The notes under the pieces are model-generated. The model was not told the DNA's origin. It did not search any database and saw only the letters and a program-made list of their open reading frames with translations. DNA of 64,000 nucleotides from NCBI GenBank assembly GCA_037951105.1, contig JBAMJV010007123.1, positions 62,001-126,000 of the forward strand. Direction: 5' to 3'. This document shows, in pieces, positions 1 to 64,000 of the stretch. The first letter of the stretch is position 1. Each line of letters starts with the position of its first letter. A program made the position numbers and the translations under genes. This stretch comes from Echinarachnius parma. Its lineage: Eukaryota; Echinodermata; Echinoidea; Clypeasteroida; Echinarachniidae.

Positions 1-1705
1 TATAATTTTTGCAGATCATATTATGTATGGAGCAATAGATCAATACAAAATAAACAAGGAAGTGAAAAAAGAAAAATACATACATACCCTGCCGGGATTC
101 GAACCTTCACTAAGAGGATCTTCAGACGGACTTGAGTTGCGCCTTGCCATATTTACCGATCGAAATTTGAGGTTGAAATTATATTATTTGAATCATGTAT
201 CCCTCTAGTATGTGTGTATGTGTGTGCGAATTACATTTATCCAGCTATCAATATGTAGATGTAAGATGTAGAGGGCAGTATATTACATGGATGAATCGAT
301 CACTGTTCAAGGTTCCGATTGACAATCGCCTGTTATCGTTACTAATTGTTTTGCACTTGGCAACACGGAGAAATAAATCTTAAAACGAAGAACGTTTTGC
401 GAGCCTTGCCGATTTGTTTATTGCGATTCGCTCCCCGAGCTCTATCATGGCAACGCGCAATTTTCCAAGACGTCACAATAGTCTACAAGACACTTCAAAT
501 GTCTATATCCATACAAAAAAAAAAGTAAAAGTAGCGAGGATGCATAAATCTACTTGTTGTATAATTTTTGCAGATCATATTATGTATGGCGCAATAGATC
601 AATACAAAATAAACAAGGAAGTGAAAAAAGAAAAATACATACATACCCCTGCCGGGATTCGAAACTTCACTAAGAGGATTTTCAGACGGACTTGAGTTGC
701 GCCTTGCCATATTTACCGATCGAAATTTGAGGTTGAAATTATATTATTTGAATCATGTATCCCTCTAGTATGTGTGTATGTGTGTGCGAATTACATTTAT
801 CCAGCTATCAATATGTAGATGTAAGATGTAGAGGGCAGTATATTACATGGATGAATCGATCACTGTTCAAGGTTCCGATTGACAATCGCCTGTTATCGTT
901 ACGAATTGTTTTGCACTTGGCAACACGGAGAAATAAATCTTAAAACGAAGAACGTTTTGCGAGTCTTGCCGATTTGTTTATTGCGATTCGCTCCCCGAGC
1001 TCTATCATGGCAACGCGCAATTTTCCAAGACGTCACAATAGTCTACAAGACACTTCAAATGTCTATATCCATACAAAAAAAAGGTAAAAGTAGCGAGGAT
1101 GCATAAATCTACTTGTTGTATAATTTTTGCAGATCATATTATGTATGGAGCAATAGATCAATACAAAATAAACAAGGAAGTGAAAAAAGAAAAATATATA
1201 CATACCCCTGCCGGGATTCGAACCTTCACTAAGAGGATTTTCAGACGGACTTGCCATATTTACCGATCGAAATTTGAGGTTGAAATTATATTATTTGAAT
1301 CATGTATCCCTCTAGTATGTGTGAGTGTGCGAATTACATTTATCCAGCTATCAATATGTAGATGTAAGATGTAGAGGGCAGTATATTACATGGGTGAATC
1401 GATCACTATTCAAGGTTCCGATTGACAATCGCCTGTTATCGTCACGACTTAGTTTGTACTTGGCAATACGGATAATTAAATCTTTAAACGAAAAACGTTT
1501 TGCGAGCCTAGCCGATTTGTTTATTGCGATTCGCTCCCCAAGCTCTATCATGGGAACGCGCAATTTTCCAAGACGTCGAAATAATTACCAAGACTCACCA
1601 AATGTCTATATCAATAAAAGAAAAATAAATACATGTATTAAACGATATTGAGGCAGAACTGCATGTGGTTGGTAGTCCATAAAATAAAGTTTTTATTCTT
1701 TTTGA
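1..1705 (+). repeat. HOR copy, left-truncated: A / B-head-A-tail hybrid / B
   Basis: The window opens inside an A monomer. The second monomer (about 538-1,083) begins like B (cccctgcc, gattttcag, weakened B box GTTTCGAATCC) and ends like A, with cgttacgaattg and gagtcttgcc. The B module has a 12-bp deletion at about 1,250-1,253 that removes most of the A box (ggacttgccat). The only other instance is near 21,541. Confidence 0.9.
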
Positions 1706-1715
1706 TATATAAAGG
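1706..1715 (+). promoter_or_regulatory. TATA-like TATATAAAGG at each HOR boundary (representative)
   Basis: The string occurs at the start of each C or C* monomer at 33 junctions (5,165, 20,279 and 26,013 read TATATAAAGC). It fits a TATA-box consensus but no downstream open gene follows, so function is unproven. It is used here as the boundary landmark. Confidence 0.3.
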
Positions 1716-2223
1716 AGCAAGGATGCATGAATTTAGTTGTAGTAATGTGTTTGCAGATCATATTATGTAAGGAAGGAATAAATAATACAGATTAAACACG
1801 GAAGAGGAAAAAAAGAAAAATACATACCCTGCAGGGATTCGAACACTTACCAAGAGGATCTCGAGTCTAACCTTAGTTGCGCCTTGCCACTTTTACCGAA
1901 CGAAATTTGAGGTTGAATTTATATTATTTGAATCATGTATCCATCTAGTATGTGTGTGAATAACACATATCCAGCGATCAATATGTAGATGTATGATGTA
2001 GAGGACATTTGAATGAATCGAACACTATTCCACGTTCCGATTGACAATCGCCTATTATCGTCACGGATTGTTTTGCACTTGGCAACACGGAGAAATAAAT
2101 CTTAAAACGAAGATCGTTTTGCGAGCCTTACCGATTTGTTTATTGCGATTCGCTCCCCGAGCTCTATCATAGCAACGCACAATTTTCCAAGACAATAGTC
2201 TACAAGACACTTCAAATGTCTAT
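1706..2223 (+). repeat. Type C monomer, representative
   Basis: C starts at the TATA-like TATATAAAGG (1,706-1,715). It has gtaaggaaggaat in place of gtatggagcaat and a tRNA-like module reading CGA at the anticodon position. It also has a shorter middle (gatgtagaggacatttgaatg) and the clause atagcaacgcaca near its end. This copy carries ctgcaggg instead of ctgctggg, and a 5-bp GTCAC deletion near 2,191; both recur in the copy starting at 21,998. Confidence 0.85.
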
Positions 2224-2345
2224 ATCCATACATAAAAAAGTGAAAGTAGCGAGGATGCATAAATCTAGTTGTTGTATAATTTTTGCAGATCATATTATGT
2301 ATGGAGCAATAGATCAATACAAAATAAACAAGGAAGTGAAAAAAG

Positions 2346-2430
2346 AAAAATACATACATACCCTGCCGGGATTCGAACCTTCACTAAGAGGATCTTCAGA
2401 CGGACTTGAGTTGCGCCTTGCCATATTTAC
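2346..2430 (-). pseudogene. tRNA-like module of type A monomers (GAA at anticodon position)
   Basis: On the minus strand the B box at 2,379-2,369 reads GGTTCGAATCC, a perfect match to the eukaryotic consensus. The A box at 2,423-2,413 reads TGGCAAGGCGC, a weak match. Counting from the A-box T as position 8, positions 32-38 read CTGAAGA: U33 and purine 37 are in place and the triplet is GAA. The gap between boxes is 33 nt, the class I spacing. T5 and T6 runs follow (2,350-2,346 and 2,344-2,339), matching RNA polymerase III terminators. The acceptor stem does not pair and the D loop lacks GG, so this is not a functional tRNA. It is best read as a decayed tRNA or SINE-type head. Transcription is an inference. 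Confidence 0.65.
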
Positions 2431-2589
2431 CGATCGAAATTTGAGGTTGAAATTATATTATTTGAATCATGTATCCCTCTAGAATGTGTGTATGTGTGTG
2501 CGAATTACATTTATCCAGCTATCAATATGTAGATGTAAGATGTAGAGGGCAGTATATTACATGGATGAATCGATCACTGTTCAAGGTTC

Positions 2590-2602
2590 CGATTGACAAT
2601 CG
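2590..2602. promoter_or_regulatory. 13-bp interrupted palindrome, present in A, B and C monomers (representative)
   Basis: CGATTG-A-CAATCG lies in a conserved clause (gttccgattgacaatcgcct) in almost every monomer of all three types and in the inverted edge. Exceptions seen are the cccattgac copies near 4,321, 15,418 and 25,168. It could be a protein-binding site; no binding factor is implied by the sequence itself. Confidence 0.4.
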
Positions 2603-2784
2603 CCTGTTATCGTTACTAATTGTTTTGCACTTGGCAACACGGAGAAATAAATCTTAAAACGAAGAACGTTTTGCGAGCCTTGCCGATTTGTTTATTGCGA
2701 TTCGCTCCCCGAGCTCTATCATGGCAACGCGCAATTTTCCAAGACGTCACAATAGTCTACAAGACACTTCAAATGTCTATATCC

Positions 2785-3432
2785 ATACAAAAAAAAGGTA
2801 AAAGTAGCGAGGATGCATAAATCTACTTGTTGTATAATTTTTGCAGATCATATTATGTATGGAGCAATAGATCAATACAAAATAAACAAGGAAGTGAAAA
2901 AAGAAAAATGTATACATACCCCTGCCGGGATTCGAACCTTCACTAAGAGGATTTTCAGACGGACTTGAGTTGCGCCTTGCCATATTTACCGATCGAAATT
3001 TGAGGTTGAAATTATATTATTTGAATCATGTATCCCTCTAGTATGTGTGAGTGTGCGAATTACATTTATCCAGCTATCAATATGTAGATGTAAGATGTAG
3101 AGGGCAGTATATTACATGGGTGAATCGATCACTATTCAAGGTTCCGATTGACAATCGCCTGTTATCGTCACGACTTAGTTTGTACTTGGCAATACGGATA
3201 ATTAAATCTTTAAACGAAAAACGTTTTGCGAGCCTAGCCGATTTTTTTTATTGCGATTCGCTCCCCAAGCTCTATCATGGGAACGCGCAATTTTCCAAGA
3301 CGTCGAAATAATTACCAAGACTCACCAAATGTCTATATCAATAAAAGAAAAATAAATACATGTATTAAACGATATTGAGGCAGAACTGCATGTGGTTGGT
3401 AGTCCATAAAATAAAGTTTTTATTCTTTTTGA
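2785..3432 (+). repeat. Type B monomer, representative
   Basis: B shares its first half with A almost exactly. It then differs by gtcacgacttag, aatacggataattaaatc and the pair gggaacgcgc/gtcgaaataattacc. It ends with a private spacer of about 70 bp (acatgtattaaacg ... ttttgatat) that A and C lack. This copy has an 8-T run at 3,242-3,249 instead of TTTGTTT, shared only with the copy at 23,534-23,541. Confidence 0.85.
2904..2989 (-). pseudogene. tRNA-like module of type B monomers
   Basis: On the minus strand the B box at 2,938-2,928 is the perfect GGTTCGAATCC and the A box at 2,982-2,972 is TGGCAAGGCGC. The anticodon loop reads CTGAAAA with GAA at 34-36. T5 (2,908-2,904) and T6 (2,902-2,897) follow. 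It differs from the A module by aggattttcag in place of aggatcttcag on the plus strand. Some B and hybrid copies carry GTTTCGAATCC (about 652, 24,955, 33,000 and 33,545), weakening the B box. Confidence 0.6.
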
Positions 3433-5164
3433 TATATAAAGGAGCAAGGATGCATGAATTTAGTTGTAGTAATGTGTTTGCAGATCATATTATGTAAGGA
3501 AGGAATAAATAATACAGATTAAACACGGAAGAGGAAAAAAAGAAAAATACATACCCTGCTGGGATTCGAACACTTACCAAGAGGATCTCGAGTCTAACCT
3601 TAGTTGCGCCTTGCCACTTTTACCGAACGAAATTTGAGGTTGAATTTATATTATTTGAATCATGTATCCATCTAGTATGTGTGTGAATAACACATATCCA
3701 GCGATCAATATGTAGATGTATGATGTAGAGGACATTTGAATGAATCGAACACTATTCCACGTTCCGATTGACAATCGCCTATTATCGTCACGGATTGTTT
3801 TGCACTTGGCAACACGGAGAAATAAATCTTAAAACGAAGATCGTTTTGCGAGCCTTGCCGATTTGTTTATTGCGATTCGCTCCCCGAGCTCTATCATAGC
3901 AACGCACAATTTTCCAAGACGTCACAATAGTCTACAAGACACTTCAAATGTCTATATCCATACATAAAAAAGTGAAAGTAGCGAGGATGCATAAATCTAG
4001 TTGTTGTATAATTTTTGCAGATCATATTATGTATGGAGCAATAGATCAATACAAAATAAACAAGGAAGTGAAAAAAGAAAAATACATACATACCCTGCCG
4101 GGATTCGAACCTTCACTAAGAGGATCTTCAGACGGACTTGAGTTGCGCCTTGCCATATTTACCGATCGAAATTTGAGGTTGAAATTATATTATTTGAATC
4201 ATGTATCCCTCTAGTATGTGTGTATGTGTGTGCGAATTACATTTATCCAGCTATCAATATGTAGATGTAAGATGTAGAGGGCAGTATATTACATGGATGA
4301 ATCGATCACTGTTCAAGGTTCCCATTGACAATCGCCTGTTATCGTTACTAATTGTTTTGCACTTGGCAACACGGAGAAATAAATCTTAAAACGAAGATCG
4401 TTTTGCGAGCCTTGCCGATTTGTTTATTGCGATTCGCTCCCCGAGCTCTATCATGGCAACGCGCAATTTTCTAAGACGTCACAATAGTCTACAAGACACT
4501 TCAAATGTCTATATCCATACAAAAAAAAAGGTAAAAGTAGCGAGGATGCATAAATCTACTTGTTGTATTATTTTTGCAGATCATATTATGTATGGAGCAA
4601 TAGATCAATACAAAATAAACAAGGAAGTGAAAAAAGAAAAATGTATACATACCCCTGCCGGGATTCGAACCTTCACTAAGAGGATTTTCAGACGGACTTG
4701 AGTTGCGCCTTGCCATATTTACCGATCGAAATTTGAGGTTGAAATTATATTATTTGAATCATGTATCCCTCTAGTATGTGTGAGTGTGCGAATTACATTT
4801 ATCCAGCTATCAATATGTAGATGTAAGATGTAGAGGGCAGTATATTACATGGGTGAATCGATCACTATTCAAGGTTCCGATTGACAATCGCCTGTTATCG
4901 TCACGACTTAGTTTGTACTTGGCAATACGGATAATTAAATCTTTAAACGAAAAACGTTTTGCGAGCCTAGCTGATTTGTTTATTGCGATTCGCTCCCCAA
5001 GCTCTATCATGGGAACGCGCAATTTTCCAAGACGTCGAAATAATTACCAAGACTCACCAAATGTCTATATCAATAAAAGAAAAATAAATACATGTATTAA
5101 ACGATATTGAGGCAGAACTGCATGTGGTTGGTAGTCCATAAAATAAAGTTTGTATTCTTTTTGA
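3433..5164 (+). repeat. HOR copy C-A-B, 1,732 bp
   Basis: Markers: C keeps GTCAC; the A palindrome is altered to cccattgac near 4,321; gaagatcg in the A tail; tttctaagacg near 4,468; tgtattattttt near 4,563; cctagctgat near 4,967; agtttgtattc near 5,148. Confidence 0.9.
3543..3623 (-). pseudogene. tRNA-like module of type C monomers (CGA at anticodon position)
   Basis: On the minus strand the A box is at 3,616-3,606 and the B-box-like TGTTCGAATCC at 3,572-3,562. Positions 32-38 read CTCGAGA, a canonical loop with CGA (a serine anticodon). The stem before it reads TTAGA here and TTGGA in variants near 9,950, 14,050 and 55,418, restoring a third stem pair. There is no class II variable arm, so serine identity is doubtful; the TTAGACT stem also resembles tRNA-Phe. 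T5 (3,547-3,543) and T7 (3,541-3,535) follow. Confidence 0.6.
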
Positions 5165-6894
5165 TATATAAAGCAGCAAGGATGCATGAATTTAGTTGTA
5201 GTAATGTGTTTGCAGATCATATTATGTAAGGAAGGAATAAATAATACAGATTAAACACGGAAGAGGAAAACAAGAAAAATACATACCCTGCTGGGATTCG
5301 AACACTTACCAAGAGGATCTCGAGTCTAACCTTAGTTGCGCCTTGCCACTTTTACCGAACGAAATTTGAGGTTGAATTTATATTATTTGAATCATGTATC
5401 CATCTAGTATGTGTGTGAATAACACATATCCAGCGATCAATATGTAGATGTATGATGTAGAGGACATTTGAATGAATCGAACACTATTCCACGTTCCGAT
5501 TGACAATCGCCTATTATCGTCACGGATTGTTTTGCACTTGGCAACACGGAGAAATAAATCTTAAAACGAAGATCGTTTTGCGAGCCTTGCCGATTTGTTT
5601 ATTGCGATTCGCTCCCCGAGCTCTATCATAGCAACGCGCAATTTTCCAAGACGTCACAATAGTCTACAAGACACTTCAAATGTCTATATCCATACATAAA
5701 AAAGTGAAAGTAGCGAGGATGCATAAATCTAGTTGTTGTATAATGTTTGCAGATCATATTATGTATGGAGCAATAGATCAATACAAAATAAACAAGGAAG
5801 TGAAAAAAGAAAATACATACATACCCTGCCGGGATTCGAACCTTCACTAAGAGGATCTTCAGACGGACTTGAGTTGCGCCTTGCCATATTTACCGATCGA
5901 AATTTGAGGTTGAAATTATATTATTTGAATCATGTATCCCTCTAGTATGTGTGTATGTGTGTGCGAATTACATTTATCCAGCTATCAATATGTAGATGTA
6001 AGATGTAGAGGGCAGTATATTACATGGATGAATCGATCACTGTTCAAGGTTCCGATTGACAATCGCCTGTTATCGTTACGAATTGTTTTGCACTTGGCAA
6101 CACGGAGAAATAAATCTTAAAACGAAGAACGTTTTGCGAGTCTTGCCGATTTGTTTATTGCGATTCGCTCCCCGAGCTCTATCATGGCAACGCGCAATTT
6201 TCCAAGACGTCACAATAGTCTACAAGACACTTCAAATGTCTATATCCATACAAAAAAAAGGTAAAAGTAGCGAGGATGCATAAATCTACTTGTTGTATAA
6301 TTTTTGCAGATCATATTATGTATGGAGCAATAGATCAATACAAAATAAACAAGGAAGTGAAAAAAGAAAAATATATACATACCCCTGCCGGGATTCGAAC
6401 CTTCACTAAGAGGATTTTCAGACGGACTTGAGTTGCGCCTTGCCATATTTACCGATCGAAATTTGAGGTTGAAATTATATTATTTGAATCATGTATCCCT
6501 CTAGTATGTGTGAGTGTGCGAATTACATTTATCCAGCTATCAATATGTAGATGTAAGATGTAGAGGGCAGTATATTACATGGGTGAATCGATCACTATTC
6601 AAGGTTCCGATTGACAATCGCCTGTTATCGTCACGACTTAGTTTGTACTTGGCAATACGGATAATTAAATCTTTAAACGAAAAACGTTTTGCGAGCCTAG
6701 CCGATTTGTTTATTGCGATTCGCTCCCCAAGCTCTATCATGGGAACGCGCAATTTTCCAAGACGTCGAAATAATTACCAAGACTCACCAAATGTCTATAT
6801 CAATAAAAGAAAAATAAATACATGTATTAAACGATATTGAGGCAGAACTGCATGTGGTTGGTAGTCCATAAAATAAAGTTTTTATTCTTTTTGA
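5165..6894 (+). repeat. HOR copy C-A-B, 1,730 bp
   Basis: Markers: aaagcagcaagg at the boundary, aaaacaagaaaa, ataatgtttgcag near 5,741, cgttacgaattg near 6,075, gagtcttgcc near 6,137. The same set is in 20,279-21,997 and 26,013-27,742. Confidence 0.9.
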
Positions 6895-8627
6895 TATATA
6901 AAGGAGCAAGGATGCATGAATTTAGTTGTAGTAATGTGTTTGCAGATCATATTATGTAAGGAAGGAATAAATAATACAGATTAAACACGGAAGAGGAAAA
7001 AAAGAAAAATACATACCCTGCTGGGATTCGAACACTTACCAAGAGGATCTCGAGTCTAACCTTAGTTGCGCCTTGCCACTTTTACCGAACGAAATTTGAG
7101 GTTGAATTTATATTATTTGAATCATGTATCCATCTAGTATGTGTGTGAATAACACATATCCAGCGATCAATATGTAGATGTATGATGTAGAGGACATTTG
7201 AATGAATCGAACACTATTCCACGTTCCGATTGACAATCGCCTATTATCGTCACGGATTGTTTTGCACTTGGCAACACGGAGAAATAAATCTTAAAACGAA
7301 GATCGTTTTGCGAGCCTTGCCGATTTGTTTATTGCGATTCGCTCCCCGAGCTCTATCATAGCAACGCACAATTTTCCAAGACGTCACAATAGTCTACAAG
7401 ACACTTCAAATGTCTATATCCATAAATAAAAAAGTGAAAGTAGCGAGGATGCATAAATCTAGTTGTTGTATAATTTTTGCAGATCATATTATGTATGGAG
7501 CAATAGATCAATACAAAAAAAAACAAGGAAGTGAAAAAAGAAAAATACATACATACCCTGCCGGGATTCGAACCTTCACTAAGAGGATCTTCAGACGGAC
7601 TTGAGTTGCGCCTTGCCATATTTACCGATCGAAATTTGAGGTTGAAATTATATTATTTGAATCATGTATCCCTCTAGTATGTGTGCATGTGTGTGCGAAT
7701 TACATTTATCCAGCTATCAATATGTAGATGTAAGATGTAGAGGGCAGTATATTACATGGGTGAATCGATCACTGTTCAAGGTTCCGATTGACAATCGCCT
7801 GTTATCGTTACTAATTGTTTTGCACTTGGCAACACGGAGAAATAAATCTTAAAACGAAGAACGTTTTGCGAGCCTTGCCGATTTGTTTATTGCGATTCGC
7901 TCCCCGAGCTCTATCATGGCAACGCGCAATTTTCCAAGACGTCACAATAGTCTACAAGACACTTCAAATGTCTATATCCATACAAAAAAAAAGGTAAAAG
8001 TAGCGAGGATGCATAAATCTACTTGTTGTATAATTTTTGCAGATCATATTATGTATGGAGCAATAGATCAATACAAAATAAACAAGGAAGTGAAAAAAGA
8101 AAAATGTATACATACCCCTGCCGGGATTCGAACCTTCACTAAGAGGATTTTCAGACGGACTTGAGTTGCGCCTTGCCATATTTACCGATCGAAATTTGAG
8201 GTTGAAATTATATTATTTGAATCATGTATCCCTCTAGTATGTGTGAGTGTGCGAATTACATTTATCCAGCTATCAATATGTAGATGTAAGATGTAGAGGG
8301 CAGTATATTACATGGGTGAATCGATCACTATTCAAGGTTCCGATTGACAATCGCCTGTTATCGTCACGACTTAGTTTGTACTTGGCAATACGGATAATTA
8401 AATCTTTAAACGAAAAACGTTTTGCGAGCCTAGCCGATTTGTTTATTGCGATTCGCTCCCCAAGCTCTATCATGGGAACGCGCAATTTTCCAAGACGTCG
8501 AAATAATTACCAAGACTCACCAAATGTTTATATCAATAAAAGAAAAATAAATACATGTATTAAACGATATTGAGGCAGAACTGCATGTGGTTGGTAGTCC
8601 ATAAAATAAAGTTTTTATTCTTTTTGA
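6895..8627 (+). repeat. HOR copy C-A-B, 1,733 bp (first unit of a 4,096-bp block)
   Basis: Markers: cataaataaaaaag near 7,422, a 9-A run near 7,515, gtgtgcatgtgtg near 7,682, aaatgtttatatc near 8,523. It is duplicated at 10,991-12,723 with the same length. Confidence 0.9.
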
Positions 8628-9798
8628 TATATAAAGGAGCAAGGATGCATGAATTTAGTTGTAGTAATGTGTTTGCAGATCATATTATGTAAGGAAGGAA
8701 TACATAATACAGATTAAACACGGAAGAGGAAAAAAAGAAAAATACATACCCTGCTGGGATTCGAACACTTACCAAGAGGATCTCGAGTCTAACCTTAGTT
8801 GCGCCTTGCCACTTTTACCGAACGAAATTTGAGGTTGAATTTATATTATTTGAATCATGTATCCATCTAGTATGTGTGTGAATAACACATATCCAGCGAT
8901 CAATATGTAGATGTATGATGTAGAGGACATTTGAATGAATCGAACACTATTCCACGTTCCGATTGACAATCGCCTATTATCGTCACGGATTGTTTTGCAC
9001 TTGGCAACACGGAGAAATAAATCTTAAAACGAAGATCGTTTTGCGAGCCTTGCCGATTTGTTTATTGCGATTCGCTCCCCGAGCTCTATCATAGCAACGC
9101 ACAATTTTCCAAGACAATAGTCTACAAGACACTTCAAATGTCTATATCCATACATAAAAAAGTGAAAGTAGCGAGGATGCATAAATCTAGTTGTTGTATA
9201 ATTTTTGCAGATCATATTATGTATGGAGCAATAGATCAATACAAAATAAACAAGGAAGTGAAAAAAGAAAAATACATACATACCCTGCCGGGATTCGAAC
9301 CTTCACTAAGAGGATCTTCAGACGGACTTGAGTTGCGCCTTGCCATATTTACCGATCGAAATTTGAGGTTGAAATTATATTATTTGAATCATGTATCCCT
9401 CTAGTATGTGTGTATGTGTGTGCGAATTACATTTATCCAGCTATCAATATGTAGATGTAAGATGTAGAGGGCAGTATATTACATGGGTGAATCGATCACT
9501 ATTCAAGGTTCCGATTGACAATCGCCTGTTATCGTCACGAATTAGTTTGTACTTGGCAATACGGATAATTAAATCTTTAAACGAAAAACGTTTTGCGAGC
9601 CTAGCTGATTTGTTTATTGCGATTCGCTCCCCAAGCTCTATCATGGGAACGCGCAATTTTCCAAGACGTCGAAATAATTACCAAGACTCACCAAATGTCT
9701 ATATCAATAAAAGAAAAATAAATACATGTATTAAACGATATTGAGGCAGAACTGCATGTGGTTGGTAGTCCATAAAATAAAGTTTTTATTCTTTTTGA
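8628..9798 (+). repeat. HOR copy, dimer C - A/B hybrid, 1,171 bp
   Basis: Markers: ggaatacataatac near 8,697 and the GTCAC deletion near 9,113. The second monomer has an A head and TG tract, then a B tail from about 9,484 with cgaattagtttg. One monomer has been lost. The exchange point lies in a stretch identical in A and B, about 9,421-9,485. Confidence 0.9.
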
Positions 9799-10990
9799 TA
9801 TATAAAGGAGCAAGGATGCATGAATTTAGTTGTAGTAATGTGTTTGCAGATCATATTATGTAAGGAAGGAATAAATAATACAGATAAAACACGGAAGAGG
9901 AAAAAAAATACATACCCTGCTGGGATTTGAACGCTTACCAAGAGGATCTCGAGTCCAACCTTAGTTGCGCCTTGCCACTTTTACCGAGGGAAATTTGAGG
10001 TTGAATATATATTATTTGAATCATGTATCCCTCTAGTATGTGTGTGTGTGTGTGTGTGCAAATTACATTTATCCAGCTATCAATATGTAGATGTAAGATG
10101 TAGAGGGCAGTATATTACATGGATGAATCGATCACTGTTCAAGGTTCCGATTGACAATCGCCTGTTATCGTTACTAATTGTTTTGCACTTGGCAACACGG
10201 AGAAATAAATCTTAAAACGAAGAACGTTTTGCGAGCCTTGCCGATTTGTTTATTGCGATTCGCTCCCCGAGCTCTATCATGGCAACGCGCAATTTTCCAA
10301 GACGTCACAATAGTCTACAAGACACTTCAAATGTCTATATCCATACAAAAAAAAAGGTAAAAGTAGCGAGGATGCATAAATCTACTTGTTGTATTATTTT
10401 TGCAGATCATATTATGTATGGAGCAATAGATCAATACAAAATAAACAAGGAAGTGAAAAAAGAAAATTGTATACATACCCCTGCCGGGATTCGAACCTTC
10501 ACTAAGAGGATTTTCAGACGGACTTGAGTTGCGCCTTGCCATATTTACCGATCGAAATTTGAGGTTGAAATTATATTATTTGAATCATGTATCCCTCTAG
10601 TATGTGTGAGTGTGCGAATTACATTTATCCAGCTATCAATATGTAGATGTAAGATGTAGAGGGCAGTATATTACATGGGTGAATCGATCACTATTCAAGG
10701 TTCCGATTGACAATCGCCTGTTATCGTCACGACTTAGTTTGTACTTGGCAATACGGATAATTAAATCTTTAAACGAAAAACGTTTTGCGAGCCTAGCCGA
10801 TTTGTTTATTGCGATTCGCTCCCCAAGCTCTATCATGGGAACGCGCAATTTTCCAAGACGTCGAAATAATTACCAAGACTCACCAAATGTCTATATCAAT
10901 AAAAGAAAAATAAATACATGTATTAAACGATATTGAGGCAGAACTGCATGTGGTTGGTAGTCCATAAAATAAAGTTTTTATTCTTTTTGA
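9799..10990 (+). repeat. HOR copy, dimer C'/A hybrid - B, 1,192 bp
   Basis: A diverged C' head (cagataaaacacgg, gggatttgaacgc, gagggaaattt) joins an A tail at a pure (TG)10 tract at 10,039-10,058. The B module has gaaaattgtatac near 10,463. Confidence 0.9.
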
Positions 10991-12723
10991 TATATAAAGG
11001 AGCAAGGATGCATGAATTTAGTTGTAGTAATGTGTTTGCAGATCATATTATGTAAGGAAGGAATAAATAATACAGATTAAACACGGAAGAGGAAAAAAAG
11101 AAAAATACATACCCTGCTGGGATTCGAACACTTACCAAGAGGATCTCGAGTCTAACCTTAGTTGCGCCTTGCCACTTTTACCGAACGAAATTTGAGGTTG
11201 AATTTATATTATTTGAATCATGTATCCATCTAGTATGTGTGTGAATAACACATATCCAGCGATCAATATGTAGATGTATGATGTAGAGGACATTTGAATG
11301 AATCGAACACTATTCCACGTTCCGATTGACAATCGCCTATTATCGTCACGGATTGTTTTGCACTTGGCAACACGGAGAAATAAATCTTAAAACGAAGATC
11401 GTTTTGCGAGCCTTGCCGATTTGTTTATTGCGATTCGCTCCCCGAGCTCTATCATAGCAACGCACAATTTTCCAAGACGTCACAATAGTCTACAAGACAC
11501 TTCAAATGTCTATATCCATAAATAAAAAAGTGAAAGTAGCGAGGATGCATAAATCTAGTTGTTGTATAATTTTTGCAGATCATATTATGTATGGAGCAAT
11601 AGATCAATACAAAAAAAAACAAGGAAGTGAAAAAAGAAAAATACATACATACCCTGCCGGGATTCGAACCTTCACTAAGAGGATCTTCAGACGGACTTGA
11701 GTTGCGCCTTGCCATATTTACCGATCGAAATTTGAGGTTGAAATTATATTATTTGAATCATGTATCCCTCTAGTATGTGTGCATGTGTGTGCGAATTACA
11801 TTTATCCAGCTATCAATATGTAGATGTAAGATGTAGAGGGCAGTATATTACATGGGTGAATCGATCACTGTTCAAGGTTCCGATTGACAATCGCCTGTTA
11901 TCGTTACTAATTGTTTTGCACTTGGCAACACGGAGAAATAAATCTTAAAACGAAGAACGTTTTGCGAGCCTTGCCGATTTGTTTATTGCGATTCGCTCCC
12001 CGAGCTCTATCATGGCAACGCGCAATTTTCCAAGACGTCACAATAGTCTACAAGACACTTCAAATGTCTATATCCATACAAAAAAAAAGGTAAAAGTAGC
12101 GAGGATGCATAAATCTACTTGTTGTATAATTTTTGCAGATCATATTATGTATGGAGCAATAGATCAATACAAAATAAACAAGGAAGTGAAAAAAGAAAAA
12201 TGTATACATACCCCTGCCGGGATTCGAACCTTCACTAAGAGGATTTTCAGACGGACTTGAGTTGCGCCTTGCCATATTTACCGATCGAAATTTGAGGTTG
12301 AAATTATATTATTTGAATCATGTATCCCTCTAGTATGTGTGAGTGTGCGAATTACATTTATCCAGCTATCAATATGTAGATGTAAGATGTAGAGGGCAGT
12401 ATATTACATGGGTGAATCGATCACTATTCAAGGTTCCGATTGACAATCGCCTGTTATCGTCACGACTTAGTTTGTACTTGGCAATACGGATAATTAAATC
12501 TTTAAACGAAAAACGTTTTGCGAGCCTAGCCGATTTGTTTATTGCGATTCGCTCCCCAAGCTCTATCATGGGAACGCGCAATTTTCCAAGACGTCGAAAT
12601 AATTACCAAGACTCACCAAATGTTTATATCAATAAAAGAAAAATAAATACATGTATTAAACGATATTGAGGCAGAACTGCATGTGGTTGGTAGTCCATAA
12701 AATAAAGTTTTTATTCTTTTTGA
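10991..12723 (+). repeat. HOR copy C-A-B, 1,733 bp (second 4,096-bp block, unit 1)
   Basis: It repeats all markers of 6,895-8,627 at an offset of exactly 4,096 bp. Confidence 0.9.
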
Positions 12724-13894
12724 TATATAAAGGAGCAAGGATGCATGAATTTAGTTGTAGTAATGTGTTTGCAGATCATATTATGTAAGGAAGGAATACA
12801 TAATACAGATTAAACACGGAAGAGGAAAAAAAGAAAAATACATACCCTGCTGGGATTCGAACACTTACCAAGAGGATCTCGAGTCTAACCTTAGTTGCGC
12901 CTTGCCACTTTTACCGAACGAAATTTGAGGTTGAATTTATATTATTTGAATCATGTATCCATCTAGTATGTGTGTGAATAACACATATCCAGCGATCAAT
13001 ATGTAGATGTATGATGTAGAGGACATTTGAATGAATCGAACACTATTCCACGTTCCGATTGACAATCGCCTATTATCGTCACGGATTGTTTTGCACTTGG
13101 CAACACGGAGAAATAAATCTTAAAACGAAGATCGTTTTGCGAGCCTTGCCGATTTGTTTATTGCGATTCGCTCCCCGAGCTCTATCATAGCAACGCACAA
13201 TTTTCCAAGACAATAGTCTACAAGACACTTCAAATGTCTATATCCATACATAAAAAAGTGAAAGTAGCGAGGATGCATAAATCTAGTTGTTGTATAATTT
13301 TTGCAGATCATATTATGTATGGAGCAATAGATCAATACAAAATAAACAAGGAAGTGAAAAAAGAAAAATACATACATACCCTGCCGGGATTCGAACCTTC
13401 ACTAAGAGGATCTTCAGACGGACTTGAGTTGCGCCTTGCCATATTTACCGATCGAAATTTGAGGTTGAAATTATATTATTTGAATCATGTATCCCTCTAG
13501 TATGTGTGTATGTGTGTGCGAATTACATTTATCCAGCTATCAATATGTAGATGTAAGATGTAGAGGGCAGTATATTACATGGGTGAATCGATCACTATTC
13601 AAGGTTCCGATTGACAATCGCCTGTTATCGTCACGAATTAGTTTGTACTTGGCAATACGGATAATTAAATCTTTAAACGAAAAACGTTTTGCGAGCCTAG
13701 CTGATTTGTTTATTGCGATTCGCTCCCCAAGCTCTATCATGGGAACGCGCAATTTTCCAAGACGTCGAAATAATTACCAAGACTCACCAAATGTCTATAT
13801 CAATAAAAGAAAAATAAATACATGTATTAAACGATATTGAGGCAGAACTGCATGTGGTTGGTAGTCCATAAAATAAAGTTTTTATTCTTTTTGA
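12724..13894 (+). repeat. HOR copy, dimer, 1,171 bp (second 4,096-bp block, unit 2)
   Basis: Same composition and breakpoint as 8,628-9,798, including ggaatacataatac, the GTCAC deletion and the A/B hybrid tail. Confidence 0.9.
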
Positions 13895-15086
13895 TATATA
13901 AAGGAGCAAGGATGCATGAATTTAGTTGTAGTAATGTGTTTGCAGATCATATTATGTAAGGAAGGAATAAATAATACAGATAAAACACGGAAGAGGAAAA
14001 AAAATACATACCCTGCTGGGATTTGAACGCTTACCAAGAGGATCTCGAGTCCAACCTTAGTTGCGCCTTGCCACTTTTACCGAGGGAAATTTGAGGTTGA
14101 ATATATATTATTTGAATCATGTATCCCTCTAGTATGTGTGTGTGTGTGTGTGTGCAAATTACATTTATCCAGCTATCAATATGTAGATGTAAGATGTAGA
14201 GGGCAGTATATTACATGGATGAATCGATCACTGTTCAAGGTTCCGATTGACAATCGCCTGTTATCGTTACTAATTGTTTTGCACTTGGCAACACGGAGAA
14301 ATAAATCTTAAAACGAAGAACGTTTTGCGAGCCTTGCCGATTTGTTTATTGCGATTCGCTCCCCGAGCTCTATCATGGCAACGCGCAATTTTCCAAGACG
14401 TCACAATAGTCTACAAGACACTTCAAATGTCTATATCCATACCAAAAAAAAGGTAAAAGTAGCGAGGATGCATAAATCTACTTGTTGTATTATTTTTGCA
14501 GATCATATTATGTATGGAGCAATAGATCAATACAAAATAAACAAGGAAGTGAAAAAAGAAAATTGTATACATACCCCTGCCGGGATTCGAACCTTCACTA
14601 AGAGGATTTTCAGACGGACTTGAGTTGCGCCTTGCCATATTTACCGATCGAAATTTGAGGTTGAAATTATATTATTTGAATCATGTATCCCTCTAGTATG
14701 TGTGAGTGTGCGAATTACATTTATCCAGCTATCAATATGTAGATGTAAGATGTAGAGGGCAGTATATTACATGGGTGAATCGATCACTATTCAAGGTTCC
14801 GATTGACAATCGCCTGTTATCGTCACGACTTAGTTTGTACTTGGCAATACGGATAATTAAATCTTTAAACGAAAAACGTTTTGCGAGCCTAGCCGATTTG
14901 TTTATTGTGATTCGCTCCCCAAGCTCTATCATGGGAACGCGCAATTTTCCAAGACGTCGAAATAATTACCAAGACTCACCAAATGTCTATATCAATAAAA
15001 GAAAAATAAATACATGTATTAAACGATATTGAGGCAGAACTGCATGTGGTTGGTAGTCCATAAAATAAAGTTTTTATTCTTTTTGA
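13895..15086 (+). repeat. HOR copy, dimer, 1,192 bp (second 4,096-bp block, unit 3)
   Basis: Same composition as 9,799-10,990, with (TG)10 at 14,135-14,154. New changes here are ataccaaaaaaaagg near 14,440 and attgtgattcgc near 14,905. Confidence 0.9.
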
Positions 15087-16818
15087 TATATAAAGGAGCA
15101 AGGATGCATGAATTTAGTTGTAGTAATGTGTTTGCAGATCATATTATGTAAGGAAGGAATAAATAATACAGATTAAACACGGAAGAGGAAAAAAAGAAAA
15201 ATACATACCCTGCTGGGATTCGAACACTTACCAAGAGGATCTCGAGTCTAACCTTAGTTGCGCCTTGCCACTTTTACCGAACGAAATTTGAGGTTGAATT
15301 TATATTATTTGAATCATGTATCCATCTAGTATGTGTGTGAATAACACATATCCAGCGATCAATATGTAGATGTATGATGTAGAGGACATTTGAATGAATC
15401 GAACACTATTCCACGTTCCCATTGACAATCGCCTATTATCGTCACGGATTGTTTTGCACTTGGCAACACGGAGAAATAAATCTTAAAACGAAGATCGTTT
15501 TGCGAGCCTTGCCGATTTGTTTATTGCGATTCGCTCCCCGAGCTCTATCATAGCAACGCACAATTTTCCAAGACGTCACAATAGTCTACAAGACACTTCA
15601 AATGTCTATATCCATAAATAAAAAAGTGAAAGTAGCGAGGATGCATAAATCTAGTTGTTGTATAATTTTTGCAGATCATATTATGTATGGAGCAATAGAT
15701 CAATACAAAAAAAACAAGGAAGTGAAAAAAGAAAAATACATACATACCCTGCCGGGATTCGAACCTTCACTAAGAGGATCTTCAGACGGACTTGAGTTGC
15801 GCCTTGCCATATTTACCGATCGAAATTTGAGGTTGAAATTATATTATTTGAATCATGTATCCCTCTAGTATGTGTGTATGTGTGTGCGAATTACATTTAT
15901 CCAGCTATCAATATGTAGATGTAAGATGTAGAGGGCAGTATATTACATGGATGAATCGATCACTGTTCAAGGTTCCGATTGACAATCGCCTGTTATCGTT
16001 ACTAATTGTTTTGCACTTGGCAACACGGAGAAATAAATCTTAAAACGAAGAACGTTTTGCGAGCCTTGCCGATTTGTTTATTGCGATTCGCTCCCCGAGC
16101 TCTATCATGGCAACGCGCAATTTTCCAAGACGTCACAATAGTCTACAAGACACTTCAAATGTCTATATCCATACAAAAAAAAAGGTAAAAGTAGCGAGGA
16201 TGCATAAATCTACTTGTTGTATAATTTTTGCAGATCATATTATGTATGGAGCAATAGATCAATACAAAATAAACAAGGAAGTGAAAAAAGAAAAATGTAT
16301 ACATACCCCTGCCGGGATTCGAACCTTCACTAAGAGGATTTTCAGACGGACTTGAGTTGCGCCTTGCCATATTTACCGATCGAAATTTGAGGTTGAAATT
16401 ATATTATTTGAATCATGTATCCCTCTAGTATGTGTGAGTGTGCGAATTACATTTATCCAGCTATCAATATGTAGATGTAAGATGTAGAGGGCAGTATATT
16501 ACATGGGTGAATCGATCACTATTCAAGGTTCCGATTGACAATCGCCTGTTATCGTCACGACTTAGTTTGTACTTGGCAATACGGATAATTAAATCTTTAA
16601 ACGAAAAACGTTTTGCGAGCCTAGCCGATTTGTTTATTGCGATTCGCTCCCCAAGCTCTATCATGGGAACGCGCAATTTTCCAAGACGTCGAAATAATTA
16701 CCAAGACTCACCAAATGTTTATATCAATAAAAGAAAAATAAATACATGTATTAAACGATATTGAGGCAGAACTGCATGTGGTTGGTAGTCCATAAAATAA
16801 AGTTTTTATTCTTTTTGA
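15087..16818 (+). repeat. HOR copy C-A-B, 1,732 bp
   Basis: Carries cataaataaaaaag and aaatgtttatatc, like 6,895-8,627. It has one A fewer in the A-run near 15,707 and the normal gtgtgtatgtg tract. The C palindrome is altered to cccattgac near 15,418. Confidence 0.9.
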
Positions 16819-18546
16819 TATATAAAGGAGCAAGGATGCATGAATTTAGTTGTAGTAATGTGTTTGCAGATCATATTATGTAAGGAAGGAATACATAATA
16901 CAGATTAAACACGGAAGAGGAAAAAAAGAAAAATACATACCCTGCTGGGATTCGAACACTTACCAAGAGGATCTCGAGTCTAACCTTAGTTGCGCCTTGC
17001 CACTTTTACCGAACGAAATTTGAGGTTGAATTTATATTATTTGAATCATGTATCCATCTAGTATGTGTGTGAATAACACATATCCAGCGATCAATATGTA
17101 GATGTATGATGTAGAGGACATTTGAATGAATCGAACACTATTCCACGTTCCGATTGACAATCGCCTATTATCGTCACGGATTGTTTTGCACTTGGCAACA
17201 CGGAGAAATAAATCTTAAAACGAAGATCGTTTTGCGAGCCTTGCCGATTTGTTTATTGCGATTCGCTCCCCGAGCTCTATCATAGCAACGCACAATTTTC
17301 CAAGACAATAGTCTACAAGACACTTCAAATGTCTATATCCATACATAAAAAAGTGAAAGTAGCGAGGATGCATAAATCTAGTTGTTGTATAATTTTTGCA
17401 GATCATATTATGTATGGAGCAATAGATCAATACAAAATAAACAAGGAAGTGAAAAAAGAAAAATACATACATACCCTGCCGGGATTCGAACCTTCACTAA
17501 GAGGATCTTCAGACGGACTTGAGTTGCGCCTTGCCATATTTACCGATCGAAATTTGAGGTTGAAATTATATTATTTGAATCATGTATCCCTCTAGTATGT
17601 GTGTATGTGTGTGCGAATTACATTTATCCAGCTATCAATATGTAGATGTAAGATGTAGAGGGCAGTATATTACATGGATGAATCGATCACTGTTCAAGGT
17701 TCCGATTGACAATCGCCTGTTATCGTTACTAATTGTTTTGCACTTGGCAACACGGAGAAATAAATCTTAAAACGAAGAACGTTTTGCGAGCCTTGCCGAT
17801 TTGTTTATTGCGATTCGCTCCCCGAGCTCTATCATGGCAACGCGCAATTTTCCAAGACGTCACAATAGTCTACAAGACACTTCAAATGTCTATATCCATA
17901 CAAAAAAAAAAGGTAAAAGTAGCGAGGATGCATAAATCTACTTGTTGTATAATTTTTGCAGATCATATTATGTATGGAGCAATAGATCAATACAAAATAA
18001 ACAAGGAAGTGAAAAAAGAAAAATGTATACATACCCCTGCCGGGATTCGAACCTTCACTAAGAGGATTTTCAGACGGACTTGAGTTGCGCCTTGCCATAT
18101 TTACCGATCGAAATTTGAGGTTGAAATTATATTATTTGAATCATGTATCCCTCTAGTATGTGTGAGTGTGCGAATTACATTTATCCAGCTATCAATATGT
18201 AGATGTAAGATGTAGAGGGCAGTATATTACATGGGTGAATCGATCACTATTCAAGGTTCCGATTGACAATCGCCTGTTATCGTCACGACTTAGTTTGTAC
18301 TTGGCAATACGGATAATTAAATCTTTAAACGAAAAACGTTTTGCGAGCCTAGCCGATTTTTTTATTGCGATTCGCTCCCCAAGCTCTATCATGGGAACGC
18401 GCAATTTTCCAAGACGTCGAAATAATTACCAAGACTCACCAAATGTCTATATCAATAAAAGAAAAATAAATACATGTATTAAACGATATTGAGGCAGAAC
18501 TGCATGTGGTTGGTAGTCCATAAAATAAAGTTTTTATTCTTTTTGA
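16819..18546 (+). repeat. HOR copy C-A-B, 1,728 bp
   Basis: C has ggaatacataatac and the GTCAC deletion near 17,304. B has a 7-T run near 18,356 (G to T in TTTGTTT), shared with the copy ending at 31,758. Confidence 0.9.
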
Positions 18547-20278
18547 TATATAAAGGAGCAAGGATGCATGAATTTAGTTGTAGTAATGTGTTTGCAGATC
18601 ATATTATGTAAGGAAGGAATAAATAATACAGATTAAACACGGAAGAGGAAAAAAAGAAAAATACATACCCTGCTGGGATTCGAACACTTACCAAGAGGAT
18701 CTCGAGTCTAACCTTAGTTGCGCCTTGCCACTTTTACCGAACGAAATTTGAGGTTGAATTTATATTATTTGAATCATGTATCCATCTAGTATGTGTGTGA
18801 ATAACACATATCCAGCGATCAATATGTAGATGTATGATGTAGAGGACATTTGAATGAATCGAACACTATTCCACGTTCCGATTGACAATCGCCTATTATC
18901 GTCACGGATTGTTTTGCACTTGGCAACACGGAGAAATAAATCTTAAAACGAAGATCGTTTTGCGAGCCTTGCCGATTTGTTTATTGCGATTCGCTCCCCG
19001 AGCTCTATCATAGCAACGCACAATTTTCCAAGACGTCACAATAGTCTACAAGACACTTCAAATGTCTATATCCATACATAAAAAAGTGAAAGTAGCGAGG
19101 ATGCATAAATCTAGTTGTTGTATAATTTTTGCAGATCATATTATGTATGGAGCAATAGATCAATACAAAATAAACAAGGAAGTGAAAAAAGAAAAATACA
19201 TACATACCCTGCCGGGATTCGAACCTTCACTAAGAGGATCTTCAGACGGACTTGAGTTGCGCCTTGCCATATTTACCGATCGAAATTTGAGGTTGAAATT
19301 ATATTATTTGAATCATGTATCCCTCTAGTATGTGTGTATGTGTGTGCGAATTACATTTATCCAGCTATCAATATGTAGATGTAAGATGTAGAGGGCAGTA
19401 TATTACATGGATGAATCGATCACTGTTCAAGGTTCCGATTGACAATCGCCTGTTATCGTTACTAATTGTTTTGCACTTGGCAACACGGAGAAATAAATCT
19501 TAAAACGAAGATCGTTTTGCGAGCCTTGCCGATTTGTTTATTGCGATTCGCTCCCCGAGCTCTATCATGGCAACGCGCAATTTTCCAAGACGTCACAATA
19601 GTCTACAAGACACTTCAAATGTCTATATCCATACAAAAAAAAAGGTAAAAGTAGCGAGGATGCATAAATCTACTTGTTGTATTATTTTTGCAGATCATAT
19701 TATGTATGGAGCAATAGATCAATACAAAATAAACAAGGAAGTGAAAAAAGAAAAATGTATACATACCCCTGCCGGGATTCGAACCTTCACTAAGAGGATT
19801 TTCAGACGGACTTGAGTTGCGCCTTGCCATATTTACCGATCGAAATTTGAGGTTGAAATTATATTATTTGAATCATGTATCCCTCTAGTATGTGTGAGTG
19901 TGCGAATTACATTTATCCAGCTATCAATATGTAGATGTAAGATGTAGAGGGCAGTATATTACATGGGTGAATCGATCACTATTCAAGGTTCCGATTGACA
20001 ATCGCCTGTTATCGTCACGACTTAGTTTGTACTTGGCAATACGGATAATTAAATCTTTAAACGAAAAACGTTTTGCGAGCCTAGCTGATTTGTTTATTGC
20101 GATTCGCTCCCCAAGCTCTATCATGGGAACGCGCAATTTTCCAAGACGTCGAAATAATTACCAAGACTCACCAAATGTCTATATCAATAAAAGAAAAATA
20201 AATACATGTATTAAACGATATTGAGGCAGAACTGCATGTGGTTGGTAGTCCATAAAATAAAGTTTGTATTCTTTTTGA
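18547..20278 (+). repeat. HOR copy C-A-B, 1,732 bp
   Basis: Shares gaagatcg, tgtattattttt, cctagctgat and agtttgtattc with 3,433-5,164, but the A palindrome is intact. Confidence 0.9.
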
Positions 20279-21997
20279 TATATAAAGCAGCAAGGATGCA
20301 TGAATTTAGTTGTAGTAATGTGTTTGCAGATCATATTATGTAAGGAAGGAATAAATAATACAGATTAAACACGGAAGAGGAAAACAAGAAAAATACATAC
20401 CCTGCTGGGATTCGAACACTTACCAAGAGGATCTCGAGTCTAACCTTAGTTGCGCCTTGCCACTTTTACCGAACGAAATTTGAGGTTGAATTTATATTAT
20501 TTGAATCATGTATCCATCTAGTATGTGTGTGAATAACACATATCCAGCGATCAATATGTAGATGTATGATGTAGAGGACATTTGAATGAATCGAACACTA
20601 TTCCACGTTCCGATTGACAATCGCCTATTATCGTCACGGATTGTTTTGCACTTGGCAACACGGAGAAATAAATCTTAAAACGAAGATCGTTTTGCGAGCC
20701 TTGCCGATTTGTTTATTGCGATTCGCTCCCCGAGCTCTATCATAGCAACGCGCAATTTTCCAAGACGTCACAATAGTCTACAAGACACTTCAAATGTCTA
20801 TATCCATACATAAAAAAGTGAAAGTAGCGAGGATGCATAAATCTAGTTGTTGTATAATGTTTGCAGATCATATTATGTATGGAGCAATAGATCAATACAA
20901 AATAAACAAGGAAGTGAAAAAAGAAAAATACATACATACCCTGCCGGGATTCGAACCTTCACTAAGAGGATCTTCAGACGGACTTGAGTTGCGCCTTGCC
21001 ATATTTACCGATCGAAATTTGAGGTTGAAATTATATTATTTGAATCATGTATCCCTCTAGTATGTGTGTATGTGTGTGCGAATTACATTTATCCAGCTAT
21101 CAATATGTAGATGTAAGATGTAGAGGGCAGTATATTACATGGATGAATCGATCACTGTTCAAGGTTCCGATTGACAATCGCCTGTTATCGTTACGAATTG
21201 TTTTGCACTTGGCAACACGGAGAAATAAATCTTAAAACGAAGAACGTTTTGCGAGTCTTGCCGATTTGTTTATTGCGATTCGCTCCCCGAGCTCTATCAT
21301 GGCAACGCGCAATTTTCCAAGACGTCACAATAGTCTACAAGACACTTCAAATGTCTATATCCATACAAAAAAAAGGTAAAAGTAGCGAGGATGCATAAAT
21401 CTACTTGTTGTATAATTTTTGCAGATCATATTATGTATGGAGCAATAGATCAATACAAAATAAACAAGGAAGTGAAAAAAGAAAAATATATACATACCCC
21501 TGCCGGGATTCGAACCTTCACTAAGAGGATTTTCAGACGGACTTGCCATATTTACCGATCGAAATTTGAGGTTGAAATTATATTATTTGAATCATGTATC
21601 CCTCTAGTATGTGTGAGTGTGCGAATTACATTTATCCAGCTATCAATATGTAGATGTAAGATGTAGAGGGCAGTATATTACATGGGTGAATCGATCACTA
21701 TTCAAGGTTCCGATTGACAATCGCCTGTTATCGTCACGACTTAGTTTGTACTTGGCAATACGGATAATTAAATCTTTAAACGAAAAACGTTTTGCGAGCC
21801 TAGCCGATTTGTTTATTGCGATTCGCTCCCCAAGCTCTATCATGGGAACGCGCAATTTTCCAAGACGTCGAAATAATTACCAAGACTCACCAAATGTCTA
21901 TATCAATAAAAGAAAAATAAATACATGTATTAAACGATATTGAGGCAGAACTGCATGTGGTTGGTAGTCCATAAAATAAAGTTTTTATTCTTTTTGA
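20279..21997 (+). repeat. HOR copy C-A-B, 1,719 bp
   Basis: The C and A parts match 5,165-6,894. B has the 12-bp A-box deletion near 21,541 shared with the first copy of the window, so this copy is a mosaic. Confidence 0.9.
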
Positions 21998-23724
21998 TAT
22001 ATAAAGGAGCAAGGATGCATGAATTTAGTTGTAGTAATGTGTTTGCAGATCATATTATGTAAGGAAGGAATAAATAATACAGATTAAACACGGAAGAGGA
22101 AAAAAAGAAAAATACATACCCTGCAGGGATTCGAACACTTACCAAGAGGATCTCGAGTCTAACCTTAGTTGCGCCTTGCCACTTTTACCGAACGAAATTT
22201 GAGGTTGAATTTATATTATTTGAATCATGTATCCATCTAGTATGTGTGTGAATAACACATATCCAGCGATCAATATGTAGATGTATGATGTAGAGGACAT
22301 TTGAATGAATCGAACACTATTCCACGTTCCGATTGACAATCGCCTATTATCGTCACGGATTGTTTTGCACTTGGCAACACGGAGAAATAAATCTTAAAAC
22401 GAAGATCGTTTTGCGAGCCTTGCCGATTTGTTTATTGCGATTCGCTCCCCGAGCTCTATCATAGCAACGCACAATTTTCCAAGACAATAGTCTACAAGAC
22501 ACTTCAAATGTCTATATCCATACATAAAAAAGTGAAAGTAGCGAGGATGCATAAATCTAGTTGTTGTATAATTTTTGCAGATCATATTATGTATGGAGCA
22601 ATAGATCAATACAAAATAAACAAGGAAGTGAAAAAAGAAAAATACATACATACCCTGCCGGGATTCGAACCTTCACTAAGAGGATCTTCAGACGGACTTG
22701 AGTTGCGCCTTGCCATATTTACCGATCGAAATTTGAGGTTGAAATTATATTATTTGAATCATGTATCCCTCTAGAATGTGTGTATGTGTGTGCGAATTAC
22801 ATTTATCCAGCTATCAATATGTAGATGTAAGATGTAGAGGGCAGTATATTACATGGATGAATCGATCACTGTTCAAGGTTCCGATTGACAATCGCCTGTT
22901 ATCGTTACTAATTGTTTTGCACTTGGCAACACGGAGAAATAAATCTTAAAACGAAGAACGTTTTGCGAGCCTTGCCGATTTGTTTATTGCGATTCGCTCC
23001 CCGAGCTCTATCATGGCAACGCGCAATTTTCCAAGACGTCACAATAGTCTACAAGACACTTCAAATGTCTATATCCATACAAAAAAAAGGTAAAAGTAGC
23101 GAGGATGCATAAATCTACTTGTTGTATAATTTTTGCAGATCATATTATGTATGGAGCAATAGATCAATACAAAATAAACAAGGAAGTGAAAAAAGAAAAA
23201 TGTATACATACCCCTGCCGGGATTCGAACCTTCACTAAGAGGATTTTCAGACGGACTTGAGTTGCGCCTTGCCATATTTACCGATCGAAATTTGAGGTTG
23301 AAATTATATTATTTGAATCATGTATCCCTCTAGTATGTGTGAGTGTGCGAATTACATTTATCCAGCTATCAATATGTAGATGTAAGATGTAGAGGGCAGT
23401 ATATTACATGGGTGAATCGATCACTATTCAAGGTTCCGATTGACAATCGCCTGTTATCGTCACGACTTAGTTTGTACTTGGCAATACGGATAATTAAATC
23501 TTTAAACGAAAAACGTTTTGCGAGCCTAGCCGATTTTTTTTATTGCGATTCGCTCCCCAAGCTCTATCATGGGAACGCGCAATTTTCCAAGACGTCGAAA
23601 TAATTACCAAGACTCACCAAATGTCTATATCAATAAAAGAAAAATAAATACATGTATTAAACGATATTGAGGCAGAACTGCATGTGGTTGGTAGTCCATA
23701 AAATAAAGTTTTTATTCTTTTTGA
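21998..23724 (+). repeat. HOR copy C-A-B, 1,727 bp
   Basis: Near-identical to 1,706-3,432 at offset 20,292: ctgcaggg, GTCAC deletion, TCTAGAATG and T8 (23,534-23,541) are all present. Confidence 0.9.
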
Positions 23725-26012
23725 TATATAAAGGAGCAAGGATGCATGAATTTAGTTGTAGTAATGTGTTTGCAGATCATATTATGTAAGGAAGGAATAA
23801 ATAATACAGATTAAACACGGAAGAGGAAAAAAAGAAAAATACATACCCTGCTGGGATTCGAACACTTACCAAGAGGATCTCGAGTCTAACCTTAGTTGCG
23901 CCTTGCCACTTTTACCGAACGAAATTTGAGGTTGAATTTATATTATTTGAATCATGTATCCATCTAGTATGTGTGTGAATAACACATATCCAGCGATCAA
24001 TATGTAGATGTATGATGTAGAGGACATTTGAATGAATCGAACACTATTCCACGTTCCGATTGACAATCGCCTATTATCGTCACGGATTGTTTTGCACTTG
24101 GCAACACGGAGAAATAAATCTTAAAACGAAGATCGTTTTGCGAGCCTTGCCGATTTGTTTATTGCGATTCGCTCCCCGAGCTCTATCATAGCAACGCACA
24201 ATTTTCCAAGACGTCACAATAGTCTACAAGACACTTCAAATGTCTATATCCATACATAAAAAAGTGAAAGTAGCGAGGATGCATAAATCTAGTTGTTGTA
24301 TAATTTTTGCAGATCATATTATGTATGGAGCAATAGATCAATACAAAATAAACAAGGAAGTGAAAAAAGAAAAATACATACATACCCTGCCGGGATTCGA
24401 ACCTTCACTAAGAGGATCTTCAGACGGACTTGAGTTGCGCCTTGCCATATTTACCGATCGAAATTTGAGGTTGAAATTATATTATTTGAATCATGTATCC
24501 CTCTAGTATGTGTGTATGTGTGTGCGAATTACATTTATCCAGCTATCAATATGTAGATGTAAGATGTAGAGGGCAGTATATTACATGGATGAATCGATCA
24601 CTGTTCAAGGTTCCGATTGACAATCGCCTGTTATCGTTACTAATTGTTTTGCACTTGGCAACACGGAGAAATAAATCTTAAAACGAAGAACGTTTTGCGA
24701 GCCTTGCCGATTTGTTTATTGCGATTCGCTCCCCGAGCTCTATCATGGCAACGCGCAATTTTCCAAGACGTCACAATAGTCTACAAGACACTTCAAATGT
24801 CTATATCCATACAAAAAAAAAGGTAAAAGTAGCGAGGATGCATAAATCTACTTGTTGTATAATTTTTGCAGATCATATTATGTATGGCGCAATAGATCAA
24901 TACAAAATAAACAAGGAAGTGAAAAAAGAAAAATGTATACATACCCCTGCCGGGATTCGAAACTTCACTAAGAGGATTTTCAGACGGACTTGAGTTGCGC
25001 CTTGCCATATTTACCGATCGAAATTTGAGGTTGAAATTATATTATTTAAATCATGTATCCCTCTAGTATGTGTGAGTGTGCGAATTAAATTTATCCAGCT
25101 ATCAATATGTAGATGTAAGATGTAGAGGGCAGTATATTACATGGATGAATCGATCACTGTTCAAGGTTCCCATTGACAATCGCCTGTTATCGTTACTAAT
25201 TGTTTTGCACTTGGCAACACGGAGAAATAAATCTTAAAACGAAGATCGTTTTGCGAGCCTTGCCGATTTGTTTATTGCGATTCGCTCCCCGAGCTCTATC
25301 ATGGCAACGCGCAATTTTCCAAGACGTCACAATAGTCTACAAGACACTTCAAATGTCTATATCCATACAAAAAAAAAGGTAAAAGTAGCGAGGATGCATA
25401 AATCTACTTGTTGTATTATTTTTGCAGATCATATTATGTATGGCGCAATAGATCAATACAAAATAAACAAGGAAGTGAAAAAAGAAAAATGTATACATAC
25501 CCCTGCCGGGATTCGAACCTTCACTAAGAGGATTTTCAGACGGACTTGAGTTGCGCCTTGCCATATTTACCGATCGAAATTTGAGGTTGAAATTATATTA
25601 TTTGAATCATGTATCCCTCTAGTATGTGTGAGTGTGCGAATTACATTTATCCAGCTATCAATATGTAGATGTAAGATGTAGAGGGCAGTATATTACATGG
25701 GTGAATCGATCACTATTCAAGGTTCCGATTGACAATCGCCTGTTATCGTCACGACTTAGTTTGTACTTGGCAATACGGATAATTAAATCTTTAAACGAAA
25801 AACGTTTTGCGAGCCTAGCTGATTTGTTTATTGCGATTCGCTCCCCAAGCTCTATCATGGGAACGCGCAATTTTCCAAGACGTCGAAATAATTACCAAGA
25901 CTCACCAAATGTCTATATCAATAAAAGAAAAATAAATACATGTATTAAACGATATTGAGGCAGAACTGCATGTGGTTGGTAGTCCATAAAATAAAGTTTG
26001 TATTCTTTTTGA
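23725..26012 (+). repeat. HOR copy, tetramer C - A - B/A hybrid - B, 2,288 bp
   Basis: An extra monomer with a B head (weakened B box GTTTCGAATCC, tatggcgcaatag, tatttaaatcatg) and an A tail lies about 24,830-25,380. The exchange point is in the A/B-identical stretch about 25,080-25,143. The aaatttatcc variant near 25,087 is unique. Confidence 0.9.
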
Positions 26013-27742
26013 TATATAAAGCAGCAAGGATGCATGAATTTAGTTGTAGTAATGTGTTTGCAGATCATATTATGTAAGGAAGGAATAAATAATACAGATT
26101 AAACACGGAAGAGGAAAACAAGAAAAATACATACCCTGCTGGGATTCGAACACTTACCAAGAGGATCTCGAGTCTAACCTTAGTTGCGCCTTGCCACTTT
26201 TACCGAACGAAATTTGAGGTTGAATTTATATTATTTGAATCATGTATCCATCTAGTATGTGTGTGAATAACACATATCCAGCGATCAATATGTAGATGTA
26301 TGATGTAGAGGACATTTGAATGAATCGAACACTATTCCACGTTCCGATTGACAATCGCCTATTATCGTCACGGATTGTTTTGCACTTGGCAACACGGAGA
26401 AATAAATCTTAAAACGAAGATCGTTTTGCGAGCCTTGCCGATTTGTTTATTGCGATTCGCTCCCCGAGCTCTATCATAGCAACGCGCAATTTTCCAAGAC
26501 GTCACAATAGTCTACAAGACACTTCAAATGTCTATATCCATACATAAAAAAGTGAAAGTAGCGAGGATGCATAAATCTAGTTGTTGTATAATGTTTGCAG
26601 ATCATATTATGTATGGAGCAATAGATCAATACAAAATAAACAAGGAAGTGAAAAAAGAAAATACATACATACCCTGCCGGGATTCGAACCTTCACTAAGA
26701 GGATCTTCAGACGGACTTGAGTTGCGCCTTGCCATATTTACCGATCGAAATTTGAGGTTGAAATTATATTATTTGAATCATGTATCCCTCTAGTATGTGT
26801 GTATGTGTGTGCGAATTACATTTATCCAGCTATCAATATGTAGATGTAAGATGTAGAGGGCAGTATATTACATGGATGAATCGATCACTGTTCAAGGTTC
26901 CGATTGACAATCGCCTGTTATCGTTACGAATTGTTTTGCACTTGGCAACACGGAGAAATAAATCTTAAAACGAAGAACGTTTTGCGAGTCTTGCCGATTT
27001 GTTTATTGCGATTCGCTCCCCGAGCTCTATCATGGCAACGCGCAATTTTCCAAGACGTCACAATAGTCTACAAGACACTTCAAATGTCTATATCCATACA
27101 AAAAAAAGGTAAAAGTAGCGAGGATGCATAAATCTACTTGTTGTATAATTTTTGCAGATCATATTATGTATGGAGCAATAGATCAATACAAAATAAACAA
27201 GGAAGTGAAAAAAGAAAAATATATACATACCCCTGCCGGGATTCGAACCTTCACTAAAAGGATTTTCAGACGGACTTGAGTTGCGCCTTGCCATATTTAC
27301 CGATCGAAATTTGAGGTTGAAATTATATTATTTGAATCATGTATCCCTCTAGTATGTGTGAGTGTGCGAATTACATTTATCCAGCTATCAATATGTAGAT
27401 GTAAGATGTAGAGGGCAGTATATTACATGGGTGAATCGATCACTATTCAAGGTTCCGATTGACAATCGCCTGTTATCGTCACGACTTAGTTTGTACTTGG
27501 CAATACGGATAATTAAATCTTTAAACGAAAAACGTTTTGCGAGCCTAGCCGATTTGTTTATTGCGATTCGCTCCCCAAGCTCTATCATGGGAACGCGCAA
27601 TTTTTCAAGACGTCGAAATAATTACCAAGACTCACCAAATGTCTATATCAATAAAAGAAAAATAAATACATGTATTAAACGATATTGAGGCAGAACTGCA
27701 TGTGGTTGGTAGTCCATAAAATAAAGTTTTTATTCTTTTTGA
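26013..27742 (+). repeat. HOR copy C-A-B, 1,730 bp
   Basis: Matches 5,165-6,894 at offset 20,848. Private changes are cactaaaagg near 27,253 and aatttttcaag near 27,599. Confidence 0.9.
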
Positions 27743-30032
27743 TATATAAAGGAGCAAGGATGCATGAATTTAGTTGTAGTAATGTGTTTGCAGATCATAT
27801 TATGTAAGGAAGGAATAAATAATACAGATTAAACACGGAAGAGGAAAAAAAGAAAAATACATACCCTGCTGGGATTCGAACACTTACCAAGAGGATCTCG
27901 AGTCTAACCTTAGTTGCGCCTTGCCACTTTTACCGAACGAAATTTGAGGTTGAATTTATATTATTTGAATCATGTATCCATCTAGTATGTGTGTGAATAA
28001 CACATATCCAGCGATCAATATGTAGATGTATGATGTAGAGGACATTTGAATGAATCGAACACTATTCCACGTTCCGATTGACAATCGCCTATTATCGTCA
28101 CGGATTGTTTTGCACTTGGCAACACGGAGAAATAAATCTTAAAACGAAGATCGTTTTGCGAGCCTTGCCGATTTGTTTATTGCGATTCGCTCCCCGAGCT
28201 CTATCATAGCAACGCACAATTTTCCAAGACGTCACAATAGTCTACAAGACACTTCAAATGTCTATATCCATAAATAAAAAAGTGAAAGTAGCGAGGATGC
28301 ATAAATCTAGTTGTTGTATAATTTTTGCAGATCATATTATGTATGGAGCAATAGATCAATACAAAAAAAAACAAGGAAGTGAAAAAAGAAAAATACATAC
28401 ATACCCTGCCGGGATTCGAACCTTCACTAAGAGGATCTTCAGACGGACTTGAGTTGCGCCTTGCCATATTTACCGATCGAAATTTGAGGTTGAAATTATA
28501 TTATTTGAATCATGTATCCCTCTAGTATGTGTGCATGTGTGTGCGAATTACATTTATCCAGCTATCAATATGTAGATGTAAGATGTAGAGGGCAGTATAT
28601 TACATGGGTGAATCGATCACTGTTCAAGGTTCCGATTGACAATCGCCTGTTATCGTTACTAATTGTTTTGCACTTGGCAACACGGAGAAATAAATCTTAA
28701 AACGAAGAACGTTTTGCGAGCCTTGCCGATTTGTTTATTGCGATTCGCTCCCCGAGCTCTATCATGGCAACGCGCAATTTTCCAAGACGTCACAATAGTC
28801 TACAAGACACTTCAAATGTCTATATCCATACAAAAAAAAGTGAAAGTAGCGAGGATGCATAAATCTAGTTGTTGTATAATTTTTGCAGATCATATTATGT
28901 ATGGAGCAATAGATCAATACAAAAAAAACAAGGAAGTGAAAAAAGAAAAATACATACATACCCTGCCGGGATTCGAACCTTCACTAAGAGGATCTTCAGA
29001 CGGACTTGAGTTGCGCCTTGCCATATTTACCGATCGAAATTTGAGGTTGAAATTATATTATTTGAATCATGTATCCCTCTAGTATGTGTGTATGTGTGTG
29101 CGAATTACATTTATCCAGCTATCAATATGTAGATGTAAGATGTAGAGGGCAGTATATTACATGGATGAATCGATCACTGTTCAAGGTTCCGATTGACAAT
29201 CGCCTGTTATCGTTACTAATTGTTTTGCACTTGGCAACACGGAGAAATAAATCTTAAAACGAAGAACGTTTTGCGAGCCTTGCCGATTTGTTTATTGCGA
29301 TTCGCTCCCCGAGCTCTATCATGGCAACGCGCAATTTTCCAAGACGTCACAATAGTCTACAAGACACTTCAAATGTCTATATCCATACAAAAAAAAAGGT
29401 AAAAGTAGCGAGGATGCATAAATCTACTTGTTGTATAATTTTTGCAGATCATATTATGTATGGAGCAATAGATCAATACAAAATAAACAAGGAAGTGAAA
29501 AAAGAAAAATGTATACATACCCCTGCCGGGATTCGAACCTTCACTAAGAGGATTTTCAGACGGACTTGAGTTGCGCCTTGCCATATTTACCGATCGAAAT
29601 TTGAGGTTGAAATTATATTATTTGAATCATGTATCCCTCTAGTATGTGTGAGTGTGCGAATTACATTTATCCAGCTATCAATATGTAGATGTAAGATGTA
29701 GAGGGCAGTATATTACATGGGTGAATCGATCACTATTCAAGGTTCCGATTGACAATCGCCTGTTATCGTCACGACTTAGTTTGTACTTGGCAATACGGAT
29801 AATTAAATCTTTAAACGAAAAACGTTTTGCGAGCCTAGCCGATTTGTTTATTGTGATTCGCTCCCCAAGCTCTATCATGGGAACGCGCAATTTTCCAAGA
29901 CGTCGAAATAATTACCAAGACTCACCAAATGTTTATATCAATAAAAGAAAAATAAATACATGTATTAAACGATATTGAGGCAGAACTGCATGTGGTTGGT
30001 AGTCCATAAAATAAAGTTTTTATTCTTTTTGA
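27743..30032 (+). repeat. HOR copy, tetramer C-A-A-B, 2,290 bp
   Basis: Two A monomers in a row, joined at an A-run (about 28,831-28,839) where an A tail runs straight into an A head. The first A has the gcatgtg and 9-A markers of 6,895-8,627. B has attgtgattcgc and aaatgtttatatc. Confidence 0.9.
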
Positions 30033-31758
30033 TATATAAAGGAGCAAGGATGCATGAATTTAGTTGTAGTAATGTGTTTGCAGATCATATTATGTAAGGA
30101 AGGAATACATAATACAGATTAAACACGGAAGAGGAAAAAAAGAAAAATACATACCCTGCTGGGATTCGAACACTTACCAAGAGGATCTCGAGTCTAACCT
30201 TAGTTGCGCCTTGCCACTTTTACCGAACGAAATTTGAGGTTGAATTTATATTATTTGAATCATGTATCCATCTAGTATGTGTGTGAATAACACATATCCA
30301 GCGATCAATATGTAGATGTATGATGTAGAGGACATTTGAATGAATCGAACACTATTCCACGTTCCGATTGACAATCGCCTATTATCGTCATGGATTGTTT
30401 TGCACTTGGCAACACGGAGAAATAAATCTTAAAACGAAGATCGTTTTGCGAGCCTTGCCGATTTGTTTATTGCGATTCGCTCCCCGAGCTCTATCATAGC
30501 AACGCACAATTTTCCAAGACAATAGTCTACAAGACACTTCAAATGTCTATATCCATACATAAAAAAGTGAAAGTAGCGAGGATGCATAAATCTAGTTGTT
30601 GTATAATTTTTGCAGATCATATTATGTATGGAGCAATAGATCAATACAAAATAAACAAGGAAGTGAAAAAAGAAAAATACATACATACCCTGCCGGGATT
30701 CGAACCTTCACTAAGAGGATCTTCAGACGGACTTGAGTTGCGCCTTGCCATATTTACCGATCGAAATTTGAGGTTGAAATTATATTATTTGAATCATGTA
30801 TCCCTCTAGTATGTGTGTATGTGTGTGCGAATTACATTTATCCAGCTATCAATATGTAGATGTAAGATGTAGAGGGCAGTATATTACATGGATGAATCGA
30901 TCACTGTTCAAGGTTCCGATTGACAATCGCCTGTTATCGTTACTAATTGTTTTGCACTTGGCAACACGGAGAAATAAATCTTAAAACGAAGAACGTTTTG
31001 CGAGCCTTGCCGATTTGTTTATTGCGATTCGCTCCCCGAGCTCTATCATGGCAACGCGCAATTTTCCAAGACGTCACAATAGTCTACAAGACACTTCAAA
31101 TGTCTATATCCATACAAAAAAAAGGTAAAAGTAGCGAGGATGCATAAATCTACTTGTTGTATAATTTTTGCAGATCATATTATGTATGGAGCAATAGATC
31201 AATACAAAATAAACAAGGAAGTGAAAAAAGAAAAATGTATACATACCCCTGCCGGGATTCGAACCTTCACTAAGAGGATTTTCAGACGGACTTGAGTTGC
31301 GCCTTGCCATATTTACCGATCGAAATTTGAGGTTGAAATTATATTATTTGAATCATGTATCCCTCTAGTATGTGTGAGTGTGCGAATTACATTTATCCAG
31401 CTATCAATATGTAGATGTAAGATGTAGAGGGCAGTATATTACATGGGTGAATCGATCACTATTCAAGGTTCCGATTGACAATCGCCTGTTATCGTCACGA
31501 CTTAGTTTGTACTTGGCAATACGGATAATTAAATCTTTAAACGAAAAACGTTTTGCGAGCCTAGCCGATTTTTTTATTGCGATTCGCTCCCCAAGCTCTA
31601 TCATGGGAACGCGCAATTTTCCAAGACGTCGAAATAATTACCAAGACTCACCAAATGTCTATATCAATAAAAGAAAAATAAATACATGTATTAAACGATA
31701 TTGAGGCAGAACTGCATGTGGTTGGTAGTCCATAAAATAAAGTTTTTATTCTTTTTGA
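30033..31758 (+). repeat. HOR copy C-A-B, 1,726 bp
   Basis: C has ggaatacataatac, a private cgtcatggattg near 30,387 and the GTCAC deletion. B has the 7-T run near 31,568. Confidence 0.9.
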
Positions 31759-34046
31759 TATATAAAGGAGCAAGGATGCATGAATTTAGTTGTAGTAATG
31801 TGTTTGCAGATCATATTATGTAAGGAAGGAATAAATAATACAGATTAAACACGGAAGAGGAAAAAAAGAAAAATACATACCCTGCTGGGATTCGAACACT
31901 TACCAAGAGGATCTCGAGTCTAACCTTAGTTGCGCCTTGCCACTTTTACCGAACGAAATTTGAGGTTGAATTTATATTATTTGAATCATGTATCCATCTA
32001 GTATGTGTGTGAATAACACATATCCAGCGATCAATATGTAGATGTATGATGTAGAGGACATTTGAATGAATCGAACACTATTCCACGTTCCGATTGACAA
32101 TCGCCTATTATCGTCACGGATTGTTTTGCACTTGGCAACACGGAGAAATAAATCTTAAAACGAAGATCGTTTTGCGAGCCTTGCCGATTTGTTTATTGCG
32201 ATTCGCTCCCCGAGCTCTATCATAGCAACGCACAATTTTCCAAGACGTCATAATAGTCTACAAGACACTTCAAATGTCTATATCCATACATAAAAAAGTG
32301 AAAGTAGCGAGGATGCATAAATCTAGTTGTTGTATAATTTTTGCAGATCATATTATGTATGGAGCAATAGATCAATACAAAATAGACAAGGAAGTGAAAA
32401 AAGAAAAATACATACATACCCTGCCGGGATTCGAACCTTCACTAAGAGGATCTTCAGACGGACTTGAGTTGCGCCTTGCCATATTTACCGATCGAAATTT
32501 GAGGTTGAAATTATATTATTTGAATCATGTATCCCTCTAGTATGTGTGTATGTGTGTGCGAATTACATTTATCCAGCTATCAATATGTAGATGTAAGATG
32601 TAGAGGGCAGTATATTACATGGATGAATCGATCACTGTTCAAGGTTCCGATTGACAATCGCCTGTTATCGTTACTAATTGTTTTGCACTTGGCAACACGG
32701 AGAAATAAATCTTAAAACGAAGAACGCTTTGCGAGCCTTGCCGATTTGTTTATTGCGATTCGCTCCCCGAGCTCTATCATGGCAACGCGCAATTTTCCAA
32801 GACGTCACAATAGTCTACAAGACACTTCAAATGTCTATATCCATACAAAAAAAAAGGTAAAAGTAGCGAGGATGCATAAATCTACTTGTTGTATATTTTT
32901 TGCAGATCATATTATGTATGGCGCAATAGATCAATACAAAATAAACAAGGAAGTGAAAAAAGAAAAATGTATACATACCCCTGCCGGGATTCGAAACTTC
33001 ACTAAGAGGATTTTCAGACGGACTTGAGTTGCGCCTTGCCATATTTACCGATCGAAATTTGAGGTTGAAATTATATTATTTAAATCATGTATCCCTCTAG
33101 TATGTGTGAGTGTGCGAATTACATTTATCCAGCTATCAATATGTAGATGTAAGATGTAGAGGGCAGTATATTACATGGATGAATCGATCACTGTTCAAGG
33201 TTCCGATTGACAATCGCCTGTTATCGTTACTAATTGTTTTGCACTTGGCAACACGGAGAAATAAATCTTAAAACGAAGAACGTTTTGCGAGCCTTGCCGA
33301 TTTGTTTATTGCGATTCGCTCCCCGAGCTCTATCATGGCAACGCGCAATTTTCCAAGACGTCACAATAGTCTACAAGACACTTCAAATGTCTATATCCAT
33401 ACCAAAAAAAAGGTAAAAGTAGCGAGGATGCATAAATCTACTTGTTGTATAATTTTTGCAGATCATATTATGTATGGAGCAATAGATCAATACAAAATAA
33501 ACAAGGAAGTGAAAAAAGAAAAATGTATACATACCCCTGCCGGGATTCGAAACTTCACTAAGAGGATTTTCAGACGGACTTGAGTTGCGCCTTGCCATAT
33601 TTACCGATCGAAATTTGAGGTTGAAATTATATTATTTAAATCATGTATCCCTCTAGTATGTGTGAGTGTGCGAATTACATTTATCCAGCTATCAATATGT
33701 AGATGTAAGATGTAGAGGGCAGTATATTACATGGGTGAATCGATCACTATTCAAGGTTCCGATTGACAATCGCCTGTTATCGTCACGACTTAGTTTGTAC
33801 TTGGCAATACGGATAATTAAATCTTTAAACGAAAAACGTTTTGCGAGCCTAGCCGATTTGTTTATTGCGATTCGCTCCCCAAGCTCTATCATGGGAACGC
33901 GCAATTTTCCAAGACGTCGAAATAATTACCAAGACTCACCAAATGTCTATATCAATAAAAGAAAAATAAATACATGTATTAAACGATATTGAGGCAGAAC
34001 TGCATGTGGTTGGTAGTCCATAAAATAAAGTTTTTATTCTTTTTGA
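31759..34046 (+). repeat. HOR copy, tetramer C - A - B/A hybrid - B, 2,288 bp
   Basis: Private changes: gacgtcataatag near 32,247, aaatagacaagg, gaacgctttgcg, tatattttttgcag. The hybrid and the B share GTTTCGAATCC B boxes and tatttaaatcatg, showing that the two adjacent monomers arose by local duplication. Confidence 0.9.
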
Positions 34047-35778
34047 TATATAAAGGAGCAAGGATGCATGAATTTAGTTGTAGTAATGTGTTTGCAGATC
34101 ATATCATGTAAGGAAGGAATAAATAATACAGATTAAACACGGAAGAGGAAAAAAAGAAAAATACATACCCTGCTGGGATTCGAACACTTACCAAGAGGAT
34201 CTCGAGTCTAACCTTAGTTGCGCCTTACCACTTTTACCGAACGAAATTTAAGGTTGAATTTATATTATTTGAATCATGTATCCATCTAGTATGTGTGTGA
34301 ATAACACATATCCAGCGATCAATATGTAGATGTATGATGTAGAGGACATTTGAATGAATCGAACACTATTCCACGTTCCGATTGACAATCGCCTATTATC
34401 GTCACGGATTGTTTTGCACTTGGCAACACGGAGAAATAAATCTTAAAACGAAGATCGTTTTGCGAGCCTTGCCGATTTGTTTATTGCGATTCGCTCCCCG
34501 AGCTCTATCATAGCAACGCACAATTTTCCAAGACGTCACAATAGTCTACAAGACACTTCAAATGTCTATATCCGTACATAAAAAAGTGAAAGTAGCGAGG
34601 ATGCATAAATCTAGTTGTTGTATAATTTTTGCAGATCATATTATGTATGGAGCAATAGATCAATACAAAATAAACAAGGAAGTGAAAAAAGAAAAATACA
34701 TACATACCCTGCCGGGATTCGAACCTTCACTAAGAGGATCTTCAGACGGACTTGAGTTGCGCCTTGCCATATTTACCGATCGAAATTTGAGGTTGAAATT
34801 ATATTATTTGAATCATGTATCCCTCTAGTATGTGTGTATGTGTGTGCGAATTACATTTATCCAGCTATCAATATGTAGATGTAAGATGTAGAGGGCAGTA
34901 TATTACATGGATGAATCGATCACTGTTCAAGGTTCCGATTGACAATCGCCTGTTATCGTTACTAATTGTTTTGCACTTGGCAACACGGAGAAATAAATCT
35001 TAAAACGAAGAACGTTTTGCGAGCCTTGCCGATTTGTTTATTGCGATTCGCTCCCCGAGCTCTATCATGGCAACGCGCAATTTTCCAAGACGTCACAATA
35101 GTCTACAAGACACTTCAAATGTCTATATCCATACAAAAAAAAAGGTAAAAGTAGCGAGGATGCATAAATCTACTTGTTGTATAATTTTTGCAGATCATAT
35201 TATGTATGGAGCAATAGATCAATACAAAATAAACAAGGAAGTGAAAAAAGAAAAATGTATACATACCCCTGCCGGGATTCGAACCTTCACTAAGAGGATT
35301 TTCAGACGGACTTGAGTTGCGCCTTGCCATATTTACCGATCGAAATTTGAGGTTGAAATTATATTATTTGAATCATGTATCCCTCTAGTATGTGTGAGTG
35401 TGCGAATTACATTTATCCAGCTATCAATATGTAGATGTAAGATGTAGAGGGCAGTATATTACATGGGTGAATCGATCACTATTCAAGGTTCCGATTGACA
35501 ATCGCCTGTTATCGTCACGACTTAGTTTGTACTTGGCAATACGGATAATTAAATCTTTAAACGAAAAACGTTTTGCGAGCCTAGCCGATTTGTTTATTGC
35601 GATTCGCTCCCCAAGCTCTATCATGGGAACGCGCAATTTTCCAAGACGTCGAAATAATTACCAAGACTCACCAAATGTCTATATCAATAAAAGAAAAATA
35701 AATACATGTATTAAACGATATTGAGGCAGAACTGCATGTGGTTGGTAGTCCATAAAATAAAGTTTTTATTCTTTTTGA
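34047..35778 (+). repeat. HOR copy C-A-B, 1,732 bp
   Basis: C has private changes atatcatgtaagg, cttaccactttt and aatttaaggttg; A has atatccgtacat near 34,570. Confidence 0.9.
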
Positions 35779-37510
35779 TATATAAAGGAGCAAGGATGCA
35801 TGAATTTAGTTGTAGTAATGTGTTTGCAGATCATATTATGTAAGGAAGGAATAAATAATACAGATTAAACACGGAAGAGGAAAAAAAGAAAAATACATAC
35901 CCTGCTGGGATTCGAACACTTACCAAGAGGATCTCGAGTCTAACCTTAGTTGCGCCTTGCCACTTTTACCGAACGAAATTTGAGGTTGAATTTATATTAT
36001 TTGAATCATGTATCCATCTAGTATGTGTGTGAATAACACATATCCAGCGATCAATATGTAGATGTATGATGTAGAGGACATTTGAATGAATCGAACACTA
36101 TTCCACGTTCCGATTGACAATCGCCTATTATCGTCACGGATTGTTTTGCACTTGGCAACACGGAGAAATAAATCTTAAAACGAAGATCGTTTTGCGAGCC
36201 TTGCCGATTTGTTTATTGCGATTCGCTCCCCGAGCTCTATCATAGCAACGCACAATTTTCCAAGACGTCACAATAGTCTACAAGACACTTCAAATGTCTA
36301 TATCCATAAATAAAAAAGTGAAAGTAGCGAGGATGCATAAATCTAGTTGTTGTATAATTTTTGCAGATCATATTATGTATGGAGCAATAGATCAATACAA
36401 AAAAAACAAGGAAGTGAAAAAAGAAAAATACATACATACCCTGCCGGGATTCGAACCTTCACTAAGAGGATCTTCAGACGGACTTGAGTTGCGCCTTGCC
36501 ATATTTACCGATCGAAATTTGAGGTTGAAATTATATTATTTGAATCATGTATCCCTCTAGTATGTGTGTATGTGTGTGCGAATTACATTTATCCAGCTAT
36601 CAATATGTAGATGTAAGATGTAGAGGGCAGTATATTACATGGATGAATCGATCACTGTTCAAGGTTCCGATTGACAATCGCCTGTTATCGTTACTAATTG
36701 TTTTGCACTTGGCAACACGGAGAAATAAATCTTAAAACGAAGAACGTTTTGCGAGCCTTGCCGATTTGTTTATTGCGATTCGCTCCCCGAGCTCTATCAT
36801 GGCAACGCGCAATTTTCCAAGACGTCACAATAGTCTACAAGACACTTCAAATGTCTATATCCATACAAAAAAAAAGGTAAAAGTAGCGAGGATGCATAAA
36901 ACTACTTGTTGTATAATTTTTGCAGATCATATTATGTATGGAGCAATAGATCAATACAAAATAAACAAGGAAGTGAAAAAAGAAAAATGTATACATACCC
37001 CTGCCGGGATTCGAACCTTCACTAAGAGGATTTTCAGACGGACTTGAGTTGCGCCTTGCCATATTTACCGATCGAAATTTGAGGTTGAAATTATATTATT
37101 TGAATCATGTATCCCTCTAGTATGTGTGAGTGTGCGAATTACATTTATCCAGCTATCAATATGTAGATGTAAGATGTAGAGGGCAGTATATTACATGGGT
37201 GAATCGATCACTATTCAAGGTTCCGATTGACAATCGCCTGTTATCGTCACGACTTAGTTTGTACTTGGCAATACGGATAATTAAATCTTTAAACGAAAAA
37301 CGTTTTGCGAGCCTAGCCGATTTGTTTATTGCGATTCGCTCCCCAAGCTCTATCATGGGAACGCGCAATTTTCCAAGACGTCGAAATAATTACCAAGACT
37401 CACCAAATGTTTATATCAATAAAAGAAAAATAAATACATGTATTAAACGATATTGAGGCAGAACTGCATGTGGTTGGAAGTCCATAAAATAAAGTTTTTA
37501 TTCTTTTTGA
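35779..37510 (+). repeat. HOR copy C-A-B, 1,732 bp
   Basis: Matches 15,087-16,818 at offset 20,692 (cataaataaaaaag, aaatgtttatatc). Private changes are ataaaactacttg near 36,899 and gttggaagtcc near 37,476. Confidence 0.9.
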
Positions 37511-39792
37511 TATATAAAGGAGCAAGGATGCATGAATTTAGTTGTAGTAATGTGTTTGCAGATCATATTATGTAAGGAAGGAATACATAATACAGATTAA
37601 ACACGGAAGAGGAAAAAAAGAAAAATACATACCCTGCTGGGATTCGAACACTTACCAAGAGGATCTCGAGTCTAACCTTAGTTGCGCCTTGCCACTTTTA
37701 CCGAACGAAATTTGAGGTTGAATTTATATTATTTGAATCATGTATCCATCTAGTATGTGTGTGAATAACACATATCCAGCGATCAATATGTAGATGTATG
37801 ATGTAGAGGACATTTGAATGAATCGAACACTATTCCACGTTCCGATTGACAATCGCCTATTATCGTCACGGATTGTTTTGCACTTGGCAACACGGAGAAA
37901 TAAATCTTAAAACGAAGATCGTTTTGCGAGCCTTGCCGATTTGTTTATTGCGATTCGCTCCCCGAGCTCTATCATAGCAACGCACAATTTTCCAAGACAA
38001 TAGTCTACAAGACACTTCAAATGTCTATATCCATACATAAAAAAGTGAAAGTAGCGAGGATGCATAAATCTAGTTGTTGTATAATTTTTGCAGATCATAT
38101 TATGTATGGAGCAATAGATCAATACAAAATAAACAAGGAAGTGAAAACAGAAAAATACATACATACCCTGCCGGGATTCGAACCTTCACTAAGAGGATCT
38201 TCAGACGGACTTGAGTTGCGCCTTGCCATATTTACCGATCGAAATTTGAGGTTGAAATTATATTATTTGAATCATGTATCCCTCTAGTATGTGTGTATGT
38301 GTGTGCGAATTACATTTATCCAGCTATCAATATGTAGATGTAAGATGTAGAGGGCAGTATATTACATGGATGAATCGATCACTGTTCAAGGTTCCGATTG
38401 ACAATCGCCTGTTATCGTTACTAATTGTTTTGCACTTGGCAACACGGAGAAATAAATCTTAAAACGAAGAACGTTTTGCGAGCCTTGCCGATTTGTTTAT
38501 TGCGATTCGCTCCCCGAGCTCTATCATGGCAACGCGCAATTTTCCAAGACGTCACAATAGTCTACAAGACACTTCAAATGTCTATATCCATACAAAAAAA
38601 AGGTAAAAGTAGCGAGGATGCATAAATCTACTTGTTGTATAATTTTTGCAGATCATATTATGTATGGAGCAATAGATCAATACAAAATAAACAAGGAAGT
38701 GAAAAAAGAAAAATGTATACATACCCCTGCCGGGATTCGAACCTTCACTAAGAGGATTTTCAGACGGACTTGAGTTGCGCCTTGCCATATTTACCGATCG
38801 AAATTTGAGGTTGAAATTATATTATTTGAATCATGTATCCCTCTAGTATGTGTGAGTGTGCGAATTACATTTATCCAGCTATCAATATGTAGATGTAAGA
38901 TGTAGAGGGCAGTATATTACATGGATGAATCGATCACTGTTCAAGGTTCCGATTGACAATCGCCTGTTATCGTTACTAATTGTTTTGCACTTGGCAACAC
39001 GGAGAAATAAATCTTAAAACGAAGAACGTTTTGCGAGCCTTGCCGATTTGTTTATTGCGATTCGCTCCCCGAGCTCTATCATGGCAACGCGCAATTTTCC
39101 AAGACGTCACAATAGTCTACAAGACACTTCAAATGTCTATATCCATACAAAAAAAAAGGTAAAAGTAGCGAGGATGCATAAATCTACTTGTTGTATAATT
39201 TTTGCAGATCATATTATGTATGGAGCAATAGATCAATACAAAATAAACAAGGAAGTGAAAAAAGAAAAATGTATACATACCCCTGCCGGGATTCGAACCT
39301 TCACTAAGAGGATTTTCAGACGGACTTGAGTTGCGCCTTGCCATATTTACCGATCGAAATTTGAGGTTGAAATTATATTATTTGAATCATGTATCCCTCT
39401 AGTATGTGTGAGTGTGCGAATTACATTTATCCAGCTATCAATATGTAGATGTAAGATGTAGAGGGCAGTATATTACATGGGTGAATCGATCACTATTCAA
39501 GGTTCCGATTGACAATCGCCTGTTATCGTCACGACTTAGTTTGTACTTGGCAATACGGATAATTAAATCTTTAAACGAAAAACGTTTTGCGAGCCTAGCC
39601 GATTTGTTTATTGCGATTCGCTCCCCAAGCTCTATCATGGGAACGCGCAATTTTCCAAGACGTCGAAATAATTACCAAGACTCACCAAATGTCTATATCA
39701 ATAAAAGAAAAATAAATACATGTATTAAACGATATTGAGGCAGAACTGCATGTGGTTGGTAGTCCATAAAATAAAGTTTTTATTCTTTTTGA
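37511..39792 (+). repeat. HOR copy, tetramer C - A - B/A hybrid - B, 2,282 bp
   Basis: C has ggaatacataatac and the GTCAC deletion; A has gaaaacagaaaa near 38,143. The extra monomer (about 38,600-39,160) has a B head and A tail, exchanged in the stretch about 38,863-38,922. Confidence 0.9.
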
Positions 39793-41525
39793 TATATAAA
39801 GGAGCAAGGATGCATGAATTTAGTTGTAGTAATGTGTTTGCAGATCATATTATGTAAGGAAGGAATAAATAATACAGATTAAACACGGAAGAGGAAAAAA
39901 AGAAAAATACATACCCTGCTGGGATTCGAACACTTACCAAGAGGATCTCGAGTCTAACCTTAGTTGCGCCTTGCCACTTTTACCGAACGAAATTTGAGGT
40001 TGAATTTATATTATTTGAATCATGTATCCATCTAGTATGTGTGTGAATAACACATATCCAGCGATCAATATGTAGATGTATGATGTAGAGGACATTTGAA
40101 TGAATCGAACACTATTCCACGTTCCGATTGACAATCGCCTATTATCGTCACGGATTGTTTTGCACTTGGCAACACGGAGAAATAAATCTTAAAACGAAGA
40201 TCGTTTTGCGAGCCTTGCCGATTTGTTTATTGCGATTCGCTCCCCGAGCTCTATCATAGCAACGCACAATTTTCCAAGACGTCACAATAGTCTACAAGAC
40301 ACTTCAAATGTCTATATCCATAAATAAAAAAGTGAAAGTAGCGAGGATGCATAAATCTAGTTGTTGTATAATTTTTGCAGATCATATTATGTATGGAGCA
40401 ATAGATCAATACAAAAAAAACAAGGAAGTGAAAAAAGAAAAATACATACATACCCTGCCGGGATTCGAACCTTCACTAAGAGGATCTTCAGACGGACTTG
40501 AGTTGCGCCTTGCCATATTTACCGATCGAAATTTGAGGTTGAAATTATATTATTTGAATCATGTATCCCTCTAGTATGTGTGTATGTGTGTGCGAATTAC
40601 ATTTATCCAGCTATCAATATGTAGATGTAAGATGTAGAGGGCAGTATATTACATGGATGAATCGATCACTGTTCAAGGTTCCGATTGACAATCGCCTGTT
40701 ATCGTTACTAATTGTTTTGCACTTGGCAACACGGAGAAATAAATCTTAAAACGAAGAACGTTTTGCGAGCCTTGCCGATTTGTTTATTGCGATTCGCTCC
40801 CCGAGCTCTATCATGGCAACGCGCAATTTTCCAAGACGTCACAATAGTCTACAAGACACTTCAAATGTCTATATCCATACAAAAAAAAAGGTAAAAGTAG
40901 CGAGGATGCATAAATCTTCTTGTTGTATAATTTTTGCAGATCATATTATGTATGGAGCAATAGATCAATACAAAATAAACAAGGAAGTGAAAAAAGGAAA
41001 AATGTATACATACCCCTGCCGGGATTCGAACCTTCACTAAGAGGATTTTCAGACGGACTTGAGTTGCGCCTTGCCATATTTACCGATCGAAATTTGAGGT
41101 TGAAATTATATTATTTGAATCATGTATCCCTCTAGTATGTGTGAGTGTGCGAATTACATTTATCCAGCTATCAATATGTAGATGTAAGATGTAGAGGGCA
41201 GTATATTACATGGGTGAATCGATCACTATTCAAGGTTCCGATTGACAATCGCCTGTTATCGTCACGACTTAGTTTGTACTTGGCAATACGGATAATTAAA
41301 TCTTTAAACGAAAAACGTTTTGCGAGCCTAGCCGATTTGTTTATTGCGATTCGCTCCCCAAGCTCTATCATGGGAACGCGCAATTTTCCAAGACGTCGAA
41401 ATAATTACCAAGACTCACCAAATGTTTATATCAATAAAAGAAAAATAAATACATGTATTAAACGATATTGAGGCAGAACTGCATGTGGTTGGTAGTCCAT
41501 AAAATAAAGTTTTTATTCTTTTTGA
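39793..41525 (+). repeat. HOR copy C-A-B, 1,733 bp
   Basis: Matches 35,779-37,510 at offset 4,014. The B head has private aaatcttcttg and gaaaaaaggaaaaatg. Confidence 0.9.
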
Positions 41526-43256
41526 TATATAAAGGAGCAAGGATGCATGAATTTAGTTGTAGTAATGTGTTTGCAGATCATATTATGTAAGGAAGGAATA
41601 CATAATACAGATTAAACACGGAAGAGGAAAAAAAGAAAAATACATACCCTGCTGGGATTCGAACACTTACCAAGAGGATCTCGAGTCTAACCTTAGTTGC
41701 GCCTTGCCACTTTTACCGAACGAAATTTGAGGTTGAATTTATATTATTTGAATCATGTATCCATCTAGTATGTGTGTGAATAACACATATCCAGCGATCA
41801 ATATGTAGATGTATGATGTAGAGGACATTTGAATGAATCGAACACTATTCCACGTTCCGATTGACAATCGCCTATTATCGTCACGGATTGTTTTGCACTT
41901 GGCAACACGGAGAAATAAATCTTAAAACGAAGATCGTTTTGCGAGCCTTGCCGATTTGTTTATTGCGATTCGCTCCCCGAGCTCTATCATAGCAACGCAC
42001 AATTTTCCAAGACGTCACAATAGTCTACTCGACACTTCAAATGTCTATATCCATACATAAAAAAGTGAAAGTAGCGAGGATGCATAAATCTAGTTGTTGT
42101 ATAATTTTTGCAGATCATATTATGTATGGAGCAATAGATCAATACAAAATAAACAAGGAAGTGAAAAAAGAAAAATACATACATACCCTGCCGGGATTCG
42201 AACCTTCACTAAGAGGATCTTCAGACGGACTTGAGTTGCGCCTTGCCATATTTACCGATCGAAATTTGAGGTTGAAATTATATTATTTGAATCATGTATC
42301 CCTCTAGTATGTGTGTATGTGTGTGCGAATTACATTTATCCAGCTATCAATATGTAGATGTAAGATGTAGAGGGCAGTATATTACATGGATGAATCGATC
42401 ACTGTTCAAGGTTCCGATTGACAATCGCCTGTTATCGTTACTAATTGTTTTGCACTTGGCAACACGGAGAAATAAATCTTAAAACGAAGAACGTTTTGCG
42501 AGCCTTGCCGATTTGTTTATTGCGATTCGCTCCCCGAGCTCTATCATGGCAACGCGCAATTTTCCAAGACGTCACAATAGTCTACAAGACACTTCAAATG
42601 TCTATATCCATACAAAAAAAAGGTAAAAGTAGCGAGGATGCATAAATCTACTTGTTGTATAATTTTTGCAGATCATATTATGTATGGAGCAATAGATCAA
42701 TACAAAATAAACAAGGAAGTGAAAAAAGAAAAATGTATACATACCCCTGCCGGGATTCGAACCTTCACTAAGAGGATTTTCAGACGGACTTGAGTTGCGC
42801 CTTGCCATATTTACCGATCGAAATTTGAGGTTGAAATTATATTATTTGAATCATGTATCCCTCTAGTATGTGTGAGTGTGCGAATTACATTTATCCAGCT
42901 ATCAATATGTAGATGTAAGATGTAGAGGGCAGTATATTACATGGGTGAATCGATCACTATTCAAGGTTCCGATTGACAATCGCCTGTTATCGTCACGACT
43001 TAGTTTGTACTTGGCAATACGGATAATTAAATCTTTAAACGAAAAACGTTTTGCGAGCCTAGCCGATTTGTTTATTGCGATTCGCTCCCCAAGCTCTATC
43101 ATGGGAACGCGCAATTTTCCAAGACGTCGAAATAATTACCAAGACTCACCAAATGTCTATATCAATAAAAGAAAAATAAATACATGTATTAAACGATATT
43201 GAGGCAGAACTGCATGTGGTTGGTAGTCCATAAAATAAAGTTTTTATTTTTTTTGA
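41526..43256 (+). repeat. HOR copy C-A-B, 1,731 bp
   Basis: C has ggaatacataatac but keeps GTCAC, and has private gtctactcgacac near 42,024. B ends with a longer T-run near 43,247. Confidence 0.9.
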
Positions 43257-44444
43257 TATATAAAGGAGCAAGGATGCATGAATTTAGTTGTAGTAATGTG
43301 TTTGCAGATCATATTATGTAAGGAAGGAATAAATAATACAGATTAAACACGGAAGAGGAAAAAAAGAAAAATACATACCCTGCTGGGATTCGAACACTTA
43401 CCAAGAGGATCTCGAGTCTAACCTTAGTTGCGCCTTGCCACTTTTACCGAACGAAATTTGAGGTTGAATTTATATTATTTGAATCATGTATCCATCTAGT
43501 ATGTGTGTGAATAACACATATCCAGCGATCAATATGTAGATGTATGATGTAGAGGACATTTGAATGAATCGAACACTATTCCACGTTCCGATTGACAATC
43601 GCCTATTATCGTCACGGATTGTTTTGCACTTGGCAACACGGAGAAATAAATCTTAAAACGAAGATCGTTTTGCGAGCCTTGCCGATTTGTTTATTGCGAT
43701 TCGCTCCCCGAGCTCTATCATAGCAACGCACAATTTTCCAAGACGTCACAATAGTCTACAAGACACTTCAAATGTCTATATCCATACATAAAAAAGTGAA
43801 AGTAGCGAGGATGCATAAATCTAGTTGTTGTATAATTTTTGCAGATCATATTATGTATGGAGCAATAGATCAATACAAAATAAACAAGGAAGTGAAAAAA
43901 GAAAAATACATACATACCCTGCCGGGATTCGAACCTTCATTAAGAGGATCTTCAGACGGACTTGAGTTGCGCCTTGCCATATTTACCGATCGAAATTTGA
44001 GGTTGAAATTATATTATTTGAATCATGTATCCCTCTAGTATGTGTGTATGTGTGTGCGAATTACATTTATCCAGCTATCAATATGTAGATGTAAGATGTA
44101 GAGGGCAGTATATTACATGGATGAATCGATCACTGTTCAAGGTTCCGATTGACAATCGCCTGTTATCGTTACGAATTAGTTTGTACTTGGCAACACGGAT
44201 AATTAAATCTTTAAACGAAAAACGTTTTGCGAGCCTAGCCGATTTGTTTATTGGCAAGTTTATTGCGATTCGCTCCCCAAGCTCTATCATGGGAACCCGC
44301 AATTTTCAAAGACGTCGAAAAAATTACCAATACTCACCAAATGACTATATCAAAAAAAGAAAAATAAATACATGTATTAAACGGTATTGATGCAGAACTG
44401 CATGTGGTTTGTAGTCCATAAAATGAAGTTGTTATTCTTTTTAA
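43257..44444 (+). repeat. HOR copy, dimer C - A/B* hybrid, 1,188 bp
   Basis: First appearance of the diverged B* tail. It has a 12-bp insertion (ttggcaagttta) near 44,250, gggaacccgc, ttttcaaagacgtcg, aacggtattgatg and atgaagttgtt. The A head has cattaagagg near 43,937. Confidence 0.9.
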
Positions 44445-46177
44445 TATATAAAGGAGCAAGGATGCATGAATTTAGTTGTAGTAATGTGTTTGCAGATCAT
44501 ATTATGTAAGAAAGGAATAAATAATACAGATTAAACACGGAAGAGGAAAAAAAAAGAAAAATACATACGCTGCTGGGATTCGAACGCTTACCAAGAGGAT
44601 CTCGAGTCCAACATTAGTTGCGCCTTGACACTTTTACCGAACAAAATTTGAGGTTGAATTTATATTATTTGAATCATGTATCCATCTAGTATGTGTGTGA
44701 ATAACACATATCCAGCTATCAATATGTAGATGTATGATGTAGAGGACATTTGAATGAATCGAACACTATTCCACGTTCCGATTGACAATCGCCTATTATC
44801 GTCACGGATTGTTTTGCACTTGGCAACACGGAGAAATAAATCTTAAAACGAAGATCGTTTTGCGAGCCTTGCCGATATGTTTATTGCGATTCGCTCCCCG
44901 AGCTCTATCATAGCAACGCGCAATTTTCCAAGACGTCACAATAGTCTACAAGACACTTCAAATGTCTGTATCCATACATAAAAAAGTGAAAGTAGCGAGG
45001 ATGCATAAATCTAGTTGTTGTATAATTTTTGCAGAACATATTATGTATGGAGCAATAGATCAATACAAAATAAACAAGGAAGTGAAAAAAGAAAAATACA
45101 TACATACCCTGCCGGGATTCGAACCTTCACTAAGAGGATCTTCAGACGGACTTGAGTTGCGCCTTGCCATATTTACCGATCGAAATTTGAGGTTGAAATT
45201 ATATTATTTGAATCATGTATCCCTCTAGTATGTGTGTATGTGTGTGCGAATTACATTTATCCAGCTATCAATATGTAGATGTAAGATGTAGAGGGCAGTA
45301 TATTACATGGATGAATCGATCACTGTTCAAGGTTCCGATTGACAATCGCCTGTTATCGTTACTAATTGTTTTGCACTTGGCAACACGGAGAAATAAATCT
45401 TAAAACGAAGAACGTTTTGCGAGCCTTGCCGATTTGTTTATTGCGATTCGCTCCCCGAGCTCTATCATGGCAACGCGCAATTTTCCAAGACGTCACAATA
45501 GTCTACAAGACACTTCAAATGTCTATATCCATACAAAAAAAAGGTAAAAGTAGCGAGGATGCATAAATCTACTTGTTGTATAATTTTTGCAGATCATATT
45601 ATGTATGGAGCAATAGATCAATACAAAATAAACAAGGAAGTGAAAAAAGAAAAATGTATACATACCCCTGCCGGGATTCGAACCTTCACTAAGAGGATTT
45701 TCAGACGGACTTGAGTTGCGCCTTGCCATATTTACCGATCGAAATTTGAGGTTGAAATTATATTATTTGAATCATGTATCCCTCTAGTATGTGTGAGTGT
45801 GCGAATTACATTTATCCAGCTATCAATATGTAGATGTAAGATGTAGAGGGCAGTATATTACATGGGTGAATCGATCACTATTCAAGGTTCCGATTGACAA
45901 TCGCCTGTTATCGTCACGACTTAGTTTGTACTTGGCAATACGGATAATTAAATCTTTAAACGAAAAACGTTTTGCGAGCCTAGCCGATTTGTTTATTGCG
46001 ATTCGCTCCCCAAGCTCTATCATGGGAACGCGCAATTTTCCAAGACGTCGAAATAATTACCAAGACTCACCAAATGTCTATATCAATAAAAGAAAAATAA
46101 ATACATGTATTAAACGATATTGAGGCAGAACTGCATGTGGTTGGTAGTCCATAAAATAAAGTTTTTATTCTTTTTGA
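44445..46177 (+). repeat. HOR copy C*-A-B, 1,733 bp
   Basis: C* is a diverged C (gtaagaaagg, catacgctgctg, gaacgctt, tccaacattag, gccttgacac). The A part has atgtctgtatcc near 44,962 and gcagaacatatt near 45,031, shared only with the last direct copy. Confidence 0.9.
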
Positions 46178-47365
46178 TATATAAAGGAGCAAGGATGCAT
46201 GAATTTAGTTGTAGTAATGTGTTTGCAGATCATATTATGTAAGGAAGGAATAAATAATACAGATTAAACACGGAAGAGGAAAAAAAGAAAAATACATACC
46301 CTGCTGGGATTCGAACACTTACCAAGAGGATCTCGAGTCTAACCTTAGTTGCGCCTTGCCACTTTTACCGAACGAAATTTGAGGTTGAATTTATATTATT
46401 TGAATCATGTATCCATCTAGTATGTGTGTGAATAACACATATCCAGCGATCAATATGTAGATGTATGATGTAGAGGACATTTGAATGAATCGAACACTAT
46501 TCCACGTTCCGATTGACAATCGCCTATTATCGTCACGGATTGTTTTGCACTTGGCAACACGGAGAAATAAATCTTAAAACGAAGATCGTTTTGCGAGCCT
46601 TGCCGATTTGTTTATTGCGATTCGCTCCCCGAGCTCTATCATAGCAACGCACAATTTTCCAAGACGTCACAATAGTCTACAAGACACTTCAAATGTCTAT
46701 ATCCATACATAAAAAAGTGAAAGTAGCGAGGATGCATAAATCTAGTTGTTGTATAATTTTTGCAGATCATATTATGTATGGAGCAATAGATCAATACAAA
46801 ATAAACAAGGAAGTGAAAAAAGAAAAATACATACATACCCTGCCGGGATTCGAACCTTCATTAAGAGGATCTTCAGACGGACTTGAGTTGCGCCTTGCCA
46901 TATTTACCGATCGAAATTTGAGGTTGAAATTATATTATTTGAATCATGTATCCCTCTAGTATGTGTGTATGTGTGTGCGAATTACATTTATCCAGCTATC
47001 AATATGTAGATGTAAGATGTAGAGGGCAGTATATTACATGGATGAATCGATCACTGTTCAAGGTTCCGATTGACAATCGCCTGTTATCGTTACGAATTAG
47101 TTTGTACTTGGCAACACGGATAATTAAATCTTTAAACGAAAAACGTTTTGCGAGCCTAGCCGATTTGTTTATTGGCAAGTTTATTGCGATTCGCTCCCCA
47201 AGCTCTATCATGGGAACCCGCAATTTTCAAAGACGTCGAAAAAATTACCAATACTCACCAAATGACTATATCAAAAAAAGAAAAATAAATACATGTATTA
47301 AACGGTATTGATGCAGAACTGCATGTGGTTTGTAGTCCATAAAATGAAGTTGTTATTCTTTTTAA
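46178..47365 (+). repeat. HOR copy, dimer C - A/B*, 1,188 bp (2,362-bp block 1, unit 1)
   Basis: Same as 43,257-44,444, including cattaagagg and the 12-bp B* insertion. Confidence 0.9.
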
Positions 47366-48539
47366 TATATAAAGGAGCAAGGATGCATGAATTTAGTTGT
47401 AGTAATGTGTTTGCAGATCATATTATGTAAGAAAGGAATAAATAATACAGATTAAACACGGAAGAGGAAAAAAAAAGAAAAATACATACGCTGCTGGGAT
47501 TCGAACGCTTACCAAGAGGATCTCGAGTCCAACATTAGTTGCGCCTTGACACTTTTACCGAACAAAATTTGAGGTTGAATTTATATTATTTGAATCATGT
47601 ATCCATCTAGTATGTGTGTGAATAACACATATCCAGCTATCAATATGTAGATGTATGATGTAGAGGACATTTGAATGAATCGAACACTATTCCACGTTCC
47701 GATTGACAATCGCCTATTATCGTCACGGATTGTTTTGCACTTGGCAACACGGAGAAATAAATCTTAAAACGAAGATCGTTTTGCGAGCCTTGCCGATATG
47801 TTTATTGCGATTCGCTCCCCGAGCTCTATCATAGCAACGCACAATTTTCCAAGACGTCACAATAGTCTACAAGACACTTCAAATGTCTATATCCATACAT
47901 AAAAAAGTGAAAGTAGCGAGGATGCATAAATCTAGTTGTTGTATAATTTTTGCAGATCATATTATGTATGGAGCAATAGATCAATACAAAATAAACAAGG
48001 AAGTGAAAAAAGAAAAATACATACATACCCTGCCGGGATTCGAACCTTCACTAAGAGGATTTTCAGACGGACTTGAGTTGCGCCTTGCCATATTTACCGA
48101 TCGAAATTTGAGGTTGAAATTATATTATTTGAATCATGTATCCCTCTAGTATGTGTGAGTGTGCGAATTACATTTATCCAGCTATCAATATGTAGATGTA
48201 AGATGTAGAGGGCAGTATATTACATGGGTGAATCGATCACTCTTCAAGGTTCCGATTGACAATCGCCTGTTATCGTCACGACTTAGTTTGTACTTGGCAA
48301 TACGGATAATTAAATCTTTAAACGAAAAACGTTTTGCGAGCCTAGCCGATTTGTTTATTGCGATTCGCTCCCCAAGCTCTATCATGGGAACGCGCAATTT
48401 TCCAAGACGTCGAAATAATTACCAAGACTCACCAAATGTCTATATCAATAAAAGAAAAATAAATACATGTATTAAACGATATTGAGGCAGAACTGCATGT
48501 GGTTGGTAGTCCATAAAATAAAGTTTTTATTCTTTTTGA
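47366..48539 (+). repeat. HOR copy, dimer C* - B, 1,174 bp (2,362-bp block 1, unit 2)
   Basis: C* joins a monomer with an A head, the B-type aggattttcag and a B tail. It carries cactcttcaagg near 48,239, seen again only in 49,728-50,901. Confidence 0.9.
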
Positions 48540-49727
48540 TATATAAAGGAGCAAGGATGCATGAATTTAGTTGTAGTAATGTGTTTGCAGATCATATTAT
48601 GTAAGGAAGGAATAAATAATACAGATTAAACACGGAAGAGGAAAAAAAGAAAAATACATACCCTGCTGGGATTCGAACACTTACCAAGAGGATCTCGAGT
48701 CTAACCTTAGTTGCGCCTTGCCACTTTTACCGAACGAAATTTGAGGTTGAATTTATATTATTTGAATCATGTATCCATCTAGTATGTGTGTGAATAACAC
48801 ATATCCAGCGATCAATATGTAGATGTATGATGTAGAGGACATTTGAATGAATCGAACACTATTCCACGTTCCGATTGACAATCGCCTATTATCGTCACGG
48901 ATTGTTTTGCACTTGGCAACACGGAGAAATAAATCTTAAAACGAAGATCGTTTTGCGAGCCTTGCCGATTTGTTTATTGCGATTCGCTCCCCGAGCTCTA
49001 TCATAGCAACGCACAATTTTCCAAGACGTCACAATAGTCTACAAGACACTTCAAATGTCTATATCCATACATAAAAAAGTGAAAGTAGCGAGGATGCATA
49101 AATCTAGTTGTTGTATAATTTTTGCAGATCATATTATGTATGGAGCAATAGATCAATACAAAATAAACAAGGAAGTGAAAAAAGAAAAATACATACATAC
49201 CCTGCCGGGATTCGAACCTTCATTAAGAGGATCTTCAGACGGACTTGAGTTGCGCCTTGCCATATTTACCGATCGAAATTTGAGGTTGAAATTATATTAT
49301 TTGAATCATGTATCCCTCTAGTATGTGTGTATGTGTGTGCGAATTACATTTATCCAGCTATCAATATGTAGATGTAAGATGTAGAGGGCAGTATATTACA
49401 TGGATGAATCGATCACTGTTCAAGGTTCCGATTGACAATCGCCTGTTATCGTTACGAATTAGTTTGTACTTGGCAACACGGATAATTAAATCTTTAAACG
49501 AAAAACGTTTTGCGAGCCTAGCCGATTTGTTTATTGGCAAGTTTATTGCGATTCGCTCCCCAAGCTCTATCATGGGAACCCGCAATTTTCAAAGACGTCG
49601 AAAAAATTACCAATACTCACCAAATGACTATATCAAAAAAAGAAAAATAAATACATGTATTAAACGGTATTGATGCAGAACTGCATGTGGTTTGTAGTCC
49701 ATAAAATGAAGTTGTTATTCTTTTTAA
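48540..49727 (+). repeat. HOR copy, dimer C - A/B*, 1,188 bp (2,362-bp block 2, unit 1)
   Basis: Repeats 46,178-47,365 at offset 2,362. Confidence 0.9.
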
Positions 49728-50901
49728 TATATAAAGGAGCAAGGATGCATGAATTTAGTTGTAGTAATGTGTTTGCAGATCATATTATGTAAGAAAGGAA
49801 TAAATAATACAGATTAAACACGGAAGAGGAAAAAAAAAGAAAAATACATACGCTGCTGGGATTCGAACGCTTACCAAGAGGATCTCGAGTCCAACATTAG
49901 TTGCGCCTTGACACTTTTACCGAACAAAATTTGAGGTTGAATTTATATTATTTGAATCATGTATCCATCTAGTATGTGTGTGAATAACACATATCCAGCT
50001 ATCAATATGTAGATGTATGATGTAGAGGACATTTGAATGAATCGAACACTATTCCACGTTCCGATTGACAATCGCCTATTATCGTCACGGATTGTTTTGC
50101 ACTTGGCAACACGGAGAAATAAATCTTAAAACGAAGATCGTTTTGCGAGCCTTGCCGATATGTTTATTGCGATTCGCTCCCCGAGCTCTATCATAGCAAC
50201 GCACAATTTTCCAAGACGTCACAATAGTCTACAAGACACTTCAAATGTCTATATCCATACATAAAAAAGTGAAAGTAGCGAGGATGCATAAATCTAGTTG
50301 TTGTATAATTTTTGCAGATCATATTATGTATGGAGCAATAGATCAATACAAAATAAACAAGGAAGTGAAAAAAGAAAAATACATACATACCCTGCCGGGA
50401 TTCGAACCTTCACTAAGAGGATTTTCAGACGGACTTGAGTTGCGCCTTGCCATATTTACCGATCGAAATTTGAGGTTGAAATTATATTATTTGAATCATG
50501 TATCCCTCTAGTATGTGTGAGTGTGCGAATTACATTTATCCAGCTATCAATATGTAGATGTAAGATGTAGAGGGCAGTATATTACATGGGTGAATCGATC
50601 ACTCTTCAAGGTTCCGATTGACAATCGCCTGTTATCGTCACGACTTAGTTTGTACTTGGCAATACGGATAATTAAATCTTTAAACGAAAAACGTTTTGCG
50701 AGCCTAGCCGATTTGTTTATTGCGATTCGCTCCCCAAGCTCTATCATGGGAACGCGCAATTTTCCAAGACGTCGAAATAATTACCAAGACTCACCAAATG
50801 TCTATATCAATAAAAGAAAAATAAATACATGTATTAAACGATATTGAGGCAGAACTGCATGTGGTTGGTAGTCCATAAAATAAAGTTTTTATTCTTTTTG
50901 A
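49728..50901 (+). repeat. HOR copy, dimer C* - B, 1,174 bp (2,362-bp block 2, unit 2)
   Basis: Repeats 47,366-48,539 at offset 2,362, with cactcttcaagg. Confidence 0.9.
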
Positions 50902-52632
50902 TATATAAAGGAGCAAGGATGCATGAATTTAGTTGTAGTAATGTGTTTGCAGATCATATTATGTAAGGAAGGAATAAATAATACAAATTAAACACGGAAG
51001 AGGAAAAAAAGAAAAATACATACCCTGCTGGGATTCGAACACTTACCAAGAGGATCTCGAGTCTAACCTTAGTTGCGCCTTGCCACTTTTACCGAACGAA
51101 ATTTGAGGTTGAATTTATATTATTTGAATCATGTATCCATCTAGTATGTGTGTGAATAACACATATCCAGCGATCAATATGTAGATGTATGATGTAGAGG
51201 ACATTTGAATGAATCGAACACTATTCCACGTTCCGATTGACAATCGCCTATTATCGTCACGGATTGTTTTGCACTTGGCAACACGGAGAAATAAATCTTA
51301 AAACGAAGATCGTTTTGCGAGCCTTGCCGATTTGTTTATTGCGATTCGCTCCCCGAGCTCTATCATAGCAACGCACAATTTTCCAAGACGTCACAATAGT
51401 CTACAAGACACTTCAAATGTCTATATCCATACATAAAAAAGTGAAAGTAGCGAGGATGCATAAATCTAGTTGTTGTATAATTTTTGCAGATCATATTATG
51501 TATGGAGCAATAGATCAATACAAAATAAACAAGGAAGTGAAAAAAGAAAAATACATACATACCCTGCCGGGATTCGAACCTTCACTAAGAGGATCTTCAG
51601 ACGGACTTGAGTTGCGCCTTGCCATATTTACCGATCGAAATTTGAGGTTGAAATTATATTATTTGAATCATGTATCCCTCTAGTATGTGTGTATGTGTGT
51701 GCGAATTACATTTATCCAGCTATCAATATGTAGATGTAAGATGTAGAGGGCAGTATATTACATGGATGAATCGATCACTGTTCAAGGTTCCGATTGACAA
51801 TCGCCTGTTATCGTTACTAATTGTTTTGCACTTGGCAACACGGAGAAATAAATCTTAAAACGAAGAACGTTTTGCGAGCCTTGCCGATTTGTTTATTGCG
51901 ATTCGCTCCCCGAGCTCTATCATGGCAACGCGCAATTTTCCAAGACGTCACAATAGTCTACAAGACACTTCAAATGTCTATATCCATACAAAAAAAAGGT
52001 AAAAGTAGCGAGGATGCATAAATCTACTTGTTGTATAATTTTTGCAGATCATATTATGTATGGAGCAATAGATCAATACAAAATAAACAAGGAAGTGAAA
52101 AAAGAAAAATGTATACATACCCCTGCCGGGATTCGAACCTTCACTAAGAGGATTTTCAGACGGACTTGAGTTGCGCCTTGCCATATTTACCGATCGAAAT
52201 TTGAGGTTGAAATTATATTATTTGAATCATGTATCCCTCTAGTATGTGTGAGTGTGCGAATTACATTTATCCAGCTATCAATATGTAGATGTAAGATGTA
52301 GAGGGCAGTATATTACATGGGTGAATCGATCACTATTCAAGGTTCCGATTGACAATCGCCTGTTATCGTCACGACTTAGTTTGTACTTGGCAATACGGAT
52401 AATTAAATCTTTAAACGAAAAACGTTTTGCGAGCCTAGCCGATTTGTTTATTGCGATTCGCTCCCCAAGCTCTATCATGGGAACGCGCAATTTTCCAAGA
52501 CGTCGAAATAATTACCAAGACTCACCAAATGTCTATATCAATAAAAGAAAAATAAATACATGTATTAAACGATATTGAGGCAGAACTGCATGTGGTTGGT
52601 AGTCCATAAAATAAAGTTTTTATTCTTTTTGA
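50902..52632 (+). repeat. HOR copy C-A-B, 1,731 bp
   Basis: Ordinary trimer with private aatacaaattaaac near 50,980. Confidence 0.9.
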
Positions 52633-53820
52633 TATATAAAGGAGCAAGGATGCATGAATTTAGTTGTAGTAATGTGTTTGCAGATCATATTATGTAAGGA
52701 AGGAATAAATAATACAGATTAAACACGGAAGAGGAAAAAAAGAAAAATACATACCCTGCTGGGATTCGAACACTTACCAAGAGGATCTCGAGTCTAACCT
52801 TAGTTGCGCCTTGCCACTTTTACCGAACGAAATTTGAGGTTGAATTTATATTATTTGAATCATGTATCCATCTAGTATGTGTGTGAATAACACATATCCA
52901 GCGATCAATATGTAGATGTATGATGTAGAGGACATTTGAATGAATCGAACACTATTCCACGTTCCGATTGACAATCGCCTATTATCGTCACGGATTGTTT
53001 TGCACTTGGCAACACGGAGAAATAAATCTTAAAACGAAGATCGTTTTGCGAGCCTTGCCGATTTGTTTATTGCGATTCGCTCCCCGAGCTCTATCATAGC
53101 AACGCACAATTTTCCAAGACGTCACAATAGTCTACAAGACACTTCAAATGTCTATATCCATACATAAAAAAGTGAAAGTAGCGAGGATGCATAAATCTAG
53201 TTGTTGTATAATTTTTGCAGATCATATTATGTATGGAGCAATAGATCAATACAAAATAAACAAGGAAGTGAAAAAAGAAAAATACATACATACCCTGCCG
53301 GGATTCGAACCTTCATTAAGAGGATCTTCAGACGGACTTGAGTTGCGCCTTGCCATATTTACCGATCGAAATTTGAGGTTGAAATTATATTATTTGAATC
53401 ATGTATCCCTCTAGTATGTGTGTATGTGTGTGCGAATTACATTTATCCAGCTATCAATATGTAGATGTAAGATGTAGAGGGCAGTATATTACATGGATGA
53501 ATCGATCACTGTTCAAGGTTCCGATTGACAATCGCCTGTTATCGTTACGAATTAGTTTGTACTTGGCAACACGGATAATTAAATCTTTAAACGAAAAACG
53601 TTTTGCGAGCCTAGCCGATTTGTTTATTGGCAAGTTTATTGCGATTCGCTCCCCAAGCTCTATCATGGGAACCCGCAATTTTCAAAGACGTCGAAAAAAT
53701 TACCAATACTCACCAAATGACTATATCAAAAAAAGAAAAATAAATACATGTATTAAACGGTATTGATGCAGAACTGCATGTGGTTGGTAGTCCATACAAT
53801 AAAGTTGTTATTCTTTTTAA
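52633..53820 (+). repeat. HOR copy, dimer C - A/B*, 1,188 bp
   Basis: Matches 43,257-44,444 at offset 9,376. The spacer reads gtccatacaataaag instead of gtccataaaatgaag. Confidence 0.9.
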
Positions 53821-54776
53821 TATATAAAGGAGCAAGGATGCATGAATTTAGTTGTAGTAATGTGTTTGCAGATCATATTATGTAAGAAAGGAATAAATAA
53901 TACAGATTAAACACGGAAGAGGAAAAAAAAAGAAAAATACATACGCTGCTGGGATTCGAACGCTTACCAAGAGGATCTCGAGTCCAACATTAGTTGCGCC
54001 TTGACACTTTTACCGAACAAAATTTGAGGTTGAATTTATATTATTTGAATCATGTATCCATCTAGTATGTGTGTGAATAACACATATCCAGCTATCAATA
54101 TGTAGATGTATGATGTAGAGGACATTTGAATGAATCGAACACTATTCCACGTTCCGATTGACAATCGCCTATTATCGTCACGGATTGTTTTGCACTTGGC
54201 AACACGGAGAAATAAATCTTAAAACGAAGATCGTTTTGCGAGCCTTGCCGATATGTTTATTGCGATTCGCTCCCCGAGCTCTATCATAGCAACGCGCAAT
54301 TTTCCAAGACGTCACAATAGTCTACAAGACACTTCAAATGTCTGTATCCATACATAAAAAAGTGAAAGTAGCGAGGATGCATAAATCTAGTTGTTGTATA
54401 ATTTTTGCAGAACATATTATGTATGGAGCAATAGATCAATACAAAATAAACAAGGAAGTGAAAAAAGAAAAATACATACATACCCTGCCGGGATTCGAAC
54501 CTTCACTAAGAGGATCTTCAGACGGACTTGAGTTGCGCCTTGCCATATTTACCGATCGAAATTTGAGGTTGAAATTATATTATTTGAATCATGTATCCCT
54601 CTAGTATGTGTGTGTGTGTGTGCGAATTACATTTATCCAGCTATCAATATGTAGATGTAAGATGTAGAGGGCAGTATATTACATGGATGAATCGATCACT
54701 GTTCAAGGTTCCGATTGACAATCGCCTGTTATCGTTACGAATTGTTTTGCACTTGGCAACACGGAGAAATAAATCT
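53821..54776 (+). repeat. HOR copy, right-truncated C*-A
   Basis: Matches 44,445-45,400 at offset 9,376. It has a (TG)8 tract at 54,607-54,622 and stops inside the A tail (aaataaatctta) at the orientation switch. Confidence 0.9.
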
Positions 54777-54851
54777 TATGTATGTAAGAGGGACACATAC
54801 TAGAGGGATACATGATTCAAATAATATAATTTCAACCTCAAATTTCGATCG

Positions 54852-54943
54852 GTAAATATGGCAAGGCGCAACTCAAGTCCGTCTGAAGATCCTCTTAGTG
54901 AAGGTTCGAATCCCGGCAGGGTATGTATGTATTTTTCTTTTTT
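54852..54943 (+). pseudogene. tRNA-like module, inverted copy 1
   Basis: A box TGGCAAGGCGC at 54,859-54,869, perfect B box GGTTCGAATCC at 54,903-54,913, T5 at 54,932-54,936 then T6. Type A, with GAA at the anticodon position. It is useful because the sense strand here is the plus strand. Confidence 0.65.
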
Positions 54944-55390
54944 CACTTCCTTGTTTATTTTGTATTGATCTATTGCTCCATACATAATATGATCTGCAAA
55001 AATTATACAACAACTAGATTTATGCATCCTCGCTACTTTCACTTTTTTATGTATGGATATAGACATTTGAAGTGTCTTGTAGACTATTGTGACGTCTTGG
55101 AAAATTGCGCGTTGCCATGATAGAGCTCGGGGAGCGAATCGCAATAAACAAATAGGCAAGGCTCGCAAAACGATCTTCGTTTTAAGATTTATTTCTCCGT
55201 GTTGCCAAGTGCAAAACAATCCGTGACGATAATAGGCGATTGTCAATCGGAACGTGGAATAGTGTTCGATTCATTCAAATGTCCTCTACATCATACATCT
55301 ACATATTGATAGCTGGATATGTGTTATTCACACACATACTAGATGGATACATGATTCAAATAATATAAATTCAACCTCAAATTTCGTTCG

Positions 55391-55476
55391 GTAAAAGTGG
55401 CAAGGCGCAACTAAGGTTGGACTCGAGATCCTCTTGGTAATCGTTCGAATCCCAGCAGGGTATGTATTTTTCTTTT
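55391..55476 (+). pseudogene. tRNA-like module, inverted copy 2
   Basis: A box at 55,398-55,408, B-box-like CGTTCGAATCC at 55,442-55,452, then T-runs from about 55,467. Type C, with the loop CTCGAGA preceded by TTGGA. Confidence 0.6.
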
Positions 55477-56023
55477 TTTCCTCTTCCGTGTTTAATCTGT
55501 ATTATTTATTCCTTTCTTACATAATATGATCTGCAAACACATTACTACAACTAAATTCATGCATCCTTGCTCCTTTATATATCAAAAAGAATAAAAAATT
55601 TATTTTATGGACTATCAACCACATGCAGTTCTGCCTCAATATAGTTTAATACATGTATTTATTTTTCTTTTATTGATATAGACATTTGGTGAGTCTTGGT
55701 AATTATTTCGACGTCTTGGAAAATTGCGCGTTCCCATGATAGAGCTTGGGGAGCGAACCGCAATAAACAAATCGGCTAGGCTCGCAAAACGTTTTTCGTT
55801 TAAAGATTTAATTATCCGTATTGCCAAGTGCAAAATAATTCGTGACGATAATAGGCGATTGTCAATCGGACCGTTGAATAGTGATCGATTCATCCATGTA
55901 ATATACTGCCCTCTACATCTTACATCTAAATATAGATAGCTGGATGAATGTAATTCGCACACACACACATAAAAGAGGGATGCATGATTCAAATAATGTA
56001 ATTTCAACCTCAAATTTCGTTGG

Positions 56024-56114
56024 GTAAATATGGCAAGGCGCAACTCAAGTCCGTCTCGAGATTTTCTTAGTGAAGGTTCGAATCCGACAGGGTATGTATG
56101 TATTTTTCTTTTTT
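56024..56114 (+). pseudogene. tRNA-like module, outermost inverted copy
   Basis: A box at 56,031-56,041, perfect B box at 56,075-56,085, T-runs from about 56,102. The flanks are A-like (aactcaagtccgtc) but the loop is CTCGAGA, so CGA sits in an A-type body. This suggests CGA is the older state. Confidence 0.6.
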
Positions 56115-56548
56115 CTCTTCCTTGTTTATTTTGTATTTATCTATTGCTCCATATATAAAATGATCTGCAAAAATATTACAACAACTAGCTTTGTGCATCC
56201 TCGCTACTTTATACATAATAGGAATCAAACTTTATTTTATGGACCACCATCCAAATGGAGTTTTGCATCATATCGTTGAATACATTTATTCATTATTTTT
56301 GTATGGATATAGACATTTGAAGTGTTTTGGTGACTAGTGCGACGTCTTGGAAAATTGCGCGTTGCCATGATAGAGCCCGGGGAGCGAAACGCAATAAACA
56401 AATCGGCAAGGCTCGCAAAACGTTCTTCGTTTTAAGATTTATTTCTCCGTGTTGCCAAGTGCAAAACAATTCGTGACGATAATAGGCGATTGTCAATCGG
56501 AACGTGGAATAGTGTTCGATTCATTCAAATGTCATCTACATCATACAC

Positions 56549-57242
56549 ACTTAGAACTAGGCGTGCACTTGGCGTGTACGATCCTCCCCCTCAACCCCTT
56601 CCGTGCCCGCGTACTCCTGTAAAGGTGCATGTCCCGTATACGTCAACATTTTCTCGTCTGAGCGTGCACAATGTATGGGGTGGAAATGTGCACCCTACGT
56701 GTAGTCGTAGTCGGAGCAGATAGGTTTATATTTTTCGTATCTTCCTCCTAATTTTGAACAAATTACAATGATAATAGGCACATTATTAAATGCTAAGATG
56801 AATTTGAATGTTGGGTGTTGATATATTTTTGAAATAAATTGTATGTGTTGTATTTTGTATAATGCCAGATTGATTATTCCCATATTGTTTCCTTGAACAA
56901 AGATTAGACTGATGTTATCAGATCAGATTTTTTTTATTAAATTCCGATATCAAGGCTCATCAAAGAGCACTGATAGACTGTGTAATTAGAACAAATAGAT
57001 TGTGATTGATTGACTGAAACTAACTTTGTATGAAGAGAAATTAATTATGCACATGCAACTTGAAAGCCCAATCTGTTTACTTACCTCCTGTATCACACTA
57101 AAAAATAGGAGTGCAATTGTGCACCCCTAGGGGTGCACGATCTTTTCCCATCTGGCACCCTTGAAAAGCTGCATATAAACACCCCAAGAGTTCCCATGTC
57201 TACCTTATAGGGTGCACGGTCTTGTCCCATATTTTGCACGCC
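56549..57242. repeat. Non-coding flank with GTGCAC-rich repeats
   Basis: No gene is seen. GTGCAC recurs near 56,561, 56,664, 56,686, 57,119, 57,133 and 57,213. The stretch ggtgcacgatcttttccc ... aaaagctgcatata ... caccccaagag (about 57,131-57,192) has a diverged relative at 57,629-57,690 and a weaker one near 56,558-56,645. The rest (56,720-57,110) is AT-rich and unremarkable. Confidence 0.5.
57119..57138. repeat. Perfect 20-bp palindrome
   Basis: GTGCACCCCTAGGGGTGCAC is its own reverse complement over all 20 bases. Confidence 0.9.
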
Positions 57243-57628
57243 TTAAAGGGATCTAGTAACTTTGTTGACATGTGCAAAAAGTAATGAATGGTTGATGCAA
57301 TGTATATTGTTGTTATCTCATTTGTCCACAGGGTATTGTGTGAAAATTTCAAGCCAAATGGACATTTTATGGCCAAGTAATGAACGAAAATGCAAAGTGA
57401 TATTCAGTAACTCACTGCACTCACTTTGTACACGGAAGAAAAACTCGCCCGGAGTTTTTCTTATCTGAATACTTCAATCATACATATCTTTGTAACGAAA
57501 GGGAAATTTGAAAAACCGAAACCTGTCCCGTGATTTTATTGTTAATACAAATACAACAAGGTATAAGGGAACCGCTAGAATTAAAATTTTATTTTGAGGA
57601 CTTGGACAATGTTACTAAGTCCCTTTAA
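57243..57628. mobile_element. MITE-like element with 27-bp terminal inverted repeats
   Basis: The left end ccttaaagggatctagtaac (57,241) and the reverse complement of the right end (ccttaaagggacttagtaac, from 57,630) match over about 23 of 27 bases. TTAA sits at both ends (57,243-57,246 and 57,625-57,628), consistent with a TTAA or TA target duplication. The flanks gcacgcc and ggtgcac join to give a site like the neighbouring ccttatagggtgcac. The interior (378 bp) has no coding potential, so any transposase must come from elsewhere. Superfamily is not resolved. Confidence 0.65.
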
Positions 57629-57644
57629 GGTGCACATGTGCACC
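57629..57644. repeat. Perfect 16-bp palindrome
   Basis: GGTGCACATGTGCACC abuts the right end of the MITE-like element. Confidence 0.85.
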
Positions 57645-57704
57645 CCTGAAAAGGTGCATATGAACACCCCAAGGGTGCCCATGAATTATGGCAAAAGAAA
57701 AAAA

Positions 57705-57781
57705 GAAGAGGCATAAGAGAGAATTCGAACCCATTACCCCTAGTTTTGGCGTCCTCAGCGTGACCAATAGGCTACATATAC
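57705..57781 (-). pseudogene. tRNA-like sequence, unrelated to the satellite modules
   Basis: On the minus strand the A box TAGCCTATTGG (57,774-57,764) fits the eukaryotic consensus well. The B box GGTTCGAATTC (57,731-57,721) has one mismatch. The boxes are 32 nt apart. The 7-nt 5' end GTATATG pairs with CTTATGC in six of seven positions including one G-T, so an acceptor stem survives. T7 follows at 57,704-57,698. D and anticodon stems are poor and U33 is absent in the register tried, so this is a tRNA pseudogene or SINE head. Confidence 0.55.
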
Positions 57782-58650
57782 TGCTGATGATTAGAATGGT
57801 CTTATCTTAAACATATCCCTCAAATCTTATCCAAACCCTAATCGTAGTTATGAATATGCATGAGTAACCCTTGACGTACATCACTGCTTATGAATAAATC
57901 ATTAGGATAATGGTTTGGGAACATAGAGTTATATACTAAAGAAAACTAGTGGGCGCACTCCCTGAAATTGCTGTGACGAGATGAACGAGCCGTCCGCCAT
58001 CTTAATACGGGAAGCGTGGCTTTGGTAATTATTTTATTAGCATGCCCAACTTCCTTGTATGTAGTACATACCTCGATCAACGAGCGCAGCGACGGGTCTG
58101 ACACAGATGTTGTTGTTGTTGTTGTTTAGTTTGGTGGCAATCAGTCAAATCTGACTATTGTTGCCAATTGCTTTTCTATTGATTTCATCTTCACATATTT
58201 TTTAAATATTATACAATTTTATATATCATCAACAAATTATTTCTATGGCACCGCTAAAAATATTGCAATATTTCATTTTTTTTCTCTTCTCCTACCTTAT
58301 TATGAATATTACTTTTATATACAAAAATATAACAATTTTCCTTATTTCAATAACAAAGCCCACCTCTCACATCGGGACTCCCGCCACATATGTGGAAGTG
58401 GGCCTCTTATGGTCAAAACGATCCCCTTACAACACGTAATTATAATAGTATAATAATAAAGCGAAATCAAACAAAACAAATATATTCATAAATAAACACT
58501 ATTTTAAAGCTACTAATGAATTATCGCAATATGCATTTTTTGTTTCCTTCTTCTTAATAAAGTAATTCTTAAACAAATTAGTGCAAACATTTAGTGGGCT
58601 TATTTTGTGCATGTTAGTGCAAATACATATTACATGGTATACCTTTGTTT
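57782..58650. other. Intergenic stretch without a recognised gene
   Basis: Mostly AT-rich. It holds a small CpG-containing patch at about 57,954-58,020 with CCGCCATCTT, a (GTT)6 microsatellite at about 58,109-58,127, and a fragment at about 58,357-58,405 (ctctcacatcgggactcccg) related to the LINE 3' end further on. That fragment contains the 12-bp palindrome CCACATATGTGG. Confidence 0.6.
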
Positions 58651-58651
58651 T

Positions 58652-58900
58652 CTGAGATAATCATAATACAATACAAAATAAACAAAACTCACTCCTACTA
58701 CATGTATGTCTGGTGCCTGCTCTCACATTGGGACTCCCGCCACTGATGTGTAGCTTGGCATCAACATAATATATACATACTCGACAATATTGTATGATAT
58801 TAACTGAATTATACACAAAAAAAAAAAAAACATGTAGCGACATAACTTTGTCTTCTTTTTTCCACTTCACTTACAAACTGAGATAATCATAATACAATAC
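58652..58900 (-). mobile_element. 5'-truncated LINE 3'-end insertion with 23-bp target-site duplication
   Basis: A perfect 23-bp direct repeat (begins CTGAGATAAT, ends ACAATAC) lies at 58,652-58,674 and 58,878-58,900. The 203 bp between are related, in the same orientation, to the 3' UTR of the LINE at 60,376-60,710 (shared gggactcccgccactgatg and tgtagcttggcatcaac). Only the 3' end is present, as expected for aborted target-primed reverse transcription. A long A-run near 58,816-58,830 interrupts it. Confidence 0.75.
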
Positions 58901-58930
58901 ATATTTATATATGATTGCTCTTATATATTA

Positions 58931-60360
58931 GTGTATGGCCTGTATAAAGAGGCACTACTGCACCCGCAGCTTGTACCTCTATCATACAGGCTCATATATT
59001 TATGCATTTTATTGACTTATGCATTTAATATTCTTATACAAATACAAGGGTACTAATACCACTAAAAAATAGTGTTTTTCTATCTATCTTGGCCTGTACA
59101 AAGAAGCACTACTGCACCCGCAGCTTGTACTTCTATCATACAGGCCTATTTAATTATACATTTCATTAACTTATGCATTTATTTTTCTTCATATAAAAAA
59201 AAAAATACTAATACCAAAATAAATAGTATGTTTCTATCCGACTTCTAAAGGCTTGTATGGTAAAACACTGCTGCCCCGCAGTTTGAGCTCATATCATACT
59301 CCCCTTTCAATTAATACATGTACATACGTTTACATAACAACACCCTTTATACTACTTTATATATAATTACTTTTATATATTAATGTATGGCCTGTATAAA
59401 GAGGCACTACTGCACCCGCAGCTTGTACCTCTATCATACAGGCTCATATATTTATGCATTTTATTGACTTATGCATTTAATATTCTTATACAAATACAAG
59501 GGTACTAATACCACTAAAAAATAGTGTTTTTCTATCTATCTTGGCCTGTACAAAGAAGCACTACTGCACCCGCAGCTTGTACTTCTATCATACAGGCCTA
59601 TTTAATTATACATTTCATTAACTTATGCATTTATTTTTCTTTATATAAAAACAAAAATACTAATACCAAAATAAATAGTATGTTTCTATCCGACTTCTAA
59701 AGGCTTGTATGGTAAAACACTGCTGCCCCGCAGTTTGAGCTCATATCATACTCCCCTTTCAATTAATACATGTACATACGTTTACATAACATCACCCTTT
59801 ATACTACTTTATATATAATTACTTTTATATATTAATGTATGGCCTGTATAAAGAGGCACTACTGCACCCGCAGCTTGTACCTCTATCATACAGGCTCATA
59901 TAGTTATGCATTTTATGGACTTATGCATTTAATATTCTTATACAAAAACAAGGGAAATGATACCAATACAAATAGTGTGTTTCTATCTATCTTGATCTGT
60001 ACAAAGAAGCACTACTGCACCCGCAGCTTGTACCTCTATCATACAGGCTCATATAGTTATGCATTTTATTGACTTATGCATTTTAATCTTCTTATGCCCT
60101 GTATGGCCTGCATAAAGAGGCACTACTGCACCCACAGATTGTGCCTCTGTCTTGCAGGCTCATAAAGTTATGCATTTTATTGGCTTATATATACATTTAA
60201 TATTCTTATACAAAAACAAGGGAAATGATACCAACAAAAATAGTGTGTTTCTATCTATCTTGATCTGTACAAAGAACCACTACTGCACCCGCAGCTTGTG
60301 CCTCTATCATACAGGCCTATTTAATTATACATTTTATTGACTTATAATAATTCTAATACC
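58931..60360. repeat. Hairpin satellite, about 152-bp monomer, 452-bp HOR
   Basis: Ten hairpin copies begin at 58,938, 59,092, 59,251, 59,390, 59,544, 59,703, 59,842, 59,994, 60,106 and 60,262. The first nine steps give spacings 154, 159, 139, 154, 159, 139, 152, 112 and 156, so a three-monomer unit of 452 bp is repeated twice, then decays. The third monomer type (59,251 and 59,703) is the most diverged. Between hairpins the sequence is AT-rich. The array ends at gtgtgttt near 60,375, where the LINE tail begins. Confidence 0.85.
58938..58991. repeat. Hairpin unit, representative
   Basis: Three nested stems can be drawn: GCCTGTAT with ATACAGGC (8 bp), AGAGG with CCTCT (5 bp), and CTGC with GCAG around the loop ACCC. 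Copies at 59,092 and 59,544 have AGAAG with CTTCT, and the copy at 60,106 has GCCTGCA with TGCAGGC and GAGGCAC with GTGCCTC; these are paired changes. The copies at 59,994 and 60,262 have unpaired changes. Confidence 0.75.
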
Positions 60361-60375
60361 AATATAAACAGTGTG

Positions 60376-61560
60376 TTTACAATACAAAATACAATACAAA
60401 ATAAACAAAACTCTCTCCTACTATGTCTGGTGTCTGCTCTCACAATCGGGACTCCCGCCACTGATGTGTAGCTTGGCATCAACATATATACATACTAGAC
60501 AATATTGTATGATATTAACTAAATTATAAATAAACAAGAGACCAACAAAACATGTAGCGACACAACAATCAAAGTGATACAATAATCACGCATACTCATA
60601 CAAAACTCAACACTGTATCATTAGTTTAATTAAATTATAGCGACAAGTCCATCAAAACTTTACAATACTCACTCCTACTATTTATGATCCATATATATAC
60701 ATAACATTTATTTAAAAGCCTACAAAACGAGCCGTCCTGTTTACAAATCGAACAAGTGCTCTTTGGGTAGTAATATCACCACTTTTTAATAATTCCTTTA
60801 TATCTTCTCCTTCATTTATACCCGTTTCAATTATGAGCATGGCTCTTTCTATCATATATTGTGGGCATACTACTAAAAAGTGATGTACAGTTTCCATTAC
60901 CTGACATCTCTCACAAAAACCATTCTCATGAAAGCCCAGTCTATACGAGTCATAATTCAAACCTATTACTCCTAATCGTAAACGTCTTATTATTTTCTCT
61001 TCCTTCCTAGGAAGGGAAGTTCTAAATTTAGTGGGAAGACGAGGTAATACATGTTTCAATAATGCATGTGATGTTGACCATTTCTCCTGCCACACTTTGA
61101 GCATATTATAACTCAATTCATGTTTTGCTTCTTCCAAAGTTTTCTTACTAAATATCTTTATAGGGCCATTAATACCAGATTTTGCGCACTTATCTGCCAT
61201 CTCATTTCCTTGGATGCCGCAGTGGGCAGGAATCCATTCAAAAGCAATATTACAATTCTTATACTTTAAGTGGGTTAGAAGCATCAACATTTCTTTAACC
61301 ATATTATCATCTTTTGTATTGCGTATTGCTAAGAGACCACTCAAAGAATCACTCAATATTACAACACCAACATGCAAGTTATCTAATTGGTCCACCCATG
61401 TTAGAGCTAATATAATTGCGGCTAATTCTGCTTTGAACGATGATGAAGAGTATGAGAGGCGTTTACTTTCTTTATATGAGAAGGCTGGAACCCAAAAGGC
61501 TGCTGATGAAGTGACCTGTCCAGGGACGTGCGAACCGTCTGTGAATATATGGAGTTACGA
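60376..61560 (-). mobile_element. LINE (non-LTR retrotransposon) 3' portion: RNase H, CCHC and 3' UTR
   Basis: On the minus strand an RNase H reading frame is followed by a 3' UTR of about 335 bp. The UTR ends near 60,376 in a short-repeat tail (ttttgtattgta type), where it interrupts the hairpin satellite. No reverse transcriptase domain lies upstream, so the copy is 5'-truncated or broken at about 61,560-61,680, where the sequence becomes TA-rich and simple. Confidence 0.75.
60712..61554 (-). pseudogene. RNase H domain and CCHC tail of LINE ORF2 (partial)
   Basis: The open frame of 280 codons begins right after an in-frame TAA (61,557-61,555). It has the RNase HI catalytic set: TDGS with Asp6, AEL with Glu43, SDS with Asp69, and HCGIQGNEMAD with His111 and Asp121. 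A C-terminal CCHC motif follows (Cys214, Cys217, His224/225, Cys230; CERC ... HHFLVVC). RNase H degrades the RNA strand of the RNA-DNA hybrid during retrotransposition. The combination of RNase H plus a CCHC tail is typical of I-group LINEs; the exact clade is not resolved. Using the GTG at 61,395 as a start would cut off the first two catalytic residues, so the frame is extended. There is no ATG near its start, so it is a fragment of a longer ORF. Confidence 0.8.
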
Positions 61561-61751
61561 ATGCCATTTAGTTTGTATTACTTCTTTACTACATTGTAAC
61601 ATAGTAGTGTGGATTATCATTTATATTTATATATTTATTTTTCGTTCTGTCAGCATTTGCTATAGTTTGTAATTTCATACGTCTTCTTTCACTTATCTCA
61701 CAGGCTTACAACTTTGGAAACACCTCGCAGCTGAACCCTCATTTCCTTGAT
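61561..61751. other. Junction between LINE fragment and Penelope-like element
   Basis: TA-rich simple sequence (about 61,615-61,650), then ttatctcacaggcttacaac and cacctcgcagctgaaccc leading to the Penelope-like frame. I see no clear target duplication or terminal repeat, so the 5' limit of the Penelope-like element is not fixed. Confidence 0.4.
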
Positions 61752-64000
61752 ATGAATGTGCTCTTTTTTTGTTTATCATTCTCTGCATTGTTCTGTTACA
61801 TTGACACCATGTCTGACCATCTATCCTTATTTCATCAACTCAGGAAAGCAAGGATCAAGGCCCTTAACTACCATTTCCACCAGGATAACTACAGATTTTA
61901 CTCTCTCAGTCGCATCGTACCCACAGGTCTCCTACTCAAGTGCAACCCCTCTCTCGGCACACTCCCACCCGAGCTGCAGAAACGTTGGAACCAGACCCTA
62001 TTTGGAGCATCTGTCCAGTTGATTAACATACTCTCTCAACATTGTGCATTCTCTCTTGATTCATTTGCAGTTGACATCACCAGACTGGAAAATGATCTAC
62101 GCTCTTGCTGTACCCATGCCCAGTGGCTCAAATACAATGATGAAATTGAATCTTGCCTTTCTACCCATAGATCTGAACTCCTCCAACGCCGGAACCGGAA
62201 AATTGGCAATCTCTCCAGGAAACGCCAAGGGACCCGCAGATTCATACAACGCACTAACAACACAGACGTTTCACCTCATACAGTTGTTAACCTCTCATCT
62301 TCTCCCCTCTCCCCAGCAGAATCCTCTCTTCTCTCCAAAGGTCTCAAGTTCTGCCCCACCCCACCTGAAGTCAACCAGATCGAACTCAACCATGATCTCT
62401 CCAGGTTCTACCGTACAATTCGTCTCAAGGAGTTCTTCGTCGATGAACCCCCTTCTGCCCCTGAACCTTTCCGACAGAAAAGTAGCTGGGTTCCTCCCAA
62501 GAATAGAGTCCCGGCACTTGAAACCTACGTACAAGCAGTCAACTCACAAATTCTCTCCTCAGATACCCGCATCACCACACATGACAATCTCCCACGCGAA
62601 GAACGCAAAGCTCTCAAGAACAGGACCGACATCATCATCAAGCCAGCAGACAAAGGCTCAGCCGTCGTTGTTATGGACCGCCAACAGTATATCGATGAAG
62701 CCATGAAGCACCTTGACAACCGTTCGCACTACACAACACTTGATTCTGACCCCACCTCTGATTTCTCTGAACAGATCCAACTGACTCTAGACGATATGAG
62801 GGCTCGTGAGCATCTCTCAATCAAAGCACACACATTTTTTTCTCCCACTAATGCTAAACCTGCCAGATTCTACCTTCTCCCCAAGATTCACAAACCAGGT
62901 AATCCAGGCCGCCCGATCCTTTCCGGTAATGGTTCACCCACATAGAACATCTCACTCTTTGTTGATCATCACATCAAACCTCTTGTCCCCTTAGCACCTT
63001 CATACATTCATGACACCCCTGACTTTCTTAGGAAACTCGAGGACATTAAGGAACAGATACCTGAGACTGCGATCATTGGAACTTTTGATGTTTCCTCTTT
63101 GTACACCAACATCCCCTTCGACGAAGGTATCACCGCATCATGCGAAGCCTTGGCTCAGAGTGGTCACACCAATCCCCACATCTCTGACATCAAATCTCTC
63201 ATGTCCCATGTACTAACCAAAAACAACTTCACATTCTCTGACAGGCACTATCTACAGATATTTGGAACAGCCATGGGTACCCGCATGGCCTCCTCATTTG
63301 CATGTCTCTTCATGACCAAGCTGGAGCAGCAAATGTTAGACTCAGCACCTTGCCGCCCATGGATTTGGTGGCGCTACATTGACGATGTCTTCTTCATCTG
63401 GACCAGCGATGAAGAGAGCCTACACACATTCATTGACCACATGAATTCCTTCCACAGAACCATAAAGTTCACTTCTGACTTCTCCCTAGATGAAACCCAC
63501 TTCCTTGATGTCACCATCAAGAAGGAGAACAGCCAGATCACCACCAGTCTCTACACCAAGCCCACAGACACCCACCAGTACCTCCATTCATCTAGCTGTC
63601 ACCCCCGCCACTGCAAAACAGGTATTGATTACAGCCAAGCCCTTCGACTCCGCCGCATCTGCTCCAAGGACTCTGACTTTTCCCTCCATGCCAGAAATCT
63701 CAAGACACACCTCACAGCCAGGGGCCACAGTGCCAAAGCAGTTCATCTATCAATTAACAAAGTTCGTTCTCTCCCCAGATCCGAGGTTCTGAAGAAGAAG
63801 ACTCCCAACCAGAGCACCACTGTTGTCACACCCCTAGTGACCACCTTTCATCCCAACTTACCTCCCCTCCGTCGCATATTGACTAACAATCACCACATTC
63901 TTCACACTTCTGATCGCCTCCAACAGGCTGTCCCTGATGCCCCCATCCTAGCCTACAGACGCCCTCGCAACCTCAAGGACCACATTGTTCGAGCTGAACT
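61752..64000 (+). pseudogene. Penelope-like element reverse transcriptase, one internal stop, 3' end beyond window
   Basis: A single reading frame runs from 61,752 to the window end except for a TAG at 62,943-62,945. The ATG at 61,809 (CACCATG context) is a better start than that at 61,752. Counting from it, the blocks in order are: RT1 with KPADKGSAVVV (about 278), KPARFYLLPKIHKP (350), motif A DVSSLYTNIP (Asp427), motif B GTAMGTRM (486), catalytic YIDD (523-526), FLDV (565), KPTDTHQYL (584), and the SCHPRHCK and SQALRLRRICS region, which is characteristic of Penelope-like elements. A GIY-YIG endonuclease would be expected further downstream. The TAG sits where relatives usually have a glutamate codon, one base away. 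The enzyme family is related to telomerase reverse transcriptase. Base composition is visibly richer in G+C than its surroundings. Confidence 0.85.

Follow-up and report, generated by a model that had tools for sequence, protein, structure and literature searches.

The satellite studied here, from the echinoderm Echinarachnius parma, raises the question of whether each of its monomers carries a tRNA-like RNA polymerase III (Pol III) module and, if so, whether these modules are active genes, binding sites for TFIIIC, worn remnants of a tRNA or products of chance. The window, i.e. the whole stretch of DNA analysed, is 64,000 nucleotides long (contig JBAMJV010007123.1). In it, units that each bear a tRNA-like segment are repeated head to tail in long arrays, the feature that defines a tRNA-bearing satellite.

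A B box, a fixed gap and a T-run in the monomers

The left edge of the window lies inside the array, which continues leftward beyond position 1. Monomers fall into three main types, for which the labels A, B and C were assigned in the present analysis, comprising 88 window monomers (32 A-type, 28 B-type and 28 C-type). The features referred to below are as follows.

1–54778, minus strand: main satellite array of 539-bp (A), 560-bp (B) and 633/651-bp (C) monomers, with modules on the minus strand
54779–54798, no strand: inversion junction between minus- and plus-oriented monomers (last minus piece ends at 54778, first plus monomer starts at 54799)
54799–56548, plus strand: inverted end of the array with three plus-strand modules, then the array edge
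139–149, minus strand: A-like 11-mer TGGCAAGGCGC of the first module, matching 4 of the 6 fixed positions of TRGYNNANNNG
95–105, minus strand: perfect B box GGTTCGAATCC of the first module, separated from the preceding A-like 11-mer by 33 nt
72–76, minus strand: T5 run of the first module, at the position of a Pol III-type terminator, 18 nt past the B box
1214–1224, minus strand: B box of a monomer that has lost 12 nt between its boxes, which shortens the gap to 21 and cuts the A-like 11-mer
21506–21516, minus strand: second B box with a cut A-like 11-mer (gap 21)

Search of the whole window on both strands reveals 99 B boxes with at most two mismatches, 98 of which are located inside the satellite, in agreement with the roughly 98 modules of the preliminary description. 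A separate, dispersed tRNA-like element has its B box outside the satellite, at 57,731 on the minus strand. The minus-strand placement proposed earlier holds for 95 of the 98 satellite modules, but the last three, which follow the inversion at 54,779–54,798, are on the plus strand. The B box of type 2 Pol III promoters (GGTTCRANNCC) is present as a perfect GGTTCGAATCC in 60 of these 98 modules and with at most two mismatches in all of them. By the present type labels, it is perfect in all 32 A-type monomers and in 24 of the 28 B-type ones. None of the 28 C-type monomers has a perfect box, and 25 of them have TGTTCGAATCC instead.

An 11-mer resembling TGGCAAGGCGC (at most two mismatches) is present at a gap of exactly 33 nt from the B box in 96 of the 98 modules, as the preliminary description had it. 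The two boxes are 44 nt apart from start to start, which by our own reckoning presumably corresponds to tRNA positions 8 to 52. After the 12-nt deletion (B boxes at 1,224 and 21,516, the latter case being known through match counts only), TGGCAAGTCCG stands 21 nt ahead of the B box. The T-run said to lie just past the module, also in the diverged C type, is indeed found throughout, as four or more T within 45 nt past the B box in 98/98 modules; it is mostly T5, starts 14–20 nt past the box and thus has the length and position of a Pol III terminator.

The A-like box is degenerate. Of the 6 fixed positions of TRGYNNANNNG, the three window types match only 4 and a related type (C1720) 5, so that of the earlier A-box-like element the constant distance in 96/98 modules stands while the sequence match is poor. 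A better match (5/6) is located 42 nt before the B box, and one-mismatch copies of the A-like 11-mer occur 30 times on the plus strand. A second box pair on the opposite strand (TGGCAACACGG, 56 nt, GATTCGCTCCC; 88 pairs) was judged to be due to chance, a conserved A being missing from its B-like box.

The 98 modules are copies of one ancestral module and not independent observations, and a single near-palindromic GGTTCGAATCC which arose by chance in an AT-rich monomer and was then spread by amplification would need only one event. The common occurrence of the other elements is in line with this: about 7% of module-strand monomer positions match the A-box pattern equally well, and T4 occurs as background in about 30% of the monomer's 45-nt windows. 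However, when one B-type consensus monomer was shuffled 3,000 times with its dinucleotides preserved, a perfect B box appeared in 3 shuffles, a 9-of-10 box in 44 and the full module in none. The B box therefore exceeds chance expectation, and this together with the alignments described below makes a purely accidental resemblance very unlikely.

tRNA likeness and folding of the module

ARAGORN finds no tRNA in the window and none in three further arrays (L053–L055). As a control, the same program was run on five tRNA-Leu-like loci, where it reports genes in three (L030, L031 and L043) and none in L029 or in the intron-bearing L049. The search with tRNA covariance models, proposed earlier as a check, gave the same answer, with no Rfam tRNA in the window at gathering level and none on three stretches at E up to 10. 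In the module, 1–3 of 7 acceptor pairs, 1 of 4 D-arm pairs and 1–2 of 5 anticodon pairs can form; of the 5 T-arm pairs, the C1720-type consensus has 4 and the three window types have 2. Altogether, 5–8 of 21 cloverleaf pairs are present, where the null median is 8; the module has neither a cloverleaf nor an acceptor stem, and its D arm is degenerate. The absence of an Rfam match and a pair count no higher than the null would equally be expected of a chance resemblance. Hence, of the tRNA-like Pol III element described earlier, the B box, T-run and tRNA-like spacing are borne out, but a cloverleaf with a recognisable tRNA is not.

The preliminary description also suggested that the array may be a field of Pol III genes giving RNAs of about 90 nt. 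If so, each monomer would yield a small RNA of about 90–100 nt ending at the T-run. The B box, the spacing and the terminator in 98/98 modules argue for this possibility, as does the newt PolIII/TAN repeat, a tRNA-like tandem repeat reported to be transcribable in vitro (PMC10702118). However, the A box is degenerate, no tRNA is recognised, and for two predicted window RNAs stability falls below that of their shuffles (z of +2.07 and +2.49, folding worse than 198/200 and 200/200, respectively). The predicted RNAs overall fold either worse than shuffled sequence or much as it does. Within types, moreover, the boxes are no poorer in variable sites than random windows are. Active Pol III units are thus a quite improbable explanation; the modules probably do not make a discrete RNA, although TFIIIC may perhaps still bind them.

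Conservation of the boxes and a second satellite with tRNA-like modules

Conservation was analysed in an alignment of 92 whole monomers from the 98 window modules (entry at up to 3 mismatches, with the next module 350–900 bp away and 60 nt upstream present), along with 18 monomers of L053/L054; one 455-nt monomer was excluded from the type consensuses and the 4 window monomers of 651 bp from the four-type counts. Among the four type consensuses, 133 of 529 11-nt windows are conserved as well as the boxes, and for 26-nt windows of the window satellite the count is 78 of 514. The longest invariant blocks (23, 22, 17 and 15 nt) are located outside the boxes. The boxes thus have no conservation in excess of other monomer segments, for which the preliminary description had looked, and this speaks against a selected Pol III function in the window satellite. 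Across the four type consensuses, the A box and the B box each have 10 of 11 positions identical, versus 276 of 376 in the rest, an identity which some would read as constraint.

A second satellite superfamily of the same genome also has tRNA-like modules (2,040 genomic matches) and adjoins a satellite of the window type. Its units of about 275, 405–466 and 740 bp contain one, two and three modules, respectively, of which two are divergent with about 50 bp between them. Modules K and M3 are tentatively named tRNA-Lys-like, in line with a sub-threshold Rfam match of module K (18.5 bits, E 0.31); when Rfam was applied more widely, to seven loci at E up to 1, no tRNA was listed, module K included. 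Clear similarity between this K superfamily and the window satellite is confined to the module, which is also the best BLAST match of any window-satellite type to the K units (E 0.003).

Over its 3′ half, the C1720 type can be aligned in register with module K, and none of 500 shuffles does as well; for the C type only 2 of 500 do. In both, the likeness covers the half from the anticodon loop to the T-run. This register is not what a chance resemblance would predict. The A type has no significant similarity to module K (421/500 shuffles as good) and no Rfam tRNA match, and its descent from a tRNA therefore depends on the B box, the spacing and the homology to the C and C1720 types. A-type and B-type modules make up most of those in the window. 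Descent from tRNA-Leu was also considered, since TGGC...AAGGCGC resembles the tRNA-Leu D arm without its loop and CTCAAG its anticodon loop. It was dropped because the module fits a tRNA with a short variable loop without gaps and because its best measured relative is module K.

In the K superfamily, the block from the B box to the T-run is the best-conserved stretch, with 23 of 28 positions identical across five arrays, two of which are represented by 1 and 2 sequences (56 matches aligned after removal of short or edge ones). Only 10 of 283 windows match this conservation and every one of them overlaps the block, indicating that such modules can matter. Excess conservation is thus seen here for the block but not for the B box alone, as 42 of 300 windows are as good.

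These observations bear on the possibility that arrays of TFIIIC sites are under selection. Whether or not Pol III is involved, B boxes would recruit TFIIIC and thereby cluster loci, block the spread of heterochromatin or aid condensin, so that satellites carrying them would be favoured. The conserved block of a second superfamily is consistent with this, as is the retention of module K in the shortest units (about 275 bp, C11716), which have lost over half of the 740-bp unit. Module-bearing and module-free satellites also adjoin one another, three of them abutting. On the other hand, the boxes of the window satellite are conserved no better than many other blocks, the K box by itself is unexceptional and even substituted in the C11716 consensus (GGATCGAGCCC), and the comparison includes arrays of one and two sequences. 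Judged from sequence, selection for TFIIIC sites is unlikely.

Origin of the module and comparison with known satellites

Dispersed SINE copies of the module outside the array had been suggested as a further check. A genome pattern search gave 186 matches, and among the 100 listed, 96 are in arrays and 4 in intron-bearing tRNA-Leu-like genes. A 23-mer from the B box onward (up to 3 mismatches) has 312 genomic matches and its control 0; the 100 listed are all in arrays (on C1720, C6142 and C7114). The matches listed in these searches (100 of 186 and 100 of 312) thus give no sign of a dispersed SINE family. Array densities extrapolate, by rough reckoning, to about 320 array copies of the 23-mer. 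The other 212 matches, whose array placement is deduced from density, could include a few dispersed copies.

We favour, with moderate confidence, the explanation that a tRNA-derived B box and terminator were captured by the satellite, amplified by recombination and are now largely passengers. Each monomer would contain the eroded 3′ half of an element derived from a tRNA, either a tRNA pseudogene or the head of a SINE, with three features retained: an anticodon-loop-like stretch, the B box and, at the distance of a tRNA terminator, a T-run. This piece would already have been within the sequence that became the satellite monomer. Its multiplication by unequal recombination within the array is suggested by the homogenised types, the inversions and array edges that fall at differing points of the monomer. 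The promoter's 5′ half, with A box and D arm, would have decayed, so that the modules are most likely at most TFIIIC-binding B boxes, giving no discrete stable small RNA.

Amphibians are known to have satellites that include a tRNA-like Pol III segment, and reptiles SINE-derived ones; the SINE link of the amphibian ones is disputed (PMC10702118). PolIII/TAN (Hirt) of Cynops pyrrhogaster, OAX/satellite I of Xenopus and the Rana/pol III repeat are likewise tandem units with a tRNA-like segment and no confirmed parent SINE, but they differ in host and unit (about 360 nt for PolIII/TAN and about 250 nt for Rana/pol III). PolIII/TAN can be transcribed in vitro, whereas the window satellite has a poor A box; the present genome, unlike what is described for the amphibian repeats, has a second satellite with tRNA-like modules (PMC10702118). 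The SINE-derived satellites of squamates (sSats) also retain the B-box part of a tRNA-type head, e.g. in a 67-nt snake unit with box B. However, their parent SINE families have been identified, while for the present satellites no dispersed family appears among the matches listed, and the units here (539–740 bp) are far longer (PMC10702118). Among invertebrates, PcH-sat of the limpet Patella caerulea has been traced to the tRNA-type Nin-SINE; its 179-bp unit has neither box A nor box B according to its authors, whereas the present satellite retains B box and T-run (PMC11121367).

Pol III-type promoters are also present in Cassandra, which forms tandem arrays (PMC7215508), and in the tRNA-like LTRs of Helenus TRIMs, for which six animal phyla are named there, echinoderms not among them (PMC10886601). 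Inspection by eye established no LTR, primer-binding site or polypurine tract in the present satellite, and an origin from Helenus or another TRIM was set aside on the lack of LTR structure; with array edges at varied monomer positions, no element ends can be defined. The literature searched, largely outside subscription journals, contained neither 'tRNA-derived satellite' nor 'tRNA-like satellite', and in the same literature the echinoderm papers among the matches listed did not mention 'satellite DNA'.

While tRNA-bearing satellites are known as a kind, what is new here is a second superfamily with tRNA-Lys-like modules in the same genome. Two adjoining satellites are clearly alike only in their tRNA-like segment, and in one of them the stretch from B box to terminator is the best kept. 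This hints that tRNA pieces can seed such repeats. It is conceivable, though we regard it as doubtful, that satellites otherwise unrelated to one another (the 560-type and K) have repeatedly arisen from, and kept as their core, a tRNA-derived B box and terminator, with TFIIIC or Pol III activity driving their amplification or upkeep; if true, satellites would be built around Pol III modules. The adjoining pair makes it testable whether Pol III/TFIIIC modules help satellites to arise or persist.

Monomer types and modules of the window array

The window comprises positions 62,001-126,000 of contig C7114, in a genome that is probably that of an echinoderm. The assembly's only COX1 match is free of stops when translated with the echinoderm/flatworm mitochondrial code (table 9; AAA as Asn occurs once, in a stretch where other animals have Asn), and the neighbouring frames look by eye like ND4L and COX2, giving the order COX1-ND4L-COX2, an echinoderm arrangement. 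The main satellite of the window (the 560-type) carries in each monomer one module consisting of an A-like 11-mer, a 33-nt gap, a B box and a T-run. Monomer mapping resolves the array into the following parts and types (type labels are our own).

Window 1-54,778, minus strand: 560-type monomers with their modules
Window 54,799-56,548, plus strand: inverted end of the array
A type: 539 bp, 32 copies
B type: 560 bp, 28 copies
C type: 633 bp, 28 copies; 651 bp, 4 copies
C1720 type, a further type on contigs C1720 and C6142: mostly about 740 bp, some 618 bp, 17 copies used

Divergence between the main monomer clusters is 15-17%. A scan of both strands counts 98 modules in the window array (95 minus, 3 plus), in agreement with the number of about 98 in the preliminary description, and the T-run described past each module is indeed found as T4 or longer within 45 nt of the B box in 98/98. 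The B box is perfect in 60 of the 98. Pairing of the two boxes across a gap of exactly 33 nt, also described earlier, holds with the A-like 11-mer in 96 modules and fails in two monomers, where a 12-nt deletion between the boxes has cut the 11-mer, leaving TGGCAAGTCCG and a gap of 21 nt. Because this remnant still fits 5/6 A-box positions by our own count, the two monomers are no proof that the A box is dispensable.

The CpG observed/expected ratio is 1.22 in the array (1-54778) compared with 0.57 in the right flank (56549-64000), and is 1.04 (mostly K-satellite, see below) and 1.01 in two parts of L055, another stretch of sequence examined. Other features were observed in the right flank and in L055.

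Window 58904-60345: nested tandem repeat with 154-, 452- and 268-bp periods, units starting with TGGCCTGTA and containing TACAGGC
Window 60715-61554, minus strand: 280-aa open frame that matches the RNase H domain (PF00075, E 5.8e-14) and may represent the end of a non-LTR retrotransposon
Window 61608-63998, plus strand: reverse-transcriptase remnant, presumably Penelope-like, in two frames split by a stop; the first is without a match, and the second reaches 29.0 bits against RVT_1, just short of the 29.6 bits that Pfam requires
L055 3468-6049: 560-type module interrupted by some 2.6 kb of inserted sequence that has inverted terminal repeats, shows a TTA duplication and, as we read it, resembles a Harbinger-type DNA transposon

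Likeness of the module to tRNA genes

Since the module copies are homologous, the question of chance concerns one sequence. Of 3,000 dinucleotide shuffles of one B-type consensus monomer, 3 contain a perfect B box, 44 a 9-of-10 B box and none the full module (perfect B box, upstream A-like match of at least 4/6 and downstream T4). The B box carries signal above chance; the A-like box does not: about 7% of module-strand positions in the window types score as high, and a better A-box match (5/6) sits 42 nt upstream of the B box. About 30% of 45-nt windows of the monomers hold a T4 run. By our own reckoning from tRNA numbering, the spacing of the boxes corresponds to a tRNA whose variable loop is short and whose D loop has no insertions.

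The module is not a tRNA. ARAGORN recognises none in the 560-type module sequences searched, and neither does Rfam, the covariance search with tRNA models proposed in the preliminary description. Under tRNA numbering, the window types pair at 1-3/7 acceptor, 1/4 D, 1-2/5 anticodon and 2/5 T-arm positions (T arm 4/5 in the C1720 type), and the cloverleaf totals of 5-8/21 pairs are not above the median of 8 that this register gives at other places of the monomers. Two predicted RNAs of the window are less stable than their own shuffles (z +2.07 and +2.49), and that of the C1720 type is about as stable (z +0.46).

Comparison of the four type consensuses reveals identity at 10/11 positions of the A-like box, 10/11 of the B box and 13/15 of the next 15 nt, at 19/33 of the gap, 51/60 of the upstream 60 nt and 276/376 of the remainder. 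Equal conservation is reached by 133/529 windows of 11 nt and 78/514 of 26 nt, and within types the boxes show no deficit of variable sites relative to random windows; therefore the module is not specially conserved in the 560-type, contrary to the expectation that its boxes would exceed other segments. Neither of the two longest invariant blocks, GAGCGAATCGCAATAAACAAATC (23 nt) and GGATACATGATTCAAATAATAT (22 nt), belongs to the module, and we know of no meaning for them.

The assembly (1.2 Gb, 14,790 contigs) was also searched by pattern. The A-like box, CTCAAG and B box together give 186 matches. Among the 100 listed, arrays on C1720, C6142 and C7114 (the contig of the window) account for 96, and intron-bearing tRNA-Leu-like genes on C843 and C5082 for the other four. 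A second pattern, a 23-mer starting at the B box, gives 312 matches at up to 3 mismatches (control 0), and the 100 listed, all exact, lie only on the same three array contigs. As array densities extrapolate roughly to about 320 array copies against these 312 matches, a dispersed SINE family with the 560-type module is unlikely; the search for such copies, suggested earlier, finds none among the matches listed. Other tRNA-like elements exist in the genome outside these arrays.

Window 57721-57774, minus strand: tRNA-like element outside the array, with A box TAGCCTATTGG (full consensus), B box GGTTCGAATTC followed after 16 nt by T7

Clusters of tRNA-Leu-like genes were observed on C1701 (13785-38206, spaced by about 200 bp between 13.8 and 21.9 kb), C125, C5910 and C7189.

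A second satellite with a related module

On contig C8568, a 560-type relic is adjoined by a repeat whose units of about 740 bp hold the three tRNA-like modules K, L and M3. K (plus strand) and L (minus strand) are divergent and about 50 bp apart by eye. This K superfamily takes several forms.

C8568: units of about 740 bp with K, L and M3
C4770: units of about 405-466 bp with K and L
C11716: units of about 275 bp with K alone
L055 1-2651, L061, L066 and L067 (C8568, C11716, C4770): stretches of the superfamily

Module K, which we take to resemble tRNA-Lys, matches the Rfam tRNA model at 18.5 bits (E 0.31), below the gathering threshold of 29, and is absent from the matches listed in an Rfam search of seven loci with E limited to 1. 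T4 or longer follows within 45 nt in 38 of 39 K B boxes of the form GG[TA]TCGAG[CT]CC in three arrays (10/10, 16/17, 12/12). A 29-nt pattern across the K B box has 2,040 genomic matches at up to 3 mismatches (none with the reversed pattern as control); the 100 listed are all exact and fall on C1759, C2542, C3174, C4770, C8568 and C11292.

Across five K arrays (19, 13, 21, 1 and 2 sequences), 23 of the 28 positions from B box through T-run are identical, and only 10/283 windows, all overlapping this block, match it, so that the excess conservation looked for in the preliminary description is found here. It does not extend to the K B box alone (9/11 identical; 42/300 windows equal), in which the C11716 consensus has a substitution (GGATCGAGCCC).

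When the 560-type consensuses are compared by BLAST with about 3.7 kb of sequence from K and 223-bp units, the best match (E 0.003) is between the C1720-type module and K, on the same strand and in register from anticodon loop to T-run, followed by a match (E 0.016) of a B-type T-rich stretch downstream of the module to a K unit. The alignment score against K is reached by 0/500 shuffles for the C1720 type and 2/500 for the C type; the A type shows no similarity to K (421/500), and scores of L and M3 against the A, C and C1720 types are reached by 58-461/500. The clear similarity of the two satellites is thus the module.

The K type adjoins the 560-type on C8568 and C1720 (the L062 and L063 junctions are one junction). 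A third satellite, of about 223 bp, borders the 560-type on both C7114 and C1720, and on C8568 it borders the K type; scanning the stretches examined for B boxes reveals no module in it.

L056 14-3835, L059 1123-3815 and L062 1280-1502 (C8568 near 2378): 223-bp satellite

From their abutment we infer that the three satellites share one compartment.

Probable origin and possible role

Both tandem repeats bearing tRNA sequences (PolIII/TAN, OAX, Rana/pol III) and satellites derived from SINEs have been described (PMC10702118), and so has a limpet satellite that comes from a tRNA-type SINE but lacks the boxes (PMC11121367). Related combinations are the tandem Cassandra arrays (PMC7215508) and the tRNA-bearing Helenus elements (PMC10886601). 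The window satellite belongs to this known kind; the unusual part is a pair of satellites with a common module.

A tRNA-derived piece probably joined a satellite monomer and was then spread by recombination. With the poor promoter half of the 560-type modules, productive Pol III transcription is doubtful; their B box and T-run, which are still present, would permit TFIIIC binding. The best hint of a role comes from the K type, whose B-box-to-T-run block is better preserved than the remainder of the repeat; such a role may serve the cell, through extra-TFIIIC sites and clustering, or the repeat itself.
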